From Ruminococcus sp. (lineage in GTDB: Bacteria > Bacillota > Clostridia > Oscillospirales > Ruminococcaceae), in NCBI GenBank assembly GCA_017472145.1, contig JAFUQX010000014.1, forward strand, positions 1-64,000: a stretch of 64,000 nucleotides of DNA. Reading direction: 5' to 3'. Below the pieces are notes generated by a model. The model made no database searches, was not told where the DNA came from, and worked only from the letters and a program-made list of their open reading frames with translations. Shown one piece after another: positions 1-64,000 of the stretch. Position 1 is the stretch's first letter, and every line of letters begins with the position of its first letter. The position numbers and the translations under genes were made by a program.

Positions 1-300
1 GCGGTCTTGTTCGCCGCCTAACTGGCGCCCGTCCCCTTTGTCAGCTGCGCTGACATTTCCCCGCACTGCGGGGAATCACCCCTGAAAAATGCTGTCGCAT
101 TTTTCCACCCCTTTCTCCGTGCGCCGGAAGTACGGCGCAGGTGATTTCGCTCTCTGCGGAGAGCGACCAGGGACGCTGTCCCTGGACCCTGGCAGCATTT
201 TCGAGAAATTGCTGCACCAAAAAGCTTTTATACCTGCCTAAGTTGATGAGGAGCTTTTTCGACAGACTGGGCAGCTGCAGTAACGCAGCTGCATTTTTAG
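1..300. repeat. Palindrome-rich non-coding repeat, right end
   Basis: This stretch before nrdG has no convincing gene. It is a chain of short hairpins: TCAGCTGCGCTGA (41-53), CCCCGCACTGCGGGG (60-74), AATGCTGTCGCATT, a GCGCCG/CGGCGC pair, CTCTCTGCGGAGAG and AGGGACGCTGTCCCT. It ends with TTTTTCGACA (255-264) followed by GGGCAGCTGC. The same terminal motif, read as TGTCGAAAAA, bounds the elements near 49.2 kb and 59.9 kb, so this is probably the right end of a related mobile-element-like repeat that begins outside the window. Confidence 0.5.
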
Positions 301-311
301 AGGTGATATGC

Positions 312-824
312 ATGAACATACGCATCGCTGGAATCGTGAATGATTCCATCGTAGACGGACCGGGCTTCCGGTTCACCATCTTCACGCAGGGCTGTCCGCA
401 CCGCTGCCCCGGATGTCACAATCCCCAGACCCACGACTTTGACGGCGGCACAGAGATCACTCCGGAGGAGCTGCTGGAAAAGATCAAGGCCAATCCCCTG
501 CTTAGCGGCGTGACCTTCAGCGGCGGTGAGCCATTTGCACAGGCCGGAGTCCTGGCCAGCCTTGCACGGGATATCCACGCTCTGGGCGGCCTTGATGTCA
601 TCACCTATACAGGCTATACGGTTGAACAGCTGCTGGAGGGCTTCGACCAGAATCCAGCGTGGAAAGCCCTCCTGGAGGAAACGGATATCCTCATAGACGG
701 GCCGTTTCTGGAGGGCAGCAAAAGCTATGAGATCCGCTTCCGTGGCAGCTCCAACCAGCGGTATCTGGACGCCAGGGAAAGCCTGCGTCAGGGAAAGGCT
801 GTGCATGCGCCCCTTCCGGAATAA
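312..824 (+). CDS. nrdG: Anaerobic ribonucleotide reductase activating protein (radical SAM)
   Basis: A 170-residue radical SAM activase that installs the glycyl radical on NrdD, the class III ribonucleoside-triphosphate reductase, for deoxynucleotide synthesis without oxygen. The cluster-binding motif CPHRCPGC (CxxxCxxC) follows the early GPGFR motif, as in NrdG, and the length is normal for the family. The start at 312 is chosen because AGAGGTGAT sits just upstream and homology begins there; a longer frame reaches back into the repeat and is rejected. No nrdD is visible; it would be expected just outside the left edge. Confidence 0.93.
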   Translation: MNIRIAGIVNDSIVDGPGFRFTIFTQGCPHRCPGCHNPQTHDFDGGTEITPEELLEKIKANPLLSGVTFSGGEPFAQAGVLASLARDIHALGGLDVITYTGYTVEQLLEGFDQNPAWKALLEETDILIDGPFLEGSKSYEIRFRGSSNQRYLDARESLRQGKAVHAPLPE

Positions 825-944
825 TCCCGAAAGCCGACGCATATAGATATTACAGGCCTTTCTGATACAGCCACGGCTAAAAATTACATTTCGGTTAAAA
901 ATCATTCCAATCCGGAAAACAAAGATTACAGTTCGCAAATCCGC

Positions 945-973
945 TTGCTTTCAGCGTAGGAATATGGTATCAT
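945..973 (+). promoter_or_regulatory. Sigma-A type promoter of the small lipoprotein gene
   Basis: TTGCTT (945-950) and TATCAT (968-973) are separated by exactly 17 bp, about 50 bp ahead of a start codon with a strong ribosome binding site. This supports the short downstream frame being transcribed on its own. Confidence 0.6.
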
Positions 974-1023
974 GTAAGTGTATTATTATGATTGATATTC
1001 TGCTTGGAAAGGAGTGCTGATTG

Positions 1024-1170
1024 ATGAGCAGCAAAAATCGTATTCTGGTTTCTCTTTTGATTCTGATGGGAGCGGCTATGCTTGGATCCTGTACAAGTGC
1101 GGCTGATGCAAATGCTGCATATGCAACAGCATCTCTGATTGAGACCTGCGTTGAATCCATGATGATGTAA
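1024..1170 (+). CDS. Small predicted lipoprotein, 48 residues
   Basis: A tiny gene with a charged N-terminus, a hydrophobic stretch (residues 7-20) and a lipobox LGSC with Cys at position 23, leaving a mature peptide of only about 26 residues ending in MMM. It has its own promoter (945-973), an AAAGGAG ribosome binding site 9 bp before ATG, and a rho-independent terminator just after the stop, so it is a complete single-gene unit. No family is recognised. The signals around it are the main evidence that it is real; the function is unknown. Confidence 0.6.
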   Translation: MSSKNRILVSLLILMGAAMLGSCTSAADANAAYATASLIETCVESMMM

Positions 1171-1191
1171 AAGAAACAGATCGTAAAAAAT

Positions 1192-1226
1192 AAAGTCCTC
1201 AAAGCGCTGCTTTGGGGACTTTTTGC
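1192..1226 (+). terminator. Rho-independent terminator after the small lipoprotein gene
   Basis: AAGTCCTCAAAGC pairs with GCTTTGGGGACTT around a short loop, followed by a run of T. It ends the unit 22 bp after the stop codon. Confidence 0.75.
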
Positions 1227-1339
1227 GCAGCTACAGGCCGACAAGCATCCCACAGAAATATCAGCAAACTGAACAGGAAAAGCGAGATTTCGCACCAAAA
1301 AATTAACAGGATCCATGCCGGGAAATTCTCAGAAAATGC

Positions 1340-1368
1340 TTGACAAAAAAGCAGTTTTCGTATATAAT
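1340..1368 (+). promoter_or_regulatory. Strong promoter of rplM-rpsI
   Basis: A near-consensus promoter, TTGACA (1340-1345), 17-bp spacer, TATAAT (1363-1368), as expected for ribosomal protein genes. Confidence 0.85.
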
Positions 1369-1374
1369 TAAGAA

Positions 1375-1505
1375 TGTACTGTCAGAGAGACCGGTTACTA
1401 TCTTGCGAAACACCGGCAGTGCAGTCTAACCCAGCTGCCCTCTGCCTGGTTTCCCGATGAGGCCAAGGCTTCACCGGAAACGAAGATATTTTGATAGAAG
1501 TTCTT
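1375..1505 (+). promoter_or_regulatory. Structured 5' leader of rplM, probable L13-type autoregulatory leader
   Basis: The transcript carries about 140 nt before rplM. It can fold: CCGGT (1391-1395) pairs with ACCGG (1412-1416), and GTTTCC (1449-1454) pairs with GGAAAC (1476-1481), leaving the ribosome binding site at 1506-1511 single stranded. In Firmicutes an L13 leader lets the ribosomal protein repress its own operon. The position fits, but I could not check the sequence against the Rfam model. Confidence 0.45.
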
Positions 1506-1519
1506 AGGAGGAATTGACT

Positions 1520-1948
1520 ATGGCAACAACTATGCCGAAGGCTTCAGAAGTAAGCCGCAAGTGGTATATTATTGATGCAGCAGGCCAGCCGCTGGGACGT
1601 GTTGCAGCAAAGGCTGCTCACATTCTGAGAGGTAAGCACAAGACTACTTTTGCTCCGCACGTTGACTGCGGCGATTTCGTAATCGTTATCAACTGCGACA
1701 AGGCTGTTCTCACAGGTAAGAAGCTGGAGCAGAAGTACTACTACTGGCACACCGGTTGGATCGGTGGTCTGAAGAAGACTCAGTACAAGGAAATGATGGC
1801 TGAAAAGGCTGATGAAGCTATGAAGATCGCCATCAAGGGTATGCTCCAGCACAACAAGCTCGGCGCTGCACAGCTGACTCGTCTCCGCACATACAAGGGT
1901 GCAGAGCACAAGCAGGCTGCTCAGAAGCCGGAAATCTGTGAATTCTAA
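1520..1948 (+). CDS. rplM: 50S ribosomal protein L13
   Basis: A 142-residue large-subunit ribosomal protein, full length for L13, with the conserved N-terminal [15 protein letters not shown] region and the [12 protein letters not shown] segment. The start at 1520 is preferred to an in-frame TTG at 1514 because AGGAGG at 1506-1511 lies 8 bp from it and only 2 bp from the TTG. It is co-transcribed with rpsI, the usual pairing in bacteria, with 17 bp between the two genes. Confidence 0.97.
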
Positions 1949-1965
1949 GGAAAGGAGCATTGAAC

Positions 1966-2367
1966 ATGTACGAATCTAAGGTTAAATACTATTATGGTAC
2001 TGGCAGAAGAAAGCACTCTGTTGCAAGAGTTAGACTGTATCCGGGTACCGGCAATATCACAATCAACGGCCGAGGCATCGATGACTACTTCGGTCTGGAT
2101 ACTCTGAAGCTGATCGTTCGTCAGCCCCTGGCTCTGACTGAGAATCTGGAGTCCATGGACATCATCTGCACAGTAAGCGGCGGCGGTGTTACCGGACAGG
2201 CTGGTGCGATCCGTCACGGCGTTTCCCGTGCTCTGCTGGAATTCAATCCGGAGCTGCGTCCGGTTCTGAAGAAGGCAGGCTTCCTCACTCGTGACCCGAG
2301 AATGAAGGAGAGAAAGAAGTACGGTCTCAAGGCCGCTCGTCGTGCTCCGCAGTTCTCCAAGAGATAA
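1966..2367 (+). CDS. rpsI: 30S ribosomal protein S9
   Basis: A 133-residue small-subunit protein with the [16 protein letters not shown]-terminal motif and the basic tail ending QFSKR, whose last residues reach the ribosomal P site. The start at 1966 has AAAGGAG 8 bp upstream; an in-frame TTG at 1960 is too close to that site. It is the second gene of the L13-S9 operon and is followed by a strong terminator. Confidence 0.97.
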
Positions 2368-2444
2368 CAGAACCCCTCTCAAAATGCCGTATTTTCGGCA
2401 GATCCGAGAGCTTACACAACCGATTTGTTGTGAAACGAATGATA

Positions 2445-2477
2445 AAGGCAGTGGATTTTTCGTCCACTGCCTTTTTT
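2445..2477 (+). terminator. Terminator of the rplM-rpsI operon
   Basis: AAGGCAGTGGA and TCCACTGCCTT form an 11-bp perfect stem followed by six T residues, 78 bp after rpsI. Confidence 0.85.
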
Positions 2478-2549
2478 GTTATGCTTCTTTCGGTCTGATC
2501 GAATGACATACGACTCATTTTCAACATGCATCAGAGCGGTGGTTCATGG

Positions 2550-3119
2550 TCAGATTTTTTCCAACAGTTCTGCTTTCTTGACGTTGAATTCTTCATCTGT
2601 AATGGCCCCCTGCTCTTTGAGTCGGTTCAGATAACTGAGCTGTTCAGCGGCCGCCGTGCTCTCTGCTGAATGCATTGTTTCACGGTAGATATTTTCCTCT
2701 ATCTCCTCCTGTACTTTCTTCATTTCAAGGAAATACTTGTGCTCAAAGGGATATACAAGCGGCTTTTTCATGATAAAAAGCACTGTATCTGCAATCAGAT
2801 AGACCCATCCCACAAGAGCGGCAACGAATACAAGCAGTGCAGCTGCAAGTAAAGCGAAAATTCCCAGAAGAAGAGCGATTCCAATTCCGTTTTTCCACAT
2901 TTTCTTGAAATAGAATTCAAAATGTACGATTCCCAGCAGCATTCCGCCCGAGCCGAATGCGGAAAGCAGGGATCCCATAAAATCACCTGTTCTCACCAGA
3001 TCCGAGATGAGCGCAATCACAAAAAGCCCCCATCCGATGAACAGAAATACCTTTCTGATCTTGTTTCTTCTTTCATAGGCCTTCTGCGCCGATACCGGCA
3101 TTTCTTCGATATGAATCAT
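2550..3119 (-). CDS. Membrane protein with C-terminal SHOCT domain
   Basis: A 189-residue protein with four hydrophobic segments (about residues 24-42, 48-68, 78-100 and 101-117) and a cytoplasmic helical tail. The last 30 residues (LNRLKEQGAITDEEF and following) match the short C-terminal SHOCT domain, thought to mediate oligomerisation. AGGAGGT precedes the ATG at 3119. It is transcribed alone and diverges from the Xre regulator at 3407. The cellular role is not known. Confidence 0.72.
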   Translation of the reverse strand: MIHIEEMPVSAQKAYERRNKIRKVFLFIGWGLFVIALISDLVRTGDFMGSLLSAFGSGGMLLGIVHFEFYFKKMWKNGIGIALLLGIFALLAAALLVFVAALVGWVYLIADTVLFIMKKPLVYPFEHKYFLEMKKVQEEIEENIYRETMHSAESTAAAEQLSYLNRLKEQGAITDEEFNVKKAELLEKI

Positions 3120-3406
3120 TTTACTTTACCTCCTGAAATTTCTTTTTGATATTGGATTCAGATTCTGATTGAATCTACAATGTAAGACGATGTATGATCC
3201 CCTCCTTCGAGAACGAAATAGAAGCATAGGTTACATTTTCAAGTTTTTCTTTTTCATAGCCCGCTCCCCCCTCTGATCTGTTTCTACAATCCGGAACTTT
3301 TTTATTATATCATATCCCTCCGCAAAAGTCAACAGTTTGTGTGTTTAAAATCCACGAAGTTAAACCCACTATATGGTACACTGATAATAACAGGAGGCGA
3401 TACAAT

Positions 3407-3745
3407 ATGCAGGATTTTGGCAAGCGAATCAAGGAACTCCGTCAGAAGGCAGGCCTGACACAGCAGCAGCTGGCTGAACGTATCTGGGTGTCGAAGGCGG
3501 CCATCAGCAACTATGAGTTATACGAACGCAATCCTTCACCGGAAATTCTGATCAAGCTGGCAAGGGTTTTCCACGTTTCCACGGATTATCTTCTGGGCAT
3601 CGAGGAAAAGACGCAGACGCTGGATCTGAGTGATCTTACCGATGAGGATATTCAGGTTCTGGAAAATACGGCGGCGCTGCTCCGCAAGAAAAATCTGGAG
3701 CACAGTCACTCGAAGAAAAAGAAACGCGAACGGGAAATGGAATAA
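3407..3745 (+). CDS. Xre-family helix-turn-helix regulator
   Basis: A 112-residue DNA-binding regulator. Residues 5-60 form a Cro/CI-type HTH (recognition region about 18-39, LTQQQLAERIWVSKAAISNY), followed by an acidic linker and a lysine-rich tail. The start at 3407 follows AGGAGG at 3392-3397; a longer frame runs upstream with no binding site. A plausible promoter, TTAAAC-17-GATAAT (3360-3388), lies just upstream. It converges on the ClpX-like gene with 5 bp between stops and may control itself or its divergent neighbour. Confidence 0.85.
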   Translation: MQDFGKRIKELRQKAGLTQQQLAERIWVSKAAISNYELYERNPSPEILIKLARVFHVSTDYLLGIEEKTQTLDLSDLTDEDIQVLENTAALLRKKNLEHSHSKKKKREREME

Positions 3746-3750
3746 GAGGA

Positions 3751-5454
3751 TCAAGGGCTGCTGTTCTGTACGGCGGTCCTCTTTGCTGTACCGTTTTTCT
3801 CATTCCTCCGTTCTATGTGTGCAGAGGTCAATGAATCGATCACGACTTTATCCTTATCGTTATCAAAGCCGCTGTCGAAAAATACATCGGCCACCGTATT
3901 CTGTGCAAGCTCACGCATCAGGTTCATGGGACGTCTCACGCCAAGACTTCCGAAGGCAATATCCAGAAGCTCCATTTCAGCTGATTCTGTAAGCTGAAGG
4001 GTGATCCCGATCTCGTCGGAGATCTCTTTTACCTTGCACTGAATCAGCTCCTGCATATCTTCTCTGGACAGCTTGTGAAAGTTTACTACCTGGGACAGGC
4101 GTCCTGCAAGCTCTTCCTGCATTCCGAAATCGATTATATCCTGTAAGGATATGTCCTCATAAAAATCATCTGCGGTCTTGTTCATTGCATCCGCCTCCTC
4201 CGAAGGAGCAGCATCAGAAAGAAAACCCAGTTTTCTTGTTTCCCTGCGTGTTTTCTGATGACGGATGCTTTGAAACGCACCCATCAGCACAAACATTGTC
4301 TGACCCGAATCAAAGTCATAAGGATCATCATCAAGCTCTACCTTCATTTTGCTGCCTTCAATCATCGTCAGCAGATTGGACTGGACCGCAGCGTTGATAT
4401 TGCCGCCCCGAGCGCCATAGCAGGGAACGCATTTTTTATCCGCTTCATCCAGAAAGCAAATGCCTATGCCGTTGCATTTCGGATTTTCCTGAAGGATCCG
4501 CTTCGGTATAGCAGATGAATTGGTTCCCTTAAAGCCCTCCTCGGTGATCTGACTCAGATCGATCTGTACAACTGCAATAGGGATATCATGGATGGCAAAG
4601 AAGTCCCGTACCGCTCTGTAGAATTCCGTTTTTCCGGAGCCGCTGGGCGCTGTCAGAACCCAGTTAAGAGCCGTGAAGGCTTCTCCGCCGGCCACCTGCT
4701 GCAAATAGCGGTAGATCTGATAAACAGCGGCTTTCAGCTGCCGGCCCTGACCCTGGATTCTGTTCTGACAATAGGAAAGCAGCTCCTGAGGGGCGTGACG
4801 TTCAAGAAATCTCTGCACACATCGGCCGATATCGCCTTTGCACTGCTTCTCCAGCTGAGCAATATCCGGAGTCATTTTCATTTTGCCCGTGATTTCAAAA
4901 TGCAGAGATCTGATTTCGAGCATGTGCATATTCGACAGGCCAATGATCTGGTTGTCTCTGCTTATGAGAAAACGGATATAGCTGCAATTGGTAAAGCGTT
5001 CAAATCGGCTGATGATCGTGCTGTATTCTTCTCTTTGATCAAGGAAATCATACTGATTCAGAACAGCTGCACCCGGAAAGAGCAGCACAGCCTTCTCATC
5101 CTGCTTTTCCAGTACATAGTCCTTGCTGTCCACACTTTCCAGAAAGCACTGTGCAGATACAGAGGATGCTTTCATACAGTCCAGAAGCAGATGATCCTCT
5201 ATAGGCCTGATGACATAAATTCCGCTGTCGAGTCCGGAAAAGGCGAGTGTCTCAAGAACCAGACGGCCCATCCCGTTTTCAGCGTAATACATCACATACT
5301 GACGCTCACCATCCTTAAAGCCAGCTTCCCTTCCTATGCATCTCCTGCAATAGTTTCTGTCGGAATTTGTGCGGCAGATGATATCGCCGTCGTAAAAAGG
5401 ACTGTGACATAATGCGCAGTCTGTATCCTGTATGTCGATCTTGATATCTACCAT
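3751..5454 (-). CDS. ClpX-like AAA+ unfoldase with an extended zinc-finger N-terminal domain
   Basis: A 567-residue AAA+ ATPase resembling ClpX. An N-terminal zinc-finger-like part carries CxxC pairs at residues 13/16 and 36/39, followed by about 200 residues of unknown fold. The ATPase has Walker A APSGSGKT (269-276), a pore-loop position reading GFKG instead of GYVG (307-310), Walker B FLDEADK (334-340), sensor 1, an LGF tripeptide (409-411) where ClpX has its ClpP-docking IGF loop, an arginine at 452 in LAGRL, and sensor 2 GVRRP. Ordinary ClpX is about 420 residues with a much smaller N-domain, so this is a divergent paralogue. AAAGGAG precedes the start. The substrate is unknown. Confidence 0.75.
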   Translation of the reverse strand: MVDIKIDIQDTDCALCHSPFYDGDIICRTNSDRNYCRRCIGREAGFKDGERQYVMYYAENGMGRLVLETLAFSGLDSGIYVIRPIEDHLLLDCMKASSVSAQCFLESVDSKDYVLEKQDEKAVLLFPGAAVLNQYDFLDQREEYSTIISRFERFTNCSYIRFLISRDNQIIGLSNMHMLEIRSLHFEITGKMKMTPDIAQLEKQCKGDIGRCVQRFLERHAPQELLSYCQNRIQGQGRQLKAAVYQIYRYLQQVAGGEAFTALNWVLTAPSGSGKTEFYRAVRDFFAIHDIPIAVVQIDLSQITEEGFKGTNSSAIPKRILQENPKCNGIGICFLDEADKKCVPCYGARGGNINAAVQSNLLTMIEGSKMKVELDDDPYDFDSGQTMFVLMGAFQSIRHQKTRRETRKLGFLSDAAPSEEADAMNKTADDFYEDISLQDIIDFGMQEELAGRLSQVVNFHKLSREDMQELIQCKVKEISDEIGITLQLTESAEMELLDIAFGSLGVRRPMNLMRELAQNTVADVFFDSGFDNDKDKVVIDSLTSAHIERRNEKNGTAKRTAVQNSSP

Positions 5455-5561
5455 GATTCTCTGCTCCTTTGTGGTTTATTTTTGCTGTATCTGCATTATA
5501 ACACATCGGAGAAACAAACAAAATACCCATATCGTCTATGGTGATTATACTGTTTTCAGAC

Positions 5562-5592
5562 AAAAAAGCTCCGCTGAAACCTCAGCGGAGCT
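5562..5592 (-). terminator. Terminator of the two-HTH regulator gene
   Basis: An 11-bp perfect stem (AGCTCCGCTGA/TCAGCGGAGCT, 5568-5592) followed, on the minus strand, by six T. It lies between the regulator and the ClpX-like gene, so the two are probably separate transcripts. Confidence 0.8.
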
Positions 5593-5606
5593 GCTTTGTT
5601 ATATTA

Positions 5607-6722
5607 TCAGAAATCGTGGATCATGGAAACCATTTCATTACAAAGAGAAAGCAGATCCAGCCCTTTGAAATCATATATCAGAAAAAGCATCCAGACATAC
5701 CATTCATATTTCGTCAGAGTAAGCTTGTATTGCAGCTCTTTCATAAAACGCTTATCATCTACCTTCTCGTAGTTGATAAGCGCTTCAAATTTTTCAGCAA
5801 AGCTTTTCTTGCTCTTTTCCTCTCTGAAGCAATTTCTGCTCTGTTTCATACCCTGAATATCGGCGGAAATTACGCAGTAGTAGTCACGGATGCGGCAAAA
5901 AAAGTTTTCTTCAAAGCTATCCCTCGGAAATCCAATGAAGGACTGCTTCTCAAGCATACCGACAATCACGCTCTGTTTTTCCTTGGAAAGCTGTCTGAAC
6001 AGATCCATTCCATAGGCATAATGTCGAAAATCCAGAATCTCCCTGCCGCCATAGACGGTCTGCGTGAAGTACATATCATCATAGAAGGCATAAAAATGCT
6101 GGTATATGAAATCCTGAAGCTTTACAGGAAGGGTCAGAATGTAACAGAGACAATGGCGATAATTGCCCCTTTTCCCTATTTTTCCTTCACATCCGCAATC
6201 ACGAAGATAGTATGTCAGATTGCTGTCCTCTTCTTCGCCCCAAAGCATATATTCCAGATTCACCGCTGTGTCAAAGTGAAGCGAGCTGTAAAAATCACCA
6301 GCATAGCTGCAGGTATGGAAATGGTTCAGTATCTTATACTGCGTCCTTGTATCAGCTTTCGCTTCCATATTGACGTATTTGCTGATATCCTTCTGACTCT
6401 TTCCGACTGCTTCTGCAAGTTCACTCTGTGACATTTCAAACTCTTTCAGAAGCATTTTAAGTATTTCAGCGAATTCAGCGCACGGAATATGCTCAAATGC
6501 ACCATACACGGCCCTTTTTTTGATATATGCGGCAATTGCAGCCCGGATACGCTCAGGAGGCCGTTTATTATTCTCCCCCAGCGCATAGCGGCTGATCGTT
6601 TTCGGAGTTAATCCGACGGCCTCTCCCAGCTCTTTCTGGCTGATACCCAATTCATCAAGCTGCTCGGACAGCCATGCGGCATATTGTGCAGCTTCCTTTC
6701 TTTCCTGATCCGTTACTTTCAT
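5607..6722 (-). CDS. Regulator with two helix-turn-helix motifs and a large C-terminal domain
   Basis: A 371-residue protein. Two HTH motifs are visible, at residues 27-48 (SQKELGEAVGLTPKTISRY) and 98-118 (SQSELAEAVGKSQKDISKY); both look like Xre/Cro folds. The remaining 250 residues are rich in aromatic and charged residues with several cysteines and match nothing I recognise. The start at 6722 has AGGAGG 6 bp upstream; a longer frame to 6833 lacks one. It is encoded just upstream of the ClpX-like gene on the same strand, separated by a terminator. Confidence 0.7.
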   Translation of the reverse strand: MKVTDQERKEAAQYAAWLSEQLDELGISQKELGEAVGLTPKTISRYALGENNKRPPERIRAAIAAYIKKRAVYGAFEHIPCAEFAEILKMLLKEFEMSQSELAEAVGKSQKDISKYVNMEAKADTRTQYKILNHFHTCSYAGDFYSSLHFDTAVNLEYMLWGEEEDSNLTYYLRDCGCEGKIGKRGNYRHCLCYILTLPVKLQDFIYQHFYAFYDDMYFTQTVYGGREILDFRHYAYGMDLFRQLSKEKQSVIVGMLEKQSFIGFPRDSFEENFFCRIRDYYCVISADIQGMKQSRNCFREEKSKKSFAEKFEALINYEKVDDKRFMKELQYKLTLTKYEWYVWMLFLIYDFKGLDLLSLCNEMVSMIHDF

Positions 6723-6817
6723 GCTTTTCCTCCTCGCTGAGCTGCTTTCATATCCGGAAACAATAACCGGAATATGGTCATATGGTACAGCTGACCCGGT
6801 CTCCTCCCCAGCAGCAC

Positions 6818-6859
6818 AAAAACGCACCTGCACTCATTCTGAGCAGCAGATGCGTTTTT
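6818..6859 (-). terminator. Terminator of the exopolysaccharide operon
   Basis: AAAACGCACCTGC pairs imperfectly with GCAGATGCGTTTT, giving on the minus strand a stem followed by T residues just after the last gene, glf. Confidence 0.7.
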
Positions 6860-6872
6860 CGTCCTATAAAGC

Positions 6873-7976
6873 TTATGCGCCCAACTCTTCCTCGGCCTTG
6901 GCCAGTGCCGAAGCAATTACTGCGTCCATGTCATAATACTTATACTCACCCAGGCGGCCGCCGAAGATCATGTTCTTCTCACCCTCTGCCAGCTTCCTGT
7001 ATTCCTCATAGAGCTTACCGTTCTTCTCGTCGTTCACCGGATAGTACGGCTCATCGCCCGGCTTCCACTCGGAAGAATACTCACGGCTGATAACCGTCTT
7101 AGGCTGTGTGCCGAACTCAAACCACTTGTGCTCGATGATACGTGTCCACGGTGTTTCACGGTCTGTATAGTTTACAGCCGCATTGCCCTGGAAGTTGGGC
7201 TTGTCCAGAACTTCAGTCTCAAAGCGCACCGAACGATATTCCAGCGCACCCAGCTTATAATCAAAGTAGGCATCGATCGCACCGGTATAAACCACCTTGT
7301 CCGCCAGTGCATCCAGCTCTGCCTTGTTCTCCAGATAATCTACGCCCAGACGAACCTCGATTCCCTCCAGCATGTTCGCTACCATCTTTGTGTAGCCGCC
7401 CATGGGAATTCCCTGGTAAAGCGCATTGAAGTAGTTGTTGTCAAAGGTCAGACGCACCGGCAGACGCTTGATAATAAAGGCCGGCAGCTCTGTACAGGGA
7501 CGTCCCCACTGCTTCTCGGTGTAGCCCTTGACCAGCTTCTCATAGATATCGGTACCCACCAGGCTGATGGCCTGCTCCTCCAGATTCTTCGGCTCGGTAA
7601 TGCCGGCGGCCTGCTTCTGCTCCTCGATCTTGGCCTGCGCCTCCTCCGGAGTCACAACACCCCACATCTTATTAAAGGTGTACATGTTAAAGGGCAGGGA
7701 GTACAGCTCGCCGTGGTAATTGGCCACCGGGCTGTTGGTGAAGCGGTTGAATTCCGCAAACTGTGTTACATAGTCCCACACCTTCTTGTTGTTGGTATGG
7801 AAAATATGCGCACCATAAATGTGCACATGGATGCCCTCCATCTCCTCGGTGTAGATGTTTCCGGCGATATTCGGGCGCTTATCGATGACAAGAACACGCT
7901 TGCCCCGCTTCTTGGCCTTCTGCGCAAAAACTGCACCATACAGGCCAGAGCCGACTACTAAATAATCATACTTCAT
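6873..7976 (-). CDS. glf: UDP-galactopyranose mutase
   Basis: A 367-residue flavoenzyme that converts UDP-galactopyranose to UDP-galactofuranose, the donor for galactofuranose in surface glycans. The FAD-binding VVGSGLYGAVFA motif is at the N-terminus, followed by GKRVLVIDKR and the GAHIFHTN segment, and the length is typical. The start at 7976 follows AGGAGG; a longer frame into the upstream flippase gene is rejected. It is the last gene of the exopolysaccharide operon and implies a galactofuranose-containing polymer. Confidence 0.95.
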   Translation of the reverse strand: MKYDYLVVGSGLYGAVFAQKAKKRGKRVLVIDKRPNIAGNIYTEEMEGIHVHIYGAHIFHTNNKKVWDYVTQFAEFNRFTNSPVANYHGELYSLPFNMYTFNKMWGVVTPEEAQAKIEEQKQAAGITEPKNLEEQAISLVGTDIYEKLVKGYTEKQWGRPCTELPAFIIKRLPVRLTFDNNYFNALYQGIPMGGYTKMVANMLEGIEVRLGVDYLENKAELDALADKVVYTGAIDAYFDYKLGALEYRSVRFETEVLDKPNFQGNAAVNYTDRETPWTRIIEHKWFEFGTQPKTVISREYSSEWKPGDEPYYPVNDEKNGKLYEEYRKLAEGEKNMIFGGRLGEYKYYDMDAVIASALAKAEEELGA

Positions 7977-7990
7977 ATTCTGCCTCCTGT

Positions 7991-9394
7991 TTATTTTTTT
8001 GCTTTGGATTTCAGCATTCCCAGCAGCTTCTTCATCATTTCCTTGTTTATGATCACAAAGAAAACACAGAGAACCACTTCCAGGATGATCATCATAGGGA
8101 GATTTGCCAGATTGACAAGAATCATAGATACCAAACAAACCGCAATCAGCAGAGCAAAAATGCCGTAGCTGAGATTGATGCGGAAATGCTTTCTGGTCTG
8201 AATCATACGAACCACCCAGATCGCAATGTTGCCTACCATGTTGCCGATCGCAGCAGCATACAGGCCAAAGGGCTTGATCAGGATAAAGGTCAGCAGCACA
8301 TTGGCCACCGCACCAATGATCGTCGTTGTAAATGCACCGCCGGTCTTCTTGGAGCTGAGATAGCCCGTTCCATAGAAGGCCGCAAAGGCATTGAACACAC
8401 CGGAAAGATAAAGCAGTCCGATGTATTTATATGCATCATGATAGCTTGCATCCATAAAATACACAATGATGAACTTGGTCACCGGGAACAATGCGACGAT
8501 TCCCGACAGCAGCAGCTTCATGTAGATATTGAAGATCTTCGTGTAATAAGCGTCTCTCTGCTCGCTGGTATACTCTGTAATGGCCTGATCCTGCCAGGCC
8601 TGATAGAAGAAGGTGGACAGCATATTAACCAGCGTAGGGAATTTCATGGAGATGGCATATACACCGTTTGCGATGTTTCCGAGACTCCAGTTGATGACCA
8701 GTCGGTTAGAGGCCGAAACCAGCCACCATGCAATGTTGTTGGGCACCATGGGAACGGAATATTTCACCAGATCCATGGACAAGCGCTTATCCAATGTACC
8801 CTTTTCCTCACTGCGCAGGCCTTTCCGCTGAACCAGCAGCATATAGACCGTACCCACGATTCCGGCCGCTGCAATGGACAGCAGCAGACCCTGGGCCTGC
8901 ATCTTCAGCCAGATCACCATGATGATATTGCACAGAATCAGCGTGCCAGTATAGATAATACCCTGAAGGGCGTAGATCTTATTGTTGCGCAGGCCTCGTG
9001 TGACAAACTGCGCCAGTGTATAGGCCGCTGTGGTATCCACAACCAGTATGAATTCCACTGCAAACTCATATTGGACCAGCCATAGTACAACCGCTGCTAT
9101 GACATCGAATATCAGAACGAAAATCACTGTCAGAAAAATACCATTTTTGAGAATCTTCCGCTTTTCGCCCTTATCGTCCAGCAGCCACCGGTAGATGCCC
9201 TCATACAAGGCCATTCCCGCCAGCGGAGCAAACAATCCGATATAGGTATGAGCCACATCGTACATACCCATCTGCTCTGCCGTAACAAAATAGGTGTAGA
9301 GCGGAACGATCACCAGCATCAGCAGCTTTGAGCCGGCATTGCCGATGGAGAATAACAAAACATTTTTTACAAGACTTTTTTCTTTATTGGCCAT
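7991..9394 (-). CDS. Polysaccharide flippase, Wzx/PST type
   Basis: A 467-residue integral membrane protein with about 12-14 hydrophobic segments, an N-terminal LFSIGNAGSKLLMLVIVPLY typical of Wzx-like flippases of the MATE/MVF superfamily, and a basic C-terminus. It would move the lipid-linked repeat unit across the membrane before polymerisation. It lies between an FrhB-like gene and glf in the operon. The substrate cannot be read from sequence. Confidence 0.85.
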   Translation of the reverse strand: MANKEKSLVKNVLLFSIGNAGSKLLMLVIVPLYTYFVTAEQMGMYDVAHTYIGLFAPLAGMALYEGIYRWLLDDKGEKRKILKNGIFLTVIFVLIFDVIAAVVLWLVQYEFAVEFILVVDTTAAYTLAQFVTRGLRNNKIYALQGIIYTGTLILCNIIMVIWLKMQAQGLLLSIAAAGIVGTVYMLLVQRKGLRSEEKGTLDKRLSMDLVKYSVPMVPNNIAWWLVSASNRLVINWSLGNIANGVYAISMKFPTLVNMLSTFFYQAWQDQAITEYTSEQRDAYYTKIFNIYMKLLLSGIVALFPVTKFIIVYFMDASYHDAYKYIGLLYLSGVFNAFAAFYGTGYLSSKKTGGAFTTTIIGAVANVLLTFILIKPFGLYAAAIGNMVGNIAIWVVRMIQTRKHFRINLSYGIFALLIAVCLVSMILVNLANLPMMIILEVVLCVFFVIINKEMMKKLLGMLKSKAKK

Positions 9395-9419
9395 GAGAAT
9401 CCTTTCCTTTCAGAGACGA

Positions 9420-10625
9420 TCAGCTGTCTTTCCCGCCGGATTTCAGCTTCGCAAAATTTTTCTCCCCCAGAATCCCTGAAAGAAGCCGCTTAAGCTTCAG
9501 CTTGATGTAATATTTACGATAATATCTGTGAATCAGGGAATCGTAGCTCTTGCGGCCGATTTCAGCAAAATAGCGGTCTCTGTCGGCCGGACGGGTATTG
9601 GGCTGAACCAGAGCCTTGTTATAGGGAATGGCCTCCCCAGCTCCGATCTCCTCAAATTCCATATACTGTCTCAGCTCAGGAAGCATCGCCCGTGCACGGC
9701 CGGTATTGGCCAGAATCAGGGAAACGCCGTTTTTCAGCTGCTCCTTTGTCACCTTGCTGCGGGATACACCCCAGAAATCGGCAATGGTAAAATCAGCGAT
9801 CCGATCGGTTCCGCAGTAGTGGCACTTATAGCAGGACTCTCTCAGAAAAAGATTGTTGTTGAAGCCCTTAAAGAAGGTGCCTGTGGACTGATCCTCAATG
9901 ATATCGCTTCCATCCTCAAAAAACAGCTGTGTTCTTGTAGAACCTCCGTTTTCCCAGGCTGTATTTCCGCCCTTCACACGGAAGCTGTAACGGATAATCT
10001 TCTTGCCAAAGGCCTTTTCACGGCTCTGGATATAGGCATCAACAGTTTTTTTGCTGGCAACGCCGTGACAAAGCACATCCACCGTAATGAGCTTCTCATA
10101 GGGCTTGTGCTTCAGGTACGCCTTGAGGGCTGCGATCTGACAGGCTACACCGGAAAACAGTACATAGCGGCCGTCGTCCAGATATCTCCTTACCTGAGCA
10201 AAAATCTCTTTCGTGCTGCTCTGGTAATACTTGCTGGAGCGGACTCTCTGAAGCTCTGCGCAGTCTGTGATGATGGTATGTACGACCTCACCTGTTCCGG
10301 AATTCAGCTCTGCACCAGCCACAACGCCGCCCCGGCTGAAAACATACTGAGCCAGAGCTGTAAATACACCGCCGGAGGAGCTTTTCAGCTGAACCGCCTG
10401 CTCCTTATGCCAGCCCATATAAAAGTCCGCCTTGGAGGTCTCCAGCGTCTGGTTGATATGGCAGGTTTTCGTGCAGAGATCACAGTTGATACACGCCGCC
10501 GCATCCACCTCCGGATACGCAAAGCCCTCGGAGGACTCTTTCATTTCAATACACTTTTTGGGACAGACCGCAGCACATGCGCCGCAGCCTGTACATTCCA
10601 GCTTATTACATATTTCCTTCTGCAT
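9420..10625 (-). CDS. FrhB-like iron-sulfur protein of polysaccharide cluster (copy 2)
   Basis: A 401-residue protein. Two [4Fe-4S] ferredoxin motifs lie at the N-terminus (Cys 11/14/17/21 and 45/48/51/55), followed by the N- and C-terminal domains of the coenzyme F420 hydrogenase/dehydrogenase beta family. Proteins of this type are common in exopolysaccharide clusters next to pyruvyl transferases, where the redox role is unproven. It starts 4 bp after the upstream pyruvyl transferase stop. A similar gene is at 14856, so the pair is duplicated in the operon. Confidence 0.85.
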   Translation of the reverse strand: MQKEICNKLECTGCGACAAVCPKKCIEMKESSEGFAYPEVDAAACINCDLCTKTCHINQTLETSKADFYMGWHKEQAVQLKSSSGGVFTALAQYVFSRGGVVAGAELNSGTGEVVHTIITDCAELQRVRSSKYYQSSTKEIFAQVRRYLDDGRYVLFSGVACQIAALKAYLKHKPYEKLITVDVLCHGVASKKTVDAYIQSREKAFGKKIIRYSFRVKGGNTAWENGGSTRTQLFFEDGSDIIEDQSTGTFFKGFNNNLFLRESCYKCHYCGTDRIADFTIADFWGVSRSKVTKEQLKNGVSLILANTGRARAMLPELRQYMEFEEIGAGEAIPYNKALVQPNTRPADRDRYFAEIGRKSYDSLIHRYYRKYYIKLKLKRLLSGILGEKNFAKLKSGGKDS

Positions 10626-10629
10626 TGTT

Positions 10630-11754
10630 TTATCCTTCGGTCAGAGCGCTTTTCAGATAGGCCAGACTGCTCCAGCGCATTTCATGCAGCCTTGCATATA
10701 CATCGTCATAGTTTATCGGCTCAAAGTGCTTTGTCACCATATCGGATGACTCAAAAAGCGCACGCTCGCCAATGCCAAGCGCACCCAGTATATCCGTTTT
10801 TCTGAAGGTCGAACCGCCCTTTTTGCAGAGTGAATAAAGCTCCTTGCCGAAATTCACAGAAAGGATCGTTCCGTGGAAGGAGTCCGTTACCACCAGCTCC
10901 GCATTATAGATGCTGTTCAGGAATTCAACCGGACCATACTCCGGATGCGGCTCGATCGTATCATCCCCTGTAACATGAACAAAGGGCATGATCACCCGGA
11001 CCTTGCAGCCGTACTGCTGAGCCAACTTGGTCAGAAGCGGCCGGTTTTTCTTGATGTAGCTGACGCCGCCCAGAGAATAGTACAGAATGAACTTTTCGCC
11101 GGTATTCTTCTTCAGCCCGAGCTTACGGATCCAGTCCTCCTTTGTCAGCAGGAAGGTAGGATCGAGAACATTTGTTACATCCACATCCAGGATCCCAGCC
11201 ATACGCTCGGTCGAGCTGATCTCACGCATGGAAACAGCATCAAATTCATTCACACAGGCCTTGATCTCCTCCAGCTCCTCATCGGTCATATTGGAGATAG
11301 AGGAAGCATAGGATACCTTTTTCCCGGAAAATCCCTTGAGAAGATAGGGATGCATATATTCCCATCCGCAGTTTTCCAGCTCAAGGGAATGCTTGTTCCA
11401 GATCTGGTCACTGCCGCTTACGATGGTATCAAACCTCGTCCAGAGACGATAAACATCCTCCGGTGTTTCACACGCATCGGTCAGAGCAAAATAGCTTTTA
11501 AAGAAATCCTCAAAGCGCTCAGCCCGGAGCTTTCTCTTTTTCTGGATCGGAAGCTGCATAAGATCCTTGACCAGGGTCTTCATTCCAAACGCAGTGCGGT
11601 ACAGGGTATAGACATCCTTCTGGGACTTCATACGATAGTTGATGATTTCAGCACCAGGCGCAAAAGCGCTTACGGCCTCCTGTGTTGCAAGAGCCTGAAG
11701 CGCAGAGCCGTAGTTATAGGCTGAATGATATGTGATAATACCTGTTTTTGACAT
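10630..11754 (-). CDS. Polysaccharide pyruvyl transferase family protein (copy 2)
   Basis: A 374-residue member of the WcaK/CsaB family, which adds pyruvate ketals to sugars of surface polymers using phosphoenolpyruvate. Visible signatures are the N-terminal TYHSAYNYGSALQALATQ, VSGSDQIWN, and TDSFHGTILSVNFGK, the conserved C-terminal motif. It is followed at 4 bp by the FrhB-like gene. The related pair at 14856-17227 differs enough in sequence that the duplication is old or the pairs were acquired separately. Confidence 0.87.
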   Translation of the reverse strand: MSKTGIITYHSAYNYGSALQALATQEAVSAFAPGAEIINYRMKSQKDVYTLYRTAFGMKTLVKDLMQLPIQKKRKLRAERFEDFFKSYFALTDACETPEDVYRLWTRFDTIVSGSDQIWNKHSLELENCGWEYMHPYLLKGFSGKKVSYASSISNMTDEELEEIKACVNEFDAVSMREISSTERMAGILDVDVTNVLDPTFLLTKEDWIRKLGLKKNTGEKFILYYSLGGVSYIKKNRPLLTKLAQQYGCKVRVIMPFVHVTGDDTIEPHPEYGPVEFLNSIYNAELVVTDSFHGTILSVNFGKELYSLCKKGGSTFRKTDILGALGIGERALFESSDMVTKHFEPINYDDVYARLHEMRWSSLAYLKSALTEG

Positions 11755-11766
11755 AAAAACTCCTTT

Positions 11767-12957
11767 TCAGATAACGACCCGGATCCTCTTTTTCCGCAGC
11801 CTCTTCAGATCAAACGGCAGCTCCTGTATGTTCGAGGTCGCTCCTGCAACCGCAATGACAAAGAAAGGACACATCTCCACCGCCATGATAGAAGAAATAA
11901 TAACACCGTGCATAGCTGCAAAGAAGACAAACATCAGAAGCCATGTGTTCTTCTTCTTTTTGAGCTGTACCGAAATGATGGTAATAAACACAAGAAGCAG
12001 CACTGCAAATACCAGACCATACTGCAAGGTATAATTGATATAGAAGGAGTCCAGGAAGAAATAACCCTTGCTCCAGTCAAATTCAATCTCTCCATAGCCC
12101 TGCATGGGAATGACCTCACCAAACAGGGAGAAGCCATACTCCTCAATGCCCTGTGCACTCAGAGAAAGTCTGTCTGAAAAGACATCATCCAGACCGGCCA
12201 GCTGAGCCGGGAACAGCATATAGGCAAAGGTCAGCAAAAAGGAGATCCCAAAGCCGATCAGGAAGGAATAGGTCATGATATTCTGCACAAGCCGGCTCTT
12301 TCTGAGCTTTTTATAGAAAAGCACCGCCGCAAGCAAGACCAGCATGGCCATAAACTCCAGTCGGCTGTTGGCCATTACATAGGTAAACAGCGTGATTCCA
12401 AACAGCACGGCAATTTCCTTTTTGGTGATGGAAAGACCCCGGATGTAAATATAGACTGCAATCAAAAAGAACATCAGCGCAGCCCATATGGTAATATATT
12501 TCATGCCCATGGAATGACGCAGCACATTCGAACCGGGTCTTGGGAAGGTACGGTCCTCGATGATTCCGATCTGGGAAAGCACCATGGAAACAGAAAGGAT
12601 AAAGGCCGAAATCACAAAATAAATCTTGGCCAGCAGCTTTGGATCTGCACCGAATGCACCCACGGTGATGAATATCACAAAAATGGGTATGGTACTTTCC
12701 ATGGCCAGCACCACCAGCACCAGCGTGACGAAAAATCCGCAGATCCAGTACAGCAGACTTTTCTGCCGCTCTGTGATCAGCAGAAACCTGGCACAAACCA
12801 GAAGCAGACTCACCAGCTTGGCATACTTATGGATCCCCTGAAAGCCAATATCATAGGAAATCATGCTGTAGGCAAACACGCCGCAGAAAACATACAGCGT
12901 ATATGCAGCATAGTAAAGGCCGTCTGCCATTTTTTTGTGGCTGATATTCAACTGCAT
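11767..12957 (-). CDS. Wzy-like polysaccharide polymerase
   Basis: A 396-residue protein with about ten or eleven membrane segments and a long periplasm-side loop before the last helices, the usual arrangement of O-antigen/exopolysaccharide polymerases. Sequence conservation in this family is poor, so the call rests on topology and on the position between glycosyltransferases and the flippase. The ATG at 12957 is chosen because TTGGAG lies 9 bp upstream; the frame also has a TTG at 12972. Confidence 0.75.
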   Translation of the reverse strand: MQLNISHKKMADGLYYAAYTLYVFCGVFAYSMISYDIGFQGIHKYAKLVSLLLVCARFLLITERQKSLLYWICGFFVTLVLVVLAMESTIPIFVIFITVGAFGADPKLLAKIYFVISAFILSVSMVLSQIGIIEDRTFPRPGSNVLRHSMGMKYITIWAALMFFLIAVYIYIRGLSITKKEIAVLFGITLFTYVMANSRLEFMAMLVLLAAVLFYKKLRKSRLVQNIMTYSFLIGFGISFLLTFAYMLFPAQLAGLDDVFSDRLSLSAQGIEEYGFSLFGEVIPMQGYGEIEFDWSKGYFFLDSFYINYTLQYGLVFAVLLLVFITIISVQLKKKKNTWLLMFVFFAAMHGVIISSIMAVEMCPFFVIAVAGATSNIQELPFDLKRLRKKRIRVVI

Positions 12958-12990
12958 TGCATCACACTCCAAGGGCTACTTTTCATTTGC

Positions 12991-13770
12991 TTAATACTTA
13001 AAACGGTTCAGGGCGATTCCCAGAACCTCTGTGCATCTGGACTTGAGGGTATAGGTCTTTTCTGTGTTCACCAGACGCAGATGCTTGATCTTCAGCTTCT
13101 TCTGACGAACCCATACCTCAAGCAGCCGCTCAGACATAAATCCGTAGATACGGGCCTGCTGCGGTGTATAGCCGGTCAGATCGGTCCGCTTCTCTACCTC
13201 AAAGAGGATATCAAACAGCCATGCGGAATATTCATCAAACAGCGCCTTGCTGCAAATCATCATATTGGCCGGATAGTTGGAATGGCGCTCCATCAGCGCA
13301 TCATATTCACCCAGATACTCCGGGTACTTCTCAGAAAGCACCGCTCTGAGGGTATCCAGATCCTTTGTAAAGCCAAAATCACAGTAGATCTCCTTTACCG
13401 TTCTTCTGGCCACCGGACGATAGGGCAGGACGATATCATAACCGCTGTCCAGAATGCTCAGGATCTGCTTTTCATCCGGAATATAAGCCGGATCATCCGA
13501 AAATACCTTTGTTGTAAAATATCTTCTGTAATGGCACAGACCGATCACATCCGCCTTGCTGTTCTTCCACATCCAGTAGTGAGCCGTCAGCTCACAATAG
13601 TTCGGATTTTTGGAAGAAATATTGTCACCGGAATCATCTCTCAGATACTCATGGAAGCTCTTGTCAGAGAGCAGCCCCGGACCTACTGCAATGGTCTTGT
13701 AGCAGCCGCCGGCCACCGGATTGAACCGCTTGTGAGATACCACATAGATCTCCACATTTTTCTTACTCAT
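12991..13770 (-). CDS. DUF4422 glycosyltransferase-like capsular protein
   Basis: A 259-residue protein of the DUF4422 family found in capsule and exopolysaccharide clusters and treated as a glycosyltransferase. Typical parts are YVVSHKRF near the start, LTAHYWMWKN and GLCHYRRYF in the middle, and the NMMICSK segment. The start at 13770 (MSKKN) suits the AAAGG site better than the in-frame ATG at 13779. The sugar transferred is unknown. Confidence 0.82.
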   Translation of the reverse strand: MSKKNVEIYVVSHKRFNPVAGGCYKTIAVGPGLLSDKSFHEYLRDDSGDNISSKNPNYCELTAHYWMWKNSKADVIGLCHYRRYFTTKVFSDDPAYIPDEKQILSILDSGYDIVLPYRPVARRTVKEIYCDFGFTKDLDTLRAVLSEKYPEYLGEYDALMERHSNYPANMMICSKALFDEYSAWLFDILFEVEKRTDLTGYTPQQARIYGFMSERLLEVWVRQKKLKIKHLRLVNTEKTYTLKSRCTEVLGIALNRFKY

Positions 13771-13796
13771 ATCACACATTCCTTTTTATTACTATA

Positions 13797-14843
13797 TTAC
13801 AGATTTGCCTTCCTGCTCTTTTTCTGCTGCTTTCTCATGACACCCAGCAGATTCAGGGCAAAGAACAGCTTGTGCCGGATGCAGAAAAGAACCACCCTTC
13901 TCTGCTTGGAAAGTCCCTCCAGATTGGTCGTCCTGAGTGCTTTAGCGATCATGGGCTTCTGAAGATACTTCTTATACTTTGCCTTCTTGTCTGCATAAGG
14001 CTCTGTATTGGACGGATTAAAATAACCGCTGATGGCCGTTGTAATGATGACATACAGCAGGCGGTTGTCAAACCAGGACAGCAGGGCCTCCCGGTTCTGG
14101 CTCGTTTCAATAAAGGCCTGGATCTGCTCAAAGCACTTTACCACAAACTCGTGGTTGGCCTCGTTGTGAGAAGCCGAGATAGACTCCTCGTTATAGATAT
14201 AATGATAGAAGGGCTTGTTGATGAATACCGCACGCTCCAGCTTTTCAAACAGCCGCAGGTTGAATTCCAGACCCTCAGCCCCCTGCTTGAGCACCTCGTC
14301 ATGGAGAATGTGGTTCTCCGCCAGCAGAGACCGTCTGATCAGCTTGGAGTAGGCAACGGCAATGTTGCAGTTATACACCAGAAGCTGCTGCTGAAGCCAC
14401 TTGCATTCATCTCCGACATAAACCTTGTTTTCTTCCAGATAGAATTTATATTCAACGGAGTTGTGCTTATAGTCCTTCATAATACCGCACAGAACCAGCT
14501 GGACATCCTGCTCCGTGCCGGTTCTGTACATGGTCTCGCACATATCTGCATCGATCCAGTCGTCGCCGTCCACAAACATGACCCACTGTCCGGATGCGGC
14601 CAGAAAGCCGGCATTCCGTGCGGAGGACAGGCCGCCGTTTTTCTTGTGAACCACCCTGATGCGTGCGTCCTTTTCCGCATAGGAATCACAGATCTCTCCG
14701 CAGCTGTCCGGAGAGCCGTCATCCACCAGAAGAACCTCGATCTCCTCCATAGTCTGAGCCATACAGCTTTCAATACACTTTCTCAGATACTCCTCCGGCA
14801 CCTTATAGACCGGAACGATAATACTTACCAACGGCTGTGACAT
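13797..14843 (-). CDS. Family 2 glycosyltransferase
   Basis: A 348-residue GT-A fold glycosyltransferase. The N-terminal VSIIVPVYKV, the VLLVDDGSPD nucleotide-binding motif, NGGLSSARNAG and the metal-binding FVDGDDW motif are all present, so the enzyme looks intact. It would add one sugar of the repeat unit from a UDP-sugar on the cytoplasmic face. AAAGGAG precedes the ATG. It is the fourth gene of the operon. Confidence 0.92.
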   Translation of the reverse strand: MSQPLVSIIVPVYKVPEEYLRKCIESCMAQTMEEIEVLLVDDGSPDSCGEICDSYAEKDARIRVVHKKNGGLSSARNAGFLAASGQWVMFVDGDDWIDADMCETMYRTGTEQDVQLVLCGIMKDYKHNSVEYKFYLEENKVYVGDECKWLQQQLLVYNCNIAVAYSKLIRRSLLAENHILHDEVLKQGAEGLEFNLRLFEKLERAVFINKPFYHYIYNEESISASHNEANHEFVVKCFEQIQAFIETSQNREALLSWFDNRLLYVIITTAISGYFNPSNTEPYADKKAKYKKYLQKPMIAKALRTTNLEGLSKQRRVVLFCIRHKLFFALNLLGVMRKQQKKSRKANL

Positions 14844-14855
14844 GTTACACTCCTT

Positions 14856-16052
14856 TTATCGTCCTGTAATCGCCTTGAACACACGCTTTGCAGCGCTGTA
14901 GATTCCTGTTTTATAGCAAACGATGCGGACCGTTCTTTCCAGCCTGACCTTCATGGTCTCAGGGAAATACTGTCCGAACAGCGCTTCCCCGGACTTGCTG
15001 TTTGCATCCCGGAAAAACTGCTCTCTCTTTTCATTGCCGCTGACAGAATGGAACATCTCCCGGACACCGGCTGTCAGCTGATCCGGTGTTACCTCTGTAT
15101 ACCGCAACTGGGGCTTGATCTGCTCAAAAAGATCTCTGCCCTTTTCTGAATGGATCAGCACACGGGTCGTGCCCTTGTCGTCATCCAGCTTCTTATCAAA
15201 ATTGCCTACAGAATAGCAGTCCCAGATGGTGAAATCACACACACGATACCGCTTCTTGAAGGCGCATTCATAGCAGGATGGCCGGTCACAGATATCTGAG
15301 AAAAAGGCTCTCAGCATGGGGTCTGTGTCGATCCCATAGTTATAGACATTCTTTCCGTCCTGGCCCTTGATGGTCATAGTGGAATATTTATAGCCGTAGT
15401 GCTTATCACGGAACAGCACATTTGTAAAGCCGTCTCCCAGCCGCTCCCGCTGCATTTCCAGATATTTCTCCCAGATCAGCGGAGACGGCACTGCATGACA
15501 GACCACATCCACTGTGATCAGATTCTCATAGTCCTTCCGCAGATACTGCCGAAGTCCCTCGATCTGACAGGGTGTACCGCTGTAGCAGACCATACGGCCG
15601 GCCTTCAGATGGGCTTCCGCTTCACGGAAGGTGTTCTTTGTATCGCTCTGTACATACTTGCTGTTTCTGAAACGGAACAGCTCCCCGGCCGTTTCCGCAG
15701 AAGTATGTCCCACATGGAACTCGCTGTCATAGGCTACGCCATAAACAACGCCACCCTGTCTGAGCACATGCTCTGCAATGGCCGTGAATGCGCCGCCGGC
15801 TGTGCTCTCCCGGCGAACGGTCTCGTCCTTGATCTGCACAATATAGGCAGCCTGCTGCATCGGCTCATCCTTTTTTACATGCAGCACCGGACAGACCTTT
15901 TCACAAAGGCCGCACCCGATACAGGTGGATTCATCCACCCTGGGATATAAAAAGCCCTCGTGATCCGGCTGCATTGCAATGCTGCCCTTGGGGCATATAT
16001 TCATACAGGCGCCGCATCCGCAGCAATCCTTCTTGTCTGCAATCGTAATCAT
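14856..16052 (-). CDS. FrhB-like iron-sulfur protein of polysaccharide cluster (copy 1)
   Basis: A 398-residue homologue of the protein at 9420. Two [4Fe-4S] motifs (Cys 10/13/16/20 and 44/47/50/54) precede the coenzyme F420 hydrogenase beta-type domains. Its start overlaps the stop of the upstream pyruvyl transferase by 4 bp (ATGA), indicating translational coupling and suggesting the two proteins act together. The electron donor and acceptor are unknown. Confidence 0.85.
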   Translation of the reverse strand: MITIADKKDCCGCGACMNICPKGSIAMQPDHEGFLYPRVDESTCIGCGLCEKVCPVLHVKKDEPMQQAAYIVQIKDETVRRESTAGGAFTAIAEHVLRQGGVVYGVAYDSEFHVGHTSAETAGELFRFRNSKYVQSDTKNTFREAEAHLKAGRMVCYSGTPCQIEGLRQYLRKDYENLITVDVVCHAVPSPLIWEKYLEMQRERLGDGFTNVLFRDKHYGYKYSTMTIKGQDGKNVYNYGIDTDPMLRAFFSDICDRPSCYECAFKKRYRVCDFTIWDCYSVGNFDKKLDDDKGTTRVLIHSEKGRDLFEQIKPQLRYTEVTPDQLTAGVREMFHSVSGNEKREQFFRDANSKSGEALFGQYFPETMKVRLERTVRIVCYKTGIYSAAKRVFKAITGR

Positions 16053-17227
16053 ACATTCTCCAAACCGGCCAGAGCCTTTTTCAAAAACTCCATGGAGCTG
16101 GCTCTGAAGGCTGTCAGCTTTTCGCTTACATCTGAATAGTCAATCTTCTGATTCTGAGCCGCCTCGAACGCAGCCTGGCTGGTCACGATCCGGCTCTTCT
16201 GTCCCACAGCCTCCAGAATGGAGTCCAGACGGCTGTTTGTGGACATGGTAGTGTTTTCCAGAAATCTTCTGAAGGAGAAGAACTGCTTCTGGTTAATGAT
16301 GGAAAATACCGTTCCATGGAAGGAATCGGTACAGATATATTCTGCATTTCGGATGAGGTTTATAAAATCCGCCGGGTCTACATCATAAGGTGCAATATCG
16401 GCAAAGCCATTGTCCTTCTTGACATAGGCATCCAGATGCTGGAGTGCAACGATCTTCAGGCCGGTCTTTTTCCGGAGCGCATCGGCACACTGTCTTGCAA
16501 ACTGGTTGCTGCCCAGGAAATAGCAGAAGATATACGGCTCCTCAATGAACCGCTCCTTCTTCTGGATGGCCATCCACTCCTCTGCTGTCAGCAGCAGGGT
16601 GGGATCACATACTACCTCGGCCTCCAGCCCGGTCAGATTCCGGATGAGGGTCTGTCCGGACTTTTCACGGACAGAAAGATAGTCAATATCCGCCAGAAAC
16701 GACTTGGCCAGATTGCCCTGTGCCTCCGGCAGAGAGGAAACGCCAAAGCTGGTGGCATAGGCGATCTTTCTCACATCGTTCTGTACGAAATTCAATGTAT
16801 AGTAATCCGCCGCAATATTGGACGGCAGCCACAGCTGATCGCTTCCCACCAGAAATGCGGAATAGTCACTGCTGCTGCTTCCAAGCTCGGCCTTGGAGGC
16901 ATACCGCTTGGAGAGCGTGAAGGTCTTTTCCGAAAAGGCCTTGAACTTTGCGTCACGCACAGCAATATTCCCTGCCAGCTCCCTGTTGAGCTTCTTGGTG
17001 AGGGCCAGCTTTACAAAGCCCCACTTATCCTTGATGACATCCGGCGAGAACATTCTGTTCTTGAAATATTTCATCTTGGCGTCCTTGATCTCCCCTGCAA
17101 AGCCATCAATACAGATGGTCTCGTTGGGAATCTCCCACAGATCCAGAATTCTCTGTGTGGCATACGCCTGAAGCATACTGCCGTAGTTGCGCTGAAAATA
17201 GCACGAAACAATTCCTACCTTTTTCAA
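16049..17227 (-). CDS. Polysaccharide pyruvyl transferase family protein (copy 1)
   Basis: A 392-residue WcaK/CsaB-family protein with VGIVSCYFQRNYGSMLQAYA at the start, FLVGSDQLW in the middle and the CTDSFHGTVFSI motif near the C-terminus. It is expected to pyruvylate, or otherwise modify, a sugar of the polymer. It is the second gene of the operon and overlaps the next gene by 4 bp. Confidence 0.87.
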   Translation of the reverse strand: MKKVGIVSCYFQRNYGSMLQAYATQRILDLWEIPNETICIDGFAGEIKDAKMKYFKNRMFSPDVIKDKWGFVKLALTKKLNRELAGNIAVRDAKFKAFSEKTFTLSKRYASKAELGSSSSDYSAFLVGSDQLWLPSNIAADYYTLNFVQNDVRKIAYATSFGVSSLPEAQGNLAKSFLADIDYLSVREKSGQTLIRNLTGLEAEVVCDPTLLLTAEEWMAIQKKERFIEEPYIFCYFLGSNQFARQCADALRKKTGLKIVALQHLDAYVKKDNGFADIAPYDVDPADFINLIRNAEYICTDSFHGTVFSIINQKQFFSFRRFLENTTMSTNSRLDSILEAVGQKSRIVTSQAAFEAAQNQKIDYSDVSEKLTAFRASSMEFLKKALAGLENV

Positions 17228-17287
17228 AAAAACACCCCTTATATAATGTATCGGATTTTTCTCTTCCGCTGCTTCGGGTCATTTCCC

Positions 17288-18364
17288 TTACAGCCTGGAC
17301 TGATATATGTCACTATAGCTCTTGGCCATTACATCGGTATTATAGGACCGCAGAACATCTGCGTACGCATTCTCTGTCAGCTGCTCTGTCCGAGAGCCGG
17401 CCTGTGCTGCACGGATCGCAGCTGCATATTCCTCAACAGAATCACAGACAAATCCATTCTCACCCGTATGAATCACATCACGGTTTCCAATTACATTGCT
17501 GACAACACAAACCTTCTTCATATACATCGCTTCCAGAAGCGACATGGGCAGCCCCTCCCAAAGAGACGGCAGAAGGAATACATCTCCCTGAAGCGAATAT
17601 CTCAGCGCTGTCTCACGATTGACCCATCCTGTAATTTCAATATTGGGTGCAGTCAGCTGCTCACGAAGCTCACCATCCCCGATCCAGACAAAACGGATAT
17701 CCGGCAGGGCCATGGCGATCCGATTAAACATCTCCGGATTTTTCTGTCCGCAGATCCGGCCCAGAGTAAATACAGTAAACGGATGCTGCTCCTGTACCTG
17801 AACCATATTCATCAGCTCCTGAAGCTCCGTGATATTAATGCCATTGTTCACATATACCGCATTTCTGGTCAGCTTCAGTGTCTCATTATGCTCTCCCTGA
17901 CTACAGCTGATCGTAGTACAGCGCCGCTTGGAGCAGATATATTCTATGGCCTTGTATATGGCTCTTTTCAGTCCGCTCTGATTCTGCATCAGAAAGCTGT
18001 AACCATGCGGCGTATAAAACAGCGGGACCTTGCGTCCGCTGAAGGCCCACCGGCCCAGTGCACCGGCCTTGGACGAATGCAGGTGAATGATATCGGGCTT
18101 TACTTCCTGTGCAATTTTCCGGATCTCAGAAAAGGCCTTGAGATCCTTTGACGCATTCACAGAGCGTCCGAAATTCTCTACAGGGATCAGATGGATCCGC
18201 TTATCAAAATAGTCCTTATAGTTCTCCGGTGTCTGTTTGCGAGTGGCATAGGCTATGTAAAATTCATAGCGATCTGCAAGCTTATTGGCCAGATCTACTA
18301 TGTATGTAAAAACGCCGCCGCCCATAGCTTCCACTATGAACAGGATCTTCTTCTTTTCGGCCAT
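17288..18364 (-). CDS. Family 4 (GT-B) glycosyltransferase
   Basis: A 358-residue retaining glycosyltransferase with the early AMGGGVFTYIVDLANKL loop, IIHLHSSKAGALGR, and the C-terminal donor-site motif SLWEGLPMSLLEAM (E-x7-E). It is the first gene of the exopolysaccharide operon; AGGAGG precedes the ATG. No priming phosphoglycosyl transferase or Wzz/Wze-type chain-length system is present in the window, so initiation must be encoded elsewhere. Confidence 0.92.
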   Translation of the reverse strand: MAEKKKILFIVEAMGGGVFTYIVDLANKLADRYEFYIAYATRKQTPENYKDYFDKRIHLIPVENFGRSVNASKDLKAFSEIRKIAQEVKPDIIHLHSSKAGALGRWAFSGRKVPLFYTPHGYSFLMQNQSGLKRAIYKAIEYICSKRRCTTISCSQGEHNETLKLTRNAVYVNNGINITELQELMNMVQVQEQHPFTVFTLGRICGQKNPEMFNRIAMALPDIRFVWIGDGELREQLTAPNIEITGWVNRETALRYSLQGDVFLLPSLWEGLPMSLLEAMYMKKVCVVSNVIGNRDVIHTGENGFVCDSVEEYAAAIRAAQAGSRTEQLTENAYADVLRSYNTDVMAKSYSDIYQSRL

Positions 18365-18445
18365 GTATAATTTCCTCCTGTAAACCGATCATTTTTATCG
18401 GTCAAATCCATTCTGGTTTCATTCAACATAACGTCACACACCTTA

Positions 18446-18474
18446 ATTATATCACGCATTTCCGCCAACGTCAA
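18446..18474 (-). promoter_or_regulatory. Promoter of the exopolysaccharide operon
   Basis: On the minus strand TTGACG (18469-18474), 17-bp spacer, TATAAT (18446-18451), about 80 bp ahead of the first glycosyltransferase gene. No other strong promoter is apparent inside the ten-gene run. The rest of the gap 18365-18707 holds only this promoter, AT-rich sequence and the terminator below. Confidence 0.75.
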
Positions 18475-18621
18475 CAAAATTTCCGGAATTTCACCAATTA
18501 TACAAATTGCCCTCCCCTTCCGTAAATACGATTCGTTATAACTCTACAAATCCATTTCCCGATTCCGGAAATGCTCTCATTTATTGCCTGCAGCCCATTC
18601 TCTTGTACACCGGGGACAGAC

Positions 18622-18653
18622 AAAAACAGCCGCATCCATCCCTGGATGCGGCT
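18622..18653 (-). terminator. Terminator of the TPR effector-like gene
   Basis: An 11-bp perfect stem (AGCCGCATCCA/TGGATGCGGCT) with a 4-nt loop and, on the minus strand, a T-rich tail, 55 bp after the stop at 18708. It separates the defence island from the polysaccharide operon. Confidence 0.85.
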
Positions 18654-18707
18654 GGCCGTTATTGGTTCATTTTAGTCCTGTTCAGCGTCAATATGACCTT
18701 CCGACGA

Positions 18708-20330
18708 TCAAAGCTCCTTCTCTATGCAGTACTCGACCATGCTGAAATCCAGATCGCTAAACGCCTCAAAGAGATCCTCACCGCTCTGCAGAGCCTCGAT
18801 ACATCTCTGGACCTCCTTTTCAAAGCCGTTTCTGTTCAGGAATTCAAGGGCTCTGCCATAATTCTCCTTTTTCATATCCAGTGCGTAGATAATAAAGGGA
18901 ACAGCGTATTCGCGCTTCACTCTTGAATCGATCAGATGCGGCTCGTCCTCCGCAGAGGTTCTGGCATAGTTTTCATCACATATAAATCCGGCCATAATGT
19001 AGTAATTATTCTCGTTTGTAGGATCGCAGTTAATGCTGTTCTCTGCTTCTATGTAAGCCTGAGCATAGTTCTCCGCTGCACAGTGTATTCTGTACAGTAC
19101 ACGGTAGGTCATATCATCATTCGGCGCATACTCAAGAGAGACTCTGCACGCCTTTTCTGCTTCCTCCAGCTTGTCCAGATTCAGATAGGCATTCGCTACA
19201 TTTCTGTGAATAAGTGCATGCATTTCCCTCTGACTATACTCCTCAAGCAGAGTCTCAGAAAGCTGAATGATCTCATTGAACTTCTTCAGCTTGATGTACA
19301 CATCGAAAAACGCACGAATCACTCTTGAGGATACATGCTTGGTCAGCTCATACTTTCCATTCTTCCGGCTCACACCGATCATCTCATTGGCGATTACAAA
19401 GGCCTGCTCACGGGTTTTATAGTCTCTTCCAAGCTCATCGGCAAAGTATACGTTCAGCTCCTCGCTGTCCGGATGCAGCTTTATCGCACATTCCAAAAAA
19501 ACCTTTGTCAAAGGCGGAATACCAATCTTCTCTCTGCACAGCGCATAGACGATTTTACAGTCTGTTTCATCCAGGTAGCCCTTTTCCAGTACATCAGCCA
19601 GGAAATCTGCAAACTCCTTCTTCTGCCCCTTCAATGCAAATTCTTGCAGTTTCTTTACAGCCTCATCACTGTAATAGACACTGTTCTCTATAGCCTCTGC
19701 GAAGATCTTTCGGATATCCTCCGTCTGCCCGGATTCATCCGCATCAAGACCCGCTTTTTCAATCCGGTCCTTAAGCTTTACATTTTCCTCCTGAAGCTGC
19801 TTGATGCGTTCAGCCTGTTTATTATCCTGATCAGACTCACGGATATGCAGGAGACTGTCAGGAAGCTCCGTGTACACATCATGAACTGGGCTGTCCGATG
19901 TGGAGGCCGTACTGTTTTCACACACCGTTACCCTTTTCTTAAGCTCCTCAACGATCTTGTCCTCTGAATAGCTTTGCATCCAGTTCTTGTCATAATACAG
20001 GATATTCATTCCATAGATGTCAAAGGGCAGCTTTGTACTCGGCTCCGCCCCCTGCTCCCGCTCACACATGATGATCGTACCATTCCGATTCATGGTATGA
20101 CGGATTCCAAGCTCATAGGCCACATTCCAGTTCAGTCCGGACAGATCTGCAATCACAAGCTCGGATTCAGCAATGTTCTGTATGACATTCTTCATAACAT
20201 GTCCGCCCTGACCGGTCATATCCTGCCGGATACACTCATAGCCCTTTTCTTCAAGTGCACGCTTGATGATCATAGAGTACACTCTATCATAGTCCTTCGC
20301 ATAAGGCATCATTACAAACGCTTTTTTCAT
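18708..20330 (-). CDS. Nucleoside deoxyribosyltransferase/TIR-like protein with TPR repeats
   Basis: A 540-residue protein. Residues 1-110 form a Rossmann-like domain opening KKAFVMMPYAKDYD, with ADLSG (61-65) and NVAYELG (69-75), a pattern shared by the nucleoside 2-deoxyribosyltransferase and TIR-like families seen as NAD- or nucleotide-degrading effectors in immune systems. A coiled-coil-like stretch follows (about 170-195), then TPR-like helical repeats (about 330-450). The start at 20330 has GAGGAGG 6 bp upstream. It is divergent from dndC, its promoter facing away across a 357-bp gap. An effector or sensor role is inferred; catalysis is unproven. Confidence 0.65.
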   Translation of the reverse strand: MKKAFVMMPYAKDYDRVYSMIIKRALEEKGYECIRQDMTGQGGHVMKNVIQNIAESELVIADLSGLNWNVAYELGIRHTMNRNGTIIMCEREQGAEPSTKLPFDIYGMNILYYDKNWMQSYSEDKIVEELKKRVTVCENSTASTSDSPVHDVYTELPDSLLHIRESDQDNKQAERIKQLQEENVKLKDRIEKAGLDADESGQTEDIRKIFAEAIENSVYYSDEAVKKLQEFALKGQKKEFADFLADVLEKGYLDETDCKIVYALCREKIGIPPLTKVFLECAIKLHPDSEELNVYFADELGRDYKTREQAFVIANEMIGVSRKNGKYELTKHVSSRVIRAFFDVYIKLKKFNEIIQLSETLLEEYSQREMHALIHRNVANAYLNLDKLEEAEKACRVSLEYAPNDDMTYRVLYRIHCAAENYAQAYIEAENSINCDPTNENNYYIMAGFICDENYARTSAEDEPHLIDSRVKREYAVPFIIYALDMKKENYGRALEFLNRNGFEKEVQRCIEALQSGEDLFEAFSDLDFSMVEYCIEKEL

Positions 20331-20564
20331 GTGAAACCTCCTCAATATACATACACCCGTGCAAATCGGTATTTCGTATATTTAGTATAGCATTTTACCA
20401 AAAAAATATGCATGTACTATTTTTAAACCACAGGTAAACATTTATATGGCACTTTTGCCCATATTGATTCGACAGTTCCAATTTAAGTGATTTTTTCTAT
20501 TTCCGCTGATGTCCCAGCCGAATATAGGCCCTGCTTCTTTTTCCATAGGGCGTCTCTTTCTTGG

Positions 20565-20593
20565 TTGAATTTTTCCGATAGATGTGGTATAAT
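20565..20593 (+). promoter_or_regulatory. Promoter of dndCDEA
   Basis: TTGAAT (20565-20570), 17-bp spacer, TATAAT (20588-20593). Transcription would start near 20600, giving a leader of about 88 nt that contains the inverted repeat at 20618. Confidence 0.75.
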
Positions 20594-20617
20594 AGAAAAA
20601 GTACAAATCGAAATGTG

Positions 20618-20650
20618 ACCCTTGAATGCACTTGTGCTGCATTCAAGGGT
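20618..20650 (+). promoter_or_regulatory. Perfect inverted repeat in the dndC leader
   Basis: ACCCTTGAATGCA and TGCATTCAAGGGT are perfect 13-bp arms around a 7-nt spacer, placed about 18 nt after the predicted start of transcription and 37 bp before dndC. No T-run follows, so it is not a normal terminator. It could be an operator for a repressor or an mRNA hairpin limiting dnd expression. DndB, which represses dnd genes in some bacteria, is not encoded here. Confidence 0.6.
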
Positions 20651-20687
20651 TATCATAAGTGCGAATAGAAAGCAGCAGGTAAATAAA

Positions 20688-22154
20688 ATGGCGAATCTAA
20701 CAAAAGAAGATATAAGAGCGGTTATAGAAATCATCAAGGAGCTGTACCTCGAAGATATGATTCCTTGGATCTGCGGCTACAGCGGCGGCAAGGACTCCAC
20801 GGCCGTCGTTCAGCTCGTGTGGTATGCACTCCAGGAGCTGCCAAAGGACAAGCGGAAAAAGACGGTTCATGTCATCAGCACCGACACACTGGTTGAATCT
20901 CCCGTCGTTGCGATCTGGGCGGCCGAGTCCCTGAAAAAGATGGAGCAGACTGCAAAAGAGCAGGGCCTGCCTATTGTTCCGCACAGACTGACTCCCACAA
21001 CGACAAATACATTCTGGGTAAACCTGATCGGACGCGGTTATCCGTATCCTCGCCGTGATTTCCGCTGGTGTACCGACAGAATGAAAATCGATACTTCCAA
21101 CCGCTTTATCAAGAGCATCCTTGATGCGGAAAGCGAAGCGATCATGGTGCTCGGCTCCCGCAAGGCCGAAAGCACTGTACGTAAGGCAGTTCTTGAAGGA
21201 TATGAGAAAAAGCGATACAGAGCGCATTTAAGCCCCAATGGATCATTCCCGAATTCATATGTTTTTACACCGATCGAAAACTGGCTGAATGACAATGTGT
21301 GGCAGTATCTCGTACAGGTTCCCAATCCCTGGGGACATTCCAACAAGGACCTTCTGGCCATGTACAGCGGGGCCTCTGCGGATGGTGAGTGTCCCCTCGT
21401 TATCGACTCATCTGCTCCCAGCTGCGGCAACAGCCGTTTCGGCTGCTGGGTATGTACCATGGTTACAGAAGATAAGTCCATGGCTGCTATGATTCAGAAC
21501 GATGAAGAAAAAGCCTGGATGCTGCCCATGCTCGAATTCCGGAATGAGATCGCCGGTGATTGGCAGACTGACCGTGACCGCAGAGACTTCCGGAAGAGAG
21601 ACGGCCGTCTTCAGTGGTATAACAACCGGCTCGTCCATGGGCCATATACCAAGGAAACAAGAGAATATTTCCTGCGAAGGCTTTTAGAAACAGAGCTTCT
21701 GGTTCATGAGATCGGCCCGGATGAGATTAAGGACGTCCCCCTGATCACGATGGAGGAGCTTCAGTTTATCCGTCAGCTCTGGCTCGATGAATTTCATGAG
21801 TTTGACGACTCTCTGCCCAGGATCTATGAGGAAGTAACCGGAAAGAAGTATTCAGACAGCATCATCAGTAAGAACAAATACTTCGGTGCACTGGAATCAG
21901 AGCTTCTGAAGGAAGTCTGTGCAGAGCTTTATCCCGATGAGCAGCTGCTTGCAGAAATGCAGAGAGCACTTCTGGATACAGAGGCCAAGGCCGCTGCCAT
22001 TTCCAACAAGCGCAATGTGATTCTGAATTTTGAAAAAGAAATCAAGAAGGCTTTTTACAGAGACGAAACAGAGGCCGAACAAATCGCCGAAGCCCGTGCG
22101 CACAGGATCATTGGTATTATGGATGATGCAGGCCCGGATGATTTTGTGGATTGA
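20688..22154 (+). CDS. dndC: DndC, DNA phosphorothioation sulfurtransferase (PAPS reductase-like)
   Basis: A 488-residue ATP-pyrophosphatase/PAPS-reductase-like protein. The PP-loop SGGKDS lies at residues 32-37, and cysteines in RWCTDRM and in SCGNSRFGCWVC are placed to hold the iron-sulfur cluster known in DndC. It hydrolyses ATP and passes sulfur from DndA toward the DNA backbone. The start at 20688 is chosen because the earlier ATG at 20622 sits inside the inverted repeat; the ribosome binding site is weak, suggesting low expression. The stop overlaps the dndD region (TTGA). Confidence 0.93.
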   Translation: MANLTKEDIRAVIEIIKELYLEDMIPWICGYSGGKDSTAVVQLVWYALQELPKDKRKKTVHVISTDTLVESPVVAIWAAESLKKMEQTAKEQGLPIVPHRLTPTTTNTFWVNLIGRGYPYPRRDFRWCTDRMKIDTSNRFIKSILDAESEAIMVLGSRKAESTVRKAVLEGYEKKRYRAHLSPNGSFPNSYVFTPIENWLNDNVWQYLVQVPNPWGHSNKDLLAMYSGASADGECPLVIDSSAPSCGNSRFGCWVCTMVTEDKSMAAMIQNDEEKAWMLPMLEFRNEIAGDWQTDRDRRDFRKRDGRLQWYNNRLVHGPYTKETREYFLRRLLETELLVHEIGPDEIKDVPLITMEELQFIRQLWLDEFHEFDDSLPRIYEEVTGKKYSDSIISKNKYFGALESELLKEVCAELYPDEQLLAEMQRALLDTEAKAAAISNKRNVILNFEKEIKKAFYRDETEAEQIAEARAHRIIGIMDDAGPDDFVD

Positions 22155-22165
22155 GGTGCGTGAAA

Positions 22166-24151
22166 ATGTATTTTACAAAGGTTGAGCTTCATAATTTTGG
22201 TATATATAAGGGCACTCACGAGATGTGTCTGACAGATAAAATCGGCAATAGAAACATAACGCTTGTCGGAGGCCTGAACGGCCGCGGCAAAACGACCTTT
22301 CATGATGCCATTCTGATCGCGCTTTATGGCAAGCAGGCTTTGAAGTACATACAGGAAAAAGCACGATCCTACGACAAGCTTCTGCTTGACCATATCAATA
22401 AGCACGCAACAGATGATGAGACCTATGTTGCAGTCTCCCTTTGTCTGGATGACGGCACACAGCTCCGTGTAAAGCGGGTCTGGACGGCCAGGGGGCGGAA
22501 AATCGAGCAGGCGACGATCGTTGAAAAAAACGGTGTGGTCGATAAGTACCTGGGCGAAAGCTGGAGCTATTATATCGAAGAGATCCTGCCGTTTGGCATT
22601 GCACGATTCTTCTTCTTCAACAATGAGAAAATTACCCAGCTGGCGGACGATACCTCCTTTGAGCAGATCAAAAGCTCCATCAAGTCTGCAATCGGTGTCT
22701 CCACCATTGAAAAGGCGATCGAGCACACGGACGAAGTGATCCGCCGCAAAAAAAATGCACTGTCTGCGTTTGAAAGCAGTCAGGAGAATGTGGGGTATCA
22801 GGAGGTTGAAAGGCAGATTACAGATATCGACGCTCGTCTGGACGAAGCGGACCGACAGGCCAATGAGCTGGAGCGCAAATGCGAAGCCCTTGCTGCTGCA
22901 CTGGAGGCCAGAGAAAAGGATTTCTGGTCATCCGGCGGCGATCTGAGCCGTAACCGTGAGGCTATAAAGCTGGAAATGCAAAAGCTTTCTTCAGAGGTCG
23001 AAAGAGTCCAGGAGGAGATCCTGCAGCTGACAGCCGAAGCCTCTACCCCTCTGTTTATGTGCCGCAGTCTGGTGAAGCAGTCATATGATGATGCATGCTC
23101 CTCCCAGCAGTCTGAAGCAAAATCGTATTCGCACAGGATCATCATGGAGCTTCATCAGCAGATCCTGGAGCGGCTGGCCGACTGCGGACTAAGCGCTCCG
23201 GACCTGAAGAACGTCAAGGACATCATTGATGATATATTGGACGGTCATACATCTGAAAATACAGACCGCAGGCCGGTTCAGAATATATCCGCAGCAAGCA
23301 TGATGCTCTATCAGCATCTGATCGCAGAGGTATTCCAGAGCCTTGCACAGCAAATCGAAACGCACATCAGCCGTGTTGATGCGCAGGAAAGCGAGCTGAT
23401 GAGCCTGGACGCCCATCTTGGTGCAGCCGATGAAAAGACGCTTGCTATGCAGCTTTTCGAGACGATCAAAGCGATCGAAGCCGATAAAGCGCTGGCCGAT
23501 GCTGAATACCAGCGTCAGCTTGATTCGATCGAAAGCCTGAAGCGTCAGCGTGAAACGCTTGTATCCAGACGGATTCAGCTGCTTAAGACGATCGCAGAAA
23601 AGGAACATGCAAATGATGATAACGCCCGGATCATCCGATATGCGGCCATGTCCATGGAGGTTTTGCAGGAGTTCAAGGTCCGGCTGCAGCGTAAAAAGGC
23701 AGCCCGGCTTTCCGGCACGGCCACGGACTGCTTCCGTGCACTTGTGGAAAAAGACTCCCTGGTGAGCGAGATCCGTATTGACCCGAGCACCCTGGATGTT
23801 ACCATTCTCGACCTGGATGGAAATGAGCTGTTAAAGAGCCAGCTCTCAGCCGGTGAACAGCAGATGTTTGCGATCTCGATCGTATGGGCTCTTGCCCTGA
23901 CATCCGGTTATAAGGCCCCGGTCATCATCGACACGCCTATGGCCCGTCTGGACTCCTCTCACAGAGCCAACTTCGTGACCAGATATCTGCCGGCTGCAAG
24001 TTCGCAGGTAATGGTGCTGTCCACTGATGAAGAGGTTTATGGACGCTATCTGGATCTGATCCGTGATAATGTAGTGGATTCCTACACGCTCCTCTATCGT
24101 GAGGAGGAGCAATGTACGTCCATTGTTCATGGATACTTCGGGGAGGTGTAA
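22166..24151 (+). CDS. dndD: DndD, SMC/Rad50-like ATPase of DNA phosphorothioation
   Basis: A 661-residue ABC/SMC-type ATPase. Walker A GLNGRGKTT is at residues 36-44, a long coiled coil fills about residues 190-540, the signature LSAGE is at 560-564, and Walker B VIIDTP lies near 586-591. DndD is thought to alter DNA structure or provide nicking energy during sulfur incorporation. The ATG at 22166 has GAGGTG 7 bp upstream; the frame also opens at a TTG overlapping the dndC stop. The four dnd genes are tightly packed and translationally linked. Confidence 0.93.
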   Translation: MYFTKVELHNFGIYKGTHEMCLTDKIGNRNITLVGGLNGRGKTTFHDAILIALYGKQALKYIQEKARSYDKLLLDHINKHATDDETYVAVSLCLDDGTQLRVKRVWTARGRKIEQATIVEKNGVVDKYLGESWSYYIEEILPFGIARFFFFNNEKITQLADDTSFEQIKSSIKSAIGVSTIEKAIEHTDEVIRRKKNALSAFESSQENVGYQEVERQITDIDARLDEADRQANELERKCEALAAALEAREKDFWSSGGDLSRNREAIKLEMQKLSSEVERVQEEILQLTAEASTPLFMCRSLVKQSYDDACSSQQSEAKSYSHRIIMELHQQILERLADCGLSAPDLKNVKDIIDDILDGHTSENTDRRPVQNISAASMMLYQHLIAEVFQSLAQQIETHISRVDAQESELMSLDAHLGAADEKTLAMQLFETIKAIEADKALADAEYQRQLDSIESLKRQRETLVSRRIQLLKTIAEKEHANDDNARIIRYAAMSMEVLQEFKVRLQRKKAARLSGTATDCFRALVEKDSLVSEIRIDPSTLDVTILDLDGNELLKSQLSAGEQQMFAISIVWALALTSGYKAPVIIDTPMARLDSSHRANFVTRYLPAASSQVMVLSTDEEVYGRYLDLIRDNVVDSYTLLYREEEQCTSIVHGYFGEV

Positions 24152-24154
24152 ATC

Positions 24155-24544
24155 ATGATCATAAAGCATTTCAAGCTTTCTCAGCCTGAAAAGGAAAGAC
24201 TCATCCGTATCAAGGCCAAAACCGGCATCCAGAACTGGAATATCCTGTGCCGCTGGGCACTTTGCTGGTCACTTGCAGAGCCTTCTGTCCCCGGCGGTGT
24301 GGATCCGCTCTCCGACAGCAATGTTGAAATGGACTGGTCCACCTTTGCCGGTGAATATTCTGAAATATACGAAGCGATCCTCCGCCAGCGCTGTATAAAC
24401 GATGGCCTGGGCGATGATGAAAAGACCCTTGTCAAGTATTTCAGGCTGCATCTGAGCAGAGGGATCAACCATTACAGCACCAGAGATGTTCTGAAAAGCT
24501 GCTCAGACCTGCTTAAATCTGCCCTTCTAAAGGAGGAGAAATAA
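24155..24544 (+). CDS. dndE: DndE, DNA phosphorothioation protein
   Basis: A 129-residue protein in the expected position and size for DndE, which binds nicked DNA as a tetramer in the phosphorothioation complex. The N-terminal LSQPEKERLIRIKAKTGIQN and the NWNILCRWALCWSLAEPS segment match the family. GGAGGTG precedes the ATG. It lies 3 bp after dndD and overlaps dndA by one base. Confidence 0.9.
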   Translation: MIIKHFKLSQPEKERLIRIKAKTGIQNWNILCRWALCWSLAEPSVPGGVDPLSDSNVEMDWSTFAGEYSEIYEAILRQRCINDGLGDDEKTLVKYFRLHLSRGINHYSTRDVLKSCSDLLKSALLKEEK

Positions 24545-25677
24545 TGGCTGTATATCTGGACTATAACGCTTCTGCGCCGATCGACGAGCGTGTTCTCGAG
24601 AAAATGACAGAGGTCTACCGCTTTCATTATGGAAACGCAGACAGCAGAACGCACGTTTTTGGCACGGACGCAAAAGAGATCGTCTCTGCATCAAGAAGAA
24701 CCCTTGCAGAGCTTTTAGGGGTGGACAGCACAGATGTTTTCTTCACCAGCGGATCTACCGAAAGCAACAACATGGCGATTCTGGGACTCCTTGACTATGC
24801 ACTTGAAAGCGGACGAAACCATTTCATCACCACGTCCATTGAACATAAATCCGTTCTGGAGGCCATGAAGCATTTGCAGGAGAAGGGATGCAGGGTCGAC
24901 TTTGTATCGCCCGACGCCTCCGGACGTATAAAAGCCAGCCAGATCCTTGATCTGGTAACGGATAAAACGCTGCTTGTCTCCCTGATGCACGTGAATAGTG
25001 AAACGGGTGTCATTCAGCCCATTGAGGAGATCGGCGCAGCCCTGGCTGAAACGAAAACCTACTTCCACATTGATGCCACGCAAAGCTTCGGGAAGCTGAA
25101 TGACTGCTTGAGGAACACCAGATATGATATGCTGAGCGTGACGGCCCACAAGCTTGGCGGCCCGCAGGGGGTGGGCGCATTTATCCTCCGCCGGGACCGT
25201 ACCTACAGACGGCCGCCCATCAAGCCGCTTCTGTATGGCGGACAGCAGGAACGCGGTTATCGTCCTGGTACAACGCCTGTCGCACTGGTGGCCGGCTTTG
25301 CACTCGCAGCAAAGCTGTGTGATCAGGAAGAAGCACGGCATATGGAAAAGTGCAGTGCCATAAAAAAAGACTTCCTGTCCGCTGTAGCTGGTCTGGAATA
25401 TACCTTGAACGGCGACCAGAAGCACGTCCTGCCCACTACGATCAACATCAGCTTTCACGGGGTGGACGCAGAAGGTATTTTCCTTGCAGTTAAAGAAGAT
25501 TATGCATTTTCAAACGGCTCGGCCTGCAGCTCGGGAAGCCATGCGCCAAGCTATGTACTGACCGCTATGGGGCTGGATGAACGCCGTATCAGTGAAGCCG
25601 TCCGGATCTCATGGAATCACAATACAGAAGCAGATTTCACAGCACTCGTAAACTATATAAAGTCTATGACGGATTAA
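24544..25677 (+). CDS. dndA: DndA, cysteine desulfurase
   Basis: A 377-residue PLP-dependent IscS/NifS-type cysteine desulfurase supplying sulfur to DndC. The PLP lysine is K203 in TAHKLGG, the substrate-side His is within IEHKS (about 100), and the catalytic Cys is C328 in GSACSSGSH. It starts within TAATG, overlapping the dndE stop by one base. Having dndA last (order C-D-E-A) is the arrangement reported for archaeal DndCDEA-PbeABCD loci, in contrast to the common bacterial dndA/dndBCDE layout. Confidence 0.93.
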   Translation: MAVYLDYNASAPIDERVLEKMTEVYRFHYGNADSRTHVFGTDAKEIVSASRRTLAELLGVDSTDVFFTSGSTESNNMAILGLLDYALESGRNHFITTSIEHKSVLEAMKHLQEKGCRVDFVSPDASGRIKASQILDLVTDKTLLVSLMHVNSETGVIQPIEEIGAALAETKTYFHIDATQSFGKLNDCLRNTRYDMLSVTAHKLGGPQGVGAFILRRDRTYRRPPIKPLLYGGQQERGYRPGTTPVALVAGFALAAKLCDQEEARHMEKCSAIKKDFLSAVAGLEYTLNGDQKHVLPTTINISFHGVDAEGIFLAVKEDYAFSNGSACSSGSHAPSYVLTAMGLDERRISEAVRISWNHNTEADFTALVNYIKSMTD

Positions 25678-25687
25678 GCGCAATAAA

Positions 25688-25731
25688 AGACTCTCGCCCG
25701 GGGAACGATAAGCCCGGACGAGAGTCTTTTT
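25688..25731 (+). terminator. Terminator between converging dnd and helicase operons
   Basis: AGACTCTCGCCCGGG pairs with the GCCCGGACGAGAGTCT arm and is followed by five T on the plus strand. The stop of the minus-strand operon is only 2 bp further on, and the same hairpin may also stop transcripts from that side, though its minus-strand T-run is weaker. Confidence 0.8.
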
Positions 25732-25732
25732 G

Positions 25733-26398
25733 TCAGAATCTGATTTTCAGCTTGCTGGTGAGCCGCTTCTCCTGAAGCCAGGTCAGAATGCCCGGGGTAA
25801 GATCCGCAGCGGTAGCCTGCTGAACGGACACCTTCTTCAGGAAGCTCTCGATTTCAGGATTCAAAGAAAATGCTTCGGTGATTTTTTTTGCCGCAGCCAC
25901 ATCGGCCGCCAGACTTTTTACCGCCCTGACAGACGGTTCTCCAGCGACAGTCCTGGTGATGTTATCTGCAAGGGCCCCGGCCTGCCCGGGATCATCCGAA
26001 AGGCCGCCTATCATCAACAGATAGCCCTTTGTCCCCTCCGCATATGCAGCTGACGCCTCCTTCCAGACGATTTTTATCTGAACCGCTGCCGCATCCCCCT
26101 TGGCCTTCAGAACACGCACCATATCTGCGGTCAATGCTCCATCAGAGACACCTCTTCCACAGTTATTGACACATTCCAGCAGCTCATCCCGCAGCTGGGC
26201 CGCCATGACCGGATGATCTACGATCCCCTTTTCTTTCATGGCCGCTGCGCATTCCAATATATTCTTCAGCTCCTGGCTGGCTTTGTTCAGCTGCGCAAGC
26301 GCATTTCCATAAGCCTCATCTGACTGTCTTTGTTCCTGTGCGTCTCTTTTATGCTGAATCGCAGAAATACTTTTCCCGATCGTTTCAGTCAGCAGCAT
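25733..26398 (-). CDS. Unknown helical protein at the end of the defence operon
   Basis: A 221-residue protein with no recognised family: no signal peptide, no clear membrane segment, mostly alpha-helical, with an alanine-rich middle and a basic end (LTSKLKIRF). The start overlaps the upstream ATPase gene by 14 bp; GGAGGTG lies 9 bp before the ATG at 26398 (an ATG at 26404 is also possible). Coupling to the ATPase suggests the products work together. It is the last gene of the seven-gene operon. Confidence 0.6.
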   Translation of the reverse strand: MLLTETIGKSISAIQHKRDAQEQRQSDEAYGNALAQLNKASQELKNILECAAAMKEKGIVDHPVMAAQLRDELLECVNNCGRGVSDGALTADMVRVLKAKGDAAAVQIKIVWKEASAAYAEGTKGYLLMIGGLSDDPGQAGALADNITRTVAGEPSVRAVKSLAADVAAAKKITEAFSLNPEIESFLKKVSVQQATAADLTPGILTWLQEKRLTSKLKIRF

Positions 26399-29300
26399 CG
26401 TCATACACCTCCATTCCCTCCAGCTGATCGTAAAGCGCTTCCATACAGGCCCGGGCTGCTTCAGAGATCGCTTCCATCCCCGTAAAGGTGCTGATTTTGG
26501 CAAGCTCCTTCTTCGCCCTGGCCTCCTCCTGTTCGGCCAGCTGCGCAATGGTCTGAATATCCCTTAAAAAATCGCAAAGGGAATTCAATGCGTTCCCAGA
26601 ATAGGCAGACAGCTGCTGAACCGGCATATCCTCTGCATTACAGGTCAGAACCGTAACCCATTTCATAACGTCCCTGGCCATCTCAACCGGCGGTTTTTCA
26701 AATCGGATCCTCAAGGCACTGCTGCCAAGAATTCCGTTGGCATTAAATGTTCTGAACAGCTCCTGAACGGAGGCCAGTGTCCTGATCAGATTTTCCTGGT
26801 TCAGCTCGCCGATCCATTCCGTGAGCCTGGCCGCAGCTGCATCCGCATGCTTCCGTTCGGCCGCCATTACAGACCGGATCTTGGGATAGAGCTTTTTCAG
26901 CAGCGATGCAGGATTATAAAGAAGGTGCTTGTCCGGAATATCTGCGGGAAGCTCACTTTCAATATCCCAGCCGCAGGCGATCAATTGCTCTGCCGCCTCT
27001 ATCAGCTCGTCCCCTCTGTAAAAACGCCTGTCACTTGTATCTCTGGATAATTGAATGGCGCCCATTGTCGCAGCAGAGGATTTTTGAAGCATCGCCAGCG
27101 CACTGTCAAACTCCGGGTTTCTGCTAAGAACAAACTGGACCAGATCATTCCACTCCTTCGTTTCCCGTCGGATCTGGTCATCCTTCCGGAAGGGAACAAA
27201 GAGGGACTTTACCGCTTCAGCCGGACTGCCTGTATCGGCCCTCCGGCCAAAAATCATGGCCCGGAGATACTGCAAAGCGAGACACCATTTGATCACGGAC
27301 AATTGCTGCTGATCATTTGCAGCTGTCACCTTTTCAATGATCGCCGCCTTGTTTCTCTCAAGCCAGGTAAGCAGCCGCTGCTGGTAATAGGCAGAGCCGT
27401 CAAAGTCCCATCCCTTGAAATACCTCAGCTTAATAAGCGCCTGAAGTGCATCTCTGCTTTCCGCAGAACGCTCCATATGCACCAGCACCTTTTCCGGATC
27501 GGGTGCATTGTCCTGGCCTTCGATAGAAAAGCAGCTGATATCACTCAGTCTCTCTGCGGCTACATAGGCCGGCACACCGATATCCTGCCAGTTGACTGCG
27601 CCGCACTGCTTGTTGTCACCGCAGATAAAGGATTGCAGCATTTTACGATAATCCGCATGGTATTGGAGCGGTGCTCCGGAGCTGTACCAGGCATCGATAT
27701 CCTTCTGGAAACGAATATAGTCCTGCTCGGCCCGGGAGACAGATTTCCTGGCTTCAGCCGGACGAACCGCTTCAGAAACTGAATCGGAATCCGGAGCCGG
27801 TACAGACTGCGGTGCTGCACTTTCGCCTGTTGTCTGATCAACGATCGCACCAATGCCATTAAATTGAGACAAACCGATGTCATCCAGAAATGCCTTGTTC
27901 AGTCCGCCGAAGGTAATAGCTCCATCCGCCTCTTTTACGCCGGCTGCTGTGCCGTCCGCCCATAAAGCAAATACCGATTTCAAGCGGCTTCTGTCCTTGG
28001 AGGACAGACCTTCAAGACGGTCGATGGCCGAAGCATGCTCACCCTTGTGCATCTGAACATGCTTTGGATTCAGAGGAAAATCCCAGCCGTCCCCATAAAT
28101 TTTTCCGTCAAAATATTCTTTGAGCTGCGCACGGAGCACCTCTTTCAGGAATGCACGGGGGCTTTTTACAATAAGCCCTTCATACAGCGCAGTCAGAGCC
28201 TGGCTGTTAAAGGGATAGAGCGTCACATCCCGGCCGGCTATTTTCACGGTTTCCCACGCACACGGCGGTCTGAACGTGCTTATCGGCAGGTCCTCGAGCG
28301 CCGCACCATTCCTTTCCCAGTCCCGGAGTGCCGCAGGATCACAATAGATCGCATTCAGGTAACGCCCGGCCATCTGAATCAGAAATTCATTTGTACCATA
28401 CGATCGGTCTGTGACGCTGATCTGATGTGTAACTCTGTCCTTGAAGTTATCACGGAACTGATCAAAATAGTCATTCGTAATACCGATAATGGCGGTTACA
28501 CGGCACAGATCCGAATAGTCCCCGCCGTGCTCCGTGGAAAGGACCGTGATCAGCTCCGTGTCAATGCCCGTAAAGCCGGTAAAGTCTTCAATAAACAGCG
28601 TGAGGTTCCGGCCCTGCCGCTTCAGCTCCCGGCGCAGCTGCTCAAAAACAGACTTTGTGCTCTCACTGGAAATATCCGCACATCTTTGAATGACCTCCCG
28701 TGTAAACCGGTTTAAGTAATTCACGAGCCTGTCTATCTCACTGTCATCCTCCAGCAGAGTCGCTGCAAAGTCAGAGGCCTGCGGATCGCCCTGTCTTTTA
28801 ACGGCTTTGATGATGCTGCTTTTTCCTCTTTCATCCAGAAAATCTGTAGGAGAAAATACCTTTGTATCCTTCAGCACCTGATTGCTCGGAGCCGTTATTA
28901 TATTGTAGCACCGGGCCACTGCACCATCCTCCCTAAGAAGATGCTCTCTTACACGGCTGTCAGAAAGATAGCTTGCAATGTCTCTGCAAATGACCGGCTT
29001 GTATACAGAGCCCGAAAGGTCATTGCTCACGGCCGCCACATAGGCAAACAGGATCTCCGTCTTAAAAGAGGCCTCATCCCTGGAATCAGACGAACGAACA
29101 AACCGCCTGAGCTTTTCTTCTACTTCGGGATCCCTGATCACCTGCTGTTCAAGGAGCTGCGAAAAAACACCCCGGACAGAGTTGTTCAGTCTGCGCAGAA
29201 AAATCAGCTGCTCTTTGGCCGGATCATATACGGTCGAAGCACTGTTTTCCAGCCTGGCCTTCAGATACCGGATCAGATGCGACTTGCCCGTGCCATTGTC

Positions 29301-29528
29301 GCCGCGAACGATGATCAGTCTGTGTGCATTCCGGGGATTATAAACGAGGTTATCGAATATCTCCTCCTCTGTCATGTGCTTTGGCGCAGACTCGGTTTTG
29401 CCGCCCAGGTATACATCCAATTGAGAGAATGGCATATGCGTCGCTATAAAGTATGCATCCTCCGTTGCCATGTCATCTGTCTTAATAGCGTAACGCTCCA
29501 TTACAGAGCGATATTGTTCCCAGCTCAT
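26385..29528 (-). CDS. Large P-loop ATPase, DpdH-like, of the phosphorothioate-linked operon
   Basis: A 1047-residue ATPase. Walker A GDNGTGKS is at residues 76-83 and a Walker B-like LTLFIEDF lies near residue 310; the rest is helical with no recognised domain. Its size, N-terminal P-loop and position after a DpdG-like protein match DpdH, and comparable proteins occur in Pbe-type modules linked to phosphorothioation. The ATG at 29528 has GAGGAGGTG upstream, better placed than the GTG at 29534. It overlaps the previous gene by 4 bp. The role (motor or sensor of unmodified DNA) is inferred. Confidence 0.7.
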   Translation of the reverse strand: MSWEQYRSVMERYAIKTDDMATEDAYFIATHMPFSQLDVYLGGKTESAPKHMTEEEIFDNLVYNPRNAHRLIIVRGDNGTGKSHLIRYLKARLENSASTVYDPAKEQLIFLRRLNNSVRGVFSQLLEQQVIRDPEVEEKLRRFVRSSDSRDEASFKTEILFAYVAAVSNDLSGSVYKPVICRDIASYLSDSRVREHLLREDGAVARCYNIITAPSNQVLKDTKVFSPTDFLDERGKSSIIKAVKRQGDPQASDFAATLLEDDSEIDRLVNYLNRFTREVIQRCADISSESTKSVFEQLRRELKRQGRNLTLFIEDFTGFTGIDTELITVLSTEHGGDYSDLCRVTAIIGITNDYFDQFRDNFKDRVTHQISVTDRSYGTNEFLIQMAGRYLNAIYCDPAALRDWERNGAALEDLPISTFRPPCAWETVKIAGRDVTLYPFNSQALTALYEGLIVKSPRAFLKEVLRAQLKEYFDGKIYGDGWDFPLNPKHVQMHKGEHASAIDRLEGLSSKDRSRLKSVFALWADGTAAGVKEADGAITFGGLNKAFLDDIGLSQFNGIGAIVDQTTGESAAPQSVPAPDSDSVSEAVRPAEARKSVSRAEQDYIRFQKDIDAWYSSGAPLQYHADYRKMLQSFICGDNKQCGAVNWQDIGVPAYVAAERLSDISCFSIEGQDNAPDPEKVLVHMERSAESRDALQALIKLRYFKGWDFDGSAYYQQRLLTWLERNKAAIIEKVTAANDQQQLSVIKWCLALQYLRAMIFGRRADTGSPAEAVKSLFVPFRKDDQIRRETKEWNDLVQFVLSRNPEFDSALAMLQKSSAATMGAIQLSRDTSDRRFYRGDELIEAAEQLIACGWDIESELPADIPDKHLLYNPASLLKKLYPKIRSVMAAERKHADAAAARLTEWIGELNQENLIRTLASVQELFRTFNANGILGSSALRIRFEKPPVEMARDVMKWVTVLTCNAEDMPVQQLSAYSGNALNSLCDFLRDIQTIAQLAEQEEARAKKELAKISTFTGMEAISEAARACMEALYDQLEGMEVYDDAAD

Positions 29529-30328
29529 CTGCACACCTCCTCATAAACGGTAATATGAGAAAAATCATTGTTCGGATCGCCGTCAACAGAATAGAGCATG
29601 ATACGGCTGGAATCCTGCCATGTTTCCAGTCTGATCAGCCCCAGATCACGAAGCGTGCGAAGGCCCGCAGACACCGCAAGAGGCCACCTGCTGCTTATAT
29701 CCGCTTCCGGAAGCCTGCTGCTGAGCCAGAATGCAAAGTCCGTCCCCCGGATCGTTTCGCCGTACCGGAAGGTCTGTGCAAATTCGGCAGCCAGAAGATC
29801 CTGCAGCCGGAGCTTCATGTTCGGCAGAAACATGGTCCTGCTCAGATACCCCAGCCCCAGAAATGAAGCCCAGAAACGCCATCCCAGAACCGCATTTTCA
29901 TCAAGACCAGACAATTCGCTGTTTTCTGCGGCACAGGTTTTCGCCATGACTTCCCAGTTGTGAAGAGAAAAGAGCCTTTCATTCTGTGCGATCAGCCACT
30001 TGCTGAACATGAAAAATGTAGTATCCTTCTGATAAAACACCTTCGCACTCACGTACCGTCTGAAGGCCCGGGCTGAAGCGATCACCTCCGCAGGCTCAGC
30101 AAGCTCCAGGCTGCCGTCCTTCATTTTCAGAATGCCAAGCTCCTTAAGGGCCACATCAATGGACCGGTCCACCTCTTGATTCAGCCCCTTGTCTTCATTT
30201 TTCCCAAATGTCAGCGCATCCCGAAGGGACTCACGTGTGATCTTCCCGCGGGCCGCCATCCGGCAAACAGATAAAACCCGCTCAGGGGTAGGCTCCATTC
30301 GCATTCCATCTGGATTCGTCTTGAACAT
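29525..30328 (-). CDS. Small DpdG-like protein of the defence operon
   Basis: A 267-residue soluble protein. The N-terminal half (ERVLSVCRMAARGKITRESL and following) and the C-terminal VSAGLRTLRDLGLI region look like winged-helix units, as described for DpdG-like proteins encoded beside DpdH. There are no catalytic motifs. AAGGAGG precedes the ATG and the stop overlaps the ATPase start (ATGA), indicating coupled translation. It may be an adaptor or DNA-binding subunit of the ATPase. Confidence 0.6.
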   Translation of the reverse strand: MFKTNPDGMRMEPTPERVLSVCRMAARGKITRESLRDALTFGKNEDKGLNQEVDRSIDVALKELGILKMKDGSLELAEPAEVIASARAFRRYVSAKVFYQKDTTFFMFSKWLIAQNERLFSLHNWEVMAKTCAAENSELSGLDENAVLGWRFWASFLGLGYLSRTMFLPNMKLRLQDLLAAEFAQTFRYGETIRGTDFAFWLSSRLPEADISSRWPLAVSAGLRTLRDLGLIRLETWQDSSRIMLYSVDGDPNNDFSHITVYEEVCR

Positions 30329-30340
30329 GCGGATCCCTCC

Positions 30341-32839
30341 TTATAATTTTTCAACGGGAATGGTGTAGCCATCTATGCATTCCCGTACTGATTTTCCATT
30401 GGATGTAATGACCATATTTTCGCTGCAATACAATATTGTCCGATAGCCAAGACTCCTTAACCGGCTCAGGTTCTTATACAGCGTGAGATTTGTATGGGCA
30501 TCATTCTCAAAAACACAGAGCACACCGCCTGCAAACAGATACGGCGTATTGGCCGCTGCAAAATAGAACTCGTCATAATCCAGAACAAGGCCCTCGTACT
30601 TTACCTCATCGGCAAGTCGCTTGGGAAGGACCATGCAGCCAAGGCCGCATCGGGAAGCACGTGCAGCAACATCCGCTGCTTCTTCCAGTGTACAGGCTCC
30701 GGAACGCTGCCTTCTCACAACCAGCTCGTCAAAGGCTCCCATATTCCGCTCCAGCCTGCGGGAGACCGGCGCCGGAGGAAGCTGTATGGCCGGCGGCAGA
30801 CGGAGCTTATACTTTGCATCTGCTGATATGCGTCCCTCCGGATCAGAAGGACATCCGCTGCAGATCTCTCTGGACAGAGGAAAAAGATGCCTGAAGATCC
30901 GTCCCCAGCACATGGCTCTGGGCGAGGCTGCAAGATCCCGGATGATCGAATAGCCCTTCATCTGTGTCTCATACTCGGCCTGTCTTGGCGCTTCCAAGGC
31001 CTCTGCAAACCGATCGGAGTTCCCTAAAATATCCGGCCTGAGAAGCTTTACTTTAACTGTATACGCCCCTTTCTGAGGCATATAGCCGGCATCCTCCAGG
31101 TCGATAAAGCCGACCCGATAAAGAAACAGCAGCAGGTTGATATTCCATGCAGCATTTCGGTTTCCGGCATACTCGGCCTCCTCCTCTGTCATGGTAGACG
31201 GGGTAGACGAGGTGTCCAGGATACATTCATCCCCGTCAATGATGGCATGAGGGCTTTTCAGCATGCCATTCCAGCGGATAACCGCACGCGCAACAGTCAG
31301 GACCCGTTTATTGACCAGTCCCAGTGCACGGCGCACATCCGCACTTTTATCATATTGGCTTTGATAAGGAAGAAACAGACTGACAGAGGGAAGGCCATCC
31401 CGGCCTCCCCGGCCTACTTCCTGATAATAGCGGCTGAGATTTTCAGGGCAGCAGGCATGAAGGACGGAACGGACATCCGGTTTATCCACACCAATGCCAA
31501 AGGCCGATGTGGCAATAACGACGTCAAATTCGCTGTCCTTCCATCCCTTCAGCACTCTGTCCCGTTCAGCTTCCCGGGTCTCACCTGTAAACAAAGGAAT
31601 ATTCTGGTATCCCTCCTGCTTCAGACGTTTCTGTAAAGCACTGGCCTCTCTCGGTTCCAGAACATAAATGACCATCGGCTTGGGCAAAAGCCGGACAGCC
31701 TCTGCCGTTTTGTCCTCCTGTTCCTTTTTGGACTTTACCGATCTGAAATAGAATCTTGGCTCCGGCCGGAGCGCATCACACCGCACCTGAACATTGCAGC
31801 CTTCTGAGCCGAACAAGGAAAACAGCGTATCGACCACATCATCCGACAGGGTAGCAGAAAGCAGAAAGGTGCGTATATGATTTCCGGAGCTTCTCCTCCA
31901 TTTTTTCAGAACGATGGAAAAGATCTGGAAATCCGGCCGGAAGAAAACGCCCCAGTCCGGAACAACATGGGCTTCATCGACAACAATATCGGCCAGATAC
32001 CGTTCTTCTGCGGCTGTATCAAGAAGCCGGAACAGCTCAGGATTTTTGAAAACGGCTTCTGGGGAAGTGAAAAGCATTCCGGCCTTCCGCTCCCTCAGGG
32101 CCTGAATGATGGCGTCCCGTTCCGCAGCAGACTGCTCCCCCCGATAGCAATAGATCCCGCTGTCATCCCGAAGATTCTGCCTGGCTGCATAATATTGGTC
32201 AAGGGCCAGGGCTACAGTAGGTACAATAACGACCGTCAGTCCGGCGGATGTACCGGACAGCATCTGCGTTACAAGGCTTTTGCCGCCGCCGGTGGGCAGT
32301 GAAATCAGCAGGGTGTGTCCGGCCGGCAGCTTTAAAGCGGTATGAACGGCCAGCTTCTGCTCATAGCTCTTATAAGAAGAAAAAATTGTATTCCGACGCA
32401 GCAGCTCATCCCCGGCCGAGGGGGAAACATACGCTGCGCCTTCATCCTGCTTCATCCCATAGACATCCTGAATGTATTTTGCAGGCTCAAGCCACTCAGG
32501 GATGTGCATCAGACAGGAAACCTGCAGATCATTTTCACAGACAAGGTCAAAGTGTTTTCCATATGTCTGTACAAGGCTATAGAGCTTTTCTGTCAGCTTC
32601 ACACGTCCCAGGACAAGAACGATATCCCGGATATTCAGACACAGATCCTGCGCCGAAGCCTGATCCATCTGATACTGGCAGCAGCGGCGGATGAATCCAA
32701 TGACATACCGTGCCCTGGCTGCTTCCTGAAGCTTTGGCCGCGTCGATGTATCCGCAAGAAGCTTTTTCAGCTCCTGAACGGCACTATGACTTCTCATTGC
32801 GCCCATTATATACTGTCGAAATATTTCTCTGCTATCCAT
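30341..32839 (-). CDS. RecQ-like superfamily 2 helicase, DpdF-like
   Basis: An 832-residue helicase. A 150-residue N-terminal extension precedes Walker A PTGGGKS (182-188), DEAH (288-291) with the RecQ-like tail VVPDWGVFFRP, SATLS, and the RecQ-type motif V/VI block AFGIGVDKPDV...QEVGRGGRDG. A cysteine set in CWGRIF and CSGCP may bind zinc. RecQ-like helicases of this size are named DpdF in 7-deazaguanine systems and also occur in Pbe-like modules. It overlaps the SNF2 gene by 8 bp. It presumably unwinds DNA during interference. Confidence 0.82.
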   Translation of the reverse strand: MDSREIFRQYIMGAMRSHSAVQELKKLLADTSTRPKLQEAARARYVIGFIRRCCQYQMDQASAQDLCLNIRDIVLVLGRVKLTEKLYSLVQTYGKHFDLVCENDLQVSCLMHIPEWLEPAKYIQDVYGMKQDEGAAYVSPSAGDELLRRNTIFSSYKSYEQKLAVHTALKLPAGHTLLISLPTGGGKSLVTQMLSGTSAGLTVVIVPTVALALDQYYAARQNLRDDSGIYCYRGEQSAAERDAIIQALRERKAGMLFTSPEAVFKNPELFRLLDTAAEERYLADIVVDEAHVVPDWGVFFRPDFQIFSIVLKKWRRSSGNHIRTFLLSATLSDDVVDTLFSLFGSEGCNVQVRCDALRPEPRFYFRSVKSKKEQEDKTAEAVRLLPKPMVIYVLEPREASALQKRLKQEGYQNIPLFTGETREAERDRVLKGWKDSEFDVVIATSAFGIGVDKPDVRSVLHACCPENLSRYYQEVGRGGRDGLPSVSLFLPYQSQYDKSADVRRALGLVNKRVLTVARAVIRWNGMLKSPHAIIDGDECILDTSSTPSTMTEEEAEYAGNRNAAWNINLLLFLYRVGFIDLEDAGYMPQKGAYTVKVKLLRPDILGNSDRFAEALEAPRQAEYETQMKGYSIIRDLAASPRAMCWGRIFRHLFPLSREICSGCPSDPEGRISADAKYKLRLPPAIQLPPAPVSRRLERNMGAFDELVVRRQRSGACTLEEAADVAARASRCGLGCMVLPKRLADEVKYEGLVLDYDEFYFAAANTPYLFAGGVLCVFENDAHTNLTLYKNLSRLRSLGYRTILYCSENMVITSNGKSVRECIDGYTIPVEKL

Positions 32840-35800
32840 TCTTTCTCACCCTTAAAAAGCAAACCGCATCCAGCACCGGCCTTGCGGATGTCAGAGCTTT
32901 CCACACCGCATTAAAAATCCTGACCTTCTCGTCTGCAATACGTTTATCCCGCTCAAAATACATACACTCTGCACGATATCCGTTCAGAACACGCTGCATC
33001 TCTTTCTTGGCTGAAGCCAGATCCGATGCTTCCTGCATAGCAGCCACCGCTTTTTTATACGCAGCCGCAGAGCATCGGTCGACCAGAGGTTCCCATTGGC
33101 CGGGCGGCGTCTGCACCATGAAGCGTTCAAGAGGAGACAGGGACATCCGGCCGGCGCTTCGCCGTCCCAGATGCTCTGCATTCGACCCGGTAAGGGATAA
33201 AAGCGTGCGTATCACATCCTGCTCGGAAACCTTGCGGCTTTCTGCTGTCAAAGGCATGGATATCATGATCTGTTCCAACGGAAGATACATCTTATACTGA
33301 GAAAGGATCTCCAGCCCCATACCAGCCTCCAGCAGGCCGTCTATCTGCGGTTCAACATTATAGATGTATACGATTCCATCGTAATTAAATCGGCCGGCCG
33401 CTGCAATTGCGGCACATCGGCCCCGGCTGCATCCGGCCGCATTGGAAAGAATCGAATCATATACAGGGTCCCCGGGCGCAAAAAAGAGAATGTCTTCTCT
33501 GAGTGCAGCCGTTCTGCGGTCAAATGAACCGAGAAGCTTTCCCTCACGAAGCAGAATGGAAGAATGATCGTATCTTTCCCAGTCGGGAGGGACAAAGAGC
33601 GATTGTCTTGCGGCTTTTACCCGAAAGGCATTTTCACGGAACTCGATAAGACCGGCTGACGTAGGTTCCTCCGCATGCAGGCCTGCCTGTTCGCCCCAGC
33701 CCAGCATAGCGGACGCAAACAAATGATCCTCCCGGGAGGCGTACATATTCAGAATATGATCGATCCCCTGGGACAACGGTCGGTACAAGGCAGCGCCAAG
33801 GTCAAAGTCCTGCTCGTCCTCCACACTCTCACGCATTTCCTCCGCCTGCTCAAGAATATCATCAAAAGCATTGGTCAGCCCGGTATAATAATCATCCAGC
33901 AAAGCCTCCGCAATGAGACCGTTCAGCTCTCCTGTGATGATCTCAAGGCCGCTGAGGGACTGCTCAAACAGCTTCATTCCATCCCGCCAGATACGGAACA
34001 GCTGCTCCTCAACAGAGTGCTCAGCATACAGGACAACAGAACGCACATCCATATCCGGATCACGGCCAAGCCGATCCAACCGGCCGATGCGCTGCTCCAG
34101 AGCGTTGGCATTCCAGGGCATATCAAGATGAAGGATCATTTCCGCATTCTGGAAGTTCCGTCCCTCTCCGCCGGTCTCATCACACACGATCACTCTGCAG
34201 TCCGGGTCATTCTGAAAGGCATAGACACTGTCCTCCAGTTCAGTGCGGCTCATATGCTTTCCAAAAGCAACCGCATGAATTCCCATTGCCGTATAGCGGG
34301 AACGAAACAGCTTCAGGAAAGCAGACAGAGTCGCATTGTGTGCGGTAAATACAACGATCTTACACTTGCTGCTGTCCAGGATATCCGTTTCCTGATCGAT
34401 ATAGTTCATGGCGGTCATAAGACGGCCCTTGATCCTATCCGGATCCTCATCCAGTGCAGCATTTACAAGCGCATGCTCATTTTCAGCCTGACTTTTCCAG
34501 GCAGATACGCCCTCCAGAAGGACATCATCCTCTATCCCCTGCTCATGGAGCGCTTCTTCAAAGGCCCATGGACTGCTGAACAAGGCCGCCAGCAGAGGGA
34601 TCGCCGCCTGGGTGACGTATTCCTTATCCTCTTCTCCATTTTCGGAGAGATAGGCAAGCGTATTCTGGATCACACCGATCTCATTATAGTTTTCGTTCAG
34701 AGAAAGGGGTGTATAGGGAACGGCCTGAAGCGTTCTCCTGGACATACGTTCTGTGATCAGCTGGCGGCGATTGCGGATCACGTTCCGTTCCACTCTGTAG
34801 TTTTCACAAATATAGGCAAGGGCCTGCCTTACCTGCTCCAGCCCCTTGTCCGCTGCGGTCTGATCAATGGAGGCCGCCAGCTTGTTGAGGGTGCTGTCTT
34901 CCAGTGTTTTAGCGATCTCTTTCAGCTTGTCGATGATAATGTCGCTGTATTCCTCATAACGGTCCAGACGCCCCAGCTGCTGATTCACAGCTTTCTGAAT
35001 CCGCTTCTGTTTTTTTACCATCCAGGCAAAACGATCGGGGCTCATGCCGGCATACTGTTCCGGACTCAGCAGCGCCAGAAGACGCCGGTATTCTTCGCTT
35101 CGGTCTTGAATGGGCGTTGCAGAAAGAAGCAGAATATGCTCCACGCTGCGGCTTACCGCTTCGATCTTCTGATACCAGGATTCGTGCTCCAGCAGACGGT
35201 GGGTCTCATCAACGATCGCAAGATCCCAATCTGCACGCAGAAGCGCTCCGGACGCATCCAGCTCTTCCATAGGAAGAAGGCACAGCTTCGCCCCTGTGTC
35301 AGCTGCTTCTGCGTTCAGCCCGTACTTATAGTGAAGCTCGTTTTTCCACTGACTGATCAAGGCCCCGGGCACAACGATCAATACACGCAGGCTTTGATTT
35401 TCGCTGACCAGAATGCGCAGAATAGAGCAGGCTTCAACTGTCTTGCCAAGGCCTACTTCATCCGCAAGCATATACCGTACCGGCCGGGTTTCAAAGCATC
35501 GGGCCACCGTACTGATCTGATGGGGCATCAGGTAGGCCCGGCACCCTGCAAGAACATGGAAGCCATAGGTTGCATGGCTGACCAGATGGCGGTTCCGGCT
35601 GACCTTAAGATAGTTCATAAACCACGTGGGATGCTGGAATTCATAGGCACGAAGCTGCTTCTCCGGGGCGTAATTCATCTGCGAATACTCGATCCTGAGT
35701 TCCGTCTCGCAGGCCTTGACATATTTTCCGCTGGGGAGCTGAATCCAATACCAATAGGGCTGATCCTCCGAACAGGACTCCTTCGCACGGGTTACGATCG

Positions 35801-36056
35801 TACCGCGTCCCCAAGGCCCTTCGACCGCACCGCCGGGCGCTGCTTCACAGCGCGTAACAGCATCCGCCCGGTATACATCATGCTGAAAGAGATCCCCATA
35901 ATAGTCCCTGCTGCCCAGCAGATCGTGCATCTGAACCCTGACCGCATCTGCCAGTTCATTATATGCAGCAGCCTGCGCAAGAACAAAAAATCTCGGATGT
36001 TCCCTGTCCCCTTCCTCGATCACGACCGGACAGCGGTAGTAGCATCCTTTTAACAT
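32832..36056 (-). CDS. SNF2-family helicase/translocase, DpdE-like
   Basis: A 1074-residue Swi2/Snf2 ATPase. About 175 residues of unknown N-terminal sequence precede Walker A DEVGLGKT (199-206), the DEAH-box position reading DETH (283-286), LLLSATPIQDR, and the helicase C block DETGGEGRNFQNAE and QRIGRLDRLGR. A long C-terminal region follows. The architecture fits DpdE/HepA-type translocases that track along double-stranded DNA. AAAGGAG precedes the start. It lies 47 bp after the AddB-like gene in the same operon. Confidence 0.85.
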   Translation of the reverse strand: MLKGCYYRCPVVIEEGDREHPRFFVLAQAAAYNELADAVRVQMHDLLGSRDYYGDLFQHDVYRADAVTRCEAAPGGAVEGPWGRGTIVTRAKESCSEDQPYWYWIQLPSGKYVKACETELRIEYSQMNYAPEKQLRAYEFQHPTWFMNYLKVSRNRHLVSHATYGFHVLAGCRAYLMPHQISTVARCFETRPVRYMLADEVGLGKTVEACSILRILVSENQSLRVLIVVPGALISQWKNELHYKYGLNAEAADTGAKLCLLPMEELDASGALLRADWDLAIVDETHRLLEHESWYQKIEAVSRSVEHILLLSATPIQDRSEEYRRLLALLSPEQYAGMSPDRFAWMVKKQKRIQKAVNQQLGRLDRYEEYSDIIIDKLKEIAKTLEDSTLNKLAASIDQTAADKGLEQVRQALAYICENYRVERNVIRNRRQLITERMSRRTLQAVPYTPLSLNENYNEIGVIQNTLAYLSENGEEDKEYVTQAAIPLLAALFSSPWAFEEALHEQGIEDDVLLEGVSAWKSQAENEHALVNAALDEDPDRIKGRLMTAMNYIDQETDILDSSKCKIVVFTAHNATLSAFLKLFRSRYTAMGIHAVAFGKHMSRTELEDSVYAFQNDPDCRVIVCDETGGEGRNFQNAEMILHLDMPWNANALEQRIGRLDRLGRDPDMDVRSVVLYAEHSVEEQLFRIWRDGMKLFEQSLSGLEIITGELNGLIAEALLDDYYTGLTNAFDDILEQAEEMRESVEDEQDFDLGAALYRPLSQGIDHILNMYASREDHLFASAMLGWGEQAGLHAEEPTSAGLIEFRENAFRVKAARQSLFVPPDWERYDHSSILLREGKLLGSFDRRTAALREDILFFAPGDPVYDSILSNAAGCSRGRCAAIAAAGRFNYDGIVYIYNVEPQIDGLLEAGMGLEILSQYKMYLPLEQIMISMPLTAESRKVSEQDVIRTLLSLTGSNAEHLGRRSAGRMSLSPLERFMVQTPPGQWEPLVDRCSAAAYKKAVAAMQEASDLASAKKEMQRVLNGYRAECMYFERDKRIADEKVRIFNAVWKALTSARPVLDAVCFLRVRKNG

Positions 36057-36103
36057 GTGCAGTTTCTCCTTTCTCTGTTCGGATCTGCATAAGCATTCCG
36101 CCT

Positions 36104-38995
36104 TCAGGCTTCAGCCGAATCTCCCGTAAGATAGAATTCCATGCAGTTTCCCTTGTGAGAGCAATAATGGCACCAGTCCGAAGGAATGGCCGCTTTTCCT
36201 TTGTCTTTGCTCTGGCTGATATAGCACTTTACCTCATCCTGAAGCGCACGGGCCTGCTGCTCATAGGGCTTATTTCCGGACTCCGGAAGCTTATACAGCG
36301 AATATTCTTTTTTCGGGTACTTCCGGACGGCCAGGTCCTCAAAGCTGCTGTAGGGATTTTTGCGCTCTGATTCGGAGATGTCTATAACAAATTTTGCAGC
36401 ACCGAATTGCTTCCGCATCTGCATATGCACTGGCTTATAGGGCGCAGCCGCAGAGCCATATCCACGATCGATCATTCCGTGAACAAGGTAATTCCATGCG
36501 CGCCGCTTTAAATCATAGATCTCCGTGGCCTTCCAGAATGAAAAATACGGCTCAAGCTTCCGGCTTTCCTGATCAATAAACCGCTTCACACATTTTAACG
36601 CCTCTTCCCGCTGCATACCGCCGATCCGCTTCCACACGGCCTCTATCAGGAGATTTTCATAATACTTCTGGAATAAGAAGCTTCCATGGATCACAGGCTC
36701 ATTCTCCATGACATAATCAAGGAAATATCGATAGGGGCATAAAAACATATCCATCATCTGAAAACGGTCGTATGGAATGTCCTTCGTCTCCTCCGGCCTG
36801 TCGCAAACCGCAAATGGTGCAGGAGTATTTATGTTCTCGATAATCCCGGCTTTCGGCTGCAAACCAAGGATGGACAGCAGCGCATACGGCTCAGTCGTTT
36901 CATCCCCGTACTGCTTCACAAAGCTCAGGCGGACATTTCCCCGGTTGTAATACAGGCCATAAAAGAGCGCATATCTGAGAAATTCACTCCTCCTGTCCAG
37001 GGTCTTGCAATAGACCTGGAACGGGAGATCCTGCGGCAGATAGGCCGCACTCAGGAATTCATCTGTCAAGGGCCAGGGAAGCTGATCATTCACCGTCTGA
37101 TTCATATCCCGGTCAGAAAGGCCGGCGAAGTGATAGGTCTTGATCTCCTCTTTTTCAAACTGCCGCTTGCTCTGGAGAATGTCACCATCGATCTGCTCAA
37201 AGTTCTTTACGATCCAGTCCGGCTCCTGCTCCGTCTGATCCTTTTGCTTGAGGTAATAATGGATCCCTTCCTTCAAATCGTGGAAGGTTCCGGAAAACGC
37301 AGAATTCCGGGGCTTGATCCGCTCAAGCCGGGCCTGAAGCGCCGAGATCAGCTCCCGTTCCTTTTCGCTGGCAAAAGCCGGCTCCCGCTGCTTCAGAAAT
37401 GCTTCCAGATTTTCAAAGTGCTTTCCAAAATTGATGAAGTCTTCCCGGGTATGATCCAGTGCAAACAGGCCGGCGGCAATCTCATTGATCTCTCGGACAG
37501 CCTGAACCAGAGCAGCAATATCTTTCCTTGAAACCTTGTATTTGTTGTAAATTACAAGTGACCTCAGCGAAAAAACAGCATCTGTGCTCTTTGCATTGAC
37601 TATGCGGTCATAATTACGGAGATAATTCCCTGCGATCTCCCGCTCAAATTCTTCATAGGCGGTGATATGCTCAAAGAGAACCTCTGTATTGCAAAATGTA
37701 CGAAGCAGCACCTCTCCGGGAGCAGATTTAAGAATGTTGGAAGATAAGCACTCTTTTATGGCGGCGCTGTCAAAGCGGATACAGCCCTTCTCATAATCCC
37801 ACAGACGATAAATCGCAGAGAAGAACTGTCCTATGGGATAGGAAAGAAAATGTCTGTCCTGAGAAAACTCCGGGTAATAGATGCTCAGAAGCGTATGAAT
37901 GTCCCGATTGGCTGTATAAACCTGTTCATCCAGACACCGGAGAACACCTGCATTATCCCAGACCTTCTGACCCCGTTCCATAACGTTCTGAGCATCGTGG
38001 TATTTATTTTTTGCAGCCTCTACATGATTGGATACAAAATGAGCGTATTCTGTGATATTGGCAAATTCCATCCATTCTATGCTCTTATACAGCTGACTCC
38101 ATTGCCGCAGCTGCATGCGTCCGGCCGTGTGACCGTTCTCGCACAATTCACCCAGTGCACAGGCCAGGGCATTGCTGGGATTCTGCATGGTGGGCAGATG
38201 ATATTCCGGAACAGCCGTATCGTGATGGACCTTTGCATCAAAACAACTGTAGATATCATTCCAGGATGCGTATATCTGGGAATACTTCTTCTGATAGTTG
38301 AACAGAAAAATGATCGTCAGGCCCATTTTCTCCATGGCAGTCAGAAGCCGGAGCTGGGCCGGCGTAAACTGATGAACACCATGAACAACGATCGCATCAA
38401 GCGGCTGCTGCCTTGTTCTTTCAACCGCCCGTTCACAGCGCCTGATCTCCCGCTGCGGACCCCGGCACGCCTTAGCCTCCGCAGCCGCCAGATCCACAAC
38501 GATCTCCTTCAGCATGTCCCTGTCGGGAGCAGGCGGAAACGCAAAAAGTCTGCTTTTCTGCGCCTTGCTCAGAATATAGACAAACAGCTGCTGTTCCAGA
38601 TTGCCTTTCGTCCGATCCACCGCAGAAGCCTGTATATCCAATTCAATAAAGAGCCGGACTGCTTCCAGAAAATGGGTCTGATTCTGAGACAGCGCCATAT
38701 GGAACGTTTCATCGATCCGGCCCTTATCCAGCAGCTGTCTGAAGGCCGAGGACAGAGCGCTGTATTGCTGTACACGAAGACTGATGTTGTCTGTCCAGCT
38801 TTTATACACCTCTTCATGTCCGACAAGAGAGTCCAGGGTACAGATAAGTCCCCGGATGTTATCCCCAAGCACATTCTTCAGGCCATTTACAAGTGTTCTT
38901 GCACTGCAAAAATGAGGAAGTGCTGATATTTCGCTCCAAAAGTCTGCCTTCTCCAGGTTGTAAGGATCTGCATATGTATAGATTTTATATGGCAT
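36104..38995 (-). CDS. AddB/RexB-like protein with iron-sulfur cysteines
   Basis: A 963-residue protein resembling the AddB subunit of AddAB helicase-nucleases. The cysteine set C753, C942, C945, C951 (C-x188-C-xx-C-x5-C) matches the AddB/Cas4 iron-sulfur staple around a PD-(D/E)xK nuclease domain. The expected nuclease D-x-K segment is not clear: the nearest match reads YSLYKLPESG rather than DYKTG, so activity may be lost. The N-terminal part resembles the inactivated helicase domain of AddB but with no Walker A. It is followed 47 bp later by the SNF2 gene and preceded 3 bp earlier by its likely partner helicase. Confidence 0.65.
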   Translation of the reverse strand: MPYKIYTYADPYNLEKADFWSEISALPHFCSARTLVNGLKNVLGDNIRGLICTLDSLVGHEEVYKSWTDNISLRVQQYSALSSAFRQLLDKGRIDETFHMALSQNQTHFLEAVRLFIELDIQASAVDRTKGNLEQQLFVYILSKAQKSRLFAFPPAPDRDMLKEIVVDLAAAEAKACRGPQREIRRCERAVERTRQQPLDAIVVHGVHQFTPAQLRLLTAMEKMGLTIIFLFNYQKKYSQIYASWNDIYSCFDAKVHHDTAVPEYHLPTMQNPSNALACALGELCENGHTAGRMQLRQWSQLYKSIEWMEFANITEYAHFVSNHVEAAKNKYHDAQNVMERGQKVWDNAGVLRCLDEQVYTANRDIHTLLSIYYPEFSQDRHFLSYPIGQFFSAIYRLWDYEKGCIRFDSAAIKECLSSNILKSAPGEVLLRTFCNTEVLFEHITAYEEFEREIAGNYLRNYDRIVNAKSTDAVFSLRSLVIYNKYKVSRKDIAALVQAVREINEIAAGLFALDHTREDFINFGKHFENLEAFLKQREPAFASEKERELISALQARLERIKPRNSAFSGTFHDLKEGIHYYLKQKDQTEQEPDWIVKNFEQIDGDILQSKRQFEKEEIKTYHFAGLSDRDMNQTVNDQLPWPLTDEFLSAAYLPQDLPFQVYCKTLDRRSEFLRYALFYGLYYNRGNVRLSFVKQYGDETTEPYALLSILGLQPKAGIIENINTPAPFAVCDRPEETKDIPYDRFQMMDMFLCPYRYFLDYVMENEPVIHGSFLFQKYYENLLIEAVWKRIGGMQREEALKCVKRFIDQESRKLEPYFSFWKATEIYDLKRRAWNYLVHGMIDRGYGSAAAPYKPVHMQMRKQFGAAKFVIDISESERKNPYSSFEDLAVRKYPKKEYSLYKLPESGNKPYEQQARALQDEVKCYISQSKDKGKAAIPSDWCHYCSHKGNCMEFYLTGDSAEA

Positions 38996-38998
38996 ACG

Positions 38999-41900
38999 TC
39001 AGGCCTCCGTTTCAATCAGATTCTGCCATGAAAAATTCTGTTTTCCTTCGATCTCGATCCAGGAGAAGGAACGCATGGCCCGTGTCATTGCAACATAAAG
39101 AACTCTCGCTTCTTCTCTGCTTTTTTCAGCTTTTTCGATGTGCTCATCATAGTACGTGTTTTGTACAGCAGCGCCGGTCTCAGGGATATTCAGACTGTAG
39201 CCGATACGATACCGATCGCCGTCCTTCTCCGTGCTGATATGAAGCTGGGATTTCTTAACCATGTCGATCGGAGCCGAGCAGAAGGGCAGAATAACATGTC
39301 CGTACTCCAGCCCCTTGGCCTTGTGCACCGTAACACACTGAATCGGGATCTCAGTCTGAGACGAAGCCGGAATGCGGCTGTCAACAGACACCTGTGAAAC
39401 AATGCAGCTGCTGAGACGTTCCTGAAGTGTATTGATCGTAAGCCGATCCACATTACAGGCCTGGATCAGCTGCTCAAACAGCAGGTCCACGTTCAGCTGA
39501 TAATAGTGCTGCTTCCAGGGATCCTCGCTGAAATTGCGCCACGGCTCCAAGGTGTTATAGATCTCATGAAGTACCTGCAGGACAGGATCGGTGCGCAAGC
39601 CGGCCACAATATATTCCCATTTGCTGCACGTATCGACCGCCCCAGCCAGCTTGGTATTCATAAAGCGGATCAGATAGTTTACCTGCTCCCGTTCATCCAC
39701 CCGTGCTTTCCAGCCATCGTTCCGGATCCTCCTGCGAAGCGCAAAGAGATTCGATTTGGGAATATCCAGGCCGAAAAAGCTGGAGGTCGCCAGATTGTAC
39801 AGATAATCCGCTTCATCAAAATGAACCAGCGCATTGACCAGGATCATCATATCCAGTGCAGGCTGGGACATGTACAGATCGCCGCCGGTGTTGGTCTGGA
39901 TGCTGACCTCCGGGAAAAGCCTTGCACACTCTGTGCGCACCATCTCTGCCTGCCAGTTTTCTCTGACAAGGATGGCTATACTGCGCTCCTTCGGCGAGAG
40001 CTTCCTGTGAAGCTGTTCTTCCTCATACTGAATCCGCTTCTGAAGCCGTCTGATCTCTTCCACAAGCGCAGGGATACGCAAAGCATCATTTTCTATAGAA
40101 AGCTTCCTGAAAAAGCGTTCCTTGCAGGAGCTGATATATCCATTATAATCCCTTGTACCGATCAGCCGGTCCTTTGATGCATCATAAGTAAGCAGCTCAT
40201 CCGGCCTGGCTCCCCAACTGGAGAAAGAAAGGTCAAACAGGTTCAGCAGGTCCGTATCGGTACGATAATTTCTTTGCAGCGAAAATTCAAGCCATTGGGA
40301 AGGATTTTCATGAATTTTCAGCTGATCAAAGGCCTTTTCCTTTGCGCCTCTGAAACGGTAGATGCACTGCTTGATATCGCCCACCAGGAACATCCGGTAA
40401 TCCAGCAGCCGGGCCAGCATCAGCAGGGATTCGATCTGCGTATCGTCCGTGTCCTGGAATTCATCCACAAACAGGAACTGCAAAGCGTCCTTGTCCTCTT
40501 TAAGCTTACGGATTCTTCCTTCGCTTTCAGGCCTGCTGATGAATCGATTCAGAATGGACATCATGGAACTCAGGTGGAGACGGTTATTTTGCAGCAGCTC
40601 CTGATCATACTCCCGCTCAACAGCTGGAATCACGGCCGCAAGAAGCGCATGCAGCTCCCCGTGCGTATCCTCCGGTCTGAGGAGACCAAAATCGCCGGCC
40701 TCGATAGAACCGATGTCGATGCTCTTGTTATGCAGCTTTCCGATGAAGTCAAGAATGCTGTCCCGAATGGCATAAACAGGCAGGCCCAGCTTATCGGTAA
40801 AATCAGCACCGTACTGAAGCCTTTTCTGATGGATATAGTCATCCAGAATATCGGAGATCTTTCTGCGCCGGTAAAACTCACTGGACGTGATATCCACATC
40901 GATTCCATAGCCAAAGGACGTACCCAGCTGTGCGATCAGCTTTTTTGCGTAGGAATGGATCGTACTGATCTGCATACTGCTGATCTGAGAGATCATATCC
41001 AGATACTCCACACAGGAGGTGACCAGATAACAGTTCCGGAAATAGGCCCTCAGCTTTTCCGACATCTGGTCGGCCGCTTCATTGGTGAAGGTGATCATCA
41101 CGATCCGCTTTGCCATTTTCCGGAGAGGAACCTTCTGAGCGTAACAGATAAAACCAATACGGGAGATCATTGTATAGGTCTTGCCTGTACCTGCACCGGC
41201 CCGGATCACGATATTCTTTTCAGGCGCAGCATGCTCGACCAGATACTGCTCTGCATTAAACTGGCTTACAGCTCCCAGCTGCCTGAGAATGCTTTTTTGA
41301 GAATCCTCCAGCTTTCCGTTGCGCACGATAAAGGAGTCCACATTCTGATCAAACGGCTCACTTAATACGCTCATAGAGCAATGAAAGCACATGAACGAAT
41401 CAGCGTCCGAGGACAGCTGCGGAGAGTGAGAAGCCTGGTCGTCAAATGCAATTGCAATATTGTCCCGATCCCGTACCAAGCCGCGCTGAGAGAGGGCCGC
41501 ATCAAGCGCTCCGGCAACAGAGAGCAGCTGTGCTCTGCTGGAAAAAACGCAATACAGCTTGCAGCCCTGCAGGTATTGTTCTGTTATATCCTTAATATCT
41601 GTTTCGCTGAATCCATCCCTGCTGTTCAAATAGTAAAACCGGGAATAATCATGCGAGTGATGAGCAGCCGCAGGAGGTGCGCCGGCATCGGCTCCTGCTT
41701 TGTCATCCGGATCAATGTCCGTCTCAAAAAGACTGCGTACCTCCAGCATAGTCTGACAGTCAAACGGAGTCCGTTTCCAGCTGTTCACTTCTCTGAGGGC
41801 CTGATCCAGCTTGTTAAAAAATGCAGTATTATCAGCCAGGTCTTCCTTGAGGATCGTGAAGCGTTCTTCCATCACGACATCCAGGCGGAGGGATCTGTAA

Positions 41901-42280
41901 TATGCCTTTGTAACCTGAGGCAAGCATACCATTTGATAAACAAGGGGAAATTTTCCAATGCTCTGGCGGATATACCGCTCAATAGAGAACCGGTATCCCC
42001 TGGCCTGCTTCTGCGGCGATGCAGACACTTCGCCGTCATCCGTTCTGATAAGGACAGCTTCGTTGTTTTTTACACGCAGAATATTTTCTTCCCGCCAGCC
42101 CTTCACCTCGACCACAAGAATCCCTTTTTCAGGCATCAGGATGCAAACATCAAATTCTCTCCCAAAAACCTGTCTGTTCCAATAAATGATATTTGTATCG
42201 TCAAGATATTCCTGCAGCCTGGTGACAAACAGCTTCTCACCATAGTTTTCGGAATGGCCCGCTCCGATCAGTCTTCCCAT
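38999..42280 (-). CDS. NERD nuclease domain fused to UvrD/AddA-like helicase
   Basis: A 1093-residue fusion. The N-terminal NERD domain has the PD-(D/E)xK-type residues D44, E58 and K60 (EFDV...VVEVKGW). The helicase has Walker A AGAGTGKT (361-368), FVDEFQDTDDTQ, VTVHKAKGLEYGH and YVAMTRAMRSF, so both parts look intact. The start at 42280 is chosen for GAGGTGA 10 bp upstream; an in-frame ATG at 42337 has no such site and would add 19 residues. It is the first gene of the operon. With the next gene it forms an AddAB-like pair, separate from any housekeeping AddAB. Confidence 0.85.
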   Translation of the reverse strand: MGRLIGAGHSENYGEKLFVTRLQEYLDDTNIIYWNRQVFGREFDVCILMPEKGILVVEVKGWREENILRVKNNEAVLIRTDDGEVSASPQKQARGYRFSIERYIRQSIGKFPLVYQMVCLPQVTKAYYRSLRLDVVMEERFTILKEDLADNTAFFNKLDQALREVNSWKRTPFDCQTMLEVRSLFETDIDPDDKAGADAGAPPAAAHHSHDYSRFYYLNSRDGFSETDIKDITEQYLQGCKLYCVFSSRAQLLSVAGALDAALSQRGLVRDRDNIAIAFDDQASHSPQLSSDADSFMCFHCSMSVLSEPFDQNVDSFIVRNGKLEDSQKSILRQLGAVSQFNAEQYLVEHAAPEKNIVIRAGAGTGKTYTMISRIGFICYAQKVPLRKMAKRIVMITFTNEAADQMSEKLRAYFRNCYLVTSCVEYLDMISQISSMQISTIHSYAKKLIAQLGTSFGYGIDVDITSSEFYRRRKISDILDDYIHQKRLQYGADFTDKLGLPVYAIRDSILDFIGKLHNKSIDIGSIEAGDFGLLRPEDTHGELHALLAAVIPAVEREYDQELLQNNRLHLSSMMSILNRFISRPESEGRIRKLKEDKDALQFLFVDEFQDTDDTQIESLLMLARLLDYRMFLVGDIKQCIYRFRGAKEKAFDQLKIHENPSQWLEFSLQRNYRTDTDLLNLFDLSFSSWGARPDELLTYDASKDRLIGTRDYNGYISSCKERFFRKLSIENDALRIPALVEEIRRLQKRIQYEEEQLHRKLSPKERSIAILVRENWQAEMVRTECARLFPEVSIQTNTGGDLYMSQPALDMMILVNALVHFDEADYLYNLATSSFFGLDIPKSNLFALRRRIRNDGWKARVDEREQVNYLIRFMNTKLAGAVDTCSKWEYIVAGLRTDPVLQVLHEIYNTLEPWRNFSEDPWKQHYYQLNVDLLFEQLIQACNVDRLTINTLQERLSSCIVSQVSVDSRIPASSQTEIPIQCVTVHKAKGLEYGHVILPFCSAPIDMVKKSQLHISTEKDGDRYRIGYSLNIPETGAAVQNTYYDEHIEKAEKSREEARVLYVAMTRAMRSFSWIEIEGKQNFSWQNLIETEA

Positions 42281-42414
42281 AAATAGAATGTCACCTCGTA
42301 AATCATAGGAAGATACATCGATCCTCCCTATGCTCATAATCAATCTTTTTCTGTCCGGCCGCCTGCATTCCGATCCAGCAAACGCACAGGCCCGGACAGA
42401 CAATATCAAGTTGT

Positions 42415-42443
42415 ATTATATCATATTGTTATCCATTTTTCAA
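42415..42443 (-). promoter_or_regulatory. Promoter of the seven-gene defence operon
   Basis: Minus strand TTGAAA (42438-42443), 17-bp spacer, TATAAT (42415-42420). The gap 42281-42663 also holds a decayed repeat copy (42473-42516) and the guaA-type terminator repeat; I see no gene in it. Confidence 0.75.
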
Positions 42444-42472
42444 TAGATTTTGACAAAAAACACAAAAAAGGT

Positions 42473-42516
42473 GAAAAAGTCGATTTTCCGCACAGGGCTT
42501 CCCTTAATGAGAGGAG
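42473..42516. repeat. Remnant of the MITE-like repeat
   Basis: The stretch GAAAAAGTCGATTTTCCGCA and the following CAGGGCTTCCCTTAA match the left part of the element at 49175 with a few changes and one missing base, then similarity is lost. It is a truncated copy next to the defence operon promoter. Confidence 0.6.
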
Positions 42517-42563
42517 AAAAGTACTCCATCCCTCGTTCCTGTCAAATGCATCCCATAAACCAG

Positions 42564-42602
42564 AAAGCCCCGGCTGATCTGCAAAAAATCAGTCGGGGCT
42601 TT
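42564..42602 (-). terminator. Terminator of the GMP synthase subunit gene
   Basis: AAGCCCCGACTGAT pairs with ATCAGCCGGGGCTT around a T-rich loop. On the minus strand the tail TTTCTG is weaker than that of the right-hand copy at 53.3 kb. Confidence 0.65.
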
Positions 42603-42682
42603 CTTCTGTAGAAAAACCTGATTCTATATCAGAGCATACAGGCCCTGTATTCGGGACTCTGCCTTATTCCCACTCAATGGTA
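42564..42682 (-). repeat. Left copy of a 119/120-bp inverted repeat at GMP synthase gene ends
   Basis: The reverse complement of this segment is identical to 53224-53343 except for one T in a homopolymer. It covers the last codons (TIEWE and stop) of the free-standing GMP synthase subunit, its 3' region and the terminator. Two different genes sharing an almost identical 3' end in opposite orientation points to recent copying or continuing gene conversion. Confidence 0.9.
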
Positions 42683-43641
42683 CCCACCGGCTTGGGAGTC
42701 AGATCGTAGAGAACACGATTGATACCCTCAACCTCAGTGGTAATGCGATTGGTGATATGGTGGAGGAGTGCATACGGAATCTCCTCGATGGTCGCACTCA
42801 TTGCGTCTGTCGTATTTACCGCACGGATGATAGCCGGCCAGCCCATGTAGCGCTTGCTGTCCTTTACGCCGACACTCTTCATATCCGGTACAGAAATGAA
42901 ATACTGCCATACAGTCTTATTCAGACCGGCCTTCTCAAATTCCTCACGCAGGATCGCATCGGCCTCACGCAGTGCATTCAGTCTGTCCCGAGTGATCGCA
43001 CCCAGACAGCGTACACCCAGACCCGGACCCGGGAACGGTTGACGATCAACCATAGAGGCCGGAAGGCCCAGCGCCTTGCCTACGACTCTTACCTCATCCT
43101 TGAACAGCAGACGAACCGGCTCAACCAGCTCAAACTGCATGTCCTCCGGCAGGCCGCCAACATTGTGGTGTGCCTTTACACCGTCGCTTTCCAGAATATC
43201 CGGATAGATCGTGCCCTGAGCCAGGAAGGAGATGCCCTCCAGCTTGCGTGCTTCTTCATCGAATACCTTGATGAATTCGCCGCCGATGATCTTACGCTTG
43301 GACTCAGGCTCGCTGACACCAGCCAGCAGATCGAGGAAGCGGTCTGTTGCATCGATATAAATCAGGTTTGCATCCAGCTGATTCTGGAATACTTCGATAA
43401 CCTGTTCACTTTCGCCCTTACGCATCAGTCCGTGATTTACATGTACACATACCAGCTGTTTGCCGATGGCCTTGATTAAAAGAGCAGCCACAACAGAGCT
43501 GTCCACACCGCCCGACAGAGCCAGCAGAACCTTTTTGTCGCCAACCTGCTTGCGCACCTCAGCAACCTGTTCTTCAATAAACTGCTGAGCCAGCTCGGGG
43601 GTATTGATTCTTGCCATAGAATCCGGTCTTACATTTGTCAT
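42664..43641 (-). CDS. GMP synthase ATP-pyrophosphatase subunit, free-standing
   Basis: A 325-residue protein equal to the C-terminal two thirds of GuaA. It has the PP-loop [11 protein letters not shown], the HHNVGGLPE and [12 protein letters not shown] motifs and the dimerisation domain ending TIEWE, but no glutamine amidotransferase domain. It would aminate XMP to GMP with ammonia or with a separate amidotransferase subunit (as in archaeal GuaAa/GuaAb). Full-length GuaA is encoded at 51710, so this copy may be redundant or specialised. GAGGAGAG precedes the ATG. Residues differ widely from the full-length protein, so it is not a simple recent duplicate, although the 3' ends are nearly identical DNA. 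Confidence 0.9.
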   Translation of the reverse strand: MTNVRPDSMARINTPELAQQFIEEQVAEVRKQVGDKKVLLALSGGVDSSVVAALLIKAIGKQLVCVHVNHGLMRKGESEQVIEVFQNQLDANLIYIDATDRFLDLLAGVSEPESKRKIIGGEFIKVFDEEARKLEGISFLAQGTIYPDILESDGVKAHHNVGGLPEDMQFELVEPVRLLFKDEVRVVGKALGLPASMVDRQPFPGPGLGVRCLGAITRDRLNALREADAILREEFEKAGLNKTVWQYFISVPDMKSVGVKDSKRYMGWPAIIRAVNTTDAMSATIEEIPYALLHHITNRITTEVEGINRVLYDLTPKPVGTIEWE

Positions 43642-43710
43642 AATACACTCTCCTCAACCTGAAATCGGGTATTTCCCGGCAGGATATTTCCTGCAAAAAA
43701 ACATAGTTAT

Positions 43711-43739
43711 AATATAACATAAATCCGCTCGTTTTGCAA
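43711..43739 (-). promoter_or_regulatory. Promoter of the free-standing GMP synthase subunit
   Basis: Minus strand TTGCAA (43734-43739), 17-bp spacer, TATATT (43711-43716). The leader is about 60 nt; I see no purine riboswitch in it. Confidence 0.6.
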
Positions 43740-43787
43740 TAGGCAGAAGAAAATTTTTTTGTGCAGCCTGCGCCTTTCTGAGAGCGG

Positions 43788-44417
43788 TCAATCCCTGATA
43801 TATCTTACGGAAAAAATACGGTCACCAAATTCAGACAGGGCTACAGGTGATTCCGACTGATTCAGCGGATCCATGCACCAGTATGTCCCGTTTTCACTTC
43901 CGATCAGGAGTACAAAATGATAATTGCCCGATTCCGGCATTTTCACACATACAATGGGATAACAGCCATCGGCCAGAAGGGACTCCAGCTCGCCGTCCCT
44001 GAGCGCAGCCGCCTCCTTGCCTTCGATTTCTGTATGAATTACATTTTCCAGTACATCCCACTGAAGATTGCCTTCGCTGTCATATACCTGATTTTCAGAA
44101 AAGAACTGATTGAGCGTACCCGGCGTAAGCTCGCCCTCCAGGCCCTCGATCTCCATTTCCTGCATAAGGATCTCAGCGGCCAGACAGGAGGTAAGGCAGC
44201 CGGAGTCGCCCATGTGATATTCGGAATCCCCCAGGGGGTCGTCCTTCCATCGATTATCCTTCTGACAAAAATATACAGCAGAATCCGGCACACATTCTAT
44301 GGTGGATTCCACCCTCACACCGCTGCGCTTTATGTATACATAGCCGCCCAGGATCCCCGCCAGAAGCAGGCCTGTGAGGATGCATATAAGAATCCCCGTT
44401 CGTCTTTGTTTTTTCAT
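43788..44417 (-). CDS. Membrane-anchored C39-like cysteine peptidase
   Basis: A 209-residue protein with a basic N-terminus, one membrane segment (about 8-30) and an outside domain of the peptidase C39-like family 2. The catalytic Cys is in GDSGCLTSC, the His in YHFVLLIG and the Asp in CMDPLNQS. Such proteins are seen as secreted or membrane-tethered papain-like peptidases. It has no ABC transporter domain nearby, so it is not a bacteriocin exporter. The target is unknown. Confidence 0.75.
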   Translation of the reverse strand: MKKQRRTGILICILTGLLLAGILGGYVYIKRSGVRVESTIECVPDSAVYFCQKDNRWKDDPLGDSEYHMGDSGCLTSCLAAEILMQEMEIEGLEGELTPGTLNQFFSENQVYDSEGNLQWDVLENVIHTEIEGKEAAALRDGELESLLADGCYPIVCVKMPESGNYHFVLLIGSENGTYWCMDPLNQSESPVALSEFGDRIFSVRYIRD

Positions 44418-44474
44418 CGTTCTTCATTCCTTTCTGCTTTTAAAAGTCACTTGTACTGCCGCAAAAATTCTCCT

Positions 44475-44720
44475 TTAAGCCTGTCCCTGGAAAAAGTATG
44501 CAAAACCGATCAGCGCTACGATCAGTACCAGATACAGATAGAAACGCAGATTTTTTACGGATGCCTTCAGATTTTTATTCTCCTTTTCCAGTTCCTCGAT
44601 TTTCCGTTTTTGCGTTTCCTTGTCAAATTTCAGGCCGCTGACCTCGCCCTCCAGACCAGCAACCTTATCTGTCAGTTCCTTTATCGTCTTATCCTTCGAC
44701 TTTATGAGCTTTGAAGCCAT
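44475..44720 (-). CDS. Small coiled-coil protein with C-terminal membrane anchor
   Basis: An 81-residue protein: residues 1-56 are a heptad-patterned coiled coil rich in Lys and Glu, and residues 58-77 are a single hydrophobic helix, giving a tail-anchored layout. AGGAGG lies about 10 bp before the ATG at 44720; the in-frame ATG at 44729 touches the binding site. No family is recognised. Confidence 0.6.
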   Translation of the reverse strand: MASKLIKSKDKTIKELTDKVAGLEGEVSGLKFDKETQKRKIEELEKENKNLKASVKNLRFYLYLVLIVALIGFAYFFQGQA

Positions 44721-44917
44721 TACAGCCATCCCTCCTGACATCGTTTGCTATACTTTTATTATACAGCAAAATTCTTAGGATGTCCACTCTTTTTTCAAAT
44801 TCCAGAAATTTTTTATGAATCTGCTTTTTTCTACAATTTGTATTCTGACACGGAACAGATGTATTTTCTGCAAAAACAAAAAAGCAAAATCCCCGGGGAA
44901 AGGCTGTATTCCGAAGA

Positions 44918-45616
44918 TCAGGCGCCCTGCTCCTGCCGTCTCTGCATTTTCTGCCAGTTGATGAAGCCATAGATATCATTTGCAAAAAACATGACAAAGC
45001 AGAGCACCATGGGCAGACAGGATCGGTCCTCCATGGCGGCCAGCACCCAGAGCACGATCAGTACAATGTCATTGGCGGCATACCCCACTGCATAATAGGG
45101 ACTGCGCATCATCGTCATATATACCGCAAGAAAGCTCGTAGTCACGGAAATGGTACTGAACAGGAGATTGGCCGTGTTCAGTGCCCTCAGAATGAAATAA
45201 AAGATGCTGGTTGCCAGCAGGGCCAGCAGAATCATTTTCGCAGTCTGCTTCTTTGTCATGCGCTGCACCTCCACCTCAGCCGTCTTTTTATAGGGATGCC
45301 GAAGCCATGTGATGATACTCAGAACGGCAATGGGTGCAGTCATGCAGAGATAGGTGATCATCTCCCCGTAATAGCGGAAATAAAAGGAGATGATCCCATA
45401 GAAAACAGCAAAAACAACAGTCAGCACCTGTCCGGCGATATAACCCTTGGCCACGAAGATAAGAGCGGTCACGCCTACCAGTGAGGCGGCCAGTGTCAGA
45501 TAGTCCGGGGATGGGGTCAGGAGAAAGGATCCGGTCACGACGATCACAGAGACGAGCCAGAGCGTCCATTCAAATCGAGTGAGATCCCGGAAAGGGTTTC
45601 TGTGCTTTTGTAACAT
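44918..45616 (-). CDS. pnuC: PnuC-family nicotinamide riboside transporter
   Basis: A 232-residue membrane protein with about seven helices. The PnuC family imports nicotinamide riboside for NAD synthesis; the conserved W and Q/N positions in the C-terminal MMFFANDIYGFINWQKMQ are recognisable. The start at 45616 follows GGAGG; a longer frame enters the leader. A terminator hairpin directly upstream (45628-45689) suggests transcription attenuation, fitting control by NAD-related metabolites. Other vitamins are possible substrates for this family. Confidence 0.88.
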   Translation of the reverse strand: MLQKHRNPFRDLTRFEWTLWLVSVIVVTGSFLLTPSPDYLTLAASLVGVTALIFVAKGYIAGQVLTVVFAVFYGIISFYFRYYGEMITYLCMTAPIAVLSIITWLRHPYKKTAEVEVQRMTKKQTAKMILLALLATSIFYFILRALNTANLLFSTISVTTSFLAVYMTMMRSPYYAVGYAANDIVLIVLWVLAAMEDRSCLPMVLCFVMFFANDIYGFINWQKMQRRQEQGA

Positions 45617-45627
45617 AAAAATACCTC

Positions 45628-45689
45628 CAAAAAAAGAGCATCCGCACAGCACATCTTCAAAGACCTAACGATGTGCAGGCGAATGCTCT
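45628..45689 (-). promoter_or_regulatory. Leader terminator/attenuator of pnuC
   Basis: On the minus strand a long hairpin (AGAGCAT...ATGCTCT with inner GCACATC/GATGTGC) ends in seven T and lies only a few bases before the ribosome binding site. The preceding GAATGCAGAGCATTC can form a competing hairpin with the 5' arm. Together with a promoter at 45730-45758 this looks like a riboswitch-type or other attenuator. I could not match it to a known class. Confidence 0.55.
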
Positions 45690-45729
45690 GCATTCTTTCT
45701 ACCCGGTGGCAGACTTTATTCTGTTATGT

Positions 45730-45758
45730 ATTATAGCATGTGCAGCCGGAATTGTCAA
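45730..45758 (-). promoter_or_regulatory. Promoter of pnuC
   Basis: Minus strand consensus TTGACA (45753-45758), 17-bp spacer, TATAAT (45730-45735). The -35 box overlaps the stop codon of the upstream acyltransferase gene. Confidence 0.8.
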
Positions 45759-46792
45759 GCTGCTGTTTTTTTCACACTTTTTTTCGCACCGACCATCCAT
45801 GGAAGAATACGAATGATGATCTCATAGGCCAGGCTGCAGATGGCCAGTGTCACAGCCGTTACCACAAGAGCCAGAGCCGCATTGGCCCGAACCTCGTCAG
45901 TGCTCATATTCAGCGGAACAGAGACGATCTTTACAAGAACACGATAGACCGGACCATGAATACACAATACAGTCAGGGAGATCCGGCCCAGATATTCCAG
46001 CGGCGCACATTTACGGATCCGCACAGAGAACAGAATGCAGGACGCAACACCCACCGTACCGGTTACAAACCACATGATCCCCTTGGTCAGATCAAAATAG
46101 GCCAGTCCGAAATTCAGTGCAAGCAGAGCCATTTCTGCTGCAAACCAGACCGCCTTATGCGCCCCGGACAGGACGGAGTCCGCCTTTGCTGAGCCAAGAA
46201 TATCCCCCAGCGCATAGAAGCCTATATATTGGAAAACCCGATTGAGGCCCCAGGGAAGCTCCGGCATTTCCACAAGGACGAATACAGCGCTCATAAGAAA
46301 ACAAACACCATAGGCCAGCCATTTTTTCTTATGGATATTCACAAGTATATTATACAGCACAACGGTTACGAAAAAGCAGGGCAAAAACCACAGATGTACG
46401 TTAAAATCGAGATAGTCATACTGTCCCCGGAGCAGTCCGATCAGCGCTTCTGCAAAGGTCATATCGGAGTCACGGAAACGCCGTTCAAGAAGCTGCCAGT
46501 ACAGCAGCACCAGAAGGCCAAAAGAGAAATAGGGAACGATCACCGTAAAAAATCTCTTTTTTATATGCTCCACTACAGGAGTCACTTTGTAGACCCAGCC
46601 GGCCGCCAGGAAAAACAGAGGCATATGAAAGGAATAGATCCAGTCATAGACCACATCATTCTGGTAGATATGACCAATGGCCACTAAAATGATACCCATT
46701 CCCTTTAAGATATCAAGCCATGCAAGCCGGGCCTTTGACACCGGCTGGTTCAGATTTTTTGGAACTGCTTCCGCTTTTGTAAGTATACGCAT
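45755..46792 (-). CDS. Acyltransferase family 3 membrane protein
   Basis: A 345-residue protein with about ten membrane helices and the acyltransferase-3 signatures RLAWLDILKGMGIILVAIGH (catalytic His) and SFHMPLFFLAAGW. Members O-acetylate surface polysaccharides, peptidoglycan or other envelope molecules. AGGGGAG precedes the start. The substrate is unknown; the polysaccharide operon in this window is one candidate but is 27 kb away. Confidence 0.85.
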   Translation of the reverse strand: MRILTKAEAVPKNLNQPVSKARLAWLDILKGMGIILVAIGHIYQNDVVYDWIYSFHMPLFFLAAGWVYKVTPVVEHIKKRFFTVIVPYFSFGLLVLLYWQLLERRFRDSDMTFAEALIGLLRGQYDYLDFNVHLWFLPCFFVTVVLYNILVNIHKKKWLAYGVCFLMSAVFVLVEMPELPWGLNRVFQYIGFYALGDILGSAKADSVLSGAHKAVWFAAEMALLALNFGLAYFDLTKGIMWFVTGTVGVASCILFSVRIRKCAPLEYLGRISLTVLCIHGPVYRVLVKIVSVPLNMSTDEVRANAALALVVTAVTLAICSLAYEIIIRILPWMVGAKKSVKKTAA

Positions 46793-46922
46793 TGTATTCT
46801 CCCCTTCCTTTTCCGGATTTACATGATATATTCTGCAAAGCCTTTGTATATCTCCAGTATATCACAGCGGCTGTGATTTTTCAAGAGCAATTTTCAGAAA
46901 GGGAGTCTTTCGGCCCCATTGG

Positions 46923-48317
46923 TCAGGCTGCGGGATCCTTACAAAGCGCCATGCGCTTTCCATAGATCCGCTTGAACAGAATACAGGCTGCAATGGCAGA
47001 AAGTAGCTCTGCAATGGGGAAGGCCGCCCATACCAGGCTGGTCAGGCCGCTGTCGTTCTTTGCCATCTCCGCAAAAACAAATGCAAAGGGAAAGATGAAC
47101 AGAAGCTGCCTGCATACGGAGACAATGAGGGATTCCAGACCTGCATCCAGGGCCTGGAAGATCCCCTGAAAGGCAATGTTTGCACCGGCAAACAGGAAGC
47201 TGACAGAAATCACACGCATAGCGCTTATGCAGAGCGCCTGTGTTTCTCCCGACAGACCGAACAGCTGCGCAAAGGGTACCGCAAACAGCTCCAGAATTAT
47301 AAGACCTGCCAGCATCATAATGAGCGTAAACAGCATACCATACTTCATGCTGTCCTGAATCCGCTTCCGGCTGCCCAGGCCGAAACTGAAGGAGATGATG
47401 GGTGTAATGGCATCACGCAGGCCGAATGCAGCGAACAGAACGAACTGCTGTACCTTATAATACAGGCCATAGGCGGTAACCATGGATTCACTGATTCCGC
47501 CGAGGATAATATTCAGACCGTAGGTCATAACGGACATGAGGGCCTGAGCGATAATAGCCGGAAACCCGATGGAGTAGATGGCCTTGATCATGCTGCCGGA
47601 GGGCTTGAAGTAACAGAGTCTGTTGGAAAGGCTCTTGTTCACCTTCAGGTGCAGCAGCAGTGCAATGAGGAAGGAAACAACCTGGCCGATGACGGTGGCA
47701 TAGGCCGCTCCCTTTACGCCCAGCTCCGGGCAGCCCAGCCATCCATAAATCATAATGGGGTCCAGGATCATGTTGGTAACTGCACCTGCAATCTGTGCAA
47801 TGGTTGAGCAGACAGAATGACCTGTGGCCTGAAGCAGCTTCTCATAAATCGAGAAGAAAACGATACCGAAGGAGGCGATGCAGCAGATTTGCAGATAGTC
47901 CACGGCAAAGCCTGCGATCAGAGGATTGTCTGTCTGTGTTCCGATATAAGCCTCTGCGCCGAACAGTCCGAACAGAATAAATGCAAGATCAATGACCACC
48001 GCCATAAATACGCCGCTGCCCATGGCCCGGCTGGCCCGCTCCGGATCGCCCTGGCCCAGGCTTTTGGCAACCAGCACATTGACGCCGACGCCTGTACCAA
48101 TACCAATGGCCACCATGAGCATCTGCACCGGAAAGGCCAGGGTAAGCGCATTGAGGGCGGCCTCGCCATTTTCCTCCATATTGGCCACAAAGGCACTGTC
48201 CACGATGTTATAGACCGCTTGCAGAACCATGGACAGAATCATGGGAATGCTCATGGTCAGCATGAGTTTTTTTATCGGCATAACGGCCATTTTGTTATTT
48301 TCGACTGCGTGTTCCAT
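46923..48317 (-). CDS. MATE-family efflux transporter
   Basis: A 464-residue multidrug and toxin extrusion transporter with twelve membrane helices in two halves; the N-terminal MLTMSIPMILSMVLQAVYNI and the NVLVAKSLGQGD loop are typical of the MepA/NorM-like DinF branch. It exports cations or drugs with sodium or protons. The leader carries a terminator hairpin (48351-48409), so expression is probably switched on by a ligand. It stands alone as a single-gene unit. Confidence 0.9.
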   Translation of the reverse strand: MEHAVENNKMAVMPIKKLMLTMSIPMILSMVLQAVYNIVDSAFVANMEENGEAALNALTLAFPVQMLMVAIGIGTGVGVNVLVAKSLGQGDPERASRAMGSGVFMAVVIDLAFILFGLFGAEAYIGTQTDNPLIAGFAVDYLQICCIASFGIVFFSIYEKLLQATGHSVCSTIAQIAGAVTNMILDPIMIYGWLGCPELGVKGAAYATVIGQVVSFLIALLLHLKVNKSLSNRLCYFKPSGSMIKAIYSIGFPAIIAQALMSVMTYGLNIILGGISESMVTAYGLYYKVQQFVLFAAFGLRDAITPIISFSFGLGSRKRIQDSMKYGMLFTLIMMLAGLIILELFAVPFAQLFGLSGETQALCISAMRVISVSFLFAGANIAFQGIFQALDAGLESLIVSVCRQLLFIFPFAFVFAEMAKNDSGLTSLVWAAFPIAELLSAIAACILFKRIYGKRMALCKDPAA

Positions 48318-48350
48318 AGAATCAGATCTCTCCTTTTTTTACATCATAAC

Positions 48351-48409
48351 AAAAAAAAAGATGTGCAGCCGCCAGCAGATTGGGTTTACGCTCCGGGCTA
48401 CACATCTTT
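48351..48409 (-). promoter_or_regulatory. Leader hairpin of the MATE gene, possible guanidine-IV (mepA) riboswitch
   Basis: Transcription from the promoter at 48416-48444 starts at the foot of a hairpin: AAAGATGTGTAGCC pairs with GGCTGCACATCTTT around a 31-nt loop and is followed by nine T, then the ribosome binding site. A terminator occupying the whole short leader of a clostridial MATE gene is how guanidine-IV (mepA motif) riboswitches are placed. I could not test the sequence against the motif, so the class is a suggestion. Confidence 0.45.
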
Positions 48410-48415
48410 ATTTTT

Positions 48416-48444
48416 ATTCTATCATATTTCAAGCCCTCTGTCAA
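48416..48444 (-). promoter_or_regulatory. Promoter of the MATE transporter gene
   Basis: Minus strand TTGACA (48439-48444), 17-bp spacer, TAGAAT (48416-48421). Confidence 0.75.
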
Positions 48445-48483
48445 AGGGCATTTTCTACAAAAATTATGCCGATTCGATCCGGC

Positions 48484-48512
48484 TTGAACGTGCAGAACAA
48501 ATATGCTATAAT
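48484..48512 (+). promoter_or_regulatory. Promoter of the GNAT acetyltransferase gene
   Basis: TTGAAC (48484-48489), 17-bp spacer, TATAAT (48507-48512), about 40 bp ahead of GGAGG and the ATG. Confidence 0.75.
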
Positions 48513-48558
48513 GAGGATATCCCTATAAAAATATCCAATTACGGAGGACTCAGCCAAA

Positions 48559-49131
48559 ATGTCAGATACAAAAACTTACATTCGTCCCGTAAGCATAACG
48601 GATGCAGAGGAGCTGCTTGCAATCTATGCCCCTTACGTGGAGAATACAGCCGTCACCTTTGAATATGATGTACCCTCAGCGGAGGAATTCACGGAACGAA
48701 TCCGCAGCACGCTGACACGATATCCATATCTTGCTGCTGTAGAGGATGGAAAAATCACAGGCTATGCCTATGCCGGGGCCTTTAAGAGCCGGTCGGCCTA
48801 TGACTGGTCGGCGGAGGTCTCCATTTATGTAAAAAAAGGGCATCATGGTCAGGGAATCGGCCGGATGCTGTACGCCGCACTGGAGGACCGCCTCAGAAGA
48901 CAGAATATTGTAAATCTCTACGCCTGTATCGCCAGCACCGAAACCGAGGACGGATCCCTCACCCGGGACAGCATCCGTTTCCATGAACGTATGGGCTACA
49001 GGCTTGTGGGAGAATTCCGAAAGTGCGGCTGCAAGTTCGGCCGCTGGTATGACATGGTCTGGATGGAGAAATGGATCGGTGTCCATAAGCCCCATCCGCC
49101 GCAGATCATCCCATTCTGTGCGCTGTCATAA
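48559..49131 (+). CDS. GNAT N-acetyltransferase, phosphinothricin acetyltransferase-like
   Basis: A 190-residue acetyltransferase. The N-terminal YIRPVSITDAEELLAIY, the PAT-type NTAVTFEYDVPS segment and the acetyl-CoA loop GHHGQGIGRMLYAAL are conserved. Relatives acetylate amino acids or analogues such as methionine sulfone or phosphinothricin. GGAGG precedes the ATG. The last 20 residues (after WMEKWIG) run beyond the usual family end. Confidence 0.88.
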   Translation: MSDTKTYIRPVSITDAEELLAIYAPYVENTAVTFEYDVPSAEEFTERIRSTLTRYPYLAAVEDGKITGYAYAGAFKSRSAYDWSAEVSIYVKKGHHGQGIGRMLYAALEDRLRRQNIVNLYACIASTETEDGSLTRDSIRFHERMGYRLVGEFRKCGCKFGRWYDMVWMEKWIGVHKPHPPQIIPFCALS

Positions 49132-49174
49132 ATCAGACGGACAGAAATCTGCATAAAACAGGTTCTCTTTCAGA

Positions 49175-49415
49175 TATTGGGGTAAATTGTAGTTTAGCTT
49201 GTCGAAAAAGTCAGATTTTCCGCACAAGGCTCCCCTTAGAAAGGGGAGCTGTCGGCACGAAGTGACGACTGAGGGGATTGAAAAAGTACGCAAAATCGTA
49301 AGTTTTCTCATGCCTTACAATCCCCTCCGTCACGCCTTCGGCGTGCCACCTCCCCTTATTAAGGGGAGGCTTTCAAAGGTTTTTCGATAGTCTGAATTAT
49401 AGTTTATACCCCAAT
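49175..49415. mobile_element. MITE-like element with inverted ends and a 7-bp target duplication
   Basis: A 241-bp element without coding capacity. Its ends are imperfect inverted repeats: ATTGGGGT...TGTCGAAAAA on the left and, reverse complemented, ATTGGGGT...TATCGAAAAA on the right, over about 35 bp. Internal hairpins include CTCCCCTTAGAAAGGGGAG and CTCCCCTTATTAAGGGGAG. TTTCAGA occurs directly on both sides (49168-49174 and 49416-49422), the mark of a transposition. Related copies are at 59.9 kb and, as a fragment, at 42.47 kb. A transposase must come from elsewhere. Confidence 0.75.
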
Positions 49416-49430
49416 TTTCAGAATAGAACC

Positions 49431-49473
49431 ATAAAACACAAATCGGACTCTGACAGACAGAATCCGATTTGTG
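49431..49473 (-). terminator. Terminator of the CAP-dockerin gene
   Basis: CACAAATCGGA (49437-49447) and TCCGATTTGTG (49463-49473) form an 11-bp perfect stem, followed on the minus strand by a short T-run. Confidence 0.7.
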
Positions 49474-49533
49474 AATCATAAAAAGAAAGGAATAAAGAAT
49501 CTATTGTATTGTGCCAATCAGGAATGACCTGAA

Positions 49534-51384
49534 TCAGCACTGAACCAGCTCTTTCAGGAACGACATGTCGAATACATTGACACGGCCGTCTCCATTACAG
49601 TCTGCCACTTCATTCATGGGAGAATCACCCATGATGATTTTTGTCATGATGACCAGATCATCCAGCCCGATGGTACCATCTCCATCAATGTCCCCGCCGG
49701 ATGCGCCGCCGTTGACCGTGAGCGTCGGTATGGAATTGCCCACAAATATGGTGGATGTATAGAAGCCGTCTATCCAGCTCTGATTCTGGTAAGCAGAAAT
49801 GTACTCGCCGGAATCCATAGCCGCAGCCTGCTCAATTGTAAAGTCGATCCATACATCCGTAATGCCCTCAGGATACACCTCAAAGGAATCAAACCGGGTG
49901 CTGGAGGAATAGCTGCCATCCGCATTTTCCCGGATCTTATAGACCTGAACCCGATCTGTGTTGATATTGGTCCGGTACATCGTCATTGTCACAGATTCTC
50001 CGGCCTCCACAACATTAGGAAGAATATCAATGGTATCGTACAGCGCTGTATAGTCTGTTTTCTCAAAGAACGGAATAGTCACCCGGCTCATAATGTGCTC
50101 CGGGTCGGAAATACGGGACGGAAGATCAGACACATCCGCAGAGTTGACAAAGCAGCTGTTGGCCATATCTACCTGCCACGGGCCTGTTACAGAAACCGTG
50201 AGATTCTGGCCGTTATCGGTTTCGACAATGACCTCCTCGGGAAGAATGGAGGCGACCTTTGTAAGGCTTTCCTCATTCATCATGTCCGGCGCAATTGCAT
50301 ACTCTCTGAACGTCAGTACCTTCCGGACACGAGCAGCTGCATAATCCTCAACATTAAAGAAGCTGACAGAATACCGGATCTCTGCATCGCTGCTGGTTTC
50401 GGTGTCAACAAGACCCGTGATGACGATATCGTAGGTACCGGAATACCGGCCTTCGACATGATCATCCGGCTGAATAAATACCACGCAGCCATAACTGCTT
50501 CTCAGGGACTCATCATCTGCTGTACGGATCCACTGCGCACCCGTTTCACGATTGGTAATGGTTACGGTTACATCATATTCGTCATACAGCTCAATATTGT
50601 CTGTATTCAGATCGACTGACCATGCGCAGGTTCTGGAATTGACCAGCTCGGACGGCATATAGCCCGGTGCAGGAAAAGCTGCAAAGGGCTGAGTTCTTCT
50701 GTTCAGACGCTCCGCAGCATCGCCGATAGCCACATCCCCTGAATAGCCATACTGAAGGCTGGAAAGCTCCATTTCCATCATAATGGCTCGATGGCCGATG
50801 GTCGTCCATGTTTCATCAATGAGGGAATAGCCCTCGTTCATCCACCCCATAACAGCAATCTGGGGGGAATAGCCCATGGCAAGAATGTTGTGACTGCAAC
50901 CGGCACCGGATTCCCAAAGTGCATCGGACATATCCGCCGGCTTGCTGGTCGGGTTTACTGAGTGGTCAAACTGGAAATTGCGCACCAGTGCACCGGCCTG
51001 GAGCGCATCGGAATGAACAGATTCCTGTGTAAGTGCGTTGTTTCCCATAAGCCATCTGAAAAAATTGGTCATGGCTACCATACTTTTATGGGTATCTGCT
51101 GTGATTTCACCGGCTGCATAGGGACTTGATGTGGAAGCAGGCACAGCATACCATGTGGAAGGATCTGCATTGTTATAGGTCTCGCCTGCGTACAGCGCAG
51201 CAGAATATTGATCTGCTACCTCCTGCATGGTACGCCCTTCAAGGGCCGGCAGATCCTGCTGGTCGTACACGACCGCATCAGCACTCGATGCAGAAATTCC
51301 TGCTCCAGATATAGATGCTGCGCATCCGGTGATACCGATCACTGCTGCAAACAGTCCGGCTTTTATTTTTTTAAGTGCGTTCAT
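49534..51384 (-). CDS. Secreted CAP-domain protein with type I dockerin
   Basis: A 616-residue exported protein. A signal peptide (about 1-35, with an ITGC lipobox-like site near residue 21, so lipidation cannot be excluded) precedes a CAP/SCP-PR1 domain (about 110-240, HSVNP, CSHNILAMG, GHRAIMM), beta-rich middle segments, and a C-terminal dockerin with two calcium-loop repeats (GDIDGDGTIGLDDL and DCNGDGRVNVFDM). Dockerins bind cohesins of cellulosomal scaffoldins, so this protein is likely delivered to a cellulosome or cell-surface scaffold. The start at 51384 follows AAGGAG; an upstream frame to 51444 has no binding site. Confidence 0.88.
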   Translation of the reverse strand: MNALKKIKAGLFAAVIGITGCAASISGAGISASSADAVVYDQQDLPALEGRTMQEVADQYSAALYAGETYNNADPSTWYAVPASTSSPYAAGEITADTHKSMVAMTNFFRWLMGNNALTQESVHSDALQAGALVRNFQFDHSVNPTSKPADMSDALWESGAGCSHNILAMGYSPQIAVMGWMNEGYSLIDETWTTIGHRAIMMEMELSSLQYGYSGDVAIGDAAERLNRRTQPFAAFPAPGYMPSELVNSRTCAWSVDLNTDNIELYDEYDVTVTITNRETGAQWIRTADDESLRSSYGCVVFIQPDDHVEGRYSGTYDIVITGLVDTETSSDAEIRYSVSFFNVEDYAAARVRKVLTFREYAIAPDMMNEESLTKVASILPEEVIVETDNGQNLTVSVTGPWQVDMANSCFVNSADVSDLPSRISDPEHIMSRVTIPFFEKTDYTALYDTIDILPNVVEAGESVTMTMYRTNINTDRVQVYKIRENADGSYSSSTRFDSFEVYPEGITDVWIDFTIEQAAAMDSGEYISAYQNQSWIDGFYTSTIFVGNSIPTLTVNGGASGGDIDGDGTIGLDDLVIMTKIIMGDSPMNEVADCNGDGRVNVFDMSFLKELVQC

Positions 51385-51457
51385 ATCTGCATTCTCCTTT
51401 CCATGCAAGTTTTTCTGTCTATTCAAAATCACCAAAAACATCAACCGTTACAAGATA

Positions 51458-51486
51458 ATAATAGCAGAAACGCCCATAGATTTCAA
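51458..51486 (-). promoter_or_regulatory. Promoter of the CAP-dockerin gene
   Basis: Minus strand TTGAAA (51481-51486), 17-bp spacer, TATTAT (51458-51463). The gap 51385-51709 holds this promoter and that of guaA facing the other way, with nothing else recognised. Confidence 0.65.
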
Positions 51487-51617
51487 GTTACTTTTGTGAA
51501 TAGACAGCGACCTTTTCGGAAACATATTCCATTTTATACACTCTATATTAATATGCATACCTTAAATCCAGCTGAAAGCCGCTCAACAGGGCTGCGGCAA
51601 AAAAAATGCGGAGACAC

Positions 51618-51646
51618 TTGTGTTTTTTTGAAAAAAGGAGTATAAT
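51618..51646 (+). promoter_or_regulatory. Promoter of guaA
   Basis: TTGTGT (51618-51623), 17-bp spacer, TATAAT (51641-51646), 64 bp before the start codon. No purine riboswitch is apparent in the short leader. Confidence 0.65.
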
Positions 51647-51709
51647 AGAGAGGATCGATGGATTTGCGAAAGCGATGTCAATCAAATCGGTTGAAAGGAT
51701 TTCAGATTT

Positions 51710-53242
51710 ATGAAAAACCAGCTTGTAATCGTTCTGGATTTCGGCGGCCAGTACAATCAGCTCATTGCGAGACGTGTACGTGAATGCGGCGTATACTGTG
51801 AGGTAATGCGTTACACAACGCCCCTCGATGTGATTGCGGCCCGAAAGCCCGTGGGAATCATCTTCACCGGCGGCCCGAACAGTGTTTATGACGAGACATC
51901 ACCGCATATTGCAAAAGACATCTTTGAGATGGGAATTCCGATTCTGGGAATCTGCTATGGCTGCCAGCTGATGGCACATACGCTGGGCGGAGAGGTTTCC
52001 ACCTGCATTACCTCAGAATATGGAAAAACCGAGACATACTATGACACAAACTGTGCGCTTTTTGCAGACCTTCCGGAGAAGGCGGTTTCCTGGATGAGTC
52101 ACACGGACTATATTTCCCGGCTGCCGGAGGGCTTTACAGTTACAGCGCATACGGCCCATTGTCCTGTTGCGGCCATGGCCAATCCGGAAAAGAAGCTCTA
52201 TGCCGTGCAGTATCATCCGGAGGTCAATCACACAGAGCATGGCCTGGAGATGCTGGACCGCTTCCTGAAGAATGTATGCGGCTGCGTGGGGGACTGGACT
52301 ATGGAGGACTATGCGCAGACGGCCATTACACAGATCCGTGAGAAGGTCGGGGACGGCCGGGTGCTGCTGGCTCTGTCCGGCGGTGTAGACAGCTCTGTAG
52401 CGGCGGCGCTGCTGTCCAAGGCTGTAGGCGAACGTCTGACCTGTATTTTTGTAGATCATGGATTTCTGCGGAAAAATGAAGGCGATGAGGTAGAATCGGC
52501 CTTTGCGGACTGGGACATCCATTTTATCCGGGTGAATGCAAAGGAAGCCTTTATGGAAAGGCTGCGGGGCATTTCCGAGCCGGAGGCCAAGCGGAAGATC
52601 ATCGGCGAGGAGTTTATCCGTGCCTTTGAGAGAGAGGCCAAGAAAATCGGACAGGTTGATTTCTTTGTACAGGGTACGATTTACCCGGATGTGATCGAAA
52701 GCGGTGCAGGCGATGCCGCTGTGATCAAGTCCCATCATAATGTGGGCGGTCTGCCGGACTATGTGGATTTCAAGGAAATCATCGAGCCGCTGCGGCTGCT
52801 GTTCAAGGACGAGGTGCGCAGGCTGGGTCTTGCGCTGGGATTGTCTGAGAAGCTGGTATGGCGTCAGCCGTTCCCGGGACCGGGACTGGCGATCCGTATT
52901 ATCGGTGAGATCACGGATGAAAAGCTGGAGGTGCTCCAGGACGCCGACTGGATCTTCCGTGAGGAAATCGCAAAGGCTGGCCTGGATCGTCAGATCCATC
53001 AGTATTTTGCTGTATTGACAGATATGCGCTCGGTAGGCGTTATGGGCGACGGACGAACCTATGACTACACCCTGGCCCTGCGCGGCGTGACCACTACGGA
53101 CTTTATGACAGCGGATTTCGCCCGGATTCCCTATGATATCCTGGAGCAAATCTCTGCACGTATTGTCAATGAGGTGAAGAATATCAACCGGGTTGTGTAT
53201 GATATCACGACCAAGCCTCCGGCTACCATTGAGTGGGAATAA
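51710..53242 (+). CDS. guaA: GMP synthase (glutamine-hydrolysing), full length
   Basis: A 510-residue enzyme that converts XMP to GMP. The N-terminal class I glutamine amidotransferase has the catalytic Cys in GICYGCQLM and His in QYHPEVNH; the C-terminal half has the PP-loop [14 protein letters not shown], the HHNVGGLP and [11 protein letters not shown] motifs, and ends ATIEWE. All parts are intact and the length is normal. A ribosome binding site GAAAGGA precedes the ATG. Its 3' end lies in the inverted repeat shared with the free-standing subunit gene at 42664. Confidence 0.96.
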
Positions 53243-53343
53243 GGCAGAGTCCCGAATACAGGGCCTGTATGCTCTGATATAGAATCAGGTTTTTCTACAG
53301 AAGAAAGCCCCGACTGATTTTTTTGCAGATCAGCCGGGGCTTT
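53224..53343 (+). repeat. Right copy of the 119/120-bp inverted repeat at GMP synthase gene ends
   Basis: Identical, apart from one extra T, to the reverse complement of 42564-42682. It includes the last guaA codons and the terminator. Because the two copies face each other, recombination between them could invert the intervening 10.5 kb while keeping both gene ends intact. Confidence 0.9.
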
Positions 53344-53346
53344 TTT
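53304..53346 (+). terminator. Terminator of guaA
   Basis: AAGCCCCGACTGAT and ATCAGCCGGGGCTT form a strong stem followed by six T; this copy has the better T-run of the two repeats. Confidence 0.85.
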
Positions 53347-53399
53347 ATTTGTTTATTGGCGGTTTCTGATAAAAGCCCGCAAACCTTCAGAACAGATTC

Positions 53400-54233
53400 T
53401 CACTCCACATACAATTCCCGGAGCCGTGCAATTTCCGCAGCATAGCCCTCATCCTCATTGGGTGTTTCCAGAATGAAGGGCAAATGCCGCAGAGCCGGAT
53501 GGTTGATCACCCGGGCCAGCGCATCCAGGCCGATGTGCCCCTGACCGATCTTCTCGTGGCGATCCTTGTGGGCCCCCATGGGATTCTTGCTGTCGTTGAG
53601 GTGCATAGCCTTCAGGTGCGGAAGACCTACGATCCGATCAAATTCCTCCAGTACACCATCCAGGTCGTTTACAATATCAAATCCGGCCTCCCACAGGTGG
53701 CAGGTATCCAGACACACACCCATCTTCTCCCGAAGCGCCACACGATCCAGGATCGCACGCAGCTCCTCAAATTTCGAGCCGATCTCACTGCCCTTTCCGG
53801 CCATACCCTCCAGCAGAACCGTGGTGGTCTGCTCCGGCTTCAGAACCGCATTCAGCGCATCAGCGATCTGGCCGATGCCCGCTTCCACGCCCTGCTGTAC
53901 ATGGCTTCCCGGATGGAAGTTGTAATACTGCCCCGGTGTATACTCCATGCGGAGCATATCATCGGCCAGCATGTTTCTTGCAAATTCCCGGATGGACGGG
54001 TCAGCCGAGCAGAGATTCATGGTATAGGGCGCATGAGCCACCAGCGTACCGAAGCCGTTTTCCTCCGCCAGCGCCCGGAAGGCCGCCGCATCCGATTCTT
54101 TTATCGGCTTTGCGCTGCCGCCTCTGGGATTCCGTGTGAAAAAGGCAAAGGTATTCGCACCCAGTGCAAGGGCGTGCTTGCCCATGGCCAGATAGCCCTT
54201 CGATGAGGGCAGGTGACATCCGATATAAAGCAT
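53400..54233 (-). CDS. nfo: Deoxyribonuclease IV (AP endonuclease, Nfo type)
   Basis: A 277-residue zinc-dependent apurinic endonuclease of family 2 used in base excision repair. Recognisable parts are [11 protein letters not shown] at the start, [57 protein letters not shown] and the final [11 protein letters not shown], which together supply the metal-binding His, Glu and Asp residues. The length is normal. The ATG overlaps the stop of the upstream gene by one base (TAATG), so the two are co-translated. Confidence 0.94.
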
Positions 54234-55240
54234 TACTGTAAACCTCCTTCTGTATCTTCAGCTGCTTCTGCGGCCGGTTCAAGGGTTCGCGTTTTGCGCT
54301 CGTAGGGAAGATCCTCCATCATCTTTTCCAGCACACCATAGGCAATATCATAGTTTTCCTGCATTTCCTCCTCGCTGTCGAAGGTTCTCACCACCTTGCG
54401 CAGGCTCACGCAGATATCCCGATCCAGCACCAGCTCCGGAGAGCCGATCTGCTCTGTAAAGTCCGTGTTGCGCAGATAGAAGCCTGTGCCGCGGACATTT
54501 TTATTCTCCGGGAACAGCTCCTCCAGATTCACCATGGTCTCATCGGCCAGAACCACCTCGTCGGCCACGGCATCGGTAATGACCATGATGGAGTCAGCCA
54601 GCTGGAACTGAGAGGAGAGCTTGGTCATATTTCCGGTGTAGTAATCAGAAACGCTGGTATCATCATTTACCGGAATGGGGTAAATATCCACCGTGACCTT
54701 GCCATCCTCATTATAGTCCTCAATATACTGCTCAAAATATTCCGACAGGGCTTTGCTGGACAGCTGAAGGTTTGCATCATCGGTCAGCACCATGACGATC
54801 ATATCCGGCCGCACCTGGAGGATATAGTCCACGATCATATATCCGAACACGCCCACCAGAAAGACCGTGATTCCCAGCCACCATTTGCTGTGATAGAGGA
54901 AATTGGTGATCTTCTTCCAGACGGAGAGCCTGGGCTTTTCCTCCTTCTCCTCGTGAATGATCTCACTTTCGGTGATCACGCCCTGCTTCAGGCGCATCAG
55001 CTCGATCCGCTCCTCACGGATCTTCTTTTCATAGGCTTCCTTTTCCTTCTTCCGGCGCTCCTCCAGGATCTGCTGGCGCTTCTCCTCCAGCTCCTCCTCC
55101 CGCTGACGTTCCTTCTCGTCAATCTCACGTACGGTCTCCAGAAAGCTTTTTCCCTTATTCTTCTTTTTCTTTGTTCCGGAAGACGGCTCCTGGGCGGACG
55201 GCTTTTCCGGCTGGACGAGATGCTTCTCTTCCTCTTGCAT
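54233..55240 (-). CDS. Membrane protein with highly charged N-terminal coiled coil
   Basis: A 335-residue protein of unknown family. Residues 20-90 are a Lys/Glu/Arg-rich coiled coil on the cytoplasmic side, residues 120-140 are one membrane helix ([20 protein letters not shown]), and about 195 outside residues follow, with an alternating beta-like pattern and an acidic tail. The position upstream of and overlapping nfo is probably incidental. I do not recognise a function. Confidence 0.65.
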
Positions 55241-55276
55241 TGGAATTCCTCTTTTCTGTCGTCATTTTTATAGAAG

Positions 55277-55315
55277 AAAAGGGTGCTCCGGACACAGAAT
55301 GCCCGGCTCACCCCT
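55277..55315 (-). terminator. Terminator of greA-lysS
   Basis: GGGTGCTCCGG and CCGGCTCACCC form a stem with one mismatch; on the minus strand it is followed by TTTTCTT, directly after lysS. Confidence 0.7.
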
Positions 55316-55330
55316 GTTTTATTTTACAGC

Positions 55331-56956
55331 TTATTCAGCAGCCTCAGCGGATTCTGTCTCCTCGCCGCTGTCAGTACCGCCCTGCTTCGGCAGCGGACGC
55401 ATAGTCGGGAAAAGCAGTACATCACGGATGGATGCGCTGTCGGTCAGCAGCATAACCAGTCTGTCCAGACCCAGACCCAGACCGCCTGTAGGCGGCAGGC
55501 CATATTCCAGAGCAGTAACGAAATCCTCGTCCACCTCACCAGTCGGGTCACCCAGCGCACGTCTTGCAGCAACCTGCTGTACAAAACGCTCCTTCTGGTC
55601 GATGGGGTCGTTCAGCTCGGAGAAGGCATTACCCATCTCACGGGCATAGATGAAATATTCAAAACGCTCGGTGAAGGCAGGATCCTCCGGCTTACGCTTG
55701 GCCAGCGGAGAATTCTCAACCGGATAATCATAGATGATGGTCGGCTGAATCAGCTTCTCCTCAACAAAGGCATCGAAGAAAGCGATCAGAACATGTCCCT
55801 TTGTGGCATGCTCACCCTCCTCAACCTCCACATTGTGTGCCTTTGCGCAGGCTCTTGCATCCTCGTCCGTAGCCCATTCGTTGTAGTCCACACCGGCATA
55901 CTTCTTTACAGACTCGGCCATGGTCAGACGCTCCCACGGCTCGCCCAGACGGATATCCACGCCCTGATAGGAAATAATATCCTTTCCGCAGATCTTCTTG
56001 GCCAGTGTTCTGTACATATCCTCGATCAGATCCATCATACCCTTGTAGTCGGTATAGGCCTGATACATTTCAATGGAAGTAAATTCCGGATTGTGAGACG
56101 GGTCCATACCCTCGTTGCGGAAGATGCGTCCAACCTCATATACACGGTCAAAGCCGCCCACGATGAGCTTCTTCAGATTCAGCTCGGTCTCAATACGCAG
56201 GAACATGTCCATATCCAGTGTATTGTGATGCGTCTTGAAGGGTCTGGCCGCAGCTGCGATCTGGAGCGGCAGCAGAACCGGAGTTTCAACCTCTACATAG
56301 CCGATATTATCGAGATAATTACGGATCTCCTTGAGAATACGGCTTCTGGTCACAAAGGTCTGCTTTACGTCCGGATTGACGATCAGGTCAAGATAACGCT
56401 GACGATAGCGTGTATCCTGATTCTTTAGTCCGTGCCACTTTTCCGGCAGGGGCAGAAGAGACTTGGAAAGCAGGGTGATCTCCAGCGTATGCACAGAGAT
56501 CTCGCCGGTTCTTGTGCGGAAGGGATAGCCCTTTACACCCACAATATCGCCGATATCCCACTTCTTGAATTCCTTGAAGGCCGGCTTGCCGATATCATTT
56601 ACACGGACATAAACCTGAATGCGGTCTGTACTGTCCTGGATGTGGATGAAGATCGCATTGCCCATTACACGCTTGCTCATGATACGTCCGGCCACAGAAA
56701 GCGTGTGCTCCTTGAGGGAATCCAGACCGGCCTGGAGTGCTTCCTCGTCATCGCCGGCCTTCGCCTTGATTTCGGCTTCAGCCGCCTCATATTCAGCCTT
56801 TACCTCAGCCGCCTTCTTTGTTACATCAAACTTGGTAATGGTAAACGGATCCATGCCGTTTTCCTTTCGTTCAGCGAGCTTTTCGAGACGGATTCTCTTC
56901 TGCTCGTGAATATCCTGTTCCATCTCCTGAACAGGCGGTGTCATATTTTCAGCCAT
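55331..56956 (-). CDS. lysS: Lysyl-tRNA synthetase, class II
   Basis: A 541-residue class II aminoacyl-tRNA synthetase. An N-terminal OB-fold anticodon-binding domain (about 75-185) is followed by the catalytic domain with motif 2 FRNEGMDPSHNPEFT and the motif 3 region GGLGLGLDRLVML near residue 500. A glutamate- and alanine-rich tail of about 30 residues follows motif 3. It is 24 bp after greA, the common greA-lysS pairing in Firmicutes. Confidence 0.96.
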   Translation of the reverse strand: MAENMTPPVQEMEQDIHEQKRIRLEKLAERKENGMDPFTITKFDVTKKAAEVKAEYEAAEAEIKAKAGDDEEALQAGLDSLKEHTLSVAGRIMSKRVMGNAIFIHIQDSTDRIQVYVRVNDIGKPAFKEFKKWDIGDIVGVKGYPFRTRTGEISVHTLEITLLSKSLLPLPEKWHGLKNQDTRYRQRYLDLIVNPDVKQTFVTRSRILKEIRNYLDNIGYVEVETPVLLPLQIAAAARPFKTHHNTLDMDMFLRIETELNLKKLIVGGFDRVYEVGRIFRNEGMDPSHNPEFTSIEMYQAYTDYKGMMDLIEDMYRTLAKKICGKDIISYQGVDIRLGEPWERLTMAESVKKYAGVDYNEWATDEDARACAKAHNVEVEEGEHATKGHVLIAFFDAFVEEKLIQPTIIYDYPVENSPLAKRKPEDPAFTERFEYFIYAREMGNAFSELNDPIDQKERFVQQVAARRALGDPTGEVDEDFVTALEYGLPPTGGLGLGLDRLVMLLTDSASIRDVLLFPTMRPLPKQGGTDSGEETESAEAAE

Positions 56957-56980
56957 ATTTTACAGCCCCTTTATATAATT

Positions 56981-57451
56981 TTACTTGCTGATTTCCAGAA
57001 CCTCAAACTTCAGCTCACCAACGGGAGCGTCAACCAGGAAGGTATCGCCCACCTTTTTCTTGAGAGCGCTTTTACCGATGGGAGATTCGTCCGAAATTTT
57101 TCCCTCTGCAAAGTTTGCTTCGTTGCTGCTGACGATCTGGAAGGTCTCGGTCTTTCCGGTGCGGAAGTTGTGCAGGCGGATGGTAGAGCCAAGGCCTACC
57201 TCATCAATGGAGATGTCATCATCGTCAACGATCTCGGAATTGTCCAGTGTATATTGAATTTCATTGATTCTGGCTTCCAGAATGGCCTGTTCGTTTTTCG
57301 CCTCGTCGTACTCAGCGTTCTCGGACAAGTCGCCCTGCGCACGGGCTTCTTTCAGCTTCTGTGCCATTTCCGCACGCTTGACTGTTACCAGGAACTCAAG
57401 CTCCTCATTCAGCTTATTGTAGCCGCTCTGTGAAATCTGCTTCTTAGCCAT
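56981..57451 (-). CDS. greA: Transcription elongation factor GreA
   Basis: A 156-residue factor that rescues backtracked RNA polymerase by stimulating transcript cleavage. The N-terminal coiled coil ends in the acidic tip region (ENAEYDEAKNEQA), and the C-terminal FKBP-like domain includes SPIGKSALKKKVGD. AAAGGAG precedes the ATG and a consensus promoter lies upstream. It is the first gene of greA-lysS. Confidence 0.96.
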   Translation of the reverse strand: MAKKQISQSGYNKLNEELEFLVTVKRAEMAQKLKEARAQGDLSENAEYDEAKNEQAILEARINEIQYTLDNSEIVDDDDISIDEVGLGSTIRLHNFRTGKTETFQIVSSNEANFAEGKISDESPIGKSALKKKVGDTFLVDAPVGELKFEVLEISK

Positions 57452-57489
57452 AATACAAGTGCTCCTTTTAAAGATAGTATAACATTCTT

Positions 57490-57518
57490 ATTATAGTATA
57501 TTTTCCCTGGATTGTCAA
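57490..57518 (-). promoter_or_regulatory. Promoter of greA-lysS
   Basis: Minus strand TTGACA (57513-57518), 17-bp spacer, TATAAT (57490-57495). Confidence 0.85.
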
Positions 57519-57554
57519 CCGCTTTTTCTGTGAACAATGCGCCTTCAGAGGCCG

Positions 57555-57588
57555 CAAAAAGACCGGATACAGGGCCTGTATCCGGTCT
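57555..57588 (-). terminator. Terminator of the spoIIA operon
   Basis: GACCGGATACAGG and CCTGTATCCGGTC form a 13-bp perfect stem with a tiny loop; the minus-strand tail is TTTTTGC, 8 bp after the sigF stop. Confidence 0.85.
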
Positions 57589-57595
57589 GAAATAT

Positions 57596-58264
57596 TTATT
57601 GCAGCAGCGAATCCTTCATCTGTCTGAGGAGCTTTTTTTCTCTCCGGGAGACCTGCACCTGGGTCATGCCCAGAAGCTGAGCCGTCCGGGTCTGGGTGCA
57701 TTCCTTGAAATACCGAAGCTCCAGAAGCTGCCGATCCTGCCTGGGAAGCTGCGCCATGGTCTGTCTCAGGGCAATCAGGTCGCCGATCGCCTTGTCCGGA
57801 GCCTCAACGGGAATATCGATCTGGGCAGCCTCCTCGTCATCGGCGCAGGTCAGGGAAAGCGGTGCTTGTGTCACACATAGCGCCTGTGCGGCATCGGCTT
57901 CACTGATCCCGGCCAGCTGACTGAGCTCCGACAGAGTCGGCTCCTGCCCGTGTGCTTTGAGGTAGGCCTCCTGAAGCCTTCGCAGGCGCATGGCACTTTC
58001 CCGCAGGCGGCGGCTGACCTTGATCGCTCCGCCGTCCCGGAACATTCGCTTCAGCTCCCCCAGAATGACGGGAACTGCATAGGTAGAAAACTGTACCCCT
58101 CTCTCCGGATCAAAGCCCTGCACGGCCTTGAGCAGGCCGATACAGCCGGTGGAGTACAGCTCCTCATATTCAATGCCCCGTCCGCGGAAGCGGTTGGCAC
58201 AGTGGTGCACCAATCCCAGATGATCCTCTGCACGGGGCTTGTTCTCCTTTAACTGATCCTGCAT
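57596..58264 (-). CDS. sigF: RNA polymerase sporulation sigma factor, sigma-F type
   Basis: A 222-residue sigma-70 family factor. Region 2 (LVHHCANRF...EELYSTGCIGLLKAV...FSTYAVPVILGELKR) is followed by region 3 and a region 4 helix-turn-helix (TRTAQLLGMTQVQVSRREKK). Sigma-F and sigma-G are alike, but the position after spoIIAA and spoIIAB identifies sigma-F, the first forespore factor. The start overlaps spoIIAB by 16 bp and AGGAG lies in its coding sequence. Confidence 0.93.
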   Translation of the reverse strand: MQDQLKENKPRAEDHLGLVHHCANRFRGRGIEYEELYSTGCIGLLKAVQGFDPERGVQFSTYAVPVILGELKRMFRDGGAIKVSRRLRESAMRLRRLQEAYLKAHGQEPTLSELSQLAGISEADAAQALCVTQAPLSLTCADDEEAAQIDIPVEAPDKAIGDLIALRQTMAQLPRQDRQLLELRYFKECTQTRTAQLLGMTQVQVSRREKKLLRQMKDSLLQ

Positions 58265-58695
58265 GAGCTGCTCCTGAGCTTTTTGCGCATAGTAACGGTC
58301 GTCCCTTCTCCGGGCTTGCTGCGCACACGGATGGAGTCCATAAAGCTCTGCATCACAGCAAAGCCCAGGCCGGCCCGTTCCTCATTGGGTGCGGTGGTAA
58401 AGAGCGGCTCCATTGCCTTCTGGACATCGGGAATGCCGCAGCCCTTATCCTTGATACGTATGTAGATCTCACGCTGCGGAAGGATCTTGATGATCAGCTC
58501 CACATCGCCGGAGGTATTCCGGTAGCCGTGGACGATACAGTTGGTGACGGCTTCGGATACAGCGGTGCGAATATCGGCCAGCTCCTCCACGGTAGGGTCG
58601 GTCTGAATGAGAAAGGCGCTCACCACGGCCCGGGCGGTGTGCTCATTGACAGAAAGCCCGGGGAATACAAATTTGATGGAGTTTTCGATTTTCAC
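58249..58695 (-). CDS. spoIIAB: Anti-sigma-F factor and protein kinase SpoIIAB
   Basis: A 148-residue GHKL-fold serine kinase that holds sigma-F inactive and phosphorylates SpoIIAA. The N-box EAVTNCIVHGY, the G1 motif DKGCGIPD and the ERAGLGFAVM region bind ATP. It starts at GTG (58695) behind AAAGGAG and overlaps spoIIAA by 4 bp, so the products are made in step. Confidence 0.94.
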   Translation of the reverse strand: MKIENSIKFVFPGLSVNEHTARAVVSAFLIQTDPTVEELADIRTAVSEAVTNCIVHGYRNTSGDVELIIKILPQREIYIRIKDKGCGIPDVQKAMEPLFTTAPNEERAGLGFAVMQSFMDSIRVRSKPGEGTTVTMRKKLRSSSCRIS

Positions 58696-59027
58696 TGTAT
58701 AGTCTCCTTTCCGGCGGGTGTGGTTTCGATTCTGGCGATGCGCTCGATACCGGACAGGCGCATGATTCGTTTGATATGGGGTGGAGGATTCCGGACGATG
58801 GTGCTTCCGCCGAGACCGCCCATGATTTTACAGCGGCCGAGGATCAGCCCGATGCCGGAGCTGTCCATAAAGGTGACCTGGCGGAAGTCGAGGATGAGCG
58901 TATGGGGCTGCTGTTCTATAACGGCGGTATCGATCTCCTCCCGGATGGAGCGGATATTATGATGATCCAGTTCGCCGCTGAGCACGGCGGTAAGGCAGGA
59001 ATTTTCCTGATGCAGAGCTGCTGCCAT
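58692..59027 (-). CDS. spoIIAA: Anti-sigma-F factor antagonist SpoIIAA
   Basis: A 111-residue STAS-domain protein that releases sigma-F by binding SpoIIAB. The regulatory serine lies in the FMDSSGIGLILGR motif. The start at 59027 is preferred to a frame reaching 59210 because the family begins here and AAGGAGG lies about 11 bp upstream. First gene of the spoIIA operon; the upstream sequence has no clear sigma-A promoter, and a sigma-H promoter would be expected, though I could not pick one out with confidence. Confidence 0.92.
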   Translation of the reverse strand: MAAALHQENSCLTAVLSGELDHHNIRSIREEIDTAVIEQQPHTLILDFRQVTFMDSSGIGLILGRCKIMGGLGGSTIVRNPPPHIKRIMRLSGIERIARIETTPAGKETIQ

Positions 59028-59234
59028 AGAGTGGGTCGCCTCCTTCAAGCGTTGGAATGGTATATTGATATTGTACGGCAGCAGAAGCGAGAATGTTGTC
59101 AAAACAAGAGAGGGACGCCATAAAGTTATCGCAGAGTTCGACGGCATGAACGTTTTTTTGCATTTATAGGGCGGCGGACAAAAAAACATCGCCTGAGCGG
59201 AAGAACACACACTCAGGCGATGGGCTTATATTTT

Positions 59235-59891
59235 TTATAACAAAAGTGCTTTCAGCCCGGCTACATCGGCGGCAATATACCTTGCGCCGAAGTGCTCCAG
59301 CTCTCCCTCCGGTGCATATCCGTAATACACACCTGCGCAGTCCAGGCCGCATTCCTTCGCCCCCAGCACATCATGCTTACGGTCACCGATCATCAGCACA
59401 AAGGGCTTTTCCTCCTCGGTCAGCCCCATCCGATGCATCGCCAGACGGATCATATCGGCCTTGGTTTCACCCTCCTTTTCAAGAGAGCATCCGGCCACGG
59501 TCTCAAAATATTCCAGAAGCCCGAAATGCTCCAGGATCCGCAGGGTGTACGTCTCCGGCTTGGAGGTGGCCACAGCCAGGCGATATCCGGCCGACCGGAG
59601 ACACTCCAGCAGCTCCGGAATGCCCTCATATACCCGGTTTTCAAACAGCCCCACCGTGGAAAAACGCTCCCTGTACCGTACTACAGCGGCTGCGGCCTCC
59701 TCATAGGGCATGCCGCAAAGCCCCTGGAAGGAATCCAGCAGCGGCGGCCCGATAAAGGACTTCAGCACATCCTCCTCCGGCACAGGATAGCCGCCTGTGA
59801 CCAGGGCGTGCCGGGCACAATTCAGAATGCCCTCCTGGGAATCCGTCAGCGTTCCGTCCAGATCAAATAAAAGCACCTTATATTCTGTCAT
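59235..59891 (-). CDS. HAD-family hydrolase, phosphoglycolate phosphatase-like
   Basis: A 218-residue phosphatase of the Gph/PgmB type. Motif I LFDLDGTLTDS holds the nucleophile and acid Asp residues; a helical cap follows (about 15-80), with the motif II Thr in AVATSKPE, the Lys in EGETKADMI and the acidic motif LMIGDRKHDVLGA. The substrate is not fixed by sequence; phosphoglycolate, pyrophosphate or sugar phosphates are typical. It stands alone between the spoIIA operon and a repeat element. Confidence 0.9.
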   Translation of the reverse strand: MTEYKVLLFDLDGTLTDSQEGILNCARHALVTGGYPVPEEDVLKSFIGPPLLDSFQGLCGMPYEEAAAAVVRYRERFSTVGLFENRVYEGIPELLECLRSAGYRLAVATSKPETYTLRILEHFGLLEYFETVAGCSLEKEGETKADMIRLAMHRMGLTEEEKPFVLMIGDRKHDVLGAKECGLDCAGVYYGYAPEGELEHFGARYIAADVAGLKALLL

Positions 59892-59918
59892 CTCAGCTTC
59901 TCCTCCATATACAGAATC

Positions 59919-60157
59919 GGGCAGCCGAAGCTGCCCTCAGTTTGTCGAAAAACCTCTGAAAGCCTCCCCTTACTAAGGGGAGGGGGACCGCAGCTTGCTG
60001 CGGTGGAAGGGATTGTAAGCAGTGAGTAAATTTGCAGCTTGCTGTTCTGCTTGCAATCCCCTCAGTCAGCTGCCGCTGACAGCTCCCCTTACTAAGGGGA
60101 GCCTTGTGCGGAAAATCTGGCTTTTTTTACAAACTGCGGGCAGCCGAAGCTGCCCTT
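59919..60157. mobile_element. Second MITE-like element, opposite orientation
   Basis: A non-coding element of about 239 bp filling the 59892-60163 gap. Its core matches the element at 49175 in reverse orientation (CTTACTAAGGGGAGCCTTGT and GCGGAAAATCTGGC against CCGCACAAGGCTCCCCTTA). The ends carry GGGCAGC-4-GCTGCCC followed by CAGTTTGT, inverted at the two sides, so the outer ends differ from the other copy. The hairpin CTCCCCTTACTAAGGGGAG occurs twice inside. No target duplication can be separated from the palindromic ends. Confidence 0.65.
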
Positions 60158-60163
60158 CTTATT

Positions 60164-61279
60164 TTAAAAATACATGTAAAGCTGGCACTGAAGCATGCCG
60201 TTGTAAAGCTTTCTCCGCTTGGAGGCCTTCTTGCCGAAGAAGGTCTCAAACTCGCTGTCCGGCGAAATCACATAGCAGGGGTGTGCCTTGTCCGCAGGAA
60301 ATACACAGCCCATGATCCGGTACAGAGACTCAGCCGCCTGAATGTCCAGCATCCGCTCGCCATAGGGCGGATTGCACACGGTAATGCTGTTTTCAATCGG
60401 CTCAAAGTCTGCGATATCCCTCTGCTGGAGATGAATGCGCTTCTTTATGCCGGCCTTCCGTGCGTTTTCCTCAGTCAGGGCAATGGCCTCCGGATCTTTG
60501 TCGAAGCCATAGGCCTCGAAGGCAGAATCTCTCCGGATGGCAGCAATCGCCTCAGCCCGGGCCTCCCGCCAGATCTGCTCCGGAATACAGCCCCATTTTT
60601 CTGCTGCAAAGTGACGGTTCAGACCCGGTGCAATATGCATAGCCTTGAAGGCCGCCTCGATGAGGAAGGTACCGCTTCCGCAGAAGGGATCTGCCAGAAT
60701 GCTGTCCGAGCGTACACGGGCAAGATCAATGATACCCGCCGCCAGTGTCTCCTTGATGGGAGCGGCATTGGAATTTCTCCGGTATCCCCTCTTGTGCAGG
60801 CCGATCCCGGAGGTATCCAGATAAACTGCGCAGATGTTCTTTCGCAGAGAAAACTGGATCTGATGCACGCTGCCGGTTTCTGCAAACCAGCTGGTGCGGT
60901 AGTGAAGCTTCAGGCGTTCTACGGCCGCCTTCTTGATGATGGACTGGCAGTCCGGCACGCTGTGGAGCTTGGAGTCCAGGGCATGTCCCTTTACCGGAAA
61001 TGCGTCATCCTTGCCGATCCAGTTTTCCAAAGGAAGCTTCTTCACGCCCTGAAACAGCTCCTCAAAGGTATAGGCCGGGAATTCGCCCAGCTGAACCAGC
61101 ACACGCTCTGCTGTAGAAAGGCAGAGGTTGGCCTTGGCCAGGACGGAATAATCCCCGCGAAAAAGAATTCGTCCGTCCTGCACGGAGATGTCCGATGCGC
61201 CGATTTTTGTAAGCTCAAAGTGGAGGGTGCGTTCCAGTCCGAAATGACAGGGACAGCACATGAGAAAGGTCTGTGTCAA
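60164..61279 (-). CDS. THUMP-domain class I RNA methyltransferase (RlmL/YpsC type)
   Basis: A 371-residue SAM-dependent methyltransferase that modifies rRNA guanine N2, judging by its family. The N-terminal THUMP-like RNA-binding region (about 40-160) precedes the methyltransferase domain with ADPFCGSGTFLIEAA and the catalytic NPPYGERM motif. Two start options exist: TTG at 61279 with GAGGTG 7 bp upstream, used here, and GTG at 61288 overlapping that site. It lies 23 bp after the penicillin-binding protein gene and is probably co-transcribed with it. Confidence 0.9.
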   Translation of the reverse strand: MTQTFLMCCPCHFGLERTLHFELTKIGASDISVQDGRILFRGDYSVLAKANLCLSTAERVLVQLGEFPAYTFEELFQGVKKLPLENWIGKDDAFPVKGHALDSKLHSVPDCQSIIKKAAVERLKLHYRTSWFAETGSVHQIQFSLRKNICAVYLDTSGIGLHKRGYRRNSNAAPIKETLAAGIIDLARVRSDSILADPFCGSGTFLIEAAFKAMHIAPGLNRHFAAEKWGCIPEQIWREARAEAIAAIRRDSAFEAYGFDKDPEAIALTEENARKAGIKKRIHLQQRDIADFEPIENSITVCNPPYGERMLDIQAAESLYRIMGCVFPADKAHPCYVISPDSEFETFFGKKASKRRKLYNGMLQCQLYMYF

Positions 61280-61302
61280 ATGAAACACCTCATTTATTTG
61301 TA

Positions 61303-64000
61303 TTAGGCCGCCGGAATCTCGCTGCTTTCACCGCTGGCGCTTTCGCCGCTGTCCGCCGGAGGCGTCTGTGCGACTGTTTCCGTATAGGTGGTCTGAGACT
61401 GCACAGAGCCCTCTGTTTTCTTGGTGGTTGTAGTGGTATATTTCCAGCAGCCGTCACAGACAGGGGCATTGGAGGATTTCCAGTAGCCGGTTCCCGCTGT
61501 GGGACAATTTGCGCTGGCGATCTTACCGGTGCGCTGGCACACATTTCCGGTGATGACGCTGTCACAGCCCGGGTAGGATGCGCCGGATTCGATCTGGTTT
61601 GCATATTCGCCAATGATGTTATACCATATCTGAGCGGACTTCAGGGAGCTGGGCAGGGAATATCTTCCTGTGTATCCGATCCATACACCGCTGACAAAGT
61701 CCTCGGTCAGACCCACAAAGGTCAGATCCTTCCATTCCTCAGCCGTACCGGTCTTTCCGGCCACGTGCTTGTTTCCAAGCTGTGCCGCAGAGCCTGTGCC
61801 GTTCTTGACAACATTCTGAAGCAGCTGATTCATGACATAGGCGGTTTCCTCGCTGACGACCCTGCGGGGACTTCCGTCATCCTCATATACCGTTGTACCT
61901 GTGCCCTGTACCACCTTGCTGACAATGTGCGGATTGTAGTATGTTCCGCCGTTGCCGTAGGGGATATAGCCGCTGACCAGATTTTCCAGGGTAATGCCAT
62001 AGGTCAGTGCGCCTACGGACAAGGGTGAAATGGCATTGTCCGTCAGACCGTCCGGAGAGCTTTCTGACAGCTCCAGCCCCATCTTTTCCGTAGCAAAGTT
62101 GAACACCGACTGAGGCGTCAGCTCATTGCAGATGCGTGCAGAAACCGTATTGAGCGACTGGGCCAGAGCATCGAATACAGAGACCTTCTTGTAGGAATAG
62201 TTGCCGCTGTAGCTGTCCAGGCCGTAGTTGATGGGCCAGTCCTGACCGCCGATCTGCGTCAGGGGAGAATCCTCAAACATCGTACCCCAGTGGATCAGGT
62301 CATTTTCCAGACCCAGACCATAAGTCGTCAGGGGCTTGATGGTAGAGCCGGGCTGACGCGGCTCCATGGTTGCATAGTTCCAGCAGAGGGAACTGTCCTT
62401 CTCGCCCACACTGCCCACAATGGCCCGGATGCTTCCATCATAGTCCATGGCAATAAAGGCCGACTGAGGATATTCGATTTCATCCACTGTATACTGACCG
62501 TCGCCGTTGGGATCACCGTAATGGGCCACAGAGGTAGACAGCATGAGGTTATCCAGATCCTTATATTTTTCCTCCACATATTCCTGCATGTCCATATCTA
62601 CCGTGGTATAGATCCGATAACCGCCGTCATTGATACGGGAGATCGCCTCGGAGGAGGAAATGTTATACAGCTCTTCCAGATAGGAAGCCACCTCATAGAT
62701 CGCCGTATCCACGATCCAGCTTGTAACAGAAGCAGAAAGGTAGGCATTTTCTTCCTCATCCGGATGGGCCTTCACATATTCCTCAGAATCGGTGAAGATC
62801 ATCTCCTCATTCAGGGCCTCCTGGAATTCATCATAGGTGATCGCACCGTTTTCGTACATCTGCTCCAGAACATAGATCTGACGAACCCGGTTGTTTTCCC
62901 GTCCGGTGTTGACCCATTCGCCGGTCACCTCGTCTGTATAGCCTGCGAAGGGATTGATGACCTCCGGGCTTTTCGGAATGGCGGCCAGACAAGCGGCCTC
63001 TGCAACAGAGAGCTGATCGACGGTCTTTCCGAAATATTTTACAGATGCACTCTGAATGCCGTTGGTTGCACCGCCAAAGCCGATATAGTTCAGATAGCTT
63101 TCCAAGATCTCATCCTTGGTATAATTCTGCTCCAGCTCCATAGCACGGAAGATCTCACGGATCTTACGGGCCGGCGACTGTACATCATCCCCGGTGATAT
63201 TCTTGACCAGCTGCTGTGTAATGGTAGAACCGCCGATGTTGGTATCATAAATATGCACGAACATATTGACAAAGGAGTAGAAGGTACGCTTGTAGTCTAC
63301 ACCATCGTGGGTATAGAAGCGTCCGTCCTCTGCATAAACGAAAGCATCCCGGACATGCTGAGGAATGTCGGCAATTTCAACCGGACGTCGTTCGGCATCG
63401 TTGTTGACCTCATACAGGCAGACCTCGTTTCCCTCTGCATCTGTCGCATAAACATAGGTATTATATTGCAGCTCCAGCTCCTCAATGGTAACGGAGGAGA
63501 CCTCATCCCTGAAGTCCATGATGTAAACCGTCAGTGCGGTCACAACGATCGTACCTGTGATCACACAGATCAGGAACAGGGACATAATGGTCGTGAGCAG
63601 AATGGAGAAGGTACGCCGCAGAGCCGGGAACTTTCCGATTTTCGCTGCGGCCAGGCTGCCCTTGTAGTAGGGATATTCCGGCGTACCGGTAGGGGGCTTG
63701 CTGCGGATCTCCTCATCCGTCTCCTTGTGGTAGCCGCTCTGGGAGGCGCTGTTGTTTGAAGAGGGATCAGGCTTTTTCGGCAGAGACTGCTCTTTGCTTA
63801 TGCTGCGTGCAGAGCCGGCCGGCTTTTCGCTGTGCTTCTGCGGAGCCGGACGTCCGCTGCTTCTGCGGGACTGACCTCCCTGCGGGGAGGCCGGCTTTGC
63901 TCCGGATGAGCCGGCTGGCCGGGCCGGACGCTTTCCAGTACCGGATCCGGTACGTCTGCTGCTGGGCACACCGGATGGTTTTTTGGGTGAATTCGGATTG
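61303..64000 (-). CDS. Class A penicillin-binding protein, PBP1A-like (5' end outside the window)
   Basis: At least 899 residues; the frame stays open to the window edge, so the true start is beyond 64000. A long Pro/Ser/Arg/Lys-rich cytoplasmic tail (first 100 or so residues) precedes one membrane helix, a glycosyltransferase family 51 domain (YAEDGRFYTHDG, GGSTITQQLVKN, YLNYIGFGG) and a transpeptidase domain with the nucleophile Ser in PGSTIKPL, SLN (the SxN position) and KTGTAE. It builds peptidoglycan outside the membrane. The C-terminus after the transpeptidase has a cysteine-rich segment (five Cys, including CDGC) and a Thr/Ser tail. Confidence 0.93.
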   Translation of the reverse strand, partial: NPNSPKKPSGVPSSRRTGSGTGKRPARPAGSSGAKPASPQGGQSRRSSGRPAPQKHSEKPAGSARSISKEQSLPKKPDPSSNNSASQSGYHKETDEEIRSKPPTGTPEYPYYKGSLAAAKIGKFPALRRTFSILLTTIMSLFLICVITGTIVVTALTVYIMDFRDEVSSVTIEELELQYNTYVYATDAEGNEVCLYEVNNDAERRPVEIADIPQHVRDAFVYAEDGRFYTHDGVDYKRTFYSFVNMFVHIYDTNIGGSTITQQLVKNITGDDVQSPARKIREIFRAMELEQNYTKDEILESYLNYIGFGGATNGIQSASVKYFGKTVDQLSVAEAACLAAIPKSPEVINPFAGYTDEVTGEWVNTGRENNRVRQIYVLEQMYENGAITYDEFQEALNEEMIFTDSEEYVKAHPDEEENAYLSASVTSWIVDTAIYEVASYLEELYNISSSEAISRINDGGYRIYTTVDMDMQEYVEEKYKDLDNLMLSTSVAHYGDPNGDGQYTVDEIEYPQSAFIAMDYDGSIRAIVGSVGEKDSSLCWNYATMEPRQPGSTIKPLTTYGLGLENDLIHWGTMFEDSPLTQIGGQDWPINYGLDSYSGNYSYKKVSVFDALAQSLNTVSARICNELTPQSVFNFATEKMGLELSESSPDGLTDNAISPLSVGALTYGITLENLVSGYIPYGNGGTYYNPHIVSKVVQGTGTTVYEDDGSPRRVVSEETAYVMNQLLQNVVKNGTGSAAQLGNKHVAGKTGTAEEWKDLTFVGLTEDFVSGVWIGYTGRYSLPSSLKSAQIWYNIIGEYANQIESGASYPGCDSVITGNVCQRTGKIASANCPTAGTGYWKSSNAPVCDGCWKYTTTTTKKTEGSVQSQTTYTETVAQTPPADSGESASGESSEIPAA

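Follow-up and report, generated by a model that had tools for sequence, protein, structure and literature searches.

The window, that is, the whole 64-kb stretch of DNA analyzed here, contains two convergent operons, dndCDEA (positions 20622 to 25677) and a seven-gene partner operon (25733 to 42409), with 55 bp separating the dndA stop (25677) from the partner operon end (25733). Table 1 shows their genes and signals. An earlier sequence-only reading of the same DNA had described this convergence, down to the seven genes and the 55 bp, and the coordinates agree with it. The gap holds a strong two-way terminator; it folds as RNA with −28.7 kcal/mol (z, −6.3), a value equaled by none of 200 shuffles. 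The promoter candidate before dndC is weak, because such sites were about as numerous as in shuffles (6 versus 5.7). The range originally proposed, 18708 to 42337, also takes in a gene at 18708 to 20345, which had no match at 19 related loci or in other stretches tested (many stop shortly 3' of dndC) and was therefore excluded from the parts of the system.

Table 1. Genes and signals of the dnd and partner operons, in window positions
Feature	Positions	Strand	Evidence
Sigma-70-like promoter candidate before dndC, TTGAAT-17-TATAAT	20565..20593	+	Consensus scan, 10/12, extended -10
dndC, sulfurtransferase (ATG likely at 20688)	20622..22154	+	NCBIfam DndC, 614.9 bits (cut-off 290.4)
dndD, ABC ATPase	22151..24151	+	NCBIfam DndD, 431.5 bits (cut-off 245.85)
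dndE	24155..24544	+	Pfam DndE, 1.8e-38; NCBIfam, 117.3 bits (cut-off 71.85)
dndA, cysteine desulfurase	24544..25677	+	Pfam Aminotran_5, 4.7e-65; NCBIfam DndA best model
Two-way terminator hairpin serving both operons	25686..25731	no strand	Sequence and RNA fold
dpdI-like, 221 aa, last gene of partner operon	25733..26398	-	NCBIfam DpdI, E 0.0018, far below cut-off
dpdH-like AAA+ ATPase, 1049 aa	26385..29534	-	NCBIfam DpdH, 4.6e-77, below cut-off; PADLOC DpdH, 3.9e-45
dpdG-like, 267 aa	29525..30328	-	PADLOC DpdG, 1.2e-4; NCBIfam, no match
dpdF-like RecQ-type helicase, 832 aa	30341..32839	-	NCBIfam DpdF, 8.8e-156; PADLOC DpdF, 1.7e-129; tree
dpdE-like SNF2 helicase, 1074 aa	32832..36056	-	NCBIfam DpdE, 2.8e-106, below cut-off; PADLOC DpdE, 1.1e-75
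sE, AddB-like, 963 aa, four-cysteine iron-sulfur-type motif	36104..38995	-	Cysteines with AddB spacing
sF, NERD fused to UvrD-type helicase, 1136 aa (ATG likely at 42337), first gene of partner operon	38999..42409	-	

The four dnd genes are complete open reading frames with their key residues, as had been claimed: DndC has SGGKDS and its Cys motif, DndD has a Walker A and a signature motif, and DndA has SNGSAC. DndC, DndD, and DndE all exceed the curated NCBIfam cut-offs, and DndA, at 413.2 bits, stays below its cut-off of 480. These genes would make phosphorothioate (PT). The reported absence of dndB and of dptF, dptG, and dptH also stood. DndB gave no match in the window's genome (TIGR03233), and of Dpt only traces were detected, namely, a 31-residue ATP-site match of the DndF model in the DpdH-like protein (5.7e-4) and dnd_restrict_1 matches in the window helicases (0.0011 and 0.0017). 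Massilia Dpt proteins matched window proteins with a best blastp value of 0.036. A DptH protein query found nothing in 20 genomes, a search with no positive control there; the same protein finds DptH in locus L102 by tblastn. With nothing beyond traces, DptFGH was rejected as the partner.

Family models and profile comparison identified the partner operon as homologues of DpdE-F-G-H-I in Dpd order plus two genes, an order shared with Dpd operons on Enterobacter, Agrobacterium, Nostoc, and Paenibacillus plasmids. The initial DpdG-like and DpdH-like labels hold, and the suggested comparison with DpdE-H returned homologues of all four and also of DpdI. The dpdE-like protein is 34% identical over residues 4 to 1072 to the product of the Paenibacillus gene preceding dpdF (E, 1e-179). 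Against the DpdG- and DpdI-position proteins of five plasmid loci, profile-profile comparison gave a probability of 99.7 (E, 6.7e-27) for the dpdG-like protein and of 98.5 (E, 3.8e-15) for the dpdI-like one. None of the NCBIfam equivalog cut-offs was reached (DpdE, 356.7/500; DpdF, 520.7/550; DpdH, 260.4/450; DpdI, 18.3/150), and no window protein matched NCBIfam DpdG (model cut-off, 80); for these reasons, function may have moved. Helicase, ATPase, and NERD motifs are all intact in the window proteins, and Walker A of the dpdH-like protein is conserved in 20 of 20 sequences. Among solved structures, the dpdF-like protein matched RecQ-family helicases, and the only match of the dpdH-like protein was an insect storage-type protein (E, 0.003).

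The protein alignments used were drawn from the window and 19 loci (A4 includes 19 of these 20; A5, 16; A7, 11; A10, 15 plus Geobacillus). Of the two additional genes, sE had no match in Pfam, PADLOC, NCBIfam, or solved structures. Its cysteines C753, C942, C945, and C951 do not vary among the 16 A10 sequences and have the spacing seen in AddB, and the profile match to AddB is weak (probability, 7.3; E, 0.0049). In A4, the last three cysteines are missing from L013 and L026, two members that A10 omits and whose frames end differently. No E-x-K motif is conserved in sE, PDDEXK_1 matched two of the 19 members (E of 0.046 at best), and a PIN domain (PIN_4) is fused to sE in four of 19 relatives. 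sE has probably lost a nuclease site of its own. An identity with DpdD was rejected (probability of 0.1 with Paenibacillus DpdD). sF matched Pfam NERD (3.1e-9) and UvrD (7.3e-39) and also scores with recB and addA models. Its NERD D...E-x-K motif is kept in all 15 sequences covering it, the window among them, and a helicase-fused NERD with this conservation fits a working, helicase-coupled nuclease. NERD would be the nuclease of the system. Searches of viral contigs with two short patterns each found no relatives of sE or DpdF.

A genome scan seeded only with DpdF, and thus made without using dnd, yielded 19 loci, 18 of them new and one the query's own second sequence. Cultured carriers include Anaeromassilibacillus sp. 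An200, Anaerotignum lactatifermentans An390, and Intestinimonas butyriciproducens An565. DndE was present in 18 of the 19 genomes as well as in the window's, and at 15 of the 19 loci dnd lies on the same contig as DpdF, in three arrangements. The linkage in related genomes that the sequence-only reading depended on is thus real. In L013, dnd lies in the interior of a different contig from the partner, and in L011 dnd was not found; L026 looks damaged (DndC without the PP-loop part, DndD without the signature). The two halves co-evolve. Distances of DndCDE and of six partner proteins were correlated with a Mantel r of 0.987 (n = 19; L011, having no Dnd, was dropped), and their values against rpoB were −0.016 and 0.021, with a partial r of 0.987 (n = 16; besides L011, this comparison omits L013, which yielded no rpoB, and L014 and L025, whose rpoB was incomplete or went unrecognized; rpoB was picked by motif). 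The correlation is independent of rpoB. Within the window's subclade it is lower (r = 0.697, n = 7). Two rpoB copies were 80% identical, consistent with the rpoB comparison.

In a DpdF tree of 29 proteins (Shinella L062, with DpdF in pieces, was left out), 20 proteins form one clade, the Dnd-linked one (support, 100/99), which adjoins the DpdA-linked Paenibacillus island. Of 394 genomes from the window's order, two carried sE, both with DndE, and the DpdH model matched the window alone among 391 genomes of the class and 398 of the phylum. The usual partners of the E-F-G-H-I core, in canonical Dpd islands, are DpdA-C, the writers of 7-deazaguanine bases, together with DpdJ, DpdK, and DpdD. DpdA had no match in the window's genome (NF041059; genome 94.3% complete), and among 20 genomes the same model matched one, G410, in a fragment with a stop elsewhere in the genome. 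None of DpdD, DpdJ, and DpdK was found at the locus among the proteins scanned.

The Dnd plus Dpd-core hybrid of some Clostridia is a probable virus defense system. We consider it likely that both operons form one PT-based restriction-modification system, in which the writer of the Dpd core has been changed to Dnd. DndA would supply the sulfur, and DndC, with the DndD-DndE pair scanning DNA, would write PT in host DNA at some short motif. A complex built on DpdE-F-G-H-I (SNF2 translocase, RecQ-type helicase, DpdG, AAA+ DpdH, and small DpdI) would survey DNA, with the core reading its PT status, and pass DNA without the mark to the NERD-UvrD/AddB-like pair for unwinding and then cutting by NERD. 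Unmarked DNA would be restricted, with phage restriction as the outcome. Since the two halves are inherited together, a single restriction engine serving two unrelated chemical marks is suggested. It is quite possible, though slightly less likely than not, that DpdE-F-G-H-I is a mark-independent engine, used for a base mark with DpdA-C and for backbone sulfur with Dnd, whose reading is set by interchangeable parts and whose partner switched from base to backbone before the hybrid spread among Clostridia.

The sequence-only reading had instead seen in the partner operon an extended, bacterial form of the DndCDEA-PbeABCD system. Several observations lean that way: the archaeon Halorubrum has the same dndCDEA order, there with Pbe-type genes following; PADLOC labels the window's DndD as PbeC (4.9e-223, ahead of its DndD model at 2.9e-147); and Pbe-type genes often accompany dnd in the window's taxonomic order, where five of eight further dnd stretches gave PbeA-like matches. 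However, Pbe sets have been described as PbeA (a PLD-helicase), PbeB (66 aa), PbeC (an ABC ATPase), and PbeD (152 aa) (PMC6459918, PMC10853773), and the partner operon gave no model match to a PLD-helicase, CxC ATPase, second DndE, or Pbe small protein. The proposed comparison with PbeA-D, made with Halorubrum and Rhizobium Pbe proteins, reached E = 0.002 at best. A Pbe set is present in a genome of the window's taxonomic order: in L095, PbeA (model E, 3.6e-192), PbeC, and PbeD adjoin dnd (the small PbeB was not detected), while the best among the matches listed for the PbeA model in the window was a partial one in the DpdF helicase (1.2e-9). A PbeA query matched 6 of 20 genomes, the best match (4.5e-17) covering only the helicase part, and had no match in the window's genome. 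We therefore find the Pbe explanation scarcely credible, the operon being DpdE-F-G-H-I plus two genes.

Other accounts accept the Dpd core. The hybrid might not cut, but stall replication of unmarked DNA or kill or arrest the infected cell, with NERD (or, in certain relatives, PIN) serving as a fallback effector. Pbe with PT was reported to block replication without cutting (PMC6459918), Rakesh et al. suggest a suicide-effector role for stand-alone nucleases, such as NERD, beside dnd (PMC10853773), and both the PIN fusions and the lack of a conserved nuclease motif in sE are in keeping with this; the NERD here, however, is helicase fused with its motif kept throughout, and we judge the idea rather unlikely. 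Two independent defense systems that merely share one island are an improbable explanation. PT modules and their partners do recombine elsewhere (the correlation of DndCD with PbeAC similarity was 0.107 [PMC6459918]), the halves are on separate contigs in L013, and DndCD of the Pbe-linked L095 nests within the Dpd-linked DndCD clade, so that Dnd is not welded to its Dpd-core partner. Yet the linkage across three arrangements, the host-independent correlation, the company of sE with DndE, and the failure to find DpdA in the window's genome all speak against independence. Very improbable, finally, is a device for repair or recombination, rather than restriction, acting on ends or gaps produced at PT sites. 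The AddAB-like look of sE and sF and the helicase-rich content would suit it, but an AddB match is already present at another place in the genome (526 bits, short of the cut-off of that model), Dpd restriction genes lower transformation according to a review (PMC12707154), and the distribution is independent of hosts.

We found no description of a Dnd plus Dpd-core pairing among the open-access papers searched. Known restriction genes are missing from many PT-containing bacteria, and three PT restriction branches have been named, DndFGH with SspFGH homologues, SspE, and PbeABCD (PMC11931770). If the reading as one PT-based restriction-modification system is true, there would be one branch more, and swapping the halves would allow tests of what is read by the Dpd core and of which subunits it requires.

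Among known systems, Dnd-DptFGH shares with the window the Dnd writer genes, and DndCDEA-PbeABCD shares the dndCDEA gene order, although its partner genes are unrelated to the window's partner operon. AddAB/RecBCD resembles the two added genes in having a UvrD-type helicase adjoining a protein with AddB-type cysteine spacing, but here sF carries an N-terminal NERD, sE is without a conserved E-x-K, and the AddB profile match is weak. BREX-Related Capture systems carrying a Dpd-type transglycosylase are a published hybrid that also borrows a Dpd component; there it is the writer that is borrowed, with BREX and HerA/FtsK joined and neither Dnd nor the DpdE-I core described (PMC12839542). Dpd islands share the same five core genes in the same order, whereas here no DpdA was found in the genome, the writer appears to be Dnd, and NERD-UvrD and AddB-like genes are added. 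The island of Paenibacillus sp. 37 pART37 has its own DpdA, queC, queE, 6-carboxytetrahydropterin synthase, DpdJ, DpdK, and DpdD, and its UvrD protein, unlike sF, has no NERD by Pfam. Adjoining this helicase is a relative of sE (probability, 98.2; E, 4.4e-14), and among the 29 proteins of the tree this island lies next to the Dnd-linked DpdF clade.

The modification half of the window comprises four dnd genes, and seven partner genes converge on it, with adjacent genes overlapping or spaced by ≤50 bp. The 55 bp separating the two operons form a strong two-way terminator fold (sequence and folding). The coordinates agree with the sequence-only reading, which had described a convergent seven-gene operon 55 bp from dndA.

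Features of the modification half and the partner operon in the window
Feature	Position	Strand	Description
dndC, dndD, dndE, dndA	20622-25677	+	modification half
sF	38999-42409	-	start of partner operon, converging on dnd
sE	36104-38995	-	second gene of partner operon
dpdE-like	32832-36056	-	SNF2 helicase gene, partner operon
dpdF-like	30341-32839	-	helicase gene, partner operon
dpdG-like (267 aa)	29525-30328	-	partner operon
dpdH-like ATPase	26385-29534	-	partner operon
dpdI-like (221 aa)	25733-26398	-	partner operon, last gene

DndC, DndD and DndE of the window scored above their curated NCBIfam cut-offs; for DndA, the corresponding model was the best scoring, yet remained below its cut-off. 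The motif check confirmed the key Dnd residues reported from the sequence, and the catalytic motifs were intact in all relatives covering them except L026 (Eubacterium plexicaudatum ASF492). This locus, with DndC lacking the PP-loop part, DndD lacking its signature, and dndC, dndD and sE all incomplete, is either a decaying copy or the product of sequence errors. The model search found no DndB in the window genome, as the same reading had it. DndB does occur next to dnd in 13 of the 19 relatives (L009, L010, L012, L016-L024 and L026; the L008 and L015 contigs end at dndC), so that its lack in the window represents a local variant.

The two partner helicases matched DpdE (2.8e-106) and DpdF (8.8e-156), and the ATPase matched DpdH (4.6e-77), in NCBIfam, with PADLOC in agreement. 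Since the two small proteins were too diverged for single-sequence models, we used profile-profile comparison, with the proteins at the DpdG and DpdI positions of five plasmid loci as references. The 267-aa protein matched the former (probability, 99.7; E, 6.7e-27) and the 221-aa protein the latter (probability, 98.5; E, 3.8e-15). The DpdG-like and DpdH-like labels proposed from the sequence stand. The Dpd-type scores in the window were below the NCBIfam equivalog cut-offs, indicating that the partner half is a diverged lineage of the Dpd core. The E-F-G-H-I order is shared by Dpd operons from Enterobacter cloacae pPOL9A (where J, K, D, DpdB and DpdA follow), Agrobacterium vitis, Nostoc plasmids and Paenibacillus pART37, with the I position annotated as hypothetical in the first three (model confirmed for Nostoc) and E, G and H of pART37 assigned by tblastn with the window proteins. 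The Dpd core is itself variable, as DpdA-containing islands on Methylobacterium and Caulobacter plasmids show only the F-G-H-I positions, adjoining a large AAA protein.

The products of the first two partner genes are here named sF and sE. sF joins a NERD domain at its N-terminus to a UvrD-type helicase and also matched recB and addA models, whereas sE had no match in Pfam, PADLOC or NCBIfam. Four cysteines are kept across the 16-sequence sE alignment, the last three spaced C-x2-C-x5-C, as in AddB; in two members outside this alignment, L013 and L026, sE lacks the end carrying these three. Profile comparison with six AddB proteins gave one collinear motif, a weak match (probability, 7.3; E, 0.0049), and the alignment had no conserved E-x-K motif. 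We infer that sE and sF form an AddAB-like pair with the nuclease relocated to the NERD domain. The sE of L008, L009, L011 and L020 is extended at its C-terminus by ca. 430 to 450 aa that include a PIN domain (PIN_4 in 4/19). A distant sF/sE pair (27% and 23%) adjoins DNA polymerase IV and YolD genes on Geobacillus zalihae plasmid pJS1-2 (L006, 14158-21292), with no Dpd core match at that locus; Pol IV/YolD genes are likewise annotated near the Paenibacillus locus and were recognised by eye near that of G097. An unverified “Bacteriophage sp.” record from human faeces (MT836883.1) encodes both proteins, with 72% (sF) and 68% (sE) identity; the phage label is probably wrong and the contig bacterial.

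The sequence-only reading had taken the partner operon for an extended bacterial PbeABCD, a known dnd partner. As described in PMC6459918, PbeA is a PLD-helicase, PbeB a protein of 66 aa, PbeC an SMC-like ATPase and PbeD a protein of 152 aa; PbeC was later reassigned as a CxC-type ATPase and PbeD as a DndE cognate (PMC10853773). Checking the partner proteins against models and profiles recovered DpdE, F, G, H and I and none of PbeA to PbeD, neither among the PADLOC matches listed nor by protein comparison. We therefore reject PbeABCD: the genes match DpdE-I. The top PADLOC label of the window DndD was PbeC, which may mislead automatic calls. Dpt-type models left traces among the matches listed for the window proteins. 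DndE was present in 10 of 394 genomes of the window's order, with a Dpd-type partner in two (the window genome and G097, also the only two with sE). Among the dnd stretches of the other eight (≤10 kb per side, as contigs allowed), DpdE-I matched in none, a PbeA-like match occurred in five, DptG/DptH in one, and neither in two, one of them a 6.4-kb contig. One such genome (G033) has PbeA (3.6e-192), PbeC and PbeD converging on dndBCDEA (L095, 1558-14132), with PbeB not detected and DndC 58% identical to that of the window.

The sequence-only reading had counted on linkage of the two operons in related genomes. We scanned 84,980 species, one genome each, with the DpdF of the window and G097 as seeds, and no dnd sequence; two short peptide patterns were used, so that the scan is not exhaustive. 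It yielded 19 loci, 18 of them new, since L016 is the G097 contig itself; several of the genomes are metagenome bins, judging by record titles. sF, sE, DpdE, F, G and H were matched across the 19, several cut by contig ends (only the sF tail in L018); DpdI was found by tblastn in 12, with an ORF at its place in L021, L022 and L025. DndE was present in 18/19 genomes (19/20 counting the window's), and dnd lay on the same contig in 15/19 (8 convergent, 6 downstream in the same direction and 1 upstream), bearing out the linkage. In L010 and L020, dnd is ca. 350 bp or less from the edge of another contig, as expected from an assembly break; in L013, it is in the interior of another contig; in L011, whose contig stops there, no dnd was found in the genome. 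The DpdA model had no match in 19/20 genomes, including the window's; G410 has a DpdA-like fragment with an in-frame stop (C9:1951-2526) as well as the Dnd-Dpd system. Six control Dnd plasmid loci (≤15 kb per side) had no DpdE-I match.

Other genes accompany these loci. Divergent from dndC in the window, a 545-aa protein (18708-20345, - strand) that begins like a TIR effector (PADLOC, 1.4e-5) and continues with a TPR-like remainder was not found at related loci and is possibly the product of a separate defence gene. Upstream of the partner operon, a 325-aa protein (42664-43641, - strand) has GMP-synthase C-terminal and ATP-pyrophosphatase-type parts alone, with no amidotransferase domain in Pfam. 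The gene after dpdI-like in L010, L011 and L020 encodes a HARE-HTH plus Mrr restriction endonuclease (domain tested in L020, by eye in the others), and L010 also has a GmrSD/SspE-like gene (PADLOC Orf5); both are candidate extra phosphorothioate (PT)-linked effectors. Beyond dnd in G097 (L005, 11286-16511), Cas9-like, Cas1-like and Cas2-like ORFs (by eye) mark a defence island, and in Desulfosporosinus (L021, 18188-19153), a Methyltransf_35 family gene lies between dndA and the partner operon.

Across 19 systems (the window and 18 of the loci), pairwise distances for DndC+D+E correlated with those for six partner proteins at r = 0.987 (Mantel test with 9999 permutations; p = 0.0001, the lowest value attainable), a result valid for this lineage only, since relatives were picked by DpdF similarity. 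Among 16 genomes with usable rpoB, the correlation was 0.986 (partial r, 0.987), and neither half followed rpoB (r = -0.016 and 0.021). Within two subclades, r was 0.697 (n = 7) and 0.975 (n = 5). L008 and L020 have near-identical systems (distances of 0.04 and 0.02) at a host rpoB distance of 0.39. Published correlations, by another measure, were 0.107 for DndCD versus PbeAC and 0.582 for DndCD versus DndFGH (PMC6459918). L015, an uncultured MAG named Prevotella, also carries the system although its rpoB is distant from those of L017-L019 (0.7); either the system has crossed phyla or the contig was misbinned. Two rpoB genes ca. 80% identical in the window's assembly (C72 and C48; L046 and L060) indicate either a paralogue or a mixed assembly.

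These comparisons establish the Dnd writers, the motifs of the motors and of the nuclease, and the co-evolution of the two halves. The likeliest mechanism is one in which Dnd would put the PT mark on host DNA, the DpdE-I core would survey DNA and pass unmarked molecules to the sE/sF helicase pair, and NERD would cut these; PT production, mark reading, cutting and phage restriction are all predicted steps. Chief among the alternatives is that the system acts without cutting or by suicide.

We found no description of DpdE-I serving a Dnd module in the open-access PMC texts searched, including PMC6459918, PMC10853773, PMC12839542, PMC11888242, PMC12707154, PMC11931770, PMC12278908, PMC12948488, PMC10952713 and PMC8569181. 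Rakesh et al. already noted NERD nucleases near dnd genes (PMC10853773), and their data set could contain such loci under no name of their own. A published BREX hybrid includes a transglycosylase of Dpd type (PMC12839542).

In the DndCD tree, for which the tree tool gave a long-branch warning, Dpd-linked proteins formed one clade except that Pbe-linked L095 was nested inside, which implies either a second pairing or one or more additional exchanges. The DpdF tree, built from 29 proteins, placed the window and 19 loci (counting L011 and L013, whose dnd linkage was not seen) on one side of a branch with support of 100/99, adjoining a DpdA-linked Paenibacillus protein. The simplest path suggested by these sequences is that a Dpd island gained the sE/UvrD pair and later swapped its writer, DpdA-C, for Dnd. 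The Paenibacillus Dpd island also encodes a relative of sE (probability, 98.2; E, 4.4e-14), and the UvrD helicase encoded next to it shows no NERD in Pfam.
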